Translations under genes and position numbers: made by a program
The notes under the pieces: model-generated
The model's input: the letters and a program-made list of their open reading frames with translations, nothing else
Told to the model about the DNA's origin: nothing
The model's database searches: none
Assembly (NCBI GenBank): GCA_032358255.1
Contig: JAULBX010016415.1
Location: 1 to 64,000, forward strand
DNA: 64,000 bases
Source of the DNA: Heterotrichella gracilis
Lineage: Eukaryota > Sar > Xanthophyceae > Tribonematales > Xanthonemataceae
Direction: 5' to 3'
Shown here: in pieces, positions 1-64,000 of the stretch
How positions within the stretch are numbered: position 1 is the stretch's first letter
How the letters are laid out: every line of letters begins with the position of its first letter

Positions 1-190
1 CGATAAGTGCCCATTACCATGCGCCGCTTTGGATGGTGTTCAAGCAAGAGGCTTGTGGTAGTTCATTATCGCTTGGGTGCAGCACTGGGTTGTATGCACT
101 GCTCATGCCATGGGTGTTTGCCCAAGTATTGCATTGGTATCAACGTGTCCATGCCAGTGCGCTTGTGGTATGTTAGGGAGCTGCACGTAC

Positions 191-1451
191 CGCCTGCTCC
201 GCCGCTTTTTCCACCTTGGGATCAAACATGAAGCCTGACGTCCACCCGATCTCTGGCCCAGTGTTTGGTGCTACCGCCTCTGGGTGTGCCTGTGGAGAGC
301 AAGCAGGGGCGCATAAGAACACACACAGGTTGGTCCGTTTGCAGGAAGCACATAGCACACTGGCGCAGCTGGCTACCAGCACTGGCACGGCTAGCTACCA
401 GCACTGGCCCGAGTACACAACAAGGCAAATCCCAGGGAAGCAGGTTTCTCAATATTGGTCAGGCTTGTACAAGGATTGACAGGCAGGTTTTCCCAAATGA
501 CCCCCAAAGATGCGGCCAGGGTGGGTGTCAACGACGAGATACCAGGTTGTGGCACTTACAAAATGCTTCAGCCAGCATTCCTGATAGTGCCCTTCACACA
601 TGCTCTTATCTCCACACCAGACCCACACTGCAGGCAAACACAAACTCGTTGGTAAAAGTGGAGAAGTGTGCTGGGTGCACATGGTCAAGTGGTGCAGGGC
701 CGCTGCTGCGACAATGGGTAATTTCCAGGCCTGTTCCCTGCTTGAAGAAGTCCATACCATTGCACTCGGGGTCTTCAGCGCTGTTAGGCTTGAAGCGCTT
801 GCAGGAGTCGCAGCACGCGCTAGCCGTTGGCACTTTGTTGCTGGAGCCCCACACCAGGGCTTCACCCCCACCATAACTGCAACGGGCACAGCAGGCTGTT
901 ATTACCAGCAACACACAGGAGCTGCTGAGGCCAGCAGGGGAAAGCAGCAGCAAGGAACCCAAGGCCAGGCAACATGGCTCACTCTGTGTTTGGAAGCATT
1001 CTGCAACCATCCGCAGCTGCTGTGTTCAGCTTCTGAGCCTTCACAGCACCCTCCTTCTTTACTTGGTACATGGGCCCAGCTCCCACCATCCCCCTGTACT
1101 TGGCTGCAGAGAATAAAGCACGCCCTCAGCCAAGTGGTACATGTGTTCAGTGCACCAACGTGGAGATTACAAGCAAACTATGGCAGAGCCAAGGAACCAT
1201 GGCCAACAGCAAACAAACGTACTCATTCCCCCGTTGCCTGCGTGCATCCATTTCGGTAGATGTGCGGCGATATCGTGCTCAGCCCTGCCCACAAAGTCCT
1301 TAAAGGCAATGTCATGCACCCCGTGATGTTCTTGCGTTTTTGAAGCCTGATCCACTTGCTTGGAGAGCTGTTTGACTGACGAGAAGGTAACGAAAAGGGT
1401 TATGGCCACAGACCCCAGCAGGACGTGGCTGGGCTTTACGTTGACGTTCAT
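191..1451 (-). CDS. Secreted or membrane-anchored apple/PAN-like Cys-rich protein (3' end missing)
   Basis: Five exons join in phase: 1451-1223, 1103-983, 876-758, 627-560 and 289-191 (212 codons so far); the next donor is GTACGT and the gene continues off the left edge or in unrecognised exons. The start is the ATG at 1451; its first 25 residues hold a hydrophobic stretch (HVLLGSVAITLFVTF) that fits a signal anchor or signal peptide. Exons 3-5 carry the diagnostic part: a CCDSC motif, then CNVWVWCGD, then ECWLKH, and a GPEIGWTSG tail. This Cys spacing is that of the small apple/PAN-like domain seen in many secreted algal proteins, thought to bind carbohydrate or protein outside the cell. The exact partner is unknown. 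The gene is divergent from PLP3. Domain type is inferred from the motif pattern; the exon structure is read directly. Confidence 0.72.
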
Positions 1452-1490
1452 CCTTGCACAATTAAATGTGCCTGCCCCCACTAAGTGGCC

Positions 1491-1500
1491 CTTATAAGGG
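1491..1500 (-). promoter_or_regulatory. TATA-like box upstream of the apple/PAN-like gene
   Basis: On the minus strand the sequence CCCTTATAAG lies about 45 bases before the chosen ATG. It is the only TATA-like element close to the start and would imply a short leader. No other promoter signal was recognised. Confidence 0.3.
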
Positions 1501-2906
1501 GAAGCTGCATAGCGAACCGAGCTTCACCAGCACGGCTCAGGGCTGTGAAGGCAGGTTTCTTTGTCCCAGGTCAGGCGAGTTGCGGGCTGCAGTGGGTATC
1601 GTGGCAGTGATTGGCCAATCGCCCTGTCATGCCCCCCAATCACAACACATCACAATTTCAGGCCCAACCCACAGACTGGGAAACAACAGGCATCAGCAAA
1701 TAAGCGCTAGGCTTTTCCTGTTTGTGTTTGCGTCAACTTGAACGCTTCATACGCAGTGCAATTATCGTGGAAGTGCATGCATATATATGCCTATCGCCTC
1801 CCCGTCTCCGCACATCTGTCTACAACCTGTCACCCGTGCTCGGGAGTTGAGGCGTACCCAAGAAGTTCTGGCAAGAACACAACCGTTCCCTGCGTGGCCA
1901 CCATTAACAGGCGAAAATTTTATGCCTTCGGTCGACTCCAATGATCTGCGTGCGAAAGCAAGCGTCTAAGTACAGCAATGTGCCTCACCCAAATATTGGG
2001 ACATGCAGAGATGCAGACGGGGGTTTGAAAGGGTTCTGCAGGACTCTGAGCTGAGCCCAACTGTCGTGGGTTTTCGTTCTATCTTGTGCCGTATACTACG
2101 TCCAGCCACCTGACATCTTCGTGGTCACTCCTGTTGGGGAGCCCAACAAACCCCAAACCCACTTGCCTGGCGCAGAAACGGCCCTGTGTGGGAAAGCTGT
2201 TGACACAGAAAGTCGAAGGTAATAACTTTAAGCGTATTGCCCTTATATCCGTTGTTTGTTGATGAAGCACTTGACACGACATGCATGTGAAGGCAAAGTT
2301 TTAAATTCTGCCCATCACAATCTGTTTTTTTAAACCTACCAACACGATTTGCCCGCATTGTCCACACACACTTCAGCAAAAGTCAGCGGTAAAAGAAATT
2401 GGTGCTTCTTGTTGTACATAGCTGCCACTACAAGGCAGCATTCGTGCCCAGCATCCATGCACTGATTGGGCTGCCAGTGGATGTGGTGTCTGTACAGAGG
2501 TGTTTTCACCAGACAGGTAGACCACACGAGTTGAGAAGGTTTAGTGACGTGGTCATGTTTTTCTCCTAATGCAGGGCCAGGCCTGTGGGAAGCACTCAGG
2601 GCGCCCGGCCCGTTCAGCAGCTTGCACAACCCATTAAGAGATAGACACATACACCATGGTACGTGTATGCACCACTGGAAACCATCCAGTAACGTCAGCA
2701 CAACCACTCTACTCGGGTTCATGTGCCTTGCAGCTTTCCATCCACCAAGTTGCACAAGTGTTTGGCAACGTCGCGCTGTCTGTCCATGCCACGCTGCCAC
2801 CAATCCTGCCGCCGAGGACAGTCATCCAGTTTGTGCCCTAGTGACGCTTCTCAAATTGAGTGATGTAAACTCTCAACTCCACCCCCACCCCCTCCCCCAA
2901 CTCCAG
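1501..2906. other. Divergent intergenic region, including the unresolved first exon of PLP3
   Basis: No convincing exon was found between the apple/PAN-like gene and the first recognisable PLP3 exon. It should hold both promoters and the initiator exon of PLP3, which must end in phase 0 and is expected to encode only a few residues. Open frames here have no family resemblance. Confidence 0.5.
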
Positions 2907-4743
2907 GACGTCGACGCCACCAAGAGCCGGCTGCAGAGCCTGGCATATGGCGAGGCCATGCTGGCAGCAGCAACAGACTACAAAAAAGTAGGGTATTGCA
3001 GCCACATCCCATCACCGCCACCTGCATGGCTGGAGTACTGCGGCATGCAGCTGCCGCCACACTGTGCTATCCCACCATCAAGCCACATGGCACATTCGCA
3101 TGGCACAAGTTCACGTCCAAACTCTTACATTCAGAAACCATTTCTTCCATCACCACCGCAACACACACACGCACAGTACCGTGCCAAAAGTGCCGCGCTT
3201 GCCCAGGCCCCAAAACCCTTCTCCTCACCCACCCAACCACTGCCTGCCCCAGGAGCTTGAGGCCAGCCAGCGCACCGGCCCCGCCTCCGCCGCCCACTTT
3301 GACATTGAGGAGCTGCTGGATGACCCCGAGCTTGAGCGGCTGCATGCGGAGCGCCTGGCGGTCATGCAGCGGGAGGCGGAGCGGAGGGTCAAGATGGAGC
3401 GGACAGGTGAGGCGCGGGGCATATCATGCGCCCCCACGGCTAGCGCCTGGGCCAGGGTTGGTGCCTGTAGCACAAGACGGCGTGTACTGGGTGCAATGGT
3501 GGTGGTTCGCTCATTGTTTCAATGGTTATGGAGTGTGGGGTGGCTAGGGCAATGGAGGGTGTGGAGGGGGGAAAGGGGGTGCGTGGCGAAACGCGGCAAA
3601 GTGGACCAGCTGCACTTCCCGCCTGCATGTGCTCCATTTCCATGGGTGGTGGCTGGAGGATCCATCCTGGGGAGCAGGTGCATGGTGTGTGTGTGATGCC
3701 CTGAAGCATTGAAACACGCCCATAGCCTACAAATTCTGTAGCCCATTTACGGTGCAGCAGTCTCAATACGGCAGCCTCAATGCCAACAATGCAACTCCAG
3801 CGCCACTACCCGCATGACTCACGCCCAAGCACACTGGGCAACAGAGCGCCTCGTGCCCATGCCCCACACACATTCCAATGCACCACCTGCATACCACCCT
3901 CATAGACTCGCCCATTTGTACCCACTTCAAGCTGACTAACCTCCGCATCACCCCTCCTTCCCATCCATTAATCCCTAGTCCCCACCTGCCCCCCTCCCCA
4001 GGCCACGGCTCGCTGACTGAGGTCCAGGAGGGCGACTTCCTGGAGATCACCACCAGCAGTCGCTACGTGGTGTGCCACTTCTTCCACAGGGACTTTGAGC
4101 GATGCAAGGTGGTGGACAAGCACCTGGCGCACTTGGCCAGGAAGTACTTTGACACGCGCTTCATCAAGCTGTCGGCGCCGGTAAGTGGAGGGGAGGGGAG
4201 GGTTAGCCTGCGCGGATGCAGAGCTGCCTGGTTAATTATCTGAAAGGTATTTGAATGCCGACTTGCACGCAAAGAAAATACAGAAGTGGTACAAGCAATG
4301 CCAGTGGGTGGCGCAAGCTTGTGCAGGCGGATTGCTGATCTGGCTTTTTTGCTGCAACGGTTGTAATTGATAAATGATTAATTCTAGTTCTTTTACTTAA
4401 TTTTGCTTGATTTGCCCTTTTGATTGTAATTATTTTATTTTAAATTCCTGTGGCGCCGCAGGACGCCCCCTTCTTCACCGTGAAGCTCCAGGTCCAGATG
4501 CTGCCGTGCATCGTGCTGTTCAACAACGGGGTGGCGGTGGACCGGGTGGTGGGATTTGCCGAGCTGGGCGCCACCGACCACTTCACCACTGACAAGCTGG
4601 AGGCACGGCTGCTGAAGAGCGGGGTCATGGTGGCGCCCAAGGCGGAGGGGAGCGACGACGAGGGGGGGAGAGGGGAGGAGGGCAGGACCGTGCGGCGCGG
4701 GTTCAAGAAGACGCAGTCTGACGAGGATTCAGACTTTGATTGA
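2907..4743 (+). CDS. PLP3: Phosducin-like protein 3 (TXNDC9/PLP3 type), first exon unresolved
   Basis: Four exons join in phase: 2907-2987, 3253-3406, 4002-4180 and 4462-4743 (TGA), giving 231 residues plus a missing initiator exon. The first exon matches the start of plant PLP3 proteins (DATKSRLQSLAYGEAM, AAATDYKK). It is followed by an acidic helix (FDIEELLDDPELERLH), the hinge GHG, and a thioredoxin fold with VVCHFFHRDFERCKVVDKHL and MLPCIVLFNNG. No CxxC redox pair is present, as usual for this family, so it is a binding protein and not a reductase. The C-terminus is acidic (DEDSDFD). Family members act with the CCT chaperonin in folding tubulin and actin. Cytosolic or nuclear location is likely. 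Introns are 180-600 nt. Confidence is high for identity; only the start is open. Confidence 0.9.
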
Positions 4744-5073
4744 GAATATTTATGGCGGGTGACAGGCGGGAGATGCCACCAAGAACAATTTTTTTGGGGT
4801 GCATGGTGCAAGGGCCATGGTTCAGACATTTGTCAGTGTGCTTGTGCATGGCGGAGACATGCACGTGTTTGGTTCAACTTGGTGGCCCAGGTGGCCCGCT
4901 GCAGGCCACGCACTGGAAGTCTGGTTTGAGGAATTTGCACACTCCTCGTGGTGACACCTTGTTGAAAAGTTGAACAATAATCTATGGTTTGGACGCCAGT
5001 GGTCAGCACTCGTGCGTTAGGCAGCCTGCGAGTGCATGCACAGTGTCATGTTTTATCAAGTTGGTTCAATATG
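4744..5073. other. 3' flank of PLP3
   Basis: Presumed 3' untranslated region and spacer. No gene, RNA or clear polyadenylation motif was recognised. Confidence 0.4.
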
Positions 5074-5635
5074 AAAGAAAGGGGACGCACAAAGGCGGAG
5101 TTGAGGGGCCACTGGCTCGCACCAGGGCACCGACCAGCCAGAACGGCTGGTAAAGCACAGGCCTTAGCCAATGCCAGCATGCATGGCATGCAAAAGGGTG
5201 TAAGAAAGAAAGAAAGAAACAAACAGAACGCCCCCACACACGGCGGCAAACCACAACCACCTCGGCAAATGACCCGGCTAAAGCGTAGTAGCAGTGCTAC
5301 AAAATCAATAATATATACATATATGCGTGGCACGCCTGTGCCACTTCAACTTTCCAAACGGTACCGGCCCAATGATTATATACTATATATTGAATACTAT
5401 AATTTGAATCGCTACGGTAGCAGCTGTCAGGGCAGCTTCCTGATTGCAACTCCTTGCTATTCAAGGCTCCTATGCTGTGTACACTAAACGCCAAACCCTT
5501 TTACATGCCATACCTGCGGGCATTGGCTAACTAGGCCTACAGGCCTACCCTTGACCAGCCGTTCTGGCTGGTGTGGTGCCCTGGTGCGAGCCAGTGGCCC
5601 CCCAACTACGCCTCTATGCGTACCCTTTCTTTCTT
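5074..5635. mobile_element. Foldback/MITE-like element with about 80-bp inverted arms
   Basis: The left arm (about 5074-5150) and the right arm (about 5554-5635) are inverted copies of each other. Both contain GGGGCCACTGGCTCGCACCA, then GGGCACC, then CCAGCCAGAACGGCTGG, with scattered differences. Each arm begins in a GAAA/TTTC run at the outer end. The roughly 400-bp interior has no coding frame of note and carries an extra GAAA run near 5202. Size and structure fit a non-autonomous DNA transposon or foldback element. No clear target-site duplication was found, so the outer limits are approximate. Confidence 0.6.
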
Positions 5636-6325
5636 TCTTTCTAGGCACATGCATGATGCATATATGCATGCGCATATAATATATGCATGCATGATGCCCG
5701 ACACGATGCTGCGGCACGCGTGCACCATGCATATGCATGGCACGCCATGGCTAGGCACCGAATGCAGTAGATACTAACAGCATGCTACTAGTCACTCTTA
5801 AATTTACTAGAACTCCCGTAAATTATCCGGGATAAACTAGACCAACGTTGCGTACGCAAGTACCACCATCATGTAGTTGGCAACTACACAAATACTAAAA
5901 AAAATGGCACCATTTGCAAATGCTGTGAGCCTACCGGGTATACTATTGACAGCGTGACCAGCCGGCCTGTAATTCATTCAGTGAATTCATTCTGAACAGC
6001 CAATGTATTGCATCGATGCGTCATCTCTGATTATTAATCGGTAAACTAAGTACGTATAGGTACCGGTATATCATTTATGGTGCCCAAAATAGTTGAGAAG
6101 TTGTTCCCACGTAGAGTAGGATGCTTCTATTATCTTATCACCCTTGCCCATACACGTATATGGATGGCCCACCCGGGGTCAGGAGCCACTGGCAACATGA
6201 CACCCCCTCTTTTCATGATCAGCAGCACATCAACATCATGCTCATCGTTGATATAATTTCGCATCCTTCATCCTGCACACCAGCCCTGGTTTACCCGATG
6301 GCAGCATCACATGCGGCCCACAGCC
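5636..6325. other. Spacer with CATG/ATAT palindromes
   Basis: A/T-richer than the genes. It begins with a run of overlapping palindromes (ATGCATATATGCATGCGCATATA type, 5650-5735). Beyond that nothing was recognised. Confidence 0.4.
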
Positions 6326-9200
6326 TCACTTCTGCAGCAACGCCAGCACATTGTTCGCCCCCGGATCTGCCAAAAAGCTCCGCAGATTTGCTACAGGCCC
6401 CTCCCCCGTCACCGCCGCCTGCGCCGCAAAGCCCAGCCATGCCACCATGGCCAGCCTGCCGTGCTTGATCTCCTTCACCTTGTTGTCCTCAAAGGATGCA
6501 GGAGGGGAGGAGAGGCCAAGGGGGTCAAACAGCCATCCACCTGGGCGGGAGGAAATGGTGGCTGTCAATGAACAAGGTCTACACGTAAATGATGGCATAA
6601 GGGATATGTAGCGGGTGGCCAGAATTCCAAGTTGCTTTCCATTGAGCACAAAATTAAAGCAGGAGGACACAGAAAAGCATCACATGCCAAATAAGTGCCG
6701 ATCAGCTTTCAGATCTTGGGTTTGGCAACTGCCGGGGCGGCAAAGGACGGTACGTCATGTGTGTGCACACCACGTTCCCGCCCCTTCTCACCCGGGTAGT
6801 TCTTGTCCCCTGGCAGGTACACCCCCAGCGGCTCGAGCGCCTCTATCCCACAGGCTCGCGCATACTCTGGGCCAAACATGAGCAGCACCTGGTGACACAG
6901 GGGCCATCTTTGAGGGCCTAGCTGGCGAGCACATGCATGCGTGTGGAGGTTACCCTTAAGGGACACGCTGTAGTGGAGGCATGCAGGCAGACACATGCAT
7001 GGGTGAACGCCTAGCAGGGGTGCAGGTGCGACAAGAGGGTGTAGGTACATGCATGAGTGTGTAGTTATACCAGGTAGGTTCATGCACAGGCTTGATAGGG
7101 GAGGTAGGCGCGGTAGGGGAGGTGAGCACCTGCCTATACGCGCGGCAGTGGAGTCCCGCAGCTGTACGGCGATGTAAACAAGGTTTCAGTCATCATCCGC
7201 AATACTGAACATGCAGTGATGTTCTTTTCTTTGTAGCCTGATGTCTGAGTGTGCACGACTGGATGCGCATCCACAGAACCCCCCACCTCCCCACCCACCT
7301 GGCACACCGCAATGATTGCCACCCCCTGGCCCCCCGCCACCCTCAGCCCCGCCACCCCTAGGTAGTTCAAATCCTCCCCTTGAAGCTTGGCGTATCCCAC
7401 CTCCCACCAAACAGGCTCCGCAAAAGACGCAAGGCCTGCGTACTGGAGGACCTCTGCGACGAGGGGAGCGGTTAGGCAATCGTTCTGGGGGGTTGAGCCT
7501 CTGGTGCACCAGACAACCTTGGTCAGTGTTGCCTGAGGTTGCTTGGATTTAAAAGCATATTTCTATGGTGTAAAACATCAATGATGGCATTGCTGTCACA
7601 GCAAAGGTATATTGCCAAACAGGATCTAAGTCAAGCCGGAACTGCAAGAGGGTAAAACCACAGGAGGCCCACCTGGCACCAGCGCCCCCAGAGCCGCCAG
7701 CATGGCCCATCGCGCATGAAGCACCTCCAGCTCAAGGTAGCGGTCGAAATCTCGAGCGTCCTTCCCTAATCCCAGGGTGTCGAACCCATAATCCCCAGCA
7801 ACCTCCCCAGTGAGGTGCCGGGGATAGCTGTAGGTCAAGGGCCCCAGCCACTTTGGGCGGTCTTCCCCGTACCATGGGCTGCACGTCAATCAAATCTCCC
7901 AATGAGGGCCAAACCCTTGGGCAGGGTTAACACAGGGCGCAGACTGCATTCTGCTGACATCCTGCTTGCAATGCATGTGCGATGCATGTGCAATATGTCA
8001 GGCAAGTGTGCGATACGCCATCAGGCAACCCAGGATGGTATGGCGTGCAACGCCTGGGCCAGGGGGAATATTAAACTAGTAAATTGTTTTGAATTAGTAT
8101 CATGTGCCACAAGGGACTATATATGACCTACATTAAACTCCCTGCTACCAGGATACTATAATACATCCCTGACATATAAAGATCCACCTGTCCCAGGTGA
8201 CTGTAATACCTCCCCCGCGTATACACCCACCTGTCCCGCCGTGCCTGCTGTCGCTGCGCCTCTCGCTGCCCCTCCTCAGCCTTCAACGCAGCCTTCTGCA
8301 CCCGCAGCCTGTCCTGAAGCTGTGCGCCAAGGGGGCTATCCGCAAGGGCTTGCACAGCCGCAAAGGGGAGGGCGGACAGCAGCACCACCCCTGCACATGG
8401 AGGGGGGAGGGTCAGCATGGGTGTGTGTAAAGGGGGTTGCGGAACAACCACATCAGCACTGCTGGTGTGACGCAGGGGGATAGCAGCATAAATGCCGTAG
8501 TTACTTCATACATATTTTGGCAAGAGGCGCCATTCAGCAAGGACGGGCTTTGGGGTTGAGTGGCGTTCAATGCAGGCCCGCGGCATTGGACATGCCACTG
8601 GACATGCCACGGGCATGGACACTGCGCTATAAGCCATGCCCCCTTATGTACCAGAATAGCACAGCCACAAAGCCCCTTTAACAACCCAACGGCAGTACCA
8701 TCACCAGCACAACCTCCATCCCCTCGGCAGTACCACGGGCACCCACCTGCCACATCAGCAATGCCGGCCGCCACGTGGCAGCGCCTGAGCCTGCGGCACC
8801 GCCCAAGGGGGGTGCGGGTGCGGAGGTTGCTCAGCCGGGTGTGGCGACACAGAACCTGTGATGGTCCACAAGGGGGAATGTACTCATTGCCAGGGTGTGA
8901 ACACCAACCATATGCACATACTAGCCTTTATGTTGGCCACACAGCCCTGCACGCCTGTGGACTCCAGCAGGATCACAACTCTTACAACTTCTAGACGGAA
9001 GCACGACTGCAGCAGCTGCGTGTATAAATCCAATTATAGGATGGTGCTTGCATGTGCTCCCCCTCGATGCACTACAGAACCCCGTTGCTTTGAAACCTTC
9101 GCACCTTGACACTGCCTGGGCATGGTAGCATTTTCATAGACCTCCAACCACTACTGGCGGCGCAGAGGGGGCCGGTGGGTATGCCGCCACACCCTGCCAT
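6326..9200 (-). CDS. Chlorophyll a/b-binding light-harvesting protein with N-terminal extension (LHCB5/LHCB7-like)
   Basis: Seven exons in phase: 9200-9105, 8855-8747, 8390-8231, 7878-7673, 7453-7299, 6888-6792 and 6540-6326 (TGA), about 345 residues. Residues 1-70 are basic and Ser/Arg/Cys-rich, as in a chloroplast transit peptide. Next come a hydrophobic segment ([16 protein letters not shown]) and a charged helix rich in Arg, Gln and Glu. The light-harvesting domain starts at [14 protein letters not shown] (about 122). Helix 1 has the chlorophyll-binding E173-x-x-H176-x-R178 motif (EVLHARWAM); helix 3 has E298-I-K-H301-G-R303. The [11 protein letters not shown]-type loop and [12 protein letters not shown] end are also present. 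It binds chlorophyll in thylakoid antennae. The start at 9200 is the ATG that gives a transit peptide; an upstream ATG at 9332 would add a His/Thr-rich repeat. The first two exons are less certain than the rest. Subclass is not certain. Confidence 0.88.
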
Positions 9201-9222
9201 TGCTGCATGTGTTTGCTGTGAG

Positions 9223-9265
9223 GTGTGTGGTGTGTGGTGTGTGGTGTGTGGTGTGTGGTGTGTGG
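9223..9265. repeat. (GTGTGGT)n heptamer microsatellite
   Basis: About six direct copies of a 7-base unit just upstream of the chosen light-harvesting start, so probably in its leader or promoter. On the minus strand it would encode the His/Thr repeat of the rejected upstream start. Confidence 0.8.
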
Positions 9266-9448
9266 GTGCCCTTACTGCAGAGAGGTAGGAAAATAGGCGG
9301 CGGCTGTTGCAGATTATACTACTAGTGTGCAATGGTGTAACAGTTCTGAACAGCCTTTATAACCTCTACACCCTGCCCATCCGCTTGACGTTATGATCCT
9401 AGATGAACTCAAGTTGAACTTAGTTGAAGACAAGTGGATACTAGGCAT

Positions 9449-9567
9449 GCTACGTTCATACGTCTGAGAATACACCGAACCCCATTAGAACTTCGCAGTT
9501 AAGCTCAGATCGGCAAGATTAGTACTGGGGAGAGAGATCACCTGGGAAGTCCTTGTGACGTAGTGTT
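9449..9567 (+). rRNA. 5S: 5S ribosomal RNA gene
   Basis: About 119 nt matching the eukaryotic 5S rRNA. Core pieces in the correct order and spacing are CCCCATTAGAACTTCGCAGT, TTAAGC, GATTAGTACTGGGG and ATCACCTGGGAAGTCC. The 5' GCTACG pairs with CGTAGT near the 3' end to form helix I. The internal promoter of RNA polymerase III (box A around AAGCTCAG, box C around GATTAGTACTGG) is inside the gene, and a TTTT terminator follows at 9565-9568, with TTTTT further on. Some positions differ from land-plant and Chlamydomonas 5S (for example GAGAGAGATCACC in place of GGTGGGTGACC), so it could be a diverged dispersed copy; the helix I pairing argues that it may still be functional. It is single, not in a visible tandem array. 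Confidence 0.85.
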
Positions 9568-9568
9568 T

Positions 9569-10503
9569 TGCCAACATTTTTGCTATTTCAACAACTGAGA
9601 ACTGGTTGCTGCTCTGTACGAGGGTCTGAACAGGTGATGTTTGCGCCAATATTCATTTTTTTATTTCAATGGGGGCATGTATCCCGGCATGTCATTGACC
9701 CCTTGGTCAAAGAAGTCAAACGTGGGATGGGTTTTACTCATTTCTTGGCTGTTGTCTCGTAGCCAACCTGGAACTTCCAGCAGCTAATATATAGCTCGAT
9801 GTACAATCATTGTGACACATTACACTAGACGTCGACAGGGACAACATCACACAATGGACATGCCCCGGTGCCATTTATGGATTCAGTCTTCGATTTGATA
9901 GCCTAATAGGTTATCACTGTCCCAGGCCCAAGCACAGGGAGCACAGCCCTGCAACGTTGACCCAGCGGTTTGCCAAGCTTGCCTCACAGAGGTGCACTGT
10001 GCAAATTCTCAATTGTTCCACCAAGACAGGCTTCAAGCTGCTTGCTAATAGCCCAGTCGTGACTGATCACTGTCCTGGTTGCCCCGAGCAGGTACCATCG
10101 TGTGAAGAAAACAGCAGGAGTGGGACTGGGCACGGCATGCGGGTACGGGTCAGCCCCAGAAGGTGGCATTGCCAAGGCTTGGGACAATTACGATAAAACA
10201 AAACCTGAATCGGCAACAAGGGGGAGAGGCAGCACTGAGAGCCACACACGTGGCTCGCCCAATGCGGCGCCCAGCAACGCGTTCACCAAGTGGCTACACC
10301 ACCACAGGTCAACTTGGCCCAGGGTGCATATCCTACCCTAGGGTATCTTCAACACTGCTGGAGTATTTGTCCCGCAGTCAGCTGGCTCGCACAACAGGCC
10401 ACTGAAGCTGGCGGAGCCGGGATATGCTGGCGGTGTTGCAAGGGGCGTGGCCGCATGTGGCTCAGCAATGGTGAGGGGAGGGGGGGGAGGAGGGAGGCAC
10501 TGC
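9569..10503. other. Spacer between 5S rRNA and primase
   Basis: No exon or RNA gene was recognised. It includes the presumed 3' untranslated region of the primase gene near its right end. Confidence 0.4.
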
Positions 10504-13500
10504 CTATGGCCGTGGCGCGGTGGCTGGTGTGGCCAAGTGTCGTGGGGGGTTGGTGTCTGTGGCGGGTGTGGGAGGGTTGGGCGCCTGCTCTGCCAGGACC
10601 TTCTGGCTCTCGTCATAGTACTGCGGGAAGGGCAGGGGGGGGGCATGCAGGTCAGCCATCGCATAGGATGCAGCATCAGTGTATGCAAATATAGCCCTGA
10701 CTTTGTGCAGCATCTGCCAGGTATCGCAGCATCTACCAGTACCAAATCGGACAGGATGAGGCTGTACATACCAGATAGTGCCAACCCCTGTCCACCCACC
10801 CACTTGCAGCACGCCACATGCCCAGCAAGCGTACATCCCCCTCTTCCCCCCCGTCACACACAGCAAGCCCTTGCAACACCCTCCACCGCGCACCCACCTG
10901 GTTGGGGTGATTGATCCCGGTGTCGCAGCAGCGCCCGTGCGCCCCCTCAAACGTCAGCCCGCACGCCACCTGGTAGTGCCCCCCCTTGGCCTTTGCGACC
11001 GCATCATCCAGCGCGCGGGGCGCCAGCCTCATCCTGCCCAGTGCCGCGCGCAGCTGGTCCTCCCGGAAGGTCTTGTAGGGGCAGCCGTGGTGCTCGCCCT
11101 GCGAGAGGGGTGTTAGCGTTCAGTGCCTGGAGTTTAGAATTTAGGGTATTGGGAGGTGTAGGGTCCTGGGTGCAGGTTCCTGTAGCTGCTTGCCCTGCGG
11201 GAGAAGACAGGGTTTAGAGCTTTGAGCTTAGCGCACCCACCCGCCCCTGGGAATTAGAATTTAGGGTTTGGGGGAGGTTGAGTGGAGGGACAATTGCCTC
11301 AAAGTTTCCATGACTACGCATTTGGGTCTAGGGCTGAGGTTCTAGGGTGTAGGGTCTTGTGCACGCACCGCCCCTGGGACCGACGACACAATCTTGATGC
11401 AGGAGTAGGGCGTCCAGTCGCTTCGCTTGCCCTCCTTGCCGTAGTTGTAGCGTATGCCATACGCATACTCCTTCTCAAACTTCTCGGCAGTTACTGCGCC
11501 GGCAAACTCGGCCCGCCAGAAGCGCATGGCCTCCTCCACTGGCAGGCCGATGCCCTGCGGGGTAGGGGAGGGGAGTGATGAGGGTGGGTGGGTGGGTGCG
11601 TGGCTGGTGTCGCGGTACCTATGGCATGCAGCGGCATGCGGAGTGGTTGGTGGACTGGCCGGGGCCAGACCAGCACGTGCCAAGCAGCCACCACCCAATA
11701 TCTGCGTATCCCTCCCTCCTAAACCTTCCCAACCTCCCCTTGCACCCTCCCAACCCCCCACCTCGCACCTCCACCTCCCATCGCATCGAACAGCCCCACA
11801 TTGGCCCCCACATGCTGGGACCCTTCCCACTCCACAGGGACAAAAATGGAACCCAAACAAACCCAATTGGATGCCTTCCTACCACTTCACACATGCACAC
11901 ACCCAGAATCCGCCTCAAGCCCACCCTTGAATTGAGCACCCACCCCACCCACCCCCACCTTCAAGAACAGCCCAAACTGCATGCGCGCCGCGTGGCGCAG
12001 GTGGTGTGTTGCGTGCAGCTGGCTATACATGTGGCTCATGCACAGCGGGAAGCTGCGCGAGGCCAGTGCGGGGATCTGGGCAGCGGTGACGGCGGAGCGG
12101 TTGGCACCCGCGTCTGCGCCATAGTCGGTGCCGAGGTACCTGGAGGGAGGGTGTGGGTGTGGGTGTGGGTGTGGGTGTGGGTGTGGGTGTGGGTGTGGGT
12201 GTGGGTGTGGGTGTGGGTGTGGGTGGGGCTTTCATGTGGGGTGGGTATTGGGGGCAGCCAGCATGGCGGAGAGGATGACCAGGCATGCACAAGACCTTGC
12301 AGCTCAGCACCAAAACTGCTGTGCACTGGGGTGCTTCAGATTGCCTCTCCCCATCTAAGCATGCGTTTCATGTCCGTGCCGCCAGTCAGGATCAACCCCT
12401 CCTGAAAACCCTAGGGAAGCCTCCGTCACACCCAGGAAAATCTTCACTCCTGTCCATCCTGGTATATGCGCTCAGCAACATAGGCGTCAGCCTGTGCCAT
12501 CTGCCTCTGCAGGCTACCCAGTCCACTTGCGTGCCATCAGCACCAATCTCCAAAACCCTACAGAAAACCCTAGAGAGACCTCCACCAGCAAACCACCCCA
12601 CCCGGCCACCCTCAACCACTGGTGATGGGCATTACTATCTTTTACATCATCACAAAACCGTGCGCTGAGTGACTCCACGATTGGCGTGAGCCTGTCCGTC
12701 TCCTGCCCCGCCAGCTGGGCGCTCCACTTGCGCGAGGTGGGCACCAACCCCCAGAACCCTAAGAAACCCTAGAGAGTTCTCCACCACCCCCGCAGCAAAT
12801 CCCTCTATCACTCTGCCACCCCCAACCATCAATGACGGGCATTGTCACCGTACCGTGCGCTGAGCGACTCCACTATTGGCGTGAGCCTGTCCGCCTCCTG
12901 CCCCGCCAGCTGCGCGCTCCACTTGCGCGAGGTGAGCGCCAGGCCGCGGGACAGGCTTGCCCTGAAGTGGCCCATGACCAGCGATGCGATGTCCTCCCTC
13001 GCCACGTATGCGCTCCCCTTGCGCACCAGCACCTTGCGGGAGCCAACCAGGTCGGAGACCTGCTGGAAAGGGACCTGCGGAAACAACATTAATTTACTTA
13101 TTGAACAGTGGCTTCAATTTATTTTATTTGTATTTATTTTCATTTGTATCCCTTCAAATTTCAATTTTCCTTGATTTTGGCTCAAATGGTGAGGCCCAGA
13201 GATGCTAAAATGGGAGTGCCTGGGCCCGTGTTTCAAGGGAGTTGAGACGTACCATACACGCAAAATAATGTATGCAAAGACAGTCCCCCAAACCCTTTGC
13301 ACGATGAGCTCCCGCCCAGCCCACCCACCTTGTAGAAGTCCTTCGCCCCCCCGTTTCGCACCGCCACCGCCCCCTGGTAGTCCCCCTTGGCCGCCTGCAC
13401 CAGCGCCAGCTCCTCGCGCACCTCATCAAGCTCATCCCCACTGATGGGGCGGTAGGGAAGGTTGTGGCGCTCCATGAAGCGCACCTGGGCAGGGGAGTAT

Positions 13501-15081
13501 GAAGGGTTAGGGTAATGGTATTAGGGTAATGCAGGTAATGCTGTTAGGTTGTGGGGCTCCATGCACCGGTCCTGGGCAGGGGAGCATTACGGATTAGGGT
13601 AATGATGTTAGGGTGTGGCGCTCCATGAAGGGAACCTGGGGCTTACATGGTGTAGGGTGTTGGAAGGTAAAGGTGAGGGCAATGGATGGTAGGGTATTGG
13701 AAATTTTAGGGTTTCGAAGTTGGATAGATGAAAAGCCGGTAGGGATTGGTGAGGGTTTTGGGAAAGCTGTCAGGGCTTTCTTAAAGAGAAGGGTGCTGGA
13801 GTGAGGTTACTGAGGCATTAGCTGTATACACTATCCCCGGCCCCATCCACCGCGTGAGCGGCCTTGCGCTACAACCCCTCCCACCAGGGCCCCCTCCCTC
13901 CCCCCCCCTCCCCACATCACGACCACCACACACACACACCTTTTCTGCGCTGCTCTCCCCCTGGAACCTTGCCCTGAACAGCTCGCACTCCTGCTGTATG
14001 AGCCAGCGCCGCAGCTCGTCTGTGCGGCAGTACGCCAGGCGCAGCACGTGGTGGGACACTGCGTCCTTCCAGGCACTGGCCTCGCGGGTGGGCTCCTGGG
14101 AAGGAGAGGGGTCAGGTGGGGGTTGGCCAGGATTTTGGACCGGGAATGTTTGGTGAGGATCTTGAGCCTTGTTCCACTTTCAGAAGTGGCGTAAGGCAAG
14201 TTAGGAGCTGGGCGGCGTGGTTTGTGCAAGGGTGACTGCCCAGATGACACATGCCGCATGACCGCAGGTAAGCAAATATCTGGGAGATTGGGTCCGGTGA
14301 GAAAGGGCAAGGGCCTCTCCTGCTAGCAGGTTATGCTGTTCAGGTGCGTGTGTTGGGCTGTGGACAGTGACGGTGCGGCGTAACACTCGTCTGCGCTCTA
14401 CAACAACTGCAGTGTTGGACAAGGGGTAGGACGGGTCCATTATAAGTTGCGCACCTTCATGTGCTTGTCAATCTTCTCCTGGATGAGGGCCTGTGGAGGG
14501 GTGGGGGCGATAAGGGTGAACGGTGTTGACGGTGTGCAACAGGGGTGGTGGGCAAGGTGGTGCGTGCTATGACAGCTGTGGGGGGATGGTGTGCATTGGT
14601 GTCGTGATTGCGGTGGTTGATTTCAGGCTGGGTTGTGCAGGATTGCAGCTGAGGGTATGGCAAGTAGTGCGCAGTACCACCCACACGTTGTGTACTTCTG
14701 TACCCCTGCCACGTACCAGCATCTCGTCAGGCTTCTTGCCTCTTGCCCTGGCATCCTCAATTGCTTTCAACACTGCACCGGAAAAAACCCATCAGGAGCA
14801 GGATTGCAAGTATTGCACCCCCCCATCACTGGCCACTGTACACATCCATATTGCAAGATGAGCAAGGCATGGAGAGGATGCCAGCTGCCCTCACCTTGCA
14901 GCCTGTCGAGGGCAAACTGCTCAAAGTCTTCTATGACCACCTCCCCCGTTGGAGGCTCATCATACATCGTCAGGACAGACCCCCTGCCAGCCTTCTTTTC
15001 CGATGCTGGGGGTGCATTCTGTTTTGCACCACCGGTAATCGCTGCCTTGCTAAGCCACCCCGTGCTCTCTTTGGCAGCCAT
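10504..15081 (-). CDS. PRIM2: DNA primase large subunit
   Basis: Ten exons in phase: 15081-14895, 14772-14717, 14490-14455, 14095-13940, 13484-13329, 13074-12854, 12139-11959, 11554-11369, 11098-10898 and 10620-10504 (TAG); 498 residues, close to the usual length. The N-terminal half has the primase-large signature ([32 protein letters not shown]). The C-terminal domain has the four iron-sulfur cysteines: C304 (SFPLCMSH), C383 (WTPYSCIKI), C399 (EHHGCPYK) and C439 (HYQVACGL). It also carries [17 protein letters not shown] and [14 protein letters not shown]. The protein pairs with the small primase subunit and polymerase alpha to make RNA primers in the nucleus. It ends in a Pro/Thr-rich tail of about 30 residues. 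Several introns contain copies of neighbouring exon edges. Start: first ATG of an open exon with no competing upstream frame. Confidence 0.95.
11228..11385 (-). repeat. Partial copy of primase exon 8 edge in the next intron
   Basis: The exon 8 donor side (GCACGCACCGCCCCTGGGAC on the plus strand, 11361-11380) has a degenerate relative at about 11230-11250 (GCGCACCCACCCGCCCCTGG). The intron between also repeats a TTAGAATTTAGGGT segment (11137-11150 and 11256-11268). Confidence 0.5.
12151..12236. repeat. (GTGTGG)n hexanucleotide array in primase intron 6
   Basis: About 14 uninterrupted copies of a six-base unit, immediately beyond the exon 7 acceptor. It gives long spurious open frames on both strands. 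Its strand bias (G/T versus C/A) makes the pre-mRNA a long CCACAC tract ahead of the acceptor. Confidence 0.9.
12420..12940 (-). repeat. Tandem ~195-bp repeat made of primase exon 6 end plus intron
   Basis: The last 85 or so bases of exon 6 and its donor (12853-12940) recur nearly unchanged at 12658-12745 and in decayed form around 12465-12545. The spacing is about 195 bases each time. The intron parts between the copies also match (AACCCTAGAGAG, CCACC and ATGGGCATT blocks). The copies lie inside intron 6 and are not part of the inferred protein. Confidence 0.85.
13455..13645 (-). repeat. Triplicated primase exon 5 start with acceptor
   Basis: The exon 5 acceptor region (13460-13500, GGCGCTCCATGAAGCGCACC then TGGGCAGGGGAG on plus) recurs at about 13548-13595 and 13610-13640. 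Copies are separated by TTAGGGTAATG-type stretches. All extra copies lie in intron 4. Confidence 0.8.
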
Positions 15082-16360
15082 CTTTCCCAGGTAGCGGGGA
15101 AGATGAGTATTGAGAGTAGCCTAGCTTGCCGAGCCTTATCGTGCCATGGGTTTGAGGTGGGTGCCCAAAAAGTGCCACAGGTGGGTGGAATGGGGGGGGG
15201 TGCCACCAGGCTTTTGCTGCTCGTGCGAAGAGACGCGTACGCGTAAAGGAATACCGTGTAAGAGAAAGGAAATGGGTTTGTAACGAAGGCGAAAAACCAG
15301 GGGTTTCAACACAGTGCACGAAGTGCAGGTTGTTCCAATTATTGGTGGGAAGGTTCAAAAACGAAGCTTGAGACAGTGGATGCGAAAACCGTTTCCCTGG
15401 CGAAGACGTTGGCTACTTTTTGACCTTGTAAAGCTGCCCACTCATCAGATAGTGCAGCGTTCCGGCCTCTGCCGATAGAGTGTCTGTCGCGCGAGGCATA
15501 TTTGAAATGGGGCCCAATGCATGCACATGAACCCCCCTTCAATTGCCAACAATCAAGGAAAGAAATGAAGGGGGCAAATTTATATTTTATTAATATATAA
15601 TTTTCCGGGATAGGCCAGGCAAGCTGCTCTAGGGTTTAGGGTAACCCCATAAGGCTTGATGTGGCATCACATTCTTGCACTGCTTTGCTGCAGTGACACC
15701 TTTTGGTTAACGGGCTTCACTGAAAAGGTCCATGGATGCTGCAACGCTGCAGCGCGAGCAGCCCCATAAGCAGGGCTGCCGCAGCACATGTTCAACGTTT
15801 TCCCTGCCAATCCCACCTACCTATAGAACTGCAAACCACACTGTGCTTCTCGTCGTGTATACTTCCAACAACAAAACGCTGCATGCAAGTTGTTGACATT
15901 GGCACCCACCGCATTGTTTGACACTGGCTTAAATGGGTCAGCTTGGCTCTTCATTGCTGCACAGCGCAGTGAGCGGTATACCGTTCAAATTGGACAGGAT
16001 ACCGAGCTTACCCTAACAAGGTGAAACACCTTGAACGGGAACGCGGTTGGTGGGCATCTACCGTAAAACAGTCCTCGGAATATTACCCTATTGTGGCAGC
16101 AACAACAAAAAAACTGCCACGCCTTGTACCAGCAGTATACGGGTAGGTAGCTATCAACCCAGTAGTACGCAGTAGGCCATTCTATTGCACTGACGCAATT
16201 CTGCAGGAGGCCCTTTGTCAATTTAGAAAAACAACAATAAAGTCCACATGACCCTTTCAACACACACAATGCCTGGCCGCTCGCTGCCCCCCCTGCTACA
16301 CCAGGTTTATGGATCCTACTCAGCCCCCCCCAGCCATACACACACGCGCGTCCCCCCCCG
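15082..16360. other. Primase 5' flank and PIP kinase 3' flank
   Basis: Presumed promoter of primase at left and 3' untranslated region of the kinase at right. The stretch near 15580-15620 is A/T-rich and followed by AGGGTTTAGGGTAACCC. No gene was recognised. Confidence 0.4.
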
Positions 16361-19300
16361 TTACGCCTGCTGCACCTCGCCCCCCTTGGCCACAAACACG
16401 CGCCGCATGAACCCCCTGAACCTGTCTGCATAGGTGACGGGGTCGGTGACTGAGATGGCGTAGGGGTCGTGCACCGCTGACTTGAGCAGGTGCTCTACCT
16501 TCTTCAGCAGTCGGTACTCCTGCGGGTGGGGAGGAGGGAGGGGTCAGGGGGGGTGATCAGGGGGAGTTGTGTGCATCTGTGAGACTTTGATCAGCTACAC
16601 ATGCAAATGGACCGAAATTTATACAGCAAGGATCCTACTCAAAAACCCTGGCCAGGCCGCAACACCTGCAGGTAAAAATGCCCCCAGAAACAGCAGCAAC
16701 AGCATACCCAAACCCGAGCCAGACCCTAGCTACACTCTGCACTCACCTGCCGAAAATCGATGACGCCAAAGTGCAGCAGAAATACCCTACCAAAACCCTA
16801 GCCAAACCTTCGCCAGATCCTAGCCAAGCTCTCCACGCGCCTTCGCCAAACCCTAACTAGGCCCTCCCCCCACCTGCAGGAAGTCGATGATTCCAAAGTA
16901 CAGCAGCACAGGCTCCTGCGGCCCCTCCCCTGACAGGGGGAGTGCGATAGCGGGGGTTTCTGAGCCAAGGAGCGGTTCTGGGGTGGGGCTAGGGAGGGAG
17001 CGCCTGCGCCTCAGGCTTGTCGCAGTGGCGGGGGTGCGGGTGGGGTGGGGGAGGGAGGCGTGTGGGGGCCTTTCCGAGAAGAAGGTGGGGGGTGCGTCCA
17101 CGGGTGGTGGTGGGGTGATGGACCTGGGAGAGGGGAAGAAACTAAGGAAATCCATGCAGGCAGGAGTGTGTAATGGGGCCGGATATGCCATGCGTGCTTA
17201 TCGGCAAATGCCAGATTTTGTCTGCCATGCAAATTACAAGCGAATGCCTCTCACTGCCATGCGGATCACTGCAATGCCGTGCTTGCAAGTTCAAACCCCC
17301 CAGCAGCAGCACCAACCCACCCGTGCCGCATGGCCGCCTGATTCCCCTCCCCTCCCGATGCCCCTGGCTCCCCCCCTTGATCCAGCCAGTCTGGTCGTGC
17401 CACATGGCGCAGGGAGCGCACGCGCTTGGGCACAGCCAGGGGGGCGGGGAGGGGGCCGGAGGGGGCGGGGGAGAGGGACTCGGGGGGCGGTGGAGCCGCA
17501 TCTGTGGTGGCAGAAAAGAGAGTAAAAGGTACTGGTGGTGTCAGGGACAGAGACAGGTTTCAGCGATGGTGATAGGGGTCAATTTTAAATTTATGATCGT
17601 CACAGGGTTGACAATTTGTAGCATTTTTATGCAGCCATGTGCATTACAGCAACCAGTACAATTGGGTGTGATCGCAAACCCTGGAGACAACCGCACCGTC
17701 CACCCAGTACCATCACGTGATACACTTTGCGTTTCCAATCCATTTTGTGATGCGCGTCGTCTCCCCCCTCACCTGGCATCCCCTCCCCTCCCCTCGGCCG
17801 CTCCAAAATGATACTCTCCCCCTCCTCATCCGTGGCCCCCACCTCCCCCTCCCGCGCCATCAGCCGCAGCATGCTGTGCACGCTCTTGGCAACTGACAGC
17901 CTGGCAAGACCCGGCCACTGCTGGTCCAGAACACCCTCGGTGGCGTCCGAGTAGGGTCCCTCCCCTGGCTCGGCAGGGGTGGTGGTGGAGGGGGCGGGGA
18001 GGGGGGGCCGAGGGGCGTCGGTGTCAGTCATGTTGGTGTCGCTGCCTGTGGGGGAGGGGGGGCAGGAAGCATGGTGGAGAAACGAGGAGAAGGATGGGTT
18101 TGGCTGGGGATATTGAGAAAAAAGACATAGATTAATTGACATTGCGCGCCGGGCTGCTTCTTTGGCGGGATTGCTGGCACCCATGACAACAAGTAGGTGA
18201 CCATACCAGATACTGCACGCATCTCTGCATTGCAGGCAGATGCAAATTGCGTCATGCAAAGCATACGCCGTTAAGGATCCTCACCCTCTGTTACATCGAA
18301 ATCCAGCGACCGCCTCTGCCGCTGCCGCCGCGGGCTGCTGCTCCCCCCTTGGCCCCCTGCCGCCGTGAGGTCCTGCTGATACACCCACTTGGCGCGCTGC
18401 GTGGATGAGCCACGGTGCGAGCTCACGGTGGTGATGCGCCGCTGGCTGCGGGAAGGGTCGCCGTCGCCTCCTGGCGAGACTGCACACATGCGAGCACAAT
18501 GCCGCTCAGGGTTGCAGGACTTTATTTTTTTATTTTTTTTTATGCATGCCTCGTGTGGATGGGGTGCAGCGCAGTGTGTTAAATTTGTTTTGGTACTTCA
18601 TTGCATGTTCCCAATGCGCGTAGGAAGCATTTACTAACAGCGGTCACACGCCATGCGCTCCTGCCATCCCCAAGCCGCTGTCAGATGCCATACCCATGGG
18701 CAACATGCGCGGCACATACACACTCACCTTCAAACGATGTGCGGCTGTGGGCCCCCCCCTCCTGCTGCAACCGCAAAGACCTCGTACTCGTCACCTGCCC
18801 GTGACCCTGACCCTGACCCTGTCCCTGTCCCACATCATCCTCGGAGGTGAGGTCTGTGTCGCTGGCTGCGTCGCTGAAGGTTTCAATGGTGCCGGGCTCG
18901 GCCTGGATGGGGAAGGAGTGGGGGGTATAGGGCAGAGATGCACAGGTTCTATGGTAGTGGTGTGTAGGAAAGGGGTAACTGAGTATGAATCGCCCTTGCT
19001 CCTGTTGTGTGTCATAAATGTGCAGTATGTGCAGCGAATCGCCTCCATCGAATGTCTGGGGAAGTGGGGGCAATTGAGTGCCATGAGGTGGGTGTGAGCA
19101 ATGGCTTTCAAAGGGCTTTTGTGAGGATGTACGCCCTTCCTGGCAGGTGGCGGAACACAACTAGCTCGCATACATTTTGTAAAGCACGGATTGCAAAATT
19201 GTCAATGATGTGCCTCCCCACCCCACCTGCACATTTGGCGGCGGCAGCCATTTTCCGTTCCCCCATTTCACAAAGTGCACCCCCAGCAGCAGCGAGTAGT

Positions 19301-22300
19301 CCATCACATGGAGCGCCTCAAGCAGCCGGCAGTCAGCCTCAATCTGCAGGAAAGGGGGGGAGGAAGTGGGGGGAGGGGGATACAGTGCTGCACAGCGCAG
19401 CTAAGGCAGTCAGCATAATATGCATTGTCTGTGGGTGGGTAAAAGTGGGTGCAGTGGCGCAACCTTCCACACCCTTCAGGCGCCAGCTTGGAGGTTTTGC
19501 ACACGCATTAAGGCTGGCTAGGGTATTCCAATGCTTGAGGAACCTTCAGCTGTCCTGCAACGCACTATCTGCATATTGTACCTGGCCCATGACGCACCCA
19601 TGCTTTGCAGGCTCGACCACCGTCCTGAGGTCAACATACCATTTGCAAGTATGCTACTATAGTAAACATCAATTTTAATATTATTATTGCGCTCGTTTAG
19701 CGTTTACGGTTTAGGATTTAGGGTAACAGCATCCATGTACCTGGCCCATGATGCGCGCGTGCTCCACCGGCTCCACCACCATCTGCAGGTCCAGGTCAAG
19801 GTCCTTGAGGACGGCGTTGGGGTTGGCTGCCCGCTCCCCCGCTGTTCGCTTGTACGTGCTCCCCTTGAGGTCGTACTTGCGGTGCAGGCGGGTGTCGGTG
19901 GGGAACACGTTGCCCATAACGACAAAGCGGACCTGGGACCACAAAGAATCAGGTTTGGTTCACATGAACACAAAACATCAAAGCAAGGGCCACACATGTT
20001 CCAACGTGACTGCATGGTTGCAGATTGGCAGCTGCAACAGATTGGTCCTGCGATCACACATGATTGAAAGACGCCTTGCATGGTCCTGCTAAATGTGACC
20101 CTAAATTGCATTGAACAACATTGCAACGAACCAACACTGGTAATTCAAAATAACTTCATTGGAGGGAATTACATGTGCACGCGTAGTTGTACACCTGATC
20201 GCAATGCATGCGACAATCAACTACATTTCCTTGTCAAATTGCCAGACAATCAAATCAGCACCTCCTACCCACCCACCCACCCACCTGGCGTCCGTTGCTG
20301 GGGGTGATCCGGTGTATGCCATAGAAGCGCGTGAGGAGGGTGGAGGGGTAGGCAGACACGTGCTTGAAGTACCTGAAGTAAGAATGGGGGAGACCGGTGA
20401 GGTGGATAGAGGACAAGGGGACATGACTTGGGTTATTGGCAGCGGTGGCACCAGGTGCTCACATACCCACAAGCCTACGCCAGTTTTTACCAAGCCTGTT
20501 TAAACATGTACCAACCCTGCACCCTCCCAAAACCCTTCTCTAGGGATTCCCTCGAGCGCTCCTCATAACAACCACTTCTTTGCCCAAACCTACACCCCAC
20601 CCTCTTAAACCCTCCCATGAATTTCCCTGTATCGCTTACAGCATAGATCTTGTTGGGTTACTGACTAAGGTTGGGGGTTCAGCCTACTTTAGCACCAGAT
20701 CCAGCCTGCACCCCCACAAAACCCTCCCCTAGGGTACCTACTTTGGCACCAGGTCCAGCAGCACGTGCATCTCCTCCTTGCGCACACTCTTCAGCATGAA
20801 GCGGTCGTCGCCAGACAGGAAAAACACGCACCCCGACTTGCCGGGGGAGGGGAGCAGCCGCAGGGACTCGTCGCCTGGACAAGGGGGTAAGAAGAATGAT
20901 ATGAGGATATCAATCAAGGCAAACTATGGCGGAGACATGTTCCGGCAGAATCCCCTGGACAGTCTCTAGGCCTCAGGGCGCCACAACACCCTAACCCTAC
21001 ACCCTAACCCTACAGTTGCCTTCTCAGCTCTGAGTGACAGAGAAAGCCCATGTCTATGTCTTTTTAGGGTGAAGATTACAGTAGGGACTAAGGTTTGACC
21101 CCCCACATGTGAGCGACAGCAGGTAGTCCACGTCATCTACGCCTGTAAGGGTTTAAGGGTTTAAGTATATAGGGTCAAGGTTCAGGGTCCACCCCCCACC
21201 CGTGAGCGACAGCAGGTAGTCCACGTCATCTATGTCCCACTTCTGCCGCAGGCGCCTGAACACCGCCGGGCAGTAATCCTTCCAGCCCCAGGAGGGCAAA
21301 TCGCTGGTGGAAGGGAAGCTCTGGGCAACCTGCAAGGGGGTGGGGGGGGTGGCAGGGTGAAACCGGAGGTAAGCAGGGATACATGGGCCTCCATTGAATG
21401 GCTGGCTTGAACAGTGATGCTGTTTCCGGCTGTGCGCTGTGTGCCGTGCTTGGTCAGGCCTGGCCATGGGGCTGGCATGGCACAGAACCACTCACCACGG
21501 CCTCCCCATGCGCACTGAACGCCCAGGTCTACCCTGGTTAGTTTCAATGCAGTTTGACACAGCAAAGTTTGACCCAGCATCCAAAACCCTAAACTAGGGT
21601 CCTACCCACCTGCTTTTTCATGTCCCCCTCAGTGCAGCTTCCCTCAGTCGCCCCTGCCCCCGGCCCGCCCCCCACCACCCCCGACTGCGCGATGCTGAAC
21701 CTGATGCCCATCTGCAGCTGGCGCATGAGCTCGTAGCTGCCGTGCCCCTTGTACACCGTCTCGCCTGGCCGAGGGGGGCGGTAGCGCTCCTGGGAACAGG
21801 GGAGGGAACAGCTGTGTCACACTGTCGTGAAATTCCCCCTGGGGCCATGATGCGCAGAACAAAAAAACCATCTCCTGTATGCACATGTAGGATGCCGCCA
21901 TGGCAAGGTACGCATTTATCCGGTGGTCACTAGCACTCGAGACATGACCCTGCACTGCATTTGCGAATGGGATTGCAACAACAAATGGAGGGTGGCACCC
22001 GCCACCACTGCCTGCTCCCCACCCCAACTGCTATCCCCAGTTACCTTTTCCTGCTGCTTCCTCTTTTTCCTCCCCTTCTTGTCCATCTTCTTCCTCACAT
22101 CCATGTCAGCCACACGCAGCACAGCCTCGCGCACCAGCGCCCCCCCGCTGTACTCCCGCAGGAACAACACCTGGGCGCGACCGTTATCGGGGGCGGCGGG
22201 CCTGAAGGGTGGGCGGGTTGATGATTATGGGGATGATTGTTTGCTTGGGAGTGAGCTTCTATTCTCACTCCCAACCAAAAGAGCTTGGGGGTAACGGAGT

Positions 22301-23934
22301 AGTGTACAAAGAATGATGGGACCTGGCCATGGTTTACAACGCATTATCAAGTAAAGGTGCCACGAGTTACGACCCATCAATCCATTGCCAGGCGATCGGC
22401 TGCACATTGCTCTCCTGACTTTAGATGCATGCCAATTCATGACAGAGGGTTGTCACAATGAAGCACAGCAGTGGCACTGGCGGCCTGTTAGTGTGCAGGC
22501 GCAAGGGCGGTGTGCCCCTGTACATACCTGTACACCCCCTCCCCATCCATCTTGCCATCCCTCCAGAACCCATAGTAGGTGCTGCCGTCAGCCCCAGTGA
22601 AAGTCCCCACCCCCTTCTCCTTGCCTTCGCCAAACTCCCCTTCGTAGCGGTCACCTGCGCATGGAGCCACACCCTCGTTTTTGCCCCAACATATTCCGGG
22701 TAAGGTGGGACATGCTTTTGGTGCATAAACCATGGTTGTATGATGCCGGCAGTCCGGTGGCATCCATTGCATGGAGTGCGACATGATTGGAGCTTGCGGG
22801 TGATGGTTGGGGTGTGCATGAAACACAGTAATGGGCGTCAACATTTTCAACACAGTTTGAAATTCAGTCAAACTGCAGTTGGGTGGTTTGGCATGCGCCC
22901 TCACCTAGCGGCCATGTGAACACCCCCCTGCCATGCATCTGCCCATCCTTCCACTCCCCCCAGTAGTCACTCCCGTCAGGCCACTGGTAGCTACCCTCCC
23001 CATCAGGCATTGCAATCCCGGGGACTCGCTGATCCCCAGGGACGAGGCTCAAGGAGGTCGTGGGTTCGATCCCAGTGGCCACAGGCTCGATTGCAATGAC
23101 CGCGGCAGGGGGGGGCGGGATGGGTTCAGCGACGGGGGTGTCGGGTGCAGTTGCCCCCTCCTCGTTGATAGCTGTCAGCTCCCCTTGGGTGGCCAGGTCG
23201 ATGCCAGGTGGCAGGCCCATGCTGTTGGCGGAGGCAAAGCTTTCTTTCACGACTGCGCCCCCCTTGGCACCGGCCTTCTCGTGGAGTATGATATTGATGA
23301 TGAACGGGGAGGCCAATGCCGCCACCATGAGCAGGAGGGCACGCCAGTGAGCCGCCACCAGTGGCATCAGCTGATTGACACGTGACAGGAGCCATGTGGT
23401 GGGTGGGGCCTGTGCCAGCGGCTGCACCTCTGCTGTTGCTGGTAGGATTTCCGGTGCCGCCTCTAAACCTGAAGTAGGGTTTTCAACTGTCGCGGCTCCT
23501 GGGCTGCTGGCAGGGTTGGCTTTCTCCAGTACATCGCTGCATGTGCTAGGGTCTGCTAGGGTTTCTGGAGAGCTGCCGCTGTCCACTGTGTGGTCTGGCG
23601 GGTGTGCTTCGCTGCTTTCCACCAGGACCGATTCCCCAGTACCCTGTGATAAATCCTGCTCCTCCCCATCAAGGATTTCTCGCTGCACCCCTTGCGCACT
23701 GACATCATACAGCTGTGCCCCTGGTGCCACCTCCCCTCCTACTGTAACTTTATCCCCGGAGAGTTGCCCCCCTTGCTCCGTCAGCTGCCAGGTGTCGGCG
23801 CCAGGTGCACTCAGCTGGTCCGCCCACCCGCCACGTGGCACAGCCACAGCACACAGCAGGGCACAGCAGCAGAGCACCCAGCCACGTGCGGGCCACTGCA
23901 GGGAAGCGGGGAGGGTGTCAAGGTGTGGCTGCAC
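16361..23934 (-). CDS. PIPK: Phosphatidylinositol phosphate kinase with MORN repeats and N-terminal hydrophobic segments
   Basis: Fifteen exons in phase: 23934-22905, 22654-22528, 22201-22045, 21789-21610, 21329-21200, 20874-20742, 20372-20285, 19932-19741, 19343-19227, 18902-18728, 18479-18285, 18045-17773, 17501-17321, 17123-16874, 16519-16361 (TAA); 1128 residues. Residues 1-40 include a hydrophobic run (WVLCCCALLCAVAV); a second (LLLMVAALASPFIINIIL) lies near 205. MORN repeats at about 315-385 (YQWPDGSDYWGEWKDG, GDRYEGEFGEGKEKGVG). The kinase domain begins near 438: GETVYKGHGSYELM, SPGKSGCVFFLSGDDRFMLK, YDLKGSTYKR, HVMDYSLLLGVHF, then a low-complexity insert of some 320 residues, then LLYFGIIDFLQEY, KKVEHLLKS and the activation-loop end YADRFRGFM. 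It phosphorylates phosphatidylinositol phosphate at membranes. The paired hydrophobic segments are not usual for plant MORN-PIP kinases, where MORN repeats do the membrane targeting. Confidence 0.93.
16744..16909 (-). repeat. Copy of PIP kinase exon 14 end in intron 14
   Basis: The exon 14 donor edge (16871-16909 on plus) recurs at 16744-16782 with about eight differences over 39 bases. Between them lies a CCAAAACCCTAGCCAAACC-type repeat. Confidence 0.8.
19577..19793 (-). repeat. Copy of PIP kinase exon 8 end in intron 8
   Basis: The exon 8 donor edge (19736-19793) recurs at 19577-19633 in diverged form: TGTACCTGGCCCATGA is exact, followed by matches at GGCTC, ACCACC and AGGTC. The intervening stretch ends in GGTTTAGGATTTAGGG. 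Confidence 0.75.
20683..20764 (-). repeat. 54-bp tandem copy of PIP kinase exon 6 end
   Basis: The exon 6 donor edge (20737-20764, CCTACTTTGGCACCAGGTCC) recurs at 20683-20710 with three or four changes. Between them is an ACAAAACCCTCCCCTAGGGT stretch. Confidence 0.8.
21109..21233 (-). repeat. 93-bp tandem copy of PIP kinase exon 5 end
   Basis: GTGAGCGACAGCAGGTAGTC plus CACGTCATCTA is present at 21202-21233 (exon 5 end) and again, identical, at 21109-21140 inside the intron. Between them lies AAGGGTTTAAGGGTTTAAG. Confidence 0.9.
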
Positions 23935-25884
23935 TTGTGTGGGGTTTCAATAGGGTTGGCAGCGTGCAGGTGTGATGGTGTGGTGGCGGTGGTGGGTTGC
24001 TCGGGCACCAGCCGTGCAGTGGCACCAGCACCATGTACAGGTGGCAAAGCACAAGTGCGTAGCAGCGCCGAGTTGCAAAGCATCAACCCTGGGGACCCTG
24101 CCACTGCCTACGTGCACCGCGCCCTGTGTGCACCGCCACCTACCCGCATGTTGCCCATGCAGCTACCCCCTTGTCCACCTCTCACGGCAGCGTTTGCAAC
24201 ACCCCCATACACTGTCGTGGCTGGTCCCCCCCCCTGTCTGCTCGCATGCCACACCAGGCCTTCCACCAGCTTGGAGGGAGCAGCTGCACACCTCCTGCAC
24301 AGGACCCATATGTGCACCCAACGAGTCAGCAGTGTGTCACGTTGCGTGCCTATCCCACGTGGATTCAAACTGGGTGTAGGGAGTCAGCTACCGTGCACTC
24401 GGTGGTAGTCACGCAGGTGGCTGTGGGTGCGTGCATGCGAGGTACTTTGCAAGATGGTACACGCGCGCTTCAAGCAGGAGATGACGTGCAGCTTGGCTAC
24501 TGATGCCATGCTTTGATCTAAAAACATACAACCACAAGTGCCGAGGCAGCACCGTGAGCGCCTCGGTATGCTCGACAGGTTCGATATGCATGCATACATG
24601 CCTTTGTGCCCAGCACATTGTCCCCACCTGCTTCGCACGCCACCTGGCCTTGCACCCTAGAGTTGGAGAACCCAGTTCCTGAACCAAGACCGCCACAGTG
24701 GCTTGCGGCACGTTGTGCTCTTTTGACGCAGAAAGTTGTTCCCAGGTGATGTGGGAGTAGCTGTCGACTCAACTCTGATACAGCAGTGGAACAAGCGGAC
24801 CAGGCGATGCGCAAGGGGCGGAGATTGGAGTTAAAGAGCACTTCAAACTGCCAACAGCAAAAGGTTCAAGCAACACGACTGCGCTGGCCCTGCTTTGCCC
24901 GTTACGCTGACTATTGCCATGCCAACTGGCGGTTTACCCTAACGAAGGGTTGAGCTGAAATAAAAAGAAAATGCATTATCAGGGGGGAAAGCAGAACACA
25001 CAGGCACAGGGCAGTGGAGCATGGCAACAGCTGTCCCACAGAAACCATTCCTCTTGGGGACCGTAAGCTTGGAAGGCAGTGCGCTCCCATGACATGGACA
25101 ATTTGCAGAGCTCGTGCGAAGAACGCAGTTGATCTAGATAGATAGTATTGCACAATTTGGTATGAACCAGTTGCAGCAGCTGCCTGTATGCGTTTAGAAA
25201 CGATGTCTTTTTTCTGTACAATATGGCTGCGCGTTGCACCTGCTGCGTCTATTTGCTTGGAAATATCTACCAAAATTTAATTTAATGAGATATCAGACTG
25301 ATGAATTGCTTTGCTGTTCCACAAGCGTCAAATTTGTATTGACGTTGCCTGAAGCATAGTAGATCACGAAGTAAAGGATGCATTTAGAAAATGCCACCAA
25401 ATAGCACACGCCTACCAAAATTGCATTCAATGGAATTGCTATAAAGTCTATATGATACCTTCCGCTGGACGAGGTTCTAGCTGCCAACATTGTGTGATAA
25501 ATATCGCGATTCACTGCTGTTTGCTGCTAATATTGTGTGATAAATAGAGGGTGTATCTCATTGCAGGATTTGCATGGCATTGTCCCCAACACAGCTTCAA
25601 TCGTTGTGCGCACCATGAGGCCCGGTGGTGTGGCATTGACAACTGAGACTAGAATGAATTCAAAACTCGAATCAAGCAAGCAGACCATGCAGCAGAATTG
25701 TTACCAGAAACAGGTAAAAGAAATTTCTTATCCCAGAACTGTAAAATTGGGATTCAGCAGGCTTGCCTTCTCCACCGCAATATAGTACAACCCAGCTCAA
25801 CATGTGGGGTGGGCGCCCAACATCACCATCGTGCAATTGCCTGAATCAGGTGCTGTATTCCCCATGTGCCGGCTATGTGCCTAA
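23935..25884. other. Spacer between PIP kinase start and myo-inositol oxygenase end
   Basis: About 1.9 kb with no exon that I can support. Should contain the PIP kinase promoter and leader. The right half is A/T-rich with a short repeated phrase (TTGTGTGATAAATA, 25490-25503 and 25534-25547). Confidence 0.4.
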
Positions 25885-28321
25885 TCACCATTTGAGCACG
25901 TAGTTGGGGAAATACCTGCGGAAGTGGGAGCACAGCATTTCAGCATTTTAGCACTTGTGGCTAGGAAAACACATACATGTGACAAATGCCCATGCCTCCC
26001 ACCCCCACTGGTGCCTCCTGCAAAATCGTAACGCACAGCCGCACGCAAGGGTCCCAATCAGTGGAGATTTACAGCGCCACCACACCATACAAATTACAAA
26101 TAGCACACCATATCCATGCATTTACCCGCCATGCAACAATCACTACATAATGAATTATAGGGTGCCATGGCATCCCTCTGCCCCCCAACCCTCCGCACCC
26201 CCCTCCCACGTACTTGTGAATCAGCCCCATGTAGTATGGCTTCAGCGCCCCCACATCCATTGCCTCCCCCCCCTTGGTGTACAGGTCAAAATGCTGGAAG
26301 GCCTTGAGCCAAGGGAGGTGGCACATGTCTTCCCCGTCCAGCAGGTGCTGGTATGCCCCCCCTGTGTGCAGCGCGTAGAAGGAGTGGTAGCGGATGATGA
26401 ACAGGGCAACGGGGGGGAGGGTGCAGCCGTTGGCTTCCAGAACCCTGGGACATGGGAAAAGTGGGAGGGTCAAGGGGGTGTAACTAGAGTTGGCCCCTCG
26501 GAGGAAGGGGAAGTCAAGCGGGCCTTGCACAGCTAGGGACCTGTAATGCGCCCCATGACGGGTTGCATGATAGACCCCAGGCACACCTGCTGGCAAAGTA
26601 AGGGCCCCTTTTTGGAAATTAAGCAATCAACTGTGTGGCACCAATACAGCGTGCAGTTTGTCTTGTGGCACTGGTGCCTTTCCACCACCAACGCACTCTC
26701 CCACCACGTCCACTGCCGCCCCTGCATACCCGCACCTGAAGCAGTACTCGTCATGCCCCCAGGCCATCTTCACATTGCGCAGCCCACAGCCGTGCGTGTA
26801 CACCCCGTACTTGGTGTTGTACTTGGGGTTGTGGGTGTCGGGGTTGGCCTGGAGGGGGAGTGCCGGCAACAGGTGCTAGTCAGTGTAGTGCACACACCAC
26901 AGCTGCATCTGGGTAGGGCTAGACCAGTCTGAATCAGGTCACTGCCAGCATTGCATGTGCATCGCTGATTCCATTCGGCAGGATTGTATTGCAAGCCTGT
27001 CAACCAAGCAATGAATGCGCTGCATGGCATCTCCATCCATAATGCAGGTGAGTTAGGTGATTCATGTACAGCGTGATTGGCACCTGCTTTAAATTAATCC
27101 TGCCAACCCGCTGCAGCCCATGCAAATGCAAAGCCAACTCCTGCCCTAGTTCCGCACCTGGAAGTGGTGGTGGAACACAACGACCGGGTGATGAGCGCAG
27201 CCCGTGGGGTAGGTGTCCCCCACCACCGCCCACTGTGGCTCCCCCCCAAAGTGCGGGTGCGCCAACACCTTGCCTAGGTCGTGCAGCAGGCCCGTCAGGT
27301 GCAGCCAATCGTCCTGCGCACCATGGCGAGGTCACATGGAATGCATATGACTCATGTGACATGCACAATTGCATACTCACTGGCATGGAACGAGCCAGAC
27401 TACAACCAGTATGGTGTTGTAAGTATCCACATGGCTAGCCTGATCGCCACATGCGCAGCCCCAAATTTTGCAGTTTGATGCTGGCAAGTGGGCTGACAAG
27501 GCAAGCTTTGCAAAAGACGGTGGCTTGCACGCTCACCTCTGTATGCCACCAGGTGGTCTACCCCCAATGTGCACATAATTGATGCACACTGATTAATACT
27601 GCAGCAACTCAGCACTCCCGTCACCATCTCCCCATCCCACCACACCCGCACCCTGCCCCCACCTCTGGGTATGCGCTGCGCAGCGCCTCCGCCGTCTGCA
27701 GCAGGTGCTCAATCTGCGGCAGGCTTGTGTCTGGATCGCTGTCATCCACCACCTGGTTCAGCAGCTCAAGCGCTTCCCACACACCCAGCGGGCCCTTGGT
27801 CAAGCACAGGTGCTTGGCCTCCATCTTGCACACAAATTCATACGTCTGCGCGCATGGGAGGGAAGTCCACGCTTGGGTGCATGCAATCGAGTCAGCTGGG
27901 GAGTGCAAGATGTGGGCCCCCGGTGGGATGAGGTGGGAACAGCTTGAGGTTGGGCGTTGGGGTGAGTACCGTAGAGCAAGGGTCGACTGGATAGGGTATA
28001 GAAGAAAAGGTCAGAGGGGGTTTCCTTCTTTGGGGCTGTGGGTATCATATGTGCCAAGCAGCAGAACATCCCCGAGGCTGTGCAGGTGCCAGCGCTGCGC
28101 AAAGGGTGGTGTGTGTGTGGCATGCCCTTCCCCCGCACCTGGTACAAGTGGTTCATGCGGTAGTTCTCCTCCACACACGCCCTGCCCCACGCCCCTGGGT
28201 CGGAGTAGTCGCGGTAGGCGGCGCCAAAGCGGTTGCCTTGCTCAAGGGCGCTGCTCACAAGCTGGGCGGCGGTGAGGGGGCCGGGCACAGGCGCACTCAC
28301 GCCACCGAGGGCCTCAACCAT
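25885..28321 (-). CDS. MIOX: myo-Inositol oxygenase
   Basis: Six exons in phase: 28321-28139, 27845-27663, 27313-27158, 26848-26736, 26444-26214 and 25915-25885 (TGA); 298 residues. The enzyme oxidises myo-inositol to D-glucuronate with a mixed-valent di-iron centre. All six iron ligands of the family are present at family spacing: H108 (IEHLLQTAE), H133 and D134 (LLHDLGK), H206 (WGHDEY), H232 (RYHSFY) and D265 (HFDLYTK). Other landmarks are SDPDTSLPQ, GEPQWAVVGDTYPTGC and KYNTKYGVYTHGCGL. The last exon is only 31 nt and supplies the canonical C-terminus YFPNYVLKW. The ATG at 28321 gives a normal length, but the frame is open further upstream (KKNCKEEEVLG), so a short extra N-terminal exon is possible. 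It would supply glucuronate for wall polysaccharides or ascorbate. Confidence 0.95.
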
Positions 28322-30108
28322 GCCAAGTACCTCCTCTTCTTTGCAGTTCTTCTTGCTTGGAGCTGCATCGGGAAGGTTGTTTGATAGGGCTGAGGGTCAG
28401 GGGTGTTGGGTGGGAAGCTAATCCGTGGGAGGGGAGCGGCATGCAGGGAGGCCTATTCACCTCATGTGCCTTTTTCTTGCCTGTTGCAGAGGATACAAAT
28501 AAGTCATTGAGTACACGGCGTGTCAGAAAGACGTGGAATTAAGGTGAGAAATCTGTCCTCAATTGGACACCTTGGAATTAGTTGTTCATAGGGAGGCTAT
28601 AGCTAGCTAGCCACCGCTGGCCACCGCTGGCCATCGTTTCACAGTATCACCTCCACAGCTGGTGTGGCATCCAGCAGAGCACAAATGCACCAGCGTCTCT
28701 CTGCTTTGTGCAGAGGGTATCTGTAGTACTTTGGAAGCGTTTGGTTCGCCTTATAACATGCTGCGTCAGCATGCTAGCCGCGGGTTCTCTAGGAGGTGAA
28801 CCCGCAACCTGTGCCGCCACCAGCCAATTCTTACCGCTGATTTTACTCCATGTGCCCAGATCTAGTGTCGCCACTGCACCAGGGGTCTGCAATGTGCAGC
28901 TCTGCGACAAAAGCGCACGCATGTTGAGTCGATACGACACTCGGCATGTGGAGAGGCGAACGAGCGGGAGCAATATGCTGAGGCATGAACCAAAGCGCCA
29001 GTATGCACATCTCGGCATTGCCAGGGTACTTGTACAGCGTACAATTTGTGTATCGGCGCTAAAATGTACATCAGAGCTCGTAGCATGAACCCAATGCACA
29101 CGTAACACCCTAGGGTGGCCTAGGCCTCTCTTGGCTTACTTCCTAGCGATGTATCTTTCATCCACAACACCTAGCTCGTACCATATCATACGCTGCTGCT
29201 TTTATAATGTTCTAGTGAAGCTATATCTCTATAGCTATGGGTGAGCTCAGGCTTGGTCACGGTCACGGACAATCCAGCTCAGCAAGCAACGTTGGTTAAC
29301 CAGGTCATACTGCGCCGACCATTCTCGAGTGATGATACACTAAGAGAGCGTTGTGGCTTTTTCAATTGGTCTGGCAGAAGACAATAAGAAAGCAGGGGTG
29401 CGCAAGCACCCCTGTTTTCTTGCGCAAGCCCTGGGGTTGAAGCCTGGAACAGTGTGTCAGGGGAAGGTATTTCATGGAATGAAGCGGGGACATCTGCCCT
29501 GTTAGTAACATGATTTGGAGGCTTTTGATGAACCAAACGCGCCCCCACAAGAAGTCCCCTTATGCAGCTACAGCTGCACACCTTTCATACAACTCCCTGC
29601 TTGCACGCCCGTCAAGTCACCAAGGCCCAGCAGCCAAATCTGTGTATTGTAGAGCTTGGAACAACCCCACCCAGGAGCAAGCTGTGATTGACCGACCTCA
29701 AAGCAAGGCGCACTGACTATCTTGAAGCCGTCAAGATGCTGCAACGACTTGGTGCCCCCTCCTGCCTGGTGAGCGCACAGGCATGCAAGCAGTCAACACC
29801 GTGGTCAGTGTGCATGCATGCATGGTGATAAGGCAATTGTACAGATGCCCATGTTGCACACACAACGCGCTGCCAATTTCACAACAGTCACCGGTCTTTA
29901 CAATGGTTATCCTGGATCCACTTGCATATTCTAGGACGCAGTGAAGTGAGCACACTTCAAACCTCTCATCACCAGTGGGCACACAATCACCTGTGGTGCC
30001 CTTCAGGCCACCCAGCGCCTTGCGTGCCTCCCAACCCCTGCACCCCGTGCCATAGCGCTCCCACGCCTACCACACCTCCCACACAAGGTTGGCACCACTG
30101 CCCCGCAG
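28322..30108. other. Divergent spacer between MIOX and SEX4
   Basis: Should hold both promoters and the transit-peptide exon(s) of SEX4, none of which I could place. It contains the hairpin at 29386-29421 and a GGCCACCGCTGGCCACCGCT direct repeat near 28610. Confidence 0.4.
29386..29421. other. 16-bp hairpin with GCAA loop
   Basis: AAGAAAGCAGGGGTGC, GCAA, then GCACCCCTGTTTTCTT: 16 pairs with a single G-T wobble, closed by a GNRA-type tetraloop on the plus strand. It lies in the MIOX-SEX4 spacer, away from any recognised exon. Function unknown; it could be a structured RNA end or a small palindromic insertion. Confidence 0.7.
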
Positions 30109-32712
30109 CGGAGGATGAGATCCCCCGCTGCGGCTACAGAGGCAGCAGAGCAGGAGGAGGAGGAAGGTGGGGGCAAATGGTGCACCATCGCCATACATAG
30201 GACCTGCTTGAGCAGGGTTCAACAGCAAGGGCACTTCTGTACCCAATACAGCAGCAGAGACTGTGCACTGGGGCAGGCCTCGTGGATACCCTTTAGGGTT
30301 GCACACCGGTGTTGTGCTTGATTCCAACCCCAGTTAGTGCTTAACAACCAGTCACCAAAACCCAGCCCTACCCCCCTTTTCTCCTCCCTCACCAACATCT
30401 AGCTGCCTTTCCCCCATGCAGAGCTTGAGTCCCTGTCCGATGAGTACACCGACGTGATGCAGGCGCGCATGGGCGGTGCGCTCACCTACCGCCACGAGGA
30501 CGGCATCAACTGGAACACCATCATGGACGACGTCATTGTTGGGTCATGCCTGCAGGTGGCGGAGGATGCAGACAAGTGCGTCCGAAATAGTCATTTATAT
30601 TGGTGGATTAATATGGATCCAGGTCCATATCCGTGCTCGTCAGTCCTGGCTAGTGGCCTGCCTAGTGGCCCCATGTTCAAAGTAACACCCTCCTGTGCGT
30701 CATACACACTACCCCATGCCTGGCCCCCCCTGCCTGCTGTGTACGCTCTTGGGCTTACTTATACCCGCACCCACCTCTGTGCAGGGTGGCCGCCGCTGGC
30801 GTGAAGACCGTGTTTTGCCTGCAGCAGAACAGCGACATGGAGTACTTCTCACTGGACATCGCACCCATTCAGGAGAGGTGGGGAGGGGGGGGGGGAGATG
30901 CAAGCAGTTGGAACTCGCTGTTGGGTTTTGAATCGCGGGTACAGGTCGAGAATGCAGTGGCGATTTGGTCCATTTCATTGGAAATTTTGCGTTTCAACCT
31001 GCGCTAGCTACAGGGAGTGAGGCACTCAAATGCATGCTATGCACCATGCTACACGTCCTCGAATTGATATAGACACCTCCAGCGGCCACTAACCACCGCA
31101 TGTGGCCCACCCGCCCCCAGATGCAAGGAGCTCGGCATCGCCCACGTGCGCTTCCCCATCAACGACTTTGACCCCTTCAACCTGCGCCTGCGCCTGGCCC
31201 AGGCGGTGGCAGCGCTCAAGGCAGCGCACGAGGCAAACGGGGGCAAGGTCTACATTCACTGCACAGCAGGTGGGTGGTAGCGGGGGAGCAATGGCAAATC
31301 CAGGCTGGAATAGGCCGTAGTGCATACCGTGGCATGGTGTCAGGCAGCATCACAGGGGTAAAAGTGCAGCAGGCGCTGAACAACAGGTCCACTTTCACCT
31401 TGTGGAATAAAAGGGTATGCATTTCATTTGTCGGAGCGCCAAGCCAATCAGCCATCTCATCTGCCGGTTGTCAAGCGGGAAACAGTTCCCACTCCCATAC
31501 CACTTACCTACCCATCCCCGTTGCAGGCATGGGCCGCGCCCCCGCTGCAGCGCTGGCCTACATGTGGTGGTGCCTGGGAGTGCCGACCCTAGACGAGGCC
31601 TTTGAAACCCTACGCGCCGCGCGGCCCTGCAACCCCAAGCTGAGTGCTGTGCGCGCCGCTGTTGCTGACATGCTGTATGGCGGCACGCCCACGCCCGCAA
31701 GCATCGCGGTGTGGCGGCCGGGTGGCGCCAAAACCTTCCAGGTGAGGGTAGTGGGTATGTGAAGGGGAGGGGGAGGGATGGTGGTGGGAAATGGGCTCAT
31801 GGTGGATACATATTACCTTGGTATGATACCAAGCACATGGACCATGTGCATGAGCAACATGTCTCAGGGTAGCTCTCTGGCTAGCAATGGCATGCATGAG
31901 GGTTGTGGCAACAAGGGCAATGTGTCTATCTGCTCATGGGCTACCAGCCACTCCATCCGCCTGCTACCTCACCCATGAAGTCCCACCCGCACCCGCATCG
32001 CATCCCCATCAGATACCCAGCGCCCCCCACTGACCCCCCCTTTGCTACCCTCAGGTTGCTGGGCTGGATATCGGGTGGGGCCAGCAGCTGGACCTTGCAT
32101 ATGACCCCATGACAGGGCGCCACGTGTTGACCCGCGACCTGCCCCCCGGCCGCTTCCCCTACAAGCTTGTGGTGGATGGGGTGTGGACGTACTCCGCGGA
32201 CCACCCCACCTTCATGGATGGCGACAACATCAACAACTACGTGGATGTAGGTGGAGGCACTGCAAATAAGGGTGTAGGGTTTTTCAGGCTTAGACCAATC
32301 GTAAACCCAAACCCTAAATCCTGAACCTGAACAGCTACCTGGATGTATATGGAAGCACTGCTGTGCATAGCATTTGCTCGACCTGAGCCCGTGTGTTAGT
32401 GGGTGGTGATGGTGCCTGGGTATGCAACGTGTGGGCATTTGATGCCCTCATTGCCAGCATGTGCGCATTTGATGCCCTTTTACAGCATGCAACGGCTGTA
32501 CCCTGGGCAGCTAGCTCCATAGGAACCCTAACTAGCACCCCCATCCCAACCCCATCCCCATCCCAACCCCCATATCTCCCCCACAGGTAATCGGTGACGG
32601 CGACCCCACCAAGGTTGCTGCGCGCACACGCCTTGAGCAGCCAAACGCCACGCTGACAGCTGGAGAGAGGGAGAGGATTAACGCGCTGCTGCTGGAAATG
32701 GAGGCAAACTAG
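30109..32712 (+). CDS. SEX4: Phosphoglucan phosphatase SEX4 (transit-peptide exon unresolved)
   Basis: Seven exons in phase: 30109-30166, 30422-30575, 30785-30877, 31121-31269, 31527-31741, 32055-32246 and 32587-32712 (TAG); the acceptor of the first is inferred and upstream sequence must add a plastid transit peptide. Order of parts: an acidic linker; the family-specific YTDVMQARMGGALTYRHEDG; the dual-specificity phosphatase domain with the general-acid region FPINDFDPFN and the CX5R active site HCTAGMGR; then a CBM48 starch-binding domain (GLDIGWGQ, RFPYKLVVDGVWTY, DNINNYVDV) and the C-terminal helix (GERERINALLLEME) that packs on the phosphatase. It removes phosphate from glucose C6 and C3 of starch to let amylases degrade it. 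The active site reads CTAGMGR, as in plant SEX4. Intron 6 contains a copy of the exon 6 end. Confidence 0.93.
32234..32361 (+). repeat. 98-bp copy of SEX4 exon 6 end in intron 6
   Basis: CAACTACGTGGATGTAGGTG plus GAGGCACTGC (32234-32263) recurs at 32332-32361 with five changes. Between the two lies GTAAACCCAAACCCTAAATC. In the copy the donor GTAGGT has become GTATAT. Confidence 0.85.
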
Positions 32713-34000
32713 GGCCATTCCATTTCTGCCTGCAGGGCATTCACCCACGGGAGGCGGGACTTGAGTGCATGTCTTTGGCAATGGGGGCAATGGAGTGTTA
32801 GGGGTTAAGCTGGGTGGGCTGGCGGAAAGGGGTGTATTATTGAAGCAAGTCATCGTGAACCTAGGCCGTGGGTGATTCAGAATCAGCAGCTCTGGGCCAG
32901 TTAGAAGGTTGTGCTGAACTATGTGGGGTGGGCTTCATGTACTGCACTTGAGCTTTGGTAGGTGCAATTGTTTTGGCACCTAAGTGTGTCATAGTACTAA
33001 CACAGCAGTCCTGCAGCCATTTCAGCAGTCATATTTGCAATTGACTCTGGCAAATCACAGCGTTACAAATCAATTTCAGATGCCCAAGTGGTATTACTAG
33101 CACAGCCGTGGTGTGCCGCACAAAGCTCTGTTTCTGTTATCGCTGTTTGATCCAGCGTCTGGCAATGGGTGACGCTTTGGTGGAGTGTCTGTGTACGTAC
33201 CTAATTAACAGAAAATAGTGCATGCCAGATACTAGATTTTTATTCAGTGCTGGTGGCAGTTCTGTGGTTTTTATAGGATAGTCAGTCTCTCTATGCAGTG
33301 GGTATTCTGCATTGGTGCTGCACATCCACTATGGGTAAGGTTAGGGGTGGGAATGTCCTGGCACTGGCATTTCTGGGATAGTTTCCTGCAAAGCAGAGCC
33401 AGGGTTAGGGGTGGGAATGTCCTGGCACTGGCATTTCTGGGATAGTTTCCTGCAAAGCAGAGCCCAGCCAATAACTCTAGTGGTAGTCTTTTGGGGTGCA
33501 CTCTGTAGATTCGGAATGCGAATGCAGAGCCTGGGGACGGCAGTGCGTGCAGACTTTTCATGTTTGGCATTGCAATGGTCGTGATTAATGCATGTATGCT
33601 TTCTGTATGACCATGAGCAACAACCCTTACCTAGGGACCTCCTAGAAAAGGCAAGAATTGTTTGGCATAGCACTATAAAACCTGCTTATAGCAAGCCTCC
33701 CTGGCCTAGATCACCTCCTCTTCCATTGACTGGTATCACCCCCTTGGACCACAGCTGCAGCTGTCGTCGGACAAGTTTAAATATTGAAGTGGCAGCGACC
33801 TCGCAATATATTGGATAGCCAGCCACAGCCCAGTTCACTAATAGCTAGTTCATCACACTACGAGCTTCTGCTGTCGCTGCATTGCAACCTGGTAGCGTTG
33901 GACCTCGTCCTTGAGTCACACCCACTGACTATATCCACTACCCACGCCCTGCAACCCACAACGAAACTGTGGTTAAACGCGCCGGTGAATACACACAGTT
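32713..34000. other. Spacer between SEX4 and BTB gene
   Basis: Presumed SEX4 3' untranslated region and BTB promoter. Contains the 64-bp tandem repeat below; nothing else was recognised. Confidence 0.4.
33339..33466. repeat. Perfect 64-bp tandem duplication
   Basis: Two head-to-tail copies (33339-33402 and 33403-33466) that read the same throughout, starting GGTTAGGGGTGGGAATGTCC. The junction again carries a GGGTTAGGG motif. Identity implies a recent event. Confidence 0.95.
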
Positions 34001-37000
34001 ATGTTGTCCTGTTTGCCTGGAATGCCTGCCACACGCCCAACTGCCGAGGCTGAAGAGGTGTACTTCTTCCATACGGTGGCCGTTAAGAAAAACAAGCTTT
34101 TGAAAACCAAGGGCCAGGCACTCTGCAGCGGGGTGCAGCTGGAGGGTGGTGATGGCAAGCGCCTGTGGTGCTCCAAGGCGGACCTCGCAGCTTGCAGCGA
34201 GTTCTTCAGAAGCCTGTTTATGGGAAACTACCAGGTACTGGTTGTAGTTTCTGGCCCATGCCCATCTGGTGGGCTGCGAGGCACTGGGTATATATCGTGA
34301 TGCATGGCCGTAACTGACACTCGTTCTCTACGTAACTCTCAAGGTTTCACAACAACACAGCAATATTTTTTTGCGCATCGTGTAGATTTAGGGCAAACCG
34401 TTGCCTTGCCGTGCACCTCTGATTTGGTATTCCCTGAATGGCATTGGCCCGGGCATTGGGATGGCTTGAGCATGACACGCATACCTGGCCAGCATACTTG
34501 TACCAATGATCCAAGCCTTGTTTTAAGTGGGGAACGGTTTGTCCCATATATTGGCCAACTGTCACTCACACTCCTCAACCAACCCGTTGCAGAGCTCCAA
34601 GAGCAACGTGATCAAGGTGGCTGTCAATGGCACGCCTATCGCTCCCGAGGTCCTCCAAGCCTTCTGGAAAGCAGCCACTGAGCTACGGGTAAGCGCTGTC
34701 CACAGACAGCCTGCTTTTGACCTGTTGCATCAATGTGGGTTGGTATTCAACTAGGTGCCCTGGCCGTTGGATCCGCTGGTGGCTGCCACCGTTTTTTGCT
34801 ACAAAACAAAACAAAAGACAAATCATTTTTTGTTTATTAAGCTAAATACACTGTTACTGCCATGCACCCTGCATCACAAGCACACCCCACCCTATTCCAG
34901 CAGGAAATACATAGATGACAAAGCCTATTGTTTGTACGCCTGCAGTTCCAGCCAGAGCCTGGCAGCTGGCAGCTGTGCTGCAGCCTGCTTGCTGCTGCCC
35001 ACTGCCTCCTGTTCCCGGAACTGCAAGCAGCATGTGCAGCTGCACTGGAGGGGATGCTCACAGCGGAGACAGCGCTTGTGATCTTTGACATGTACGCCAC
35101 CTTCTGCAGTATTCTCCCACTGGTTGCCTGTCATGAAAGTAACCCGCTGTTGGTGGCCCAACCAGTGTTTTCCACTCACGCCCTTGCTTATTATTATGAT
35201 ACAGCAGAGTAATTGTAAATGGCCAATACCTTGATGTACCCACACACCCACTCTGGAGAATGTGCCCACCTGATGCATACACCTGCATCCCACACCGAGA
35301 CCCACCGCCATGGGGACCGGCAGATCCATACCTCACCAATGCCCCAAGGTATCCCGCAGGGCCATCTCCACCGACAGCACCTCCCTTAAAAACAAGGCCG
35401 CCTCCTACATCACCTTCAACTTCCAGAACATCTCGTGGCATGCCGGCAAATCCGGCATCCCCCTACCCCCCTACTCCCCCGAGCTGTTTGAGGAGCTGCT
35501 CCCCTTGCTGGAGAGTGACCAGCTGGATGTGGATGACGAGGCAAACTTGCTGACCATGGTCATGACGCTGTTCCAGGGATACAACATCGACAACCAGAAG
35601 GAAAAGGTGCGCCTGGCGCTATCCCATTGGGCTGCATGGAGGAGCGCTAATTTGATCTATAAACACTGTCAACCAATGGCGTGATGCACCTCACAACGCA
35701 GCACCCCCAACAAACCCCCCACTACCCACTGCACTAACTGTAAATGTTGTAGTCAAATTTTCTACAGAATGTTCTAGAATCGTCTTTCTAATATTGGAAC
35801 ATCCTATGTAATACATTGATACATACAATGGTATCCAACCAGAGACCACAGTGCTGCCTCGTGCGCCCCTACAAGGAGGAATGACAGCAATCCCTTTCCC
35901 ATGTGCAGGAGGCCCTCATGCGTGCGCTGGTGTGCGCTGTGCGCTTTGAGCACATGGACGTGGGATCGGTGGAGGGCCTGGCAAGGCTGCTGCCCCAACC
36001 CTACGGGGCCATGCTGACATCAGCCGCTGGTAAGGCTTCTGGGAAGGAAGGGGCCAGAATGCATGGTGGGATGTCCGTCAATGGGGTCTTGGGTTATGTG
36101 TTAAGATGGAGGGAGGAAAAGGCTCACATTGCAAGGGTGTTAGGTGTCCACTGCACCACGCAATGGCAGGCATGCTTGTTAGCGCTGTGTATAATACTTT
36201 GTGAGGGTTTGAACTGGCTGGAGGACATTGTGCATGTGGTCACCACCACATGCGTGTGCACGTCATCTCTACCTGTGCTATCACATGTTCTTGTGATCGT
36301 CAGTGTAGGGAAGCCACATGCGTGCATCTACCATCCTCAACTCAAGTGTGTTGGTCATTCTTAAAAGTCACTCCGAACCCGCGGCATCCATTGCACCCCG
36401 TCATGCTTGCCAAGCAAATCCCCAGCACCTTGGTGGAAGTAAACGCATGACCACGGCATCCCAAACCCTTTGCCTCATGCACTGTCCACACATCACACCG
36501 GCATTCGTCATAACACCATCCCATTCCTTGCCGCAGGGCGCAGCCGCCCCCCTCGTGCCACACGCATTGCGGACGCCGGTGGGGCTGCATCCTTCCTGTG
36601 GGCCATCCCAGTCGAGACGATGCGTGAGGCACAGGTTGGGCATGGGGGCGGGCGCCAAGGGGGGGGCTGGCAAGTGAGGTCATCGCGCTTCATGCTCACG
36701 GGGCTGGATGTGCATTGGTACGCTCCATTACCTGCATTGCAGGAATTTTGCCCTCGGTTGCTTTGGTTAGATGATTGCTTACATGCAATGCGGCAATATA
36801 GCCGGATGAGCGCAATTTCATTTCCAAGCCAATGAGAATCCATTTTAGTTCATCCACATACCTATAAAATCCATTTCAAATGCCACCTGCATTCCATTCT
36901 GCGCAGGAATGCTTCATTCCATACACACCATTGTCCTATCAGGTGCTGCAATCCTCTGCCATCCGTATGCAAGCTTGCACCCCTGCTCCCTCCCCAACCC

Positions 37001-38124
37001 TGCACTATGGTTCTCCAGCCCACCACTTACCACCAGATGGTTCCCTCCCCTCCAGGCAGCTGCTCCTATCCTTCACCCCTGGCGCGTGGTGCCCCCCCCT
37101 GCCCAACCCCCTCACCATGGAGCTCAGCGTGGACACCAGCGGGAGTGAGCCAGTGACCCTGTGCTGCACCCAGGTGGTCCTGTACAACCAGGGACACAAG
37201 CAGCCGCACAGGGTGATAGGTGGGTGCTGGGGGGTGGGAGAAGGTGGAGGATTGAGAGCCGCCGCTCAGGGGGGATGGCGGGTTGGGATTGGGAAATAGC
37301 GTCTGCTGCACCAGTGGTGTTGGTTCCCCTCAAATTGACTCATTTGACAACGCTCTTGACCTATAAAACATCTGCACATGCTAATTGTAGTGATGACGGT
37401 GCGCACAAATGGTAATGCAGGTGCCCCTGCTGTATGTTCAAAGTGTTGCCTGGGGTTGAGCCTGCTTCGCTATTAGCGTGTCCAGCGATGCTGCAAATGC
37501 CATTGGAAATACCTGCATGTCCACTGAAACGCATGTGCCCCCCCTTGCAGCACAAACGGGCACCCAGGAATTTGACCCGCAGACGAAATACAAGCAGCAT
37601 TTCGAGGGGGGCAGGCTGCTGTTGGACGCCGCTGAGCTGTTCCAGTACGACAAGGGCTGGATTACACCGGAGGAGAAAGTGATCAAGCTGTTTGTGTCGC
37701 GGCACTGCCAGTGCGGGCAGCACAGTGCAAGGGGGGCGGGGGAGGTGACAGAACAGGTAGGGGGTTACAACAGGGGCCCATAGCGTTTCCCTTTCTCACG
37801 CACTATTTTTTAGCATGCCCGCTCAGAGGCAGGGCTGCACATTCATGTGTTTGATTTTATGTGCTATACACTTTGCTTACTTTTACACTGCTTTTACACC
37901 CTGTTTTAGTAAATCATGTACTTACTCAGTTTAATTCTTGTTTCCAGGAGATGGCAGAGGTGGTGCAGGAGGTGGTGCGGTCTGGCAGCACCAGGAAGCG
38001 CAAGCCCATGCCAGCAGCAGCCTCGGCGCCAGCAGACCAGCGGTTACGGAGGAGCAGAAGGGTGGCGTCAATCCCATATATGGCCGAGTATAAAGCTAGC
38101 TTCCCGTACCATCACCTCCGCTAA
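34001..38124 (+). CDS. BTB-BACK domain protein with MATH-like C-terminal region
   Basis: Nine exons in phase: 34001-34234, 34593-34688, 34946-35091, 35360-35606, 35909-36029, 36537-36717, 37056-37219, 37551-37756 and 37948-38124 (TAA); 523 residues. Residues about 20-155 read as a BTB/POZ fold (LWCSKADLAACSEFFRSLF). Residues about 160-300 read as a BACK domain (TAETALVIF, AASYITFNFQNISW, LLPLLESDQLDVDDE). The next part (SSRFMLTGLDVHWQLLLSF) is like a MATH/TRAF beta-sandwich, followed by a tail with a basic cluster (TRKRKP, LRRSRR) that may be a nuclear localisation signal. BTB-BACK proteins usually bring substrates to CUL3 ubiquitin ligases. Domain calls rest on pattern, not on a search. A truncated copy of the 3' end lies at 57.7 kb. 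Confidence 0.78.
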
Positions 38125-39535
38125 ATGCTTCGGAAGCTAGGAACCAGGAGCTAAACACCTCTGTATTACATTTGCCCATGGGCACATTTTGTGGGACTGG
38201 ACAATTCTGCCTCTCCGCCAGATTGTGCAGTGGCGCAACGCAGGGGAGGTGCAGCCAGCAGTATCTTGAGGGATGCAGTCAATAGGTAGAGGCAGCCCCA
38301 CGACTGTGTCAGGCAATAGGTATTCAGACGAAAATCTCATTCGTCAAATATAGCTCCCTTACCCATGCAAATTTTCCAGTACTGTGCATAGGCTAGAACA
38401 GTCCATTGGACATCCATCCATGAGTGCGGGGAGACCTGCAGCCGCCCACAGCTAATGGCCCATGGCTAGTGGCCCAGGGGCCACATGGCTAGACTAGGTG
38501 GCACTAAGCGGCACTGCCATGCCAAGGACCGTGGCAGGGATATTTCTATAGATTTCTGGAAAAACTTTCTCCGGGCATTCGATGCAATTAAATCAGAGAT
38601 CATCATGAAGGGATGGGGTTTAGATTGCAATTAGAGTCCTTCCCTGCAGACATTCCTCAAACTGAAATTGCAATATTCGTTGTTAGTATTACAGTAATCA
38701 GATGTTATTATTTACTGGTATATAGTCTCCTCCACGATGTCGTACTACGTACAGTATATGTATGGGTTATAACGCATGCCATGTGGATGTTGTAATCAAG
38801 GCCAGGCTGACAACGTGACACATGTCACACTCAGTGACAGTCTGTTTCCTCGGCCCAAGATTTAATCCCTTGAATCGGATTCAATTGAGTACTTCCTGGA
38901 CCAGTGACTTCAAAATGGTCACCATGCCAGCCTGGCAAGTGCCACCAGCGATTGCGCGCGTGCAGCAGTGACTGTCTGTCAGTGAGTCGGCATTCAAACA
39001 ACTTTAAGAAGTTCTGGCATAGTATGTATTACTTGGCATATTATGTGGGCCATATTATGTGGGCCTACGCCAGGCGCACGCAGGTGCGCAGGCAAGCAGG
39101 CGCACGCACGGCCCTTGCAATTTAATTCAATTCATTTGATGCGATATGGCATGAAATCGACAGTATCATTGATTCAACTTGACACATTTAAAATCAATTT
39201 ATAATATATGCATCATTGATGCACCCGCGGTGCCACTCTCAAACTCTCTCCGGGTGATAAATCCTTTGAATGGCATTAACTTACAAAAACTTGCCATATC
39301 TAATATTAAGACGTTGTCAATTGAAGTTGGAAGTTCTAAATTGAACCATTTGCAAATATTGCAACGTATGTCAGTTTGAAATGGCCTTGCCCATTACCTA
39401 GAGCTCTACTAATAGCTGCTACCCGCTGGGCCATGTTCCAATCATTGTGGCTCACGAAATACTTCAGTAGATGAATCACCACTTGCCAAGATTTGTTAAC
39501 GAATTCTAACCATTCCCCATGTTCATACTTGCCAG
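38125..39535. other. Spacer, convergent BTB and glycoprotein copy 1
   Basis: Both flanking genes end here. Parts of it resemble 58.2-60.1 kb (for example the GGGATGCAGTCAATAGGTAG / GAGAATGCAGTCAACAGGTA pair at 38270 and 58487), showing that the spacer was duplicated together with the BTB 3' end. No gene recognised. Confidence 0.5.
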
Positions 39536-42500
39536 TCAGTTGACAGGCACCCTTGCTACAACCCCCGACACAATGGTCCCATTGCTGCTCACATTGAACA
39601 CCCCCAGGCCCCCCACATTGCTGTACAGCCAGCAGTTGGGTCCCCACAGGGTCCACGCGCCACACAGTGGCTGCTGCACGCATGCGCAATAGCAGGCAGT
39701 GGGGGAGGTGGTGGCTGCAAGGGGGGTGAAGGTTGCCAGGCCAGGGGAGGTGAAGGGCTGCTGCCAGATGGCGTCTACCAAGGTGGTGATGTTGGTGGGG
39801 CAGCCTGCGGGGAGGGCAGGGGAGGTGTCATCAGAGAACGAGAAATAGTATTTTGCCTTAGCCTATAAGAAACAAAGACAAACAAAATCAATGTGCGCAG
39901 AGTCCCCATCGATTACCGTATCTGGTGGGGTGATCAGCATGGGTACAAAGCGAGGGCATGTGCAATGTTGGGGCTTATGGTTTGTTAGTTGGGAAGGGAA
40001 AACGAGAGGAGATGACTGGGGATGAAGCGCACCTGGCGATGGTGGTGGGGGGCCGGGTGGTGGGGGGCGCGGTGGTGGTGATGGCCGAGGCTTGGGGGAT
40101 GGGCGCGGGGGCGGGGGCGATGGGCGTGGGGGCGGGGGGTTGGGTGGTGGGCGTGGCGGTGGTGGTGATGGGCGTGGGGGTGGTGGGCTGGGGGATGGTG
40201 GTGGTGGTGGTTTTGGTGGGCGAGGGGGGGGCGATGGCCGAGGGGGTGGCCTTGGTCGAGGGGGTGGACGTGGAGATGGTGGGGGTGTTGGTGGGGGTGG
40301 CATGGGCAACAGGATGGTAATCTTGCCCAGCATTGTGCCCCAATTTGCTGAAATGCCAGCTGTTGCCGCCATCTCCGCGCTCACATAAAAGGCCCCGTTT
40401 TCATCGAGTGTGGCTGACGAGTAGTCCCCCTGGCGCACTGGATCGCTGTCAGACTGCACCATGTGACAATGATGTAAGGGGATGAATCCCTTGTTATGGA
40501 TGATGCTAGTGGGCATGTGAGTGATGATGGTAGAGCATTCCCAGTAAAGTGATTTATTGTGGGCATGTGACTGACAAGATGTGAGTGATGATGGTAGAGC
40601 ACTCCAAATCAAGTGATGATGGCACTGAGATCATGAGCGTATAGTAATAATAATAACAATACACTAATCGCATAAAACAAATACGCTATATTACATACCG
40701 TATAATATAAATATATACATTACATTACAAAAATACTATGTATAAAACATCTGTACCCACCGCCGTCAGGCCTTCACTGGCTCCTGGCCAGTACAGGCTG
40801 TTTGCTGGTGGTTTGGTGGTGGTGAGGGTGGTGGCCACTGGGGTCATCATGATGTTTGGTCCAACCATGCTGCCAACGATCACTCCGTTGCCTGCTGTGT
40901 CTGCCATTATCCGAGCTGACAGGACGCTGGCGGAGGTGGAGATGCCATGGGGTTTGCCTGGGCTCCACAGGCTGTGAAGGGGGGGGGAAATGGGGGTTGG
41001 GGTGGGAGGGATTGATGAGATTCAGTGTTGTCCTGTGCATATACACCGGCCCACAGCATGGTGCATGCGAGTTCGATCCAAGGTAGGGGTGTAAACTGAG
41101 CCATTGCACTGTACATCAAGATACAGCAAATGGCAAATTTGAAATGGCACCATCACGGAACCAGAGAGTGTGCACCTTGGGATTGCATGAGGGATATGAT
41201 CAATGCCAATGAGCAATAGGACGTTTATCAGACGAACGGCTTCCTAAATGTATGGTGTTTGGTAGGGTAGAGGGGGCAAAGGGGGTAGGTAAGCCTAGGG
41301 CCACGTGGGCTGACCTACTCCAGCAGGACCTCAAGTCGCGTGGGATCAATAGATGGTTCAAACAGTGCCAGGAAAGAGCTGCGTGGCGCCGCATGTGCAA
41401 GACTGACTGTTAATCTGGCTATTTTGCTGGAATGCATGTAACTAACTAACTAACTAACAATGAGCAATTCGGGACTACTCTGATTTATCAAACCACCGAG
41501 AAGGGGTGGGGATTTCTGAAGGGTTTTTACTGCACCCACGCACCCTTCCTGCACCACCGTGAGGCCGACCTCCCCTGCCTGTGACACCGAGGGCGTAGTG
41601 ATGTAGTAGTGCGCCCCTTGCACCCTGCTAGCAACCTGGTCCAGGGTAACTGCAACAGCCACATGAGAACATGAGAACAAGGCAGTTGCAAGCACCATGA
41701 AAAACCCTTGTAGGTGGTTGCCAGCACCGGGAGGTTATGCAGTGAATTTTCACACACAAGTTCACAATTTCAACTGACTGCGAGGTTTCCGTATCTGACA
41801 TGCAATGTTTAAAACAAAGGTGAATGATGCCAGCCATTGTGAGGTGGAAATCACAAAGGATTCCGTGCAAATTAGTGTATTTCCAGAGCTATTAAACCAG
41901 CAAGTGTGATGATTAACCCTCTCACTCCCACAAGCACAGTTTGTATTCGGTGGCCTGCGGCTTCTGAACCGCGCGGAACCGATTTGCGATTTCTGCGGGT
42001 CGCTAGGGTCTCGTCTGGGAGTGAGAGGGTTACTACCACCAGGTGCAGCATTCATGACACTCAGCACAGGCATGTAGGATGGGGGCAACACAGGCACCGT
42101 GTGCACCCTGTGGTCCCCAGCACTGTAACTGTATCACTGGAAATCCTTGGGATTATTCCCGTCCAATCCCAGTTTAGAATTTTGAAGATTAGGATTCTTC
42201 CCGTCCAATCCCAGGTTAGAATTTAGAAGATTCTTCCTGTGCAATCCCAGCGCAAATCACCTGCCCACAGCGCATCCCCGGACCACACAAGCGGGCCTCC
42301 AAACCCCTCGGAGTTGTCAGAAGCCACCTTGGCGGGGCATGTCTTGGGACTCTTGAGCGGGTTGGGGTTGGGGCAGCCTTGGTACACGTAATCGAATGTG
42401 ATGTAATTGTAGTTGTCGACCAGCTGCTGGGATTGCAGCAGCAGTGGCGGGTCCCCGCCCTCAAAGGCTGAGGTGTTGACGGCAGCCCAAATGACCAAGA

Positions 42501-45500
42501 AACCCTGCAAGAGGAAATAATCCACTTATAAATAATGTTATATAATTTTTGTTGTCAAAATTAGTGATTATTTAATCATCATGATATAAAGTGAATGCTA
42601 TGGGAGGTGTTGCCGGCAGCCCAAATAACCAAAGAACCCCTGCACAAGGAATAATAATATTATGTATTTCTTAAAATACAAGAACAAAATGCAATTTATA
42701 CGGTAACTTGCAAGTGAATGCTATGGGAGGAGCAATTACCTGACGTTAATGAGCAAGCAAATGTATGCTTAGAAGCTGAGCAACCCAGAAAATAGACTGT
42801 GATAACATCAACCCTACCCACATGTGCATACCCTGTCCCGACCCCATGTGCCCCACCTGAGACCGGGTCATGATGACCTGTGCCCCTCCCCCGTACGCGG
42901 TGTCCATATAATCCGCCCCTGCAGCCACCACTGCAGGTTGGCAGTGGTAGAAGTAGCTGGTTTTGCTGCCCAGGTACCATCTGGTCAGGCAAGAAACGCA
43001 GGTGATTAGTTGGTTCCCTTGTATTTTTTGTTCGGGCTGCAATACATGCGATGCAAGAGACTGGTACAAGCAATGCAAGTACAGGGCTGATTGGCGCATA
43101 GGGACTGACTGCTACTCTGGCTGTACTGCTGGAACGCATTGAAGGGAGGGGTACGAGGGTGAAAAGGGAATGATGCCCACTGGAAGTCTCGGGCTTTCAA
43201 GTTCTGGAAAAGGTGTTCACTCTTGTCACAGCTGCAGCACCAATTTGCATGCCGGCAGCATTTGGAAATTCGAATATGTATTTGAATTTGAACTTGTATT
43301 CGCAGCAGCATGAGCACCTTAGCAGCGGCATGAGTGAACGGCAAACCCAAAACGAGAAATCACATATGGATTGATTTTATCTTATTGTCGGATAAGATGT
43401 GTATCCATGTATCCCCAGTGCATCCAGAGGTGGGCGAGCAACATTGGCCTTTCCTGCCCAAAACAAGCTTAAAGCCAGGAGGACTTTAATATATCACCCT
43501 TGATGTATTATAATCCTCCTGTTCAAGCGGCTATGAATGACATTCATGATCACCAATTTATCAAAGTCAGCCACATTTCATGACCCACATCCACACCCGC
43601 CGCTGCGTCAAAACCCTACATGTAGGTCACAGGAAGATTCCCCTGGATGAGGTCCGATTTCCTGAATCCCCACATCGCGCTCCCCACAAACCCCGCGGAG
43701 TTGGAGAAGTTGCTGAACTGGTTGGTGGTGACCCTGCAGAAATGGGAACCCCTTAGGGTGCTGCCGCAGGCTGGAAACCCTAGGGCACAACCATGGCACT
43801 ACACAATAATTCTTTAAGTACCATAAATTAATACAGTGACCAGCTTGATTGGAAGATTGAGTGAGATTTTTGAATATTGTTATATGTTTTTGCTTGTAGT
43901 TCAATACTTGTTTTATAATGCATCGTGTTCCATGCCATTCTACATGACCCTCTCCTTTAGAGCCTGCTGCGCATGCCAAAACTGTCCACGAAAACTTGGA
44001 ATCCAAGCATGTGCCCATGGTCATTGACAGGGGTATACTAATTTCACTGACTTTGTATAGTTAGTACAGATAGTATACCCCTGGCATTGATGTGAGAGCC
44101 AAGCACGTGCTCAGTCGAGAATCCCATGTTAGGGTTTCAGGGTAGCGCCCGGGAGCACGCGACGCACCACACTGCATGCTTGTCGACACCCAAGCCAGGG
44201 AAATCCGCAAAGCACCCGGTGGGCACATCACACTGGAAGTAGCTTTGATCCTTCATCTCCGCAGGAACGTCATAGACGTTGTACTTGCCAAAGGGGCTTG
44301 ACGACTGGCTCACAGCCAGTGCGATCCGGGAGTATGTACTGTTGGTCTTGAATGAGTAGTGGATGTGCACCACGAACCAGCGCTCAGAGGCGTTGTCGTA
44401 CCAGCCTGCGGGGTGTGCCGGGATTTGAGCATTTGCACGTGAAGGGATGCCATAGGTGGCACTGCACCTGGCACATGAATCACGATGCAATCAGATGTGC
44501 TGCAAACCCACGGGGTGCGACTGGTGCGACATGCTGTGCTGCACATACCACATGGTGTGACATGAAGCACTGCACGTCCTGCATGCATGTGATGCAGACT
44601 GAGTGCCCTGGCAGGCAGGGCAAATGGTACACTGCACACATGCGCCAGATCACGTCTGATCAAGTTAGGATGCAGTTCCACACTGCCATTAGGCACTGGA
44701 ATCCCATGCATGCATGTGTTATTGACACAAAGTAGTGATCGCACATCTGGGATCGCTCAAATCCCCGTCCAATCCAAACAGCTTGTATGCTGACACGGCG
44801 GGCCCAACCGCCGTGAGGTTGGAGGTGTAATACACCCTGATCACCTGGAACAGGGAGGAGAACGTCATTTTGAGCGGGGTGTATTTTCATTATGGCATTT
44901 AATGGTTCTGATAATGATGATAATATATGCATTATTCCACACATGCGTGTGCATCCTCACACAATTGTGCACATATGCACCCACACACACATATACACAC
45001 ACATACATGGACCCCCCACCCATGCATGCGTGCACACACACGCATACACAATTCCAAACCCTAAAACTTAAAAACCGCATACACCTACACTGTTGATGGC
45101 CTGCAGCAGGTATCCCCCTCCGCTGCACAGCGCATTGTCTGGCGGTTCCAATCGGTATCCCAGCTGCACCGCGTTGTCATCGGTGTTCAATCCCTGGGAC
45201 CAGCTGGCGATGAATCCCGGGGATGAGGTCGGGGATGAGGTGGCGGTGGAAGTGGAGCCACTGGTCTGTGGGGGTGGGGGTGACGTCAAATGAGAGCGTA
45301 GGATTTGTCAAGGGGACTAGACAACAATTGTTATTTAAATTGAAAAATAAGGGCATGCACATGCAACAAAACGTGCATGCACAGTGACTTGCACTTGTAA
45401 AAAATGGTTTTTTCCAGAAAGGAATGTGCATATACCCCATGCAGAAATGTGCATGCAATTTGCCACCACCCCATTTCCGCCATCGCAACGGGAAAAAGTG

Positions 45501-46380
45501 CATGTTTGTGCCTCAAAGACATACACAAGCCTTGGTTGAGCCGTCTGGACCAACCCAACACACTCACGCACCCACGCCTCACCCCCCACCTTGGTTGTGT
45601 GCTTTGTGGTCCCCGAGGTGGTGAGGTTGCTGTGGTAGGCCTTGACCGGCACAGCGCCGTCAAACTCTGGCTTCGCGTGCAGGGGGTACACCTTGTCCGG
45701 GTCAAAGTCCAGGCTCCTTGCGGATGCCATGAGGTTGCCCAGGCTGGTGCGGGTGGTGGTCACCTGCAGTGGGGGACACAACACACTCAAGGTGTGCATT
45801 GCATTAATGCTTATTTTTTTAAATAATGTATTATTATTGTTTATTCTTTGTTCATTACTTAGTAAGCGGGGTGAATTTTTCAAGCACCCCCAACAGTCTT
45901 GTGAGCCCGGGTTGGCTCCCTGAATATGACTGTCAAATAATCTTGTATTACTTATATTTCCGCCCTGCACCGCTCCGCCCAGGACGTTGTTAAGCTTGGC
46001 AGGCATGTCAGCGTTACTCTGTCATCGTATGCCATTCCCAGGCGCGGGAAGCAGGGTGTCAGGTCAACTCCATGCAAGGTGACGCTTAGGGCCAAGGCAG
46101 GTGAACAATAGGTTCACTGTTCGTGCTCATAATTACAGTTACAACCATGATAGTCCTCTGCCCAACTATGTTGTTGCAGGCAGGCTGGCAAACAGGCTAG
46201 GCAGGTGGGCCCTGCCTACACAGCCTCCCTCTGTCAGCGGTGCATGACACTGCTTACCTGGCTGGGTGTCAAGAACACTTGCATGGGAGGCAGGGGTGCG
46301 CTTGGGGTGGCGGCCCCTGAGGGGTGCACCGCTGCCTGGGCAAGCAGCGCCAGTAGGAGGAAGCAGGGGGGGAGCGCCAT
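39536..46380 (-). CDS. Secreted proline-rich wall-type glycoprotein, copy 1
   Basis: Twelve exons in phase: 46380-46258, 45763-45590, 45265-45089, 44844-44745, 44405-44159, 43733-43620, 42980-42857, 42504-42261, 41649-41536, 40957-40761, 40453-40033 and 39804-39536 (TGA); 767 residues. Signal peptide MALPPCFLLLALLAQAAV. Then an ectodomain of about 500 residues with WSQGLNT, EPPDNALCSGGGYLLQAINS, RCWYDNASERWFVV, IALAVSQSSSPFGKYNVYDV, GLGVDKHAVW and GDYSSATLDENGAFYVSAE...NWGTMLG. This pattern occurs in secreted proteins of bacteria and algae, probably a beta-propeller-like fold. A Pro-rich linker (PPSPSPPPP type, about 90 residues) follows, expected to be hydroxylated and glycosylated. The C-terminal Cys domain (YCACVQQPLCGAWTLWGPNC) is apple/WSC-like. 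Likely extracellular matrix. The exon 9/10 junction is the least certain. Confidence 0.82.
42160..42245 (-). repeat. Short intron repeat beside exon 8 end
   Basis: TTCCCGTCCAATCCCAG.TTAGAATTT units are repeated two to three times next to the exon 8 donor in copy 1. The same place in copy 2 (50690-50805) has related units joined to TTTAGGGTTTAGG. Confidence 0.7.
42470..42657 (-). repeat. 136-bp copy of exon 8 start of glycoprotein copy 1
   Basis: The acceptor edge of exon 8 (42470-42520, AGGTGTTGACGGCAGCCCAA) recurs at 42606-42657 with few changes. The phrase AAGTGAATGCTATGGGAGG is also duplicated nearby (42590 and 42712). All extra material is in intron 7. Confidence 0.85.
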
Positions 46381-47568
46381 ACTGCGGGGCCCTGTAGGGT
46401 GGGTGAAAGTTGGGGGGAGGGGAGAGCAACTGCCTGCCCTAACTAGGTAACTGAGGCAGGCAATTGTCTCTTAAGGGAGGTGCATGCTGAGGAATATAAG
46501 TGCAGCAGCTGGGTGCTTCGCCATTGTCCTGTTGTCACTTGTCTCAAGGTGCTGCGTGTGTGCCACGGTGTGTCAAACCAACAGGAAGCAGGTACAGAAC
46601 CCATACTATGCGCCAAAGCGTGGCCTGCGATGGGCTTGCGAACCAACAAGATATGCGCGCGCGGCAGAGGAAGTTTCCCAAGTGCCAGGGTGGCACATGG
46701 CAGCTAGCTTGGCAGCTATTTTGGCACCTGTTTTTACCCGAAAGCTAACGACAGGTAACAGTGCAGTGTGATTTGTAGACTATAGCCAATGTGTGTCGGC
46801 TTTCGTGGCTGACAGCAGCAGCAGTGCTTCGCATGCATGCATTCGCAATGCATGCATGCACTCGACCACAGAGCACAACACTGCCCCAACCGCCCACTGC
46901 CACAATCGCCTCACCTGCCAGCTGTAACGAGCTGCCTGAGCGCTTGCAGGACGGGGTTACGCCCTCATAGCCTGAGACCTGTACGCCACGTCATTCCCGC
47001 CCAGTACTGACCTAGCGAGCCCCACAGCTAGGGCTAGCTCCACAATACGACCACAGTCCCCGAACCCAAGACGTTGAACAGGATAGGACGCTTATCGGAT
47101 AAGAGTAGCTGGACGATGAGAGTTGTGGTGGTGGGTAGGATGGTATGGTGCGGTACTACAACCGCCCAGGAAATAAAACGACTTCTTTTTGGGGGAAAAG
47201 AGAAGGGAAAAAAAGCTGCATATTACAGGATAAGATGGAGACTTCCCTGGCTTCAGCAGTGACCGATGAGACCCCACCGGTGGGCGTCAAGCACAGTCTG
47301 GGTCAAGTCTGAACAGATATAGCATTTCCTTGGTATGTTGGTAGCATGCATGCACATCGAGGGTCCTCCACACAACGCAATACGCCAATGCAAATGGGGT
47401 AATTCGTTTGCCGGCAGAAGAGGTTGTGATGGAAACATGCTCTGTATCACGAAGGTACTAGCAGGCATAAAACTGTGCACCAATTACAACGGCAGGCCTT
47501 TGGGCGGGACTGGTCATGCACAGCGCTGTGTAAACCCTTATTAAGGTTTGATATAACCCTACACCTAC
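46381..47568. other. 5' flank of glycoprotein copy 1, partly conserved with copy 2
   Basis: A block at about 46530-46790 resembles 56040-56290 upstream of copy 2 (shared GCTGCGTGTGTGCCACG-type, GCGAACCAACAAG, GTGCCAGGGTGGCA and ACGACAGGTAACA phrases). Frames are not conserved, so it is more likely leader or promoter than protein. 46830-46865 has GCATGCATGCA palindromes. Confidence 0.55.
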
Positions 47569-47764
47569 CCAGCTGGTCACCAATGATCACGCACAGCGCT
47601 GTGTTGACCCCACGCGCACAGCTGCTGTTAAATGCACAACTGGTGTTCAGCAATAAGGCAGGCAGGCTCTGGGGGTTCAAGCTGCTTACAGGGTCTTGAC
47701 CCCACACCCAACTACCGTAACTCGCCAAAAATAAATAAATATAAATAGTAAAAAGTTCCATCAA
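47569..47764 (-). CDS. Possible first exon of a small secreted Cys-rich protein
   Basis: A 65-codon exon ending in a good donor (GTAGGT, phase 1). It starts with a signal-peptide-like run (ELFTIYIYLFLASYGSWVWG) followed by CAFNSSCARG and ALCVIIGDQ. Further exons could not be placed in the 0.3 kb before the next recognised feature, and no family was recognised. It may be a relic of a neighbouring duplicated gene. Confidence 0.3.
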
Positions 47765-47795
47765 GGCCTCATGTCCCCAAACACACGCTCACCAG

Positions 47796-50700
47796 TCAGT
47801 TGACAGGCACCCTTGCTACAACCCCCGACACAATGGCGCCGTTGCTGCTCACATTGAACACCCCCAGCCCCCCCACATCGCTGTACAGCCAGCAGTTGGG
47901 CCCCCACAGGGTCCATGCGCCACACGGCGGCTGCTGCACGCATGCGCAGTAGCAGGCAGTGGAGGAGGTGGTGGCTGCAAGGGGGGTGTAGGGTGCCAGG
48001 GCAGGGGAGGTGAAGGGCTTCTGCCAGATGGCGTCTACCAAGGTGGCGATGTTGCTGGTGCAGCCTGCGGGGAGGGGAGGGGAGGGTGTTAGCAGAGACC
48101 TAGAGACAGTCCTTTGCCAGTCCCCATATATTAGCACATGTGCAGTTGCAATACGTGCAGGAGCCGGAGTCACCATTGCATAGGTGGCCACCGTTTGGAA
48201 CCTAAGCATGGGTAGTAAGCAAGGGCACAACGTCAGGTTGGACCTTTTAGTTTGTCAGTTGGCCAGGGAAGTGACAAGGGAAAACCAAGAGGGGATGGAG
48301 CCCACCTGGGGGTGGTGGTGGGGGTGCTGGCGATGGTGGTGGGCGTGCTGGCGGTGGGGACGTGGACGGGGGAGGCGGTGGGGACTGTGCTGGACGGGGA
48401 GGCGGCCTGGATGGTGGGGGGCTGGGTGATGGTGGGTGGTGGTGGTGATGGCCGAGGCGTGGGGGGTGGGCGCGGGGCCGGTGGTGATGGGCGCGGGGGT
48501 GGAGGTGATGGGAGTGAGGGCGGGGGATTGGGTGGAGGACCAGGGGGCGGTGGTGATGGGCGTGGGGGTGGTGGGCTGGGGGATGGTAGTGGTGGTGGCG
48601 TTGGTGGGCGAGGCGGCGGCGATGGGCGAGGGGGTGGCCTTGGGCGGGGGGGTGGTGGGGATGGCGAAGGGGGTTGCGGTGGGGATGGGGATGGAGGTGG
48701 AGATGGTGGGGGGGTTGGTGGGGGTGGTATGGGCAGCAGCAATTTAATCTTGCCCAGCATTGTGCCCCAATTGTAAGTAGTGTACAAGCCCCAATTTGCG
48801 ACAGCTATCTCTGCGCTCACGTAAAAGGCCCCGTTTTCATCGAGTATAGCTGCAGAGTAGTCCCCCTGGCGCACCACTTGGTTGTCGTTCTGCAGCATTG
48901 TAAATATAGTAGCATAGTTAGTATACCCGTGGTCAGGGCACCGGCTGCAGCCAGGCAGGTGGCAGGGTGCCAAGTCATGCCTTTGGAGTGCACCAGGGCT
49001 TCCGCCTTGCACCAGAGGCATGTGGCAGGGGGGAAAGTGTGACAGTGGGCCATTTGGCAGGGGAGGTGTCTGATAGGGGAGTGTGATGGGGTGACGATGA
49101 CAGGGGAATGGTGGTAGGGTGAAATAGGAATCTGAATTTGCTAAATAAGTTAATTTATAATGAAATAAACTTAAAAGTGTATAAATAAATATTATATTTA
49201 TTTATATATATGTGAAAACATCTCAACCTACCGCTGTCGACACTTGACCACTGTCGACAATCACAGGGGAAGGCACCTTTGTACTTTTAGTAATAGTAAA
49301 AAAAGTAAAAAAGTAAACAAATGATTAAACATCTGACCCTACCCCTCTCAGGCCTTCATTGGCTCCCGGCCAGTACAAGCTGTTTGCTGGTGGTGTGGTG
49401 GTGGTGAGGGTGGTGGTCACTGGGGTCATCATGATGTTTGGACCAACCATGCTGCCAATGATCACTCCATTGCCTGATGCGTCTGCCATTATCTGTGGTG
49501 ACGCTGGCAGAGGTGGTGATGCCAGGGGGTTTTCCTGGGCTCCACAGGCTGTGAAGGGGAGGAGAAATGGGGGTTGGAATGGAAGGAGTGGTGGGGGTAT
49601 TGGAGCGCGATGGGGGTTGTGATGTCATGTTCATTTCCAGGTAGCCGGCACCTTGCAAGTGTATACATATATGCGAGCCAACCTCAAGGCAGATAAGCAA
49701 TTGGGACAAGGTTGTGCACATGAATTTAAGGCCAACACAGCAAATGGCACATGGTGGTGGCGATTGCCGCAAGACTTTGGGCTCAAGGATAGATGCATTC
49801 AGATGGATGGCGCCAAGGGAAATAAGGTATTAACAGCATTTTTGTCATCTTATTACCCATAATGTTAATGGCACATGTGTAATTATTCCCAAAGGTGGAA
49901 GGTTGTATATTTGCATTCACAAGACCAAACCCCGAAACAGGGTTAATGATACCCTTCACTAGGGTCGATCCTTGTTCCCATAAGGTTTTCCCCTGCACCC
50001 CACGCACCCTTCCTGCACCACCGTGAGGCTGACCTCCCCTGCCTGTGACACCGAGGGCGTAGTGATGTAGTAGTGCGCCCCTTGCACCCTGCTAGCAACC
50101 TGGTCCTGGGCAACTGCAACAACCACGGGATACATATGAGCAAGGCAGTTCAACCTTCAACTTTCAACTTTCATCCTTCAATTCGGCAAGCACCAATAAA
50201 CCCCTTGTAGGTTGTTACTGACCAGCACCAGCCCTGGGAGGCCATGCAGTAAACACAAAGTTGAAACAATCCCAGGGGTTGTGAATGAACATCACTCACT
50301 ATGATCTATTAGACTTGCACTGTGAAAATCACATAGACTTAAGATCTTTAGCATAAAAATATGGCACGTGATTTCCAGACCTATCAAATCAGCCGCTGGA
50401 ATTATTAATACAACCTGGAACAGTAAGCATGACACTGAGCACAGGTATTTTAGGGGAGGGGTATACTATAATGCAGCAGAGGCCACATTATGCACCACAT
50501 GTCCCACAGCATACGCAGCACTTTAGATGGTACGATACACGGATGTGACAAGCAAAGCAGAGCCCCGCCGCAACAGATTGAAGGCGAGGTTCAATCGAGC
50601 ATGGTTAAATGATATTGAGTGGAATCCAAGACGTTGCATGCCCATAGCACTAAATAGTAGATGACAACAATCAATCGCATGTGCCTGAATCACTGGGATG

Positions 50701-53700
50701 CTTCTTGCCCAATCCCAGTTTAGGGTTTAGGGAGTTAGAGTCGTTTATGTCCAATCCTAATTTAGGGTTTAAGGAGTCAAGGGTTCTTCCTGTCCAATCC
50801 CAGCGCAAGCTACCTGCCCACAGCGCATCTCCGGTCCACACCACAGGGCCTCCAAACCCCACGGACGTGCCAGGCTCCACCTTGGCGGCGCAGATCGTGG
50901 GGCTCTTGAGCGGGTTAGGGTTAGGGCAGCCTTGGTACACAAAATCGTAGTATATGTCGTAATAGTCGTTGACCATCTGCTGGGATTGCAGCAGCAGTGG
51001 CGGCCCCCCCCTCTCGAATGCAGAGGTGTTGACGGCAGCCCAGATGACCAGTGAGCCCTGCAAGAGGGAATGTATAATGTTTGTAATAATTACAATAATT
51101 AATACGGTATTTGATTTATTACAATAGTCAGGATTATCACGTTTATTGTAACATGAAGTGAATACTATGGGAGGAGGAATAACCTAGTATTAGTTTTATG
51201 TCCTCCCACAGCCTGCATTTCCACTTCCTCGGCTGGCTGGGTGAGTGGGCAACACGGTGGATTGGGATTGGTGTTTCTGCCATGCCGTGATTTACAATCC
51301 CAGTGAGTGCACTGCACCAGGCAACCGCATGCCTGCCTGACGACAGCCCTTCTAGAACAGGGAATTCTAGGGTTTGAATAGGGTAAAATAAGGTTTGCAT
51401 CGGGTGGTATTTATAGATACCATGATAACATCCAACCCTATCCATACAATCCTATCGTAACCCCATGTGCTCCACCTGAGCCCGGGTCATGATGAACTGT
51501 GCCCCTCCCCCGTATGCAGTGTCAATATAATCCGCCCCTGCGGCCATCACTGCAGGCTGACAGTGGTAAAAGTAGCTGGAGTTGGTGCCGAGGTACCACC
51601 TGAGCAGGCGAGAAAGGCCGGGTATTAATTGGGTACTTTACTTTCAATTCAACTGCAATACACGCAGTACATGCGGACTGGTGTAAGCAATGCAAGGACC
51701 GAGCTGGTTGGCGCTAGACATGTATACATATAGGACCGACTGCTGCTCTGGCTGTACTGCTGGAACGCATGGAAGGGAGTGGGCATGGAAGAGAGGATTG
51801 CAAGGGATAAAATGGCATGATGCGCACTGACTGACAGTCACGTAGGATTTGGGGTTATTGAAAGGCAATTCCCTCAAGAACACGGTGTCTTGTCACAGCT
51901 GCAGCACCAATTTTCTTTAGAACAAATTGGCAAAACAAATGAGCAATCCCAGTTGCATGAAGAGGCGGGACCAGCAGTAGTAGCCCTAGGTGCCCAAGTC
52001 AAGCTTCAAGCGGCAATCGATGGTACGCATGACCACCATCCTCACCACCACGATAGACATCCGCACCCGCCACTGCCCCACACACCTCACCTGAATGGCA
52101 CAGGAAGGTTCCCCTGGATGAGGTCCCTTTTCCTGAATCCCCACACCGCGCTCCCCACAAACTCATTGGAGTCGGAAATGCTGCTAAATATGCTTGCGGT
52201 GACCCTGCAGGAACAGGAACCCTTGAGGGCACGTGCTGCACCCAGGCTGGAAACACCAGGGCACAAGTATGGCACTACACATTTTTGTTGAAGTACCACA
52301 CATTATCAGAAGTGTGGTATGCCGCCGTGTTTGGAGATTTTGTTTCCCTGTTTCTTTCAAAGCGGCTAGCTTGAGGGCAAGGTAAATTGTACAGTTCAAC
52401 AATAATAATCATTAGGGTTTGCATTTTATTGATAATATGCTTGTTTTTTTCATCTTGGTAGTAGAGTGATTTAAAATTGACAAAAAGAAAATGAATGTTT
52501 TGGAAATACTTAGTTGAGCATGAAAAGAAAAAGTCAACAATTTTCTGGGCCCAAATCCTGCAATGCATTCCCATGCATTCTACATGGCCACCTCCTCCAG
52601 TGCCTGCTGCGCGTGCCACACTTAGCCAAGCATGTGTCATGGTCACCATTGATGCACGAGCCTCAAGCACACGCTCAGTCCAAAATCCCCTTGTAGGTGT
52701 TTAGGGTAGCCCCTGGGAGCACGCAACGCACCACACTCCATACTTGTCGACCCCCAGGCCGGGGAATTCAGCAAAGCACCCGGTGGTTGCATTGCACTGG
52801 AAGTAGCTCTGGTCCTTCATCTCCGCAGGAACATCAAACACGTTGTACTTGCCCAGGGGGCTGGGTGTCTGGCTGACGGCCAGAGCTATCCGGGAGAACT
52901 CCTTGTTCTTCGTTAATAAGTAGTGCATGTACGCCAGGAACCAGCGCTGAGAGGCGTTGTCGTACCAGCCTGCGGGGTTGGGCTGGGGTTTGAACATTTG
53001 TGCAGGGGGGTGCCGCATTGGCAATAGGTAGCGCTGCACCTGGAACAGAAATCATGATGCAACCTGGTATGTTGCAAACCACACGTGGTGCGACACGATG
53101 CAACCTTGTATGTTGCAACCCACACGTGGTGCGACATGATGCAACCACATGCAACCTGATACAATGCCCATAGCACACGATGTGACACGATGCGCTACAC
53201 CTTCCACATGCATGCAACGCAGACTGGGATGCTCTGGCAGGCTGAACGAACGATACACGCTTGTATATGTCAGATCAAACCAGCTAGGATGCAATTCCAA
53301 TCTGCCCTATAGGCACCGGATTCCCATGCATGTGTGTAGTGATCGCACATCTGGGTTGCGCCAATAGACCAGTGTCAAGACCAAACAGCTTTGATGCCGA
53401 AACGGCTGGCCCTGCTGCTGTGAGATTGGAAGTGTAATAAACTCCGATCACCTGGAGGAGGGAGGAGAATGCCATTGTGAGCGGTTTATATTTGCATTAG
53501 TCCTTGCCGCACTGAGCGATGAGCACTGTGGACATGTTCAACATGTTTGCTAGTTGCAATAAAAAAAAAGGCTAACTTGACCTCAACCAAGGGGTGTATA
53601 GCCTATGAAAGAGCTTTCTTTCTATATACCCCTTGCCTCAACAAGTCATAATGGCATGGCTTTTGAGTGGCCACATGCACTCCTCTTTGCGCCTGGCTTC

Positions 53701-55708
53701 GAGGTGGGTGTCCAGTAGCGCTGTCATTGCGAATATGCCCGTGTGCCAAACCTACCCATGCATGCACATACATGCAACCACGTACATGCACAACCACATG
53801 CATCACCCATGCTTCCAGGCGCCTGTGCATGTGATTACATATGAAAGCATATTCTAGGGGCATGCCCCTGGGGTGAGTGTGCACACATATATGACTCACT
53901 ACTGAGTATACACGTACCCATGCATGTATGCACATACCCGCATCACATACACTGTTGATGGCCTGAAGCATCAACAGTGTATGTATACATACACACATGT
54001 GGGCATTTGTACTGTGGGCATACACGCATACGTACACTGTTGATGGCCTGCAGCAGGTATCCCCCCCCACTGCACAGCGCGTTGTCAGGCGGCTCCATTA
54101 GGTACCCTAGCTGCACCTCGTTGTCATGCGTGTTCAATCCCTGGGACCAGGTGGTGGTGAATCCCGGGGATGAGGCCGGGGATGAGGTGGCGGTGGAGGT
54201 GGAGCCGCTGGTCTGTGGGGACCAGGGGAGGAGGGTGAGGATTGACGTGATTTGAGGAGGTAGGACTGGTCAGGAGGATTAGAACAGGATTGGTTTATCT
54301 AGTCATATACTCCTTTGGCTGCTGTAGAGTATGGATGTTTGAGGGGGTACGCAAGGAGTGCAGGGTGAAATATGGTGGCTGGAGATGGAGGAGCCGGTAT
54401 ACCCAGATGGATTCAATCAGGGCGTGCACCTGTAAAACAATGTGCATGCATATGTAAAAAATGGCTTGCACTCGCAAATCCTGCCATTGACATGTAAAAC
54501 AATGTGCATATACAGGCGGGAATATGCATGCTTTTTGCGAATACTCCGTTCCCGCCATCGCAACAGAAGCGCGTGCATGTCTGTGCCACGTGGCTGTACA
54601 GACTTTGTTGGCTTGTTTGCGCTAACTAAGCATGCACAACATGTGGCCAAACCGTCTGAACCATTACTTGTACTGGTTGGCAGCAACTCATCGCTCCCAC
54701 CCCACGCCTACCCACCCCCACCCCACCTTGGTTGTGTGCTTTGTGGTCCCCGAGGTGGTGAGGTTGCTGTGGAAGGCCTTGACCGGCACAGCGCCGTCAA
54801 ACTCTGGCCTCACGTGCAGGGGGTACACCTTGTCGGGGTTAAAGTCCAGGCTCCTTGCGGATGCCATCAGGTTGCCCAGGCTGGTGCGGGTGGTGGTCAC
54901 CTGCAGGGGGGGGACACAACACACTCATGGTATGGCACTGCATTACCGTAGTTCAATCAAATATGCTTGAAATATATATATCATTCCATATCAGGACCCA
55001 GGGTCCGGTGCGTTCAGGAGCTTCCTAGGTTCCTGGCAGGCTTTGTACTTATTACTCAGGCTTTAGCAATTCCCCAACTTTCGAATTTATTTTCTCTTCG
55101 AGAAAGTTGTGCTTTATGTCAGGTGGGAGGAGAATATGTTATTTCAGACACCCTCCTAAATTTAGTTTAAACCAATTGGGCCCCCAGATCCTCGACCCAC
55201 CCAACCACATTTTAATGACAATGTCTTATTTACTTTTTGGGGCTGATTTGGACACATCTAAAGGCCCTGCTGCTCTTTGGACCAGCCGAGTTTTCAAAAA
55301 TCACCTTCATATAAATTTTAAATAAAAATAACATTTGTGTCCCTTAATTAAATTGAATATATGTTGTTAATTTTAATTAAAACTGGATGTATTATTAATA
55401 ATTTTTACAAGTTAATGTAGCATATTGGTATGTACCAAATAATTCGCAGGTTCGCAGGTTACTGTCCCAGTTTCTGCTCAATGTTGTCACAGGCAGGTTG
55501 GCAGGTATAGCTAGGTTAGGCATGTGGGTACTGCGTAGACAGCCTTCCTCTGGGGGATTACTCAATTATTCACCTGGCTGGGTGTCATGAACACTTGCGT
55601 GGGCGGCAGGGTTATGGTGGGTTGGAGCGGTGGAGGGGTGGCCCCTGAGAGGTGCACCGCTGCCTGGGCAAGAAGCGCCAGTAGGAGGAAACGGGTGGGG
55701 AGCGCCAT
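47796..55708 (-). CDS. Secreted proline-rich glycoprotein, copy 2 (apparent frameshift)
   Basis: Same layout as copy 1: exons 55708-55574, 54900-54727, 54212-54036, 53451-53349, 52969-52723, 52204-52091, 51599-51476, 51057-50814, 50113-50004, 49534-49343, 48889-48306 and 48064-47796 (TGA). Signal peptide MALPTRFLLLALLAQAAV. Exon 10 lacks five bases present in copies 1 and 3; the frame is kept only if exons 9/10 use a phase-0 junction in place of phase 1. Exon 11 is 584 nt and leaves phase 2, but the last exon needs phase 1: the Pro-rich frame switches between about 48460 and 48430, so there is a one-base frameshift (or a sequencing error, or an unusual splice). The Pro-rich linker is longer than in copies 1 and 3. 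Either a young pseudogene or a gene with a changed splice. Confidence 0.75.
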
Positions 55709-57712
55709 GCTGGGGGCGGCCTGCAGGGTGGGTGAAAGGTGGGGGGGATCAGGAGGGAGCTTGAGGGGAGGGTGAAGGGGAGGGGGACGAGGACAGGCAA
55801 GGTGGCGCGTGTTAGAAAGTACAAGAGTTGGTGCACGTAGGAAAATGCAAATGCAGGAGCACAGGGTGGAGGCGCCCCAGTTGTACAGCCCCAGCTACGT
55901 GTATATGTCAGGCATATGCATTTTCCTACGTGCACCAACTCTTTTACTGCATGGCCATGGCGAAGCAGAGGCGAAGCAGCCATGGCCTTTGCTGCTTCGC
56001 CACATGTACATGCATGCTTCTGTTGTTGATTGTCGCAAAATGTTGCGTGTGTGCCACGTTTCATCAACTCGATGGGCAACAAGAAGCAGTGCCCAGACTG
56101 CGCCGAAGCGTGGCCTATACCTCTGCGAACCAACAAGGTGAGCGCTCGCGGACGTCTCCCCATGGCCACGTGCCAGGGTGGCAGACGGCAGCCAGCTTGG
56201 CAACTGCTTTGGCATGCTCGAAAGCCAACGACAGGTAACATTGCAGTGTGAAAAGAGTAGCACTGACAGCCTATGTGTGTCAGCTTTCGTGGCTGACAAC
56301 AGCGCACGCCATGGTTCGCATGCAAACGGATTCCGGAATGCGCAAGCATGCACGCGACAGCACCATAACACAGCAAAGCCCCCTGCCCCCACCGCCCACT
56401 GCCACCATCGCCTCACCTTTAAGCTGGCACGAGGTGTGTGGCGCTTGCAGGAGGGTGTTGCGCCCTCGCGGCCTGGCCAGACATGTATATGGAGACCTTT
56501 GGGCCACGGTCAATCCAGCCCAATACTGATCAGTCACGACCTAGCCAGACATACTAGTACCGACCTAGCCAGCCAATACGGCCACATTCCTCGAACCCAA
56601 CCCAAGACATGCAACAGGATGAGGGAGCAACGCTACAACCAGTGTCCGGGGCAGAATAAGGTATTTCTGCCAATTGGATTACAGAAATCAATTTTGAGAC
56701 GGTGGTTTTCAGCCAAGGTTGCCAAAGATTCTTCTGCCAATTCATTCTGCCACTCTGAGAAACCGCTGAAGTATGGCACCACTACAATGTGGGTACCATG
56801 TGGTGACATTCGGGCAGCCTGAGCACATGTGGAGCAATGAATCAGGATAATCAGGAGCCAGCGTACCCCAGCCTTGGCCGCTTGGACCACAATGCATGGC
56901 AGGCCAGAGGAGAACACCTCGAGGAAGGCAAAAACCTTGCTGGCAGGTATGGCAACCCTGGCTGGACAAATTCTAAACCCTGAACCCAGGCTGGTGAGTA
57001 CAAGCATTTGCAGGAGCCGCACGCGCAGCCTCGCCTCATGCCCCCTCCCCGCCCGCCTCCACTCCCCCCTCCGTCGCCCCCTCCGGGTACAGCAGTGGCC
57101 CCATGCCCACCCCCGCCCACAGGTGGTCCCCCGCCACCGCTGTGCGCAGCAGCTGACCTACAGCGGCGCGCATGCGGGGCTGGCGCAGCAAGCCCACCTG
57201 CAACCATACAAAGAGGTGCGACGGTTAAAACACGCCCACAAAAAATCAATGATATAAAAAAAGGAGTGTCTTACTAGATGGCGCAGCAAGCCACCCTGCA
57301 ATATATATATATCAAGCGGGGAGTGTCATTTGACTCATGGTAAAAAAACGCGGTAATGACCCAGCAGTGACAGAATAATGGTCCCATTCACATTGCTCAA
57401 GCATGATTTTCAGCGGTGCTTCACCCGTACTCAGCCAACGCCCCCACCCACCCGCTGCTTGAGCCTCAGCCTCACGCTGCGCTGCCTGGCCCACCTGCGC
57501 TGCAGCGGCTGAGGCACGGACTACTCTGTGGTATGTCACTTGTGGTTTTGAGGCAAAAGTTTTGAGGCACAGGTCTGTACACCCAGCTGCTGTGACAGGT
57601 CATGCACACTTTTGGAATTCCAGTCTCCCGCCGGACCGTCCGGATAGAGGTCCGAACCGGAATCCCAGAGCTGATCCCGGTAGCCGAATCAGCCTGAAAC
57701 GGTCCCCATACT
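55709..57712. other. 5' flank of copy 2 and junction to BTB fragment
   Basis: Contains the 27-bp inverted repeat, the block shared with the 5' flank of copy 1 (about 56040-56290), and at right a GC-rich palindromic stretch (CCGGACCGTCCGG at 57631) just before homology to the BTB gene begins. No supported exon. Confidence 0.5.
55823..55943. repeat. Perfect 27-bp inverted repeat, 67-base loop
   Basis: 55823-55849 (AAGAGTTGGTGCACGTAGGA plus AAATGCA) is the exact reverse complement of 55917-55943. It lies 115 bases upstream of the copy 2 start codon and has no counterpart at copy 1. Could fold as a small-RNA precursor or be the ends of a tiny element. Confidence 0.9.
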
Positions 57713-58214
57713 AGAGGTTGGATAACACAAGAGGAGAAAGTGATCAAGCTGTTTGTGTCGCGGCACTGCCGGTCCGGGCAGCACAATGCAGGAGGGGCAG
57801 AGCAGGAGAGGGAACAGGTAGGGGATTACAACACCTGGGGGCCCTGTGCCTTTCCCTTGCTCGAGCATGATTATTCCTTTCTTTGAACACGCTCGGTCAA
57901 GGACAGGCCTGCGTACTCATGTGTTTATTTGGATGTTTTTATTATGTAAAATACACTAGTTTCACTTGTTTATATGTTCTGGTAAATAGTGCTTACTTAC
58001 TTCAAATGCTTGTATCCAGAAGACAGCAGAGGTGGTGCAGGAGGTGGTGCCCTCAATCAGGAGCAGGAAGCGCAAGGCCATGCCAGCAGGAGCCTCGGCA
58101 CCAGCAGACCAGCGATTACGCAGGAGGAGCACAAAGATAGCTTCAGTTCCTGTGCAGGCCGCCCATGACGCTGGGCGGCTAGCGGCTAGGATCCAGTTAG
58201 CACAGCACCATTAA
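57713..58214 (+). pseudogene. 5'-truncated copy of the BTB gene end
   Basis: 57713-57835 matches the end of exon 8 and the start of intron 8 of the BTB gene (EEKVIKLFVSRHC is intact, donor GTAGGG kept). 58021-58214 matches exon 9 (AEVVQEVV, SRKRK, ASAPADQRLRR), with a different C-terminus and stop at 58212. The intron between is retained, so this is a DNA duplication and not a retrocopy. Everything upstream of exon 8 is absent. Confidence 0.9.
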
Positions 58215-60126
58215 ATTGAAATTATTAATTGAAATTAGCACGGAAGCTAGATAAACGCTGAGCGCCTGGCGGCTGGCCTAAGGAACCAGTAGCTCAACAT
58301 CGCGGAAGCAACACACTCGCTTTGAAAGCCTTTAGTTAGGATCCAGTAGCACATCTCTGTATTGCAATTTTCCTTATAAGACATATCTTGAGGGATTGGC
58401 TTCTTCTGCCCCCCGCCAGAGATGTGCAGTGGTGCATTGGTGCAATGCAGGGGAGGCGCAGCCATGGCAATGCCAGCGCATGTTGAGAGAATGCAGTCAA
58501 CAGGTAGAGGAGGGGAGGGACGATGAATTTGTTAGGCAGTAGGTATTCTCACTCGTCATCTGATGGCATGAAGGAACCATTCTGGGGAACATCTCTGTAT
58601 CGCAATTTAAATTCTTCGCTGCAACTACCTAAACTAGATTCCTTTGCCAACATTTTTCAAACTCAGTCTGACGAATCATTTGCGACAACATGTAATATTA
58701 TTAATTAAAAACTATTAAATTTTACGTGTAGTCTACTCCAAGGCCCACTGCGGCATCACGCATGGCATTGCCACATTGGACAACCACGGCCAGGCTGACA
58801 AGTTGTACGTAAATGTGATGCATGACACGTTACAACATTGCTGTCAACTTGACATTTCCTTGGATAATCATATAAGTCCCTGGGATATATTATATTAAGG
58901 GCCTTCAGAAGGGTCACCCTAGCAGCCTCCCACCAGTGACTGCACGCTTGCGACAGCCTCAGAGTCAGCATGCTGGTGCACTGCGGTGGGCTGCCGGCTG
59001 CACCCGCAATGCCATGTCGATTAAGACATATACAATAGTATACATTTTGTAGTAATACTATACTAAGTGTGTGCACGTGCATGCAGTCACTGTTGATCAA
59101 ATTAATCCGGTTTCAGATTAATCCTTAGAAGATTGAAGTATTAACTTCAAACAAAATCTTGACGTACGTCAGTTTTTGTACCCATTACCTAGAGCGACCG
59201 CCTAGGCCATGTGTCGCGCAATATGGTGTGTGCATGCGCCAGGACCTGTGAGGGTTACAATATACCCCAATATGAATGTTTTGTGCTTCATGCACGAGGG
59301 TATCACTCACCAGTCAGAACTGGAGGGCAATCAGGAGGGCTAATGCTGCTCTGCCAGCAGTCCAGATGGGCCAGTGTTTCCAGTCTCAGATATTACAATA
59401 CACTATACTGCTCTCCTATTGGATGGGCAGGTGGTGTCTAAACTCCCAACGACTTTTACGAAGGGAGGTACGATGCACCGCGTATACGCCGCGGTGGACC
59501 AATCAGCAGTCCAACAAAGAGGCTGACGGGGTAGAATATACGCACTCGGCAAATAGCAACTTGGCGTGGGTAGGGCAATGACTCCAATCTCTCATAGGTC
59601 TGTGTCTGGGTAGAATGCACACCCTTGGCTAGCAGCACTCGATGTGGGTAGAACAATGACTCCAGCCTCTCATAGGTCTGTGTCCGGGTAGGATATACGC
59701 AACGCTGGCGTGGGTGTACTGGCGACCAATGACTGCAGAGACTCCTCAAATGTCAGCTGCAAGTAAACAAAAGCAGTGTCTATCGCCTGCGGCATAGCAC
59801 ATAAACTGCTGGCAACGGCCAGCCTTCTAGATCTCCCCTGTCTGGAGACAGGGGAGGGACAATACACATAAAACTAGGAGGGCCACGTGGCAACGACCTA
59901 TAAAACCCTCAGCAGGGTACTGTGCCCCACACTGGGATATCGCCCTGGACTATCATGGTAAAATATACCCCTGGTAGCTGACCAGATGGCAACAGGTACA
60001 GGCGCTTGACACATGTTTCAATGGCTCACAAAATACTTTAGTGCATGAATCACCCCATTGCCAAGATTTGTGAACGAATTATAACCATTCCTCAAGTTCT
60101 CAGACACATGTTCGAGCGATCGCCAG
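58215..60126. other. Spacer between BTB fragment and copy 3
   Basis: Diverged duplicate of 38.1-39.5 kb, longer by about 0.5 kb. The extra part holds GTCTGTGTCNGGGTAGNAT repeat units at 59600-59700 (three imperfect copies spaced about 75 bases). No gene recognised. Confidence 0.5.
59525..59715. repeat. Imperfect ~75-bp tandem repeat
   Basis: Units containing GGGTAGAATATACGC or GGGTAGGATATACGC, GGGTAGAACAATGACTCCA and CCTCTCATAGGTCTGTGTC occur about 2.5 times in a row. Found only in the spacer before copy 3. Confidence 0.7.
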
Positions 60127-63100
60127 TTAAGTGGCAGGCACCCTTGCTACAACCCCCGACACAATGGTGCCGTTGCTGCTCCAGTTGAACACCCCCAGGC
60201 CCCCCACATCGCTGTACAGCCAACAATTGGGGCCCCACAGGGTCCATGCGCCACACAGCGGCTGCTGTGCACATGCGCAGTAGCAGGCAGTGGGGGAGGT
60301 GATGGCTGCAAGGGGGGTGAAGGGTGCCAGGGCAGGGGAGGTGAAGGGCTGCTGCCAGATGGCGTCTACCAAGGTGGTGATGTTGGTGGGGCAGCCTGCG
60401 GGAGGGGAGGTGTTCTAAGAGAACGAGATATAGTCCTTTGCCAGTCCTCTTACATTAGCACAATGTGCAGGAGCGGAGCCCTCGTCGAATATGTGGTCAG
60501 ATGATTAGCATGGGTAGAAAGCAAAGGCACAATGTCAGGCGTTGGGGGTTTTCGTTTGTTAGTTGGCCAGGGAAGTGGCAAGGGAAATGGAGAGGGGATG
60601 TTGCTCACCTGGCGAGGGTGGTGGTGGGCGCGGTGGTGGTGATCGCCGAGGCTTGGGTGGTGGGCGCGGGGGCGGTGGTGATGGGCGCGGGGGTGGAGGT
60701 GATGGGCGCGGGGGCGGGGGGTTGGGTGGGGGACCAGGGGGCGGTGGTGATGGGCGTGGGGGTGGTGGGCTTGGGGATGGTGGTGGTGGTGGTGTTGGAG
60801 GGCGGGGCGGCGGCGATGGGCGAGGGGGTGGCCTTGGGCGAGGGGGTGGCCTTGGGCGAGGGGGTGATGGTGGTGGGGTTGGTGGGGGTGGCATGGGCAA
60901 CAGCAGGGTAATCTTGCCCAGCATTGTGCCCCAATTCGACCGATTAATAGCTGTTGCCGCCATCTCCGCGCTCACAAAAAAGGCCCCGTTTTCATCGAGT
61001 GTAGCTGCAGAGTAGTCCCCCTGGCGCACCACTTGGTTGTCGTTCTGCAGCATTGTAAACATAGTAGCATAGTTAGTATACCCGCGGTCAGGGCACCGGC
61101 TGCAGCCAGGCAGGTGGCAGGGTGCCAAATCATGCCTTACGAGTGCACCAGGGCTTCCGCCTTGCACCAGAGGCATGTGGCAGGGGGGAAGTGTGACAGT
61201 TGGCCATTTGGCAGGGGAGGAGTCTGTTATGGGGAATGTGATGGGGTGACGATGACAGGGAATGGTGGTAGGGTGAATTAAGATTGTATAATAAAATTAA
61301 AAATGTGCTAAATAAATAATTTATAATAAAATAAACTTTAAAGTATATAAATAAATATATGTAAAAACATCTGAACCTACCGCTGTGTACACTTGCTACC
61401 AATTGAGCCAAATGATGCTAATAGGGGTTCCCGTAGGGTGATGGGGTGACAATGACAAGGGAATGATGATATCATATACAGGGAGTGAAAGTAAATAAAA
61501 GTAGAGAAATTAACAAATGTAAACAACATCTGAACCTACCGTTTTCAGGCCTTGATTGGCTCCTGGCCAGTACAGGCTTTTGGTTGGTGGTGTGGTGGTG
61601 GTGAGGGAGGTGGCCACTGGGGTCATCATGATGTTTGGACCAACCATGCTGCCAACGATCACTCCATTGCCTGCTGCGTCTGCCATGATCTGTGGTGACA
61701 GGACGCTGGCAGAGGTGGTGATGCCAGGGGGTTTGCCTGGGCTCCACAGGCTGTGAAGGGGAAGAAAAATGGGGGTTGGGGTGGGAGGGAATGATGGGAT
61801 TCGGAGTTGCCTTACGCAAAAAAGACCAATGAAAGCATGGTGCATGTGAGTTCTGTCCAAGGCAGGGGCGTAAATTGAGCGATGGCACTCTACACCAAAT
61901 ACATTAAATACACAAAATGGCAAATATGAGATGGCACCCTCATGGAACCAGAGTGTGTGCATCCTGGGAGCGCATGAGGGATATCATCAATGCCAACGAG
62001 CAATTCGGGGTTCTTCGTGCAATGAACCCCCCGCAAAGGTTGATGTTTCCTCTAGGTTTTTTTCCTGCACCCACGCACCCTTCCTGCACCACCGTGAGGC
62101 TGACCTCCCCTGCCTGTGACACCGAGGGCCTGGTGATGTAGTAGTGCGCCCCTTGGACATTGTCAGCAACCCCGTCCACGGTAACTGCAACAACCACGGG
62201 ATACATGTGAGCAAGGCAGGTGCAAGCACCAAAATAACATCATGCTTGTGCGGAGCTACCAGCACCAACCTGGCAGGCCATGCAGTAAATTCAATTAAAT
62301 ACATTTAAATGGTTGACACAAGATTCAAATGATGCCAGCTACTGTGAAAGTTACAAAGATTTACGTACAGGTCTCCAAAACAGACAGAAGTCTGGCGTGT
62401 GATTTGCACACCTATTCAACAAGTCATTGGAATTATTGATACAGTTGAGAGGCAGCAATCATGACACACGGCACTGTATGTGCACCATGTGCCCCTCGGC
62501 ACAGTGACTATATCGTTGGGATTCTTCATGTCAAATTCCAGCCTAAGTCACCTGCCCAGAGCGCATCTCCCGACCACACAACCTGGCCTTGAAACCCTAT
62601 GGAAAAGTCAGATTCAAGCTTGGCGGGGCAGGTCTTGGGGCTCTTGAGCGGGTTGGGGTTGGGGCAGCCTTGGTACACGGAATCGAAGTTGGCGCCGTCG
62701 TAGTTGTCGACCAGCTGCTGGGATTGCAGCAGCAGTGGTGGGTCCCCGCTCTCAAATGCAGAGGTGTTGACGGCAGCCCAGATGACAAGGGAGCCCTGCA
62801 AGGAGGGATGATACGATTGTAAATAATGTCATGTAATTCACTTGTCACCAATAACGATTATTTCTTTATTCTATGGATTTTCTGAATGCAATGGGAGGAG
62901 GGGATTAAGCTGATGCTAGGGGGCAAACAGATGTTTACTCAAAAGTAGGATTGAGCCACTTTGCAAACGTTGGATTGGGCTTCAGACATGCCTTCGGGTA
63001 CCGTCCTAACACAACAACTGTATGGCTGCCAGATGACAGCAAATTGGAGGGCAGCCCTTCAGGGACATGGTATTATAGGGTTTACACAGGGGTTGGTAGG

Positions 63101-63994
63101 GTTTCCATAGGGAGGTATCTGCAGATGATATCATCCACACCTATCCATTAACCCTATCGTAACCCCATAAGCCCCACCTGAGACCTGGTCATGATGAACC
63201 CTATCTTAACCCTTCAGGACAGAGAATTATACAATAGGGCTTGGACAGGGTTTAGATGTCCATGTGCCCCACCTCAGTCATGCCTGTGGGGTCCCCACGG
63301 GTCATGATGACCTGTGCCCCTCCCCCGTATGCAGTGTCCATATACTCCGCCCCTGCAGCCACCACTGCGGGCTGGCAGTGATAGAAGTAGCTGGAGTCGG
63401 TGCCAGGGTACCACCTGGGCAGGCGAGAAAGGCCGAGATGAGTTGCTTACTTCATTTTTGTAGGACATGCAGTACAAGGGATTGGAATGAGCAATGCAAG
63501 GACAGAGCTGGTTGGTGCAAGTCGTGCAAGAGTGACTGCTGCTCTGGCTGTACTGCTGGAATGCATGGAAGCAGGGAGTGCGCATGGAAGGGAGGATTAC
63601 GAGGGGGAAAAGGGGATGATGCGCATTGAATGTCTTAGGACTTACAGTTATGGAAAGGTGGTCCTCTCTTGTCACAGCCGCTGCTCTAATTTCATTGTTG
63701 CAAGATTCCAAGCAATAAGGCCTTGGTGCATCTACAGGTGGACTTGCAATGATGGCCCTAACTGCCCCAAACAAGCTTCAAGCAGCAATAAATAATACGC
63801 ATAACCACGTGCACCACCATCCTCACCACCACCATGACCAGCACCAGCACACGCCACTGCCCAATGTACACCCTCACCTGAATATCATGGGAAGGATTCC
63901 CTGGATGAGGTCTGACTTCTTGTATCCCCACACGACGCTCCCCACATACCCCGCATTAGCGTCGGAAATGCTGCTGAACATATTCCCTGTGACC
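60127..63994 (-). CDS. Secreted proline-rich glycoprotein, copy 3 (5' part beyond window)
   Basis: Exons equivalent to 6-12 of copy 1, all in phase: 63994-63878, 63414-63273, 62795-62552, 62184-62071, 61736-61540, 61044-60609 and 60395-60127 (TAA). Exons 1-5 with the signal peptide lie to the right of the window. The ectodomain end (GDYSAATLDENGAFFVSAE, NWGTMLGK), a Pro-rich linker (PPRPRPPP and PPSPSPPPP types) and the C-terminal Cys domain (YCACAQQPLCGAWTLWGPNC) are all intact, so this copy looks functional. Exon 7 is 18 bases longer than in copies 1 and 2 at its 3' end, where a different donor is used after a local duplication. It has an N-glycosylation site (NWSS) in the Cys domain. Confidence 0.82.
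63169..63310 (-). repeat. Duplicated exon 7 end in glycoprotein copy 3
   Basis: GCCCCACCTGAGACCTGGTCATGATGA-like sequence at 63171-63197 is what the exon 7 donor looks like in copies 1 and 2. In copy 3 the exon now ends at a second, altered version (63262-63310), leaving the old donor stranded in the intron, with AACCCTATCTTAACCCTTC between them. Confidence 0.75.
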
Positions 63995-64000
63995 CTGCAA

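Follow-up and report, generated by a model that had tools for sequence, protein, structure and literature searches.

Recurrent direct duplications at exon-intron junctions, often with telomere-like spacers, in introns of Heterotrichella gracilis

Introduction

In mammals, interstitial telomeric insertions occur at staggered double-strand breaks, where telomeric repeats are added during repair, sometimes with a direct duplication of the target (PMC7215372, PMC2246262). According to the portions of these reports dealing with such loci, the human insertions never lie in exons and those in introns are consistent with random placement, while in the horse a simple duplication was found at 3 of 66 loci, with two more in combined changes. 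The introns described here likewise combine telomeric repeats at putative breaks with direct target duplication, but far more frequently, since 19 of the 51 intronic telomere-like tracts of at least 14 bp in our sample are flanked by direct copies, exon edges included. Small tandem duplications are also known from the CST-guided fill-in of 3′ overhangs by Pol alpha-primase (PMC8355091), a system that resembles ours in directly duplicating stretches of tens of bases, there where breaks leave complementary overhangs, and whose complex also serves telomeres. The abstract, introduction and discussion of that report describe no telomeric spacer, whereas such spacers are frequent here.

With regard to introns, a tandem duplication across an intron-exon boundary of the potato RdRp gene was described as intron gain (PMC4974935). 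It spans the junction and brings new splice sites, as in our case, yet the account given there concerns a gain in one gene, whereas 48 of 444 introns are affected here, chiefly by growth of existing introns and often with telomeric spacers. New introns attributed in a review to the repair of staggered breaks also retain direct repeats after repair; as outlined there, these are short and surround the whole intron, whereas ours are long and lie at one side of an existing one. That review contains no word beginning with "telomer" in its main text. Direct repeats near intron splice sites (mean 11 bp), at or close to exon-intron borders like ours, pair the 5′ border with the 3′ border in the summary of PMC11782384, whereas in our introns the repeats are long and reproduce one exon edge within the intron next to it. 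Among the papers listed in our literature searches, none links telomeric repeats to intron growth in its title or in the opening of its abstract. Each repair step is already known in mammals, while the rate and the junction focus in this genome appear to be new.

How introns lengthen and originate is a long-standing question for which few young, datable events are available. Here, a single genome carries scars of many ages, some of them in conserved enzyme genes (primase, malonyl-CoA decarboxylase), and in each scar the exon shows what was duplicated, the copy in the intron acts as a neutral clock and the spacer bears traces of how the repair proceeded.

Materials and methods

The window is a stretch of 64,000 nucleotides (contig JAULBX010016415.1, assembly GCA_032358255.1). 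It was scanned for direct local repeats by ungapped alignment (+1/-1.5, score of at least 17, spacing 30–400), with five locally resampled copies as the null. The genome sample comprised 314 kb in 26 sequences and 444 introns. Its gene models are self-trained, coming from a two-strand HMM of our own making for which these 314 kb were both the training set and the sequence annotated; before counting, exons below 45 bp were merged into introns and introns above 1200 bp were dropped. The sample is not random, since its contigs came from a telomere-pattern listing and 11 of 25 loci lie on one contig (C2).

In the edge test, the outer 60 bp of each exon were compared in direct orientation with its own adjoining intron. 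This strict test skips some window pairs because the gene finder had called the copies as exons. A low-complexity filter took out 43 of 184 raw local repeats. Splice-site retention was scored at copies with a mappable junction (26 of 31 on the donor side, 21 of 26 on the acceptor side), and comparison with the sequence outside the copy was feasible for 54 of 57 gaps. Because the null distribution of permissive gapped extension beyond the copies is heavy-tailed (99th percentile 75 bp), intron-side lengths were left out of the evidence; exon-side lengths were used against simulations, where over-extension would inflate rather than shorten the observed value. Some counted pairs share one array (L024 7673 and L024 7768), so that the counts are not fully independent.

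Results

The initial annotation, made from the window's letters, had proposed about ten copies of exon edges within introns of unrelated genes. These, with associated repeats, are:

11200..11400, minus strand: pair 11230/11361 of the primase gene, weak and under the scan cut-off (p ~0.003 at a soft score of 16)
12565-12587 / 12764-12786, minus strand: primase gene, additional repeat, spacing 199
12657-12746 / 12852-12941, minus strand: primase large subunit exon-edge copy pair, 90 bp, 93% identity, spacing 195
13459..13640, minus strand: primase gene, acceptor-side exon edge in three partial copies at 13459, 13546 and 13598-13610 (repeat scan)
16747..16906, minus strand: PIP-kinase-like donor edge 16874-16906, intronic copy 16747-16779, 82% identity
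19582..19791, minus strand: PIP-kinase-like donor edge 19741-19791, intronic copy 19582-19632, 75% identity
20683..20759, minus strand: PIP-kinase-like 23-bp pair 20683/20737, 91% identity, spacing 54, with a borderline score relative to the null
21098..21232, minus strand: PIP-kinase-like donor edge 21202-21232, intronic copy 21109-21139, 31 bp identical
32226..32361, plus strand: SEX4-like phosphatase donor-edge copy pair 32226/32324, 38 bp, 82% identity, spacing 98
42470..42730, minus strand: acceptor-side pair of proline-rich glycoprotein paralog 1, exon edge at 42470-42504 and its copy at 42604-42638, spacing 134
63171..63310, minus strand: proline-rich glycoprotein paralog 3, donor-side duplication 63171/63262 (soft score 13)

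The window holds 40 local direct repeats against 0, 1, 1, 2 and 5 in the resampled copies, and eight of the ten proposed clusters fall among them. The other two, 11230/11361 and 63171/63262 (p 0.003 when compared with shuffles and 0.027 with window positions), lie under the cut-off and are each weak alone. The resampled copies still gave 0, 1, 0, 1 and 5 repeats at scores of at least 18 and 0, 1, 0, 0 and 3 at scores of at least 20, so the pairs 20683/20737 (18.0) and 32226/32324 (20.5) lie in a range where such copies occasionally match too. With these gradations, the claim of about ten copies was borne out.

In the predicted primase large subunit protein, PF04104 was found. At the acceptor-side exon edge of the primase gene the scan gave a 69-bp pair 13459/13546 (84% identity), accompanied by pair 13534/13598, and the edge test placed a copy of 13459-13479 at 13610-13630. 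The label "PIP-kinase-like" is the naming of the initial annotation. In that gene the scan returned the pairs 16718/16845 (62 bp, 77% identity), 19577/19736 (56 bp, 77%) and 21098/21191 (42 bp, 95%). The gap of 16747..16906 is similar to the homologous sequence outside the copy, the spacer of 19582..19791 contains TTTACGGTTTAGGATTTAGGG, that of 20683/20737 AAACCCT and TAGGGT, and that of 21098..21232 is telomere-like. The predicted SEX4-like protein has DSPc and AMPK1_CBM domains, and its pair includes a 17-bp CCCTAAA-type tract ending 5 bp upstream of the second copy.

Within the window, comparison among the glycoprotein paralogs, whose unaltered sites may stand for the ancestral state, polarises the duplications. 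In paralog 1, the pair 42470/42604 (36 bp, 89% identity in the scan) and an identical 19-bp repeat 42589/42712 (spacing 123) read, over 42470..42730, as a full, junction-spanning tandem unit of ~123–134 bp with 4 bp of breakpoint homology (CCTC, a single case) and without a telomere tract; this duplication was looked for in the tandem paralogs 2 and 3 and not found. In paralog 3 the functional unit carries an insert of ~48 bp, partly telomere-like, which is absent from its own second unit and from paralogs 1 and 2 and sits within the first unit rather than at the unit boundary.

Self-alignment of the 444 sampled introns with their flanking exons gave copies far above chance, also outside the window. 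Roughly every ninth sampled intron (48/444) has an edge copy (5/90 in the window, 43/354 at other loci). Donor and acceptor sides are both hit, as had been claimed (31/430 and 26/436). The same exon edges matched other introns in 0.07% (donor) and 0.0% (acceptor) of comparisons, and exon cores matched their own intron in 3/341 + 3/341 cases (6/682). All copies are direct, both members of a pair lying close together and pointing the same way, as expected of tandem duplication; the search for inverted edge copies gave 0/430 on the donor and 0/436 on the acceptor side. The distribution is patchy, with 29/146 introns affected at the C2 loci versus 19/298 at all others (permutation p 0.0002).

The initial annotation would have fallen had edge copies been no commoner than ordinary intron tandem repeats. 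At spacings of 80–220 bp there are 72 edge pairs versus 17 intron-only pairs, while simulations of uniform tandem duplication with decay give ~0.7–1.1 to 1, which goes against that refutation. Likewise, edge to core copies stand at 57:6 (7.5 per tested edge) versus ~2.8 in uniform simulations, and the duplicated exon parts, which range from ~24 to >100 bp, have a median of 54 versus 71–75 simulated (KS p 5e-5 to 9e-4). Part of this junction excess could stem from selection or gene-model bias and not from break position. Recurrent intron growth at exon-intron junctions is supported.

Copy spacing is chiefly 85–210 bp. Of 54 tested gaps, 29 resemble homologous intron sequence beyond the copy, as a decayed tandem unit would, and 25 do not. 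Exon-edge copying describes the process less well than tandem duplication, to which a spacer is often added, and the interpretation in the initial annotation is partly supported. The wide range of divergence that it had noticed is real; near-identical pairs include 21098/21191 of the window, 807/898 of L015 and 8328/8549 of L033. Mismatches between edge and copy by codon position (77/851, 77/859 and 140/853; 0.09, 0.09 and 0.164) are those expected if the exon is constrained and the copy decays neutrally. An assembly artefact is an unlikely source, judging from the graded divergence of the copies with this codon-phase pattern. The copies take the splice site along, with GT retained at 20/26 mapped donor copies and lost at 6/26, and AG retained at 13/21 mapped acceptor copies and lost at 8/21. 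As the loss of GT is close to the neutral-decay expectation and that of AG somewhat above it, there is no sign of selection preserving decoy sites.

Gaps were also said to be often telomere-like, and this was confirmed. Telomere hexamers reach 43.5/kb between junction and copy versus 11.4 in matched stretches (0/1000 resamples as high), and in an unbiased hexamer test of the same interval the five most enriched were all telomere rotations. There are 45 pairs with spacers of 12–70 bp; a 9-bp telomere tract is confined to the spacer in 18 of them and to the homologous outside in 3, occurs in both in 3 and in neither in 21 (sign test for 18:3, p 0.0015); with spacers of 70–150 bp the corresponding counts are 8, 2, 6 and 20, a weak contrast. 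Telomere coverage of the spacer is 36% at 12–30 bp (14 edge pairs) and 35% at 30–45 bp (10 pairs), against 12% and 14% outside. Four intron-only pairs with spacers of 30–45 bp have 34%, thus such spacers are not special to junctions. The tie to telomere-like patches holds up against controls matched for position or for region and against an unbiased k-mer test, although all of these draw on a single data set and so depend on one another.

Intronic telomere-like tracts of at least 14 bp that lie between direct copies number 13/31 on C2 versus 9.1% of random intron positions, and 6/20 versus 4.4% elsewhere. Perfect matches to the telomere 21-mer number 834. Among eight loci fetched by this 21-mer (six on C2, with L005 and L006 overlapping, and with the copied stretch of L001 taken as a repeat of unproven exon status), three lie clearly between direct copies, and one is a triple, copy-telomere-copy-telomere-copy. 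Together with the 18 spacer-only pairs, these place a telomeric tract between direct copies of its target in a subset of cases. Extension of a duplicated end by telomerase predicts a polarity, with G-rich tracts nearer the left and C-rich tracts nearer the right copy; left-to-right counts of 10:9 (G-rich) and 7:6 (C-rich) revealed none, and an origin of these telomeric insertions through telomerase is therefore not claimed.

Discussion

We consider staggered breaks near exon-intron junctions, with duplication of the overhang and often the addition of a telomeric repeat, to be the best explanation (probability about 0.55). Breaks or nicks in opposite strands, tens of bases apart, would span the junction, and a repair that keeps the overhang sequence at both sides would leave a short direct duplication, with a telomeric repeat often put in at the joint. 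Selection would purge events falling entirely within exons, while those straddling a junction would persist because one splice site stays intact, the extra exon edge turning into intron. The outcome would be a longer intron and a decoy splice site under neutral decay, and within the unit the intronic half would be the quickest to fade. Direct orientation, the junction excess over a uniform null, the neutral decay of the copies, the tract at the joint of many short-spacer pairs and the polarity given by the paralogs are observed; we infer the staggered break, the overhang fill-in and the selection steps, and the patch would derive from telomerase or captured telomeric DNA.

Alternatively, slippage or template switching could generate ordinary tandem duplications locally and with equal chance all along a gene. 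With selection clearing exons and telomere-like sequence incidental, this would account for the direct copies, the 29/54 gaps and our best-resolved case, the telomere-free unit of paralog 1. In fact, plain tandem duplication must occur too, since nearly half of the short-spacer pairs (21/45, at least five of them exon-exon pairs) lack the 9-bp tract. As a general account it is possible but doubtful, because uniform simulations under-predict the edge bias (72:17; 57:6) and give longer exon parts, and because the tract is found in the spacer only 18 times versus 3 in the homologous outside only. Perhaps telomeric tracts already present in introns are prone to breakage and trigger duplication of the sequence around them; interstitial tracts are known fragile sites in the relevant section of PMC6410037, telomere-like hexamers are densest in introns (3.5% of bases versus 0.9% in exons and 1.8% in predicted intergenic sequence of only ~29 kb), and regional telomere coverage tracks the edge-copy rate (Spearman 0.66, p 0.0002). 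Such an origin would place the tract on both sides of the copy, yet both sides carry it in 3 pairs versus 18 spacer-only at 12–70 bp, and we find it improbable, even though the counter-argument is weak at 70–150 bp (8 versus 6).

Some copies have acceptor-like and donor-like ends, and several were called exons by the gene finder, as might be expected of duplicated or mutually exclusive exons serving alternative splicing. This is very unlikely and was rejected: the codon-position counts are those of one neutral copy and not of two constrained ones, positions 1 and 2 mismatching at the neutral-copy rate (0.09 versus 0.164 at position 3), and the copies are partial exons that have lost GT in 6/26 and AG in 8/21. 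The same copy-spacer-copy layout would result from mobile elements of the introner type, given target-site duplications of great length, but no fixed transposase cut yields exon parts this variable (~24 to >100 bp), the exon edges are absent from other introns (0.07%/0.0%), and the spacers of the 314-kb sample share chiefly telomere hexamers; introners, scarcely credible here, were rejected because the sampled introns show no such sharing of exon-edge sequence. Gain of whole introns was rejected as a class as well, its signature (donor context repeated at the acceptor, spacing equal to intron length) being present in 3/439 introns at a score of at least 14 (0.0 expected), including L014, whose edge copy was called as an exon, and L019. 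The class is one of growth, with L017 as a candidate exception.

If the telomeric joint postulated under staggered breakage is true, it would tie telomere maintenance to gene structure, could explain the enrichment of telomere-like motifs in these introns and would provide a countable per-intron rate, comparable across regions and species. That telomeric patching of junction breaks is a principal engine of intron growth in this lineage, and occasionally of intron birth, is a tentative proposition that we think rather unlikely. As to birth, the intron of L017 arises in our models through the merging of short exons, the HMM having split it by a 3-bp exon; this 155-bp stretch taken as one intron reads as exon copy, telomere-like filler, exon copy, filler and exon copy, and without it the exon stays open (by eye), with a net length change that preserves the reading frame.

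Exon-edge copies in introns

The initial annotation had described about ten introns of the window that contain a repeat of 25-90 bases from the neighbouring exon, splice site included, and this observation is confirmed. The window contains 40 local direct repeats, compared with 0-5 in five resampled copies, and eight of the ten original clusters are among the 40, two of these eight (20683/20737 and 32226/32324) lying near the tail of the null. The other two, 11230/11361 in the primase gene and 63171/63262 in glycoprotein paralog 3, are weak taken singly, and the paralogs back one of them.

For a wider view, the window was combined with 250 kb of the same assembly (25 loci, each 10 kb long; 314 kb in total, with contig C2 over-represented), and genes were modelled with a two-strand exon/intron HMM trained on this sample itself. 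The HMM converged on the donor MAG|GTRNG and the acceptor YTGCAG|G with stable counts and a median intron of 269 bp in the training set. The models are supported by Pfam matches in four predicted proteins, namely primase large subunit, a SEX4-like phosphatase, malonyl-CoA decarboxylase and a transporter; PIP kinase and proline-rich glycoprotein are presumed names taken over from the first reading.

When the outer 60 bp of each exon were aligned to its own intron (cut-off score >=18), matches were found on 31/430 donor and 26/436 acceptor sides, against 0.07% and 0.0%, respectively, for the same edges aligned to ten length-matched other introns each, and 3/341 and 3/341 for exon cores taken 60-120 bp inside the edge. 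Altogether 48/444 introns are affected, nine of them on both sides, while inverted copies reached the cut-off at 0/430 and 0/436 edges. Edge copies are concentrated on contig C2 (loci L009-L018, 20-390 kb), with 29/146 introns versus 19/298 elsewhere (permutation p 0.0002); locus L033 on contig C11 has them in 6/14 introns, and several sampled loci have none. In the malonyl-CoA decarboxylase gene of L033 (5680-6130), an exon edge occurs three times over, with spacings of 179 and 177. Spacing falls within 80-220 bp in 72 of the 92 edge pairs and looks two-humped in the genome sample, with 36 pairs spaced 80-120 bp, 34 spaced 140-220 and only 2 in between, at 120-140.

Duplication across splice junctions

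Introns in this genome grow by junction-spanning duplication, frequently with a telomeric repeat at the joint; the process is real and patchy. Similarity between the gap and the homologous sequence past the copy was seen in 29/54 cases (p <= 0.05 relative to other introns), whereas chance would give 2.7. The duplication unit could be resolved in glycoprotein paralog 1, where it measures ~123-134 bp with the acceptor inside and, as read from the alignment, has CCTC common to both sides of the breakpoint; this duplication was looked for in paralogs 2 and 3 and not found. The three tandem paralogs (window 39536-63981) are 80-89% identical in the compared exons and ~70% in introns over aligned bases. 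A perfect 64-bp tandem duplication (2.0 copies) also lies at window 33339-33464, in a stretch predicted to be intergenic.

Against a null of simulated uniform tandem duplication with decay, edge pairs outnumber intron-only pairs 72:17 (spacing 80-220) where 0.7-1.1 was simulated, edge to core pairs stand at 57:6 (7.5 per tested edge) versus ~2.8, and the exon part of the copies has a median of 54 bp versus 71-75 bp. Junctions are therefore favoured about four- to six-fold over the uniform null, an excess that may come from the mechanism or from selection, e.g. against longer exon copies.

Telomeric repeats at the joint

Between junction and copy, telomere hexamers reach 43.5/kb, compared with 11.4/kb in matched segments taken from unaffected introns (0/1000 resamples as high), and with no motif preselected the five most enriched hexamers were AAACCC, ACCCTA, AACCCT, TAAACC and CCCTAA. 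The commonest intron hexamers of the sample, above the telomeric ones, are TGCATG (322), CATGCA (275) and GCATGC (262), and a predicted primase intron carries a perfect GGGTGT array of 12.8 units (window 12149-12225). Short spacers that are visibly telomeric include aAAACCCTAAACCCTAggg from an edge pair in locus L012 and TTAGGGTTTAGGGTTTAGGGTTTAGGcttt from an intron-only pair in L018.

A tract older than the duplication would be expected on both sides of the copy. Of 45 pairs with spacers of 12-70 bp, 18 carry the tract solely in the spacer, 3 solely outside it, 3 at both places and 21 at neither, the last class including at least five exon-exon pairs; the contrast is weaker for the 36 pairs with spacers of 70-150 bp (8, 2, 6 and 20 in the same classes). 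Copies flank 13/31 intronic telomere tracts on C2 versus 9.1% of random intron positions, and 6/20 versus 4.4% outside C2, so the link is not only regional. All the telomere tests draw on one shared data set. Eight loci were fetched solely by a perfect telomere 21-mer, which lay in predicted introns and was clearly flanked by copies in three, among them L003, where the order is copy, telomere, copy, telomere, copy; the eight are not all independent, since C2 supplies six and there is one overlapping pair, L005 and L006.

The growth process tied to telomere-like repair, as first proposed, is supported in part: junction-spanning duplication and the frequent telomeric repeat at the joint stand. 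Among the results against it, the strand polarity predicted by telomerase extension was tested for and is absent. Many spacers have no telomere tract, some intron-only pairs have one, and in paralog 3 the telomere-like insert is internal to a unit instead of marking its boundary. Captured fragments fit as well as telomerase as the source of the telomeric DNA.

Published work offers precedents for parts of this process. In the horse, 3/66 loci are described as telomeric insertions at staggered breaks accompanied by target duplication (PMC7215372), and PMC2246262 refers to earlier work on target duplications at primate telomeric insertions. Small tandem duplications have been attributed to CST-guided Pol alpha-primase fill-in of 3' overhangs (PMC8355091), and a potato intron to duplication across an intron-exon boundary (PMC4974935). 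According to PMC3022908, telomere motifs are below expectation in rice introns and rarer in Arabidopsis coding sequence and introns, yet elevated in the first and second introns of Arabidopsis, and nicks in transcribed DNA are proposed as sites of telomerase action. New here, it appears, are the rate, the focus on junctions and the way the two scars, duplication and telomeric repeat, are coupled; no report of them was among the papers listed in our literature searches, which does not prove that none exists.

Decay of the copies and a candidate intron gain

The copies decay neutrally. Exon-copy mismatches at codon positions 1, 2 and 3 number 77/851, 77/859 and 140/853, and the ratio of the first two positions to the third is 0.55, with ~0.5-0.6 estimated for a neutral copy and a constrained exon. 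GT is retained in 20/26 and AG in 13/21 mapped copies; for neutral decay at the same divergence ~83% retention is estimated, so donor loss is near this expectation and acceptor loss somewhat above it. Together these values argue against an artefact and against a function of the copies. From the range of copy divergence we infer that intron growth is continuing.

In locus L017, a 155-bp stretch on the minus strand (oriented 4717-4872), counted here as one intron, was split by the HMM with a 3-bp exon. It consists of exon copies and telomere-like filler in two units of ~79 bp each, and is a candidate for a newly gained intron in what we take, from its sequence, to be an F-box/LRR-like gene.
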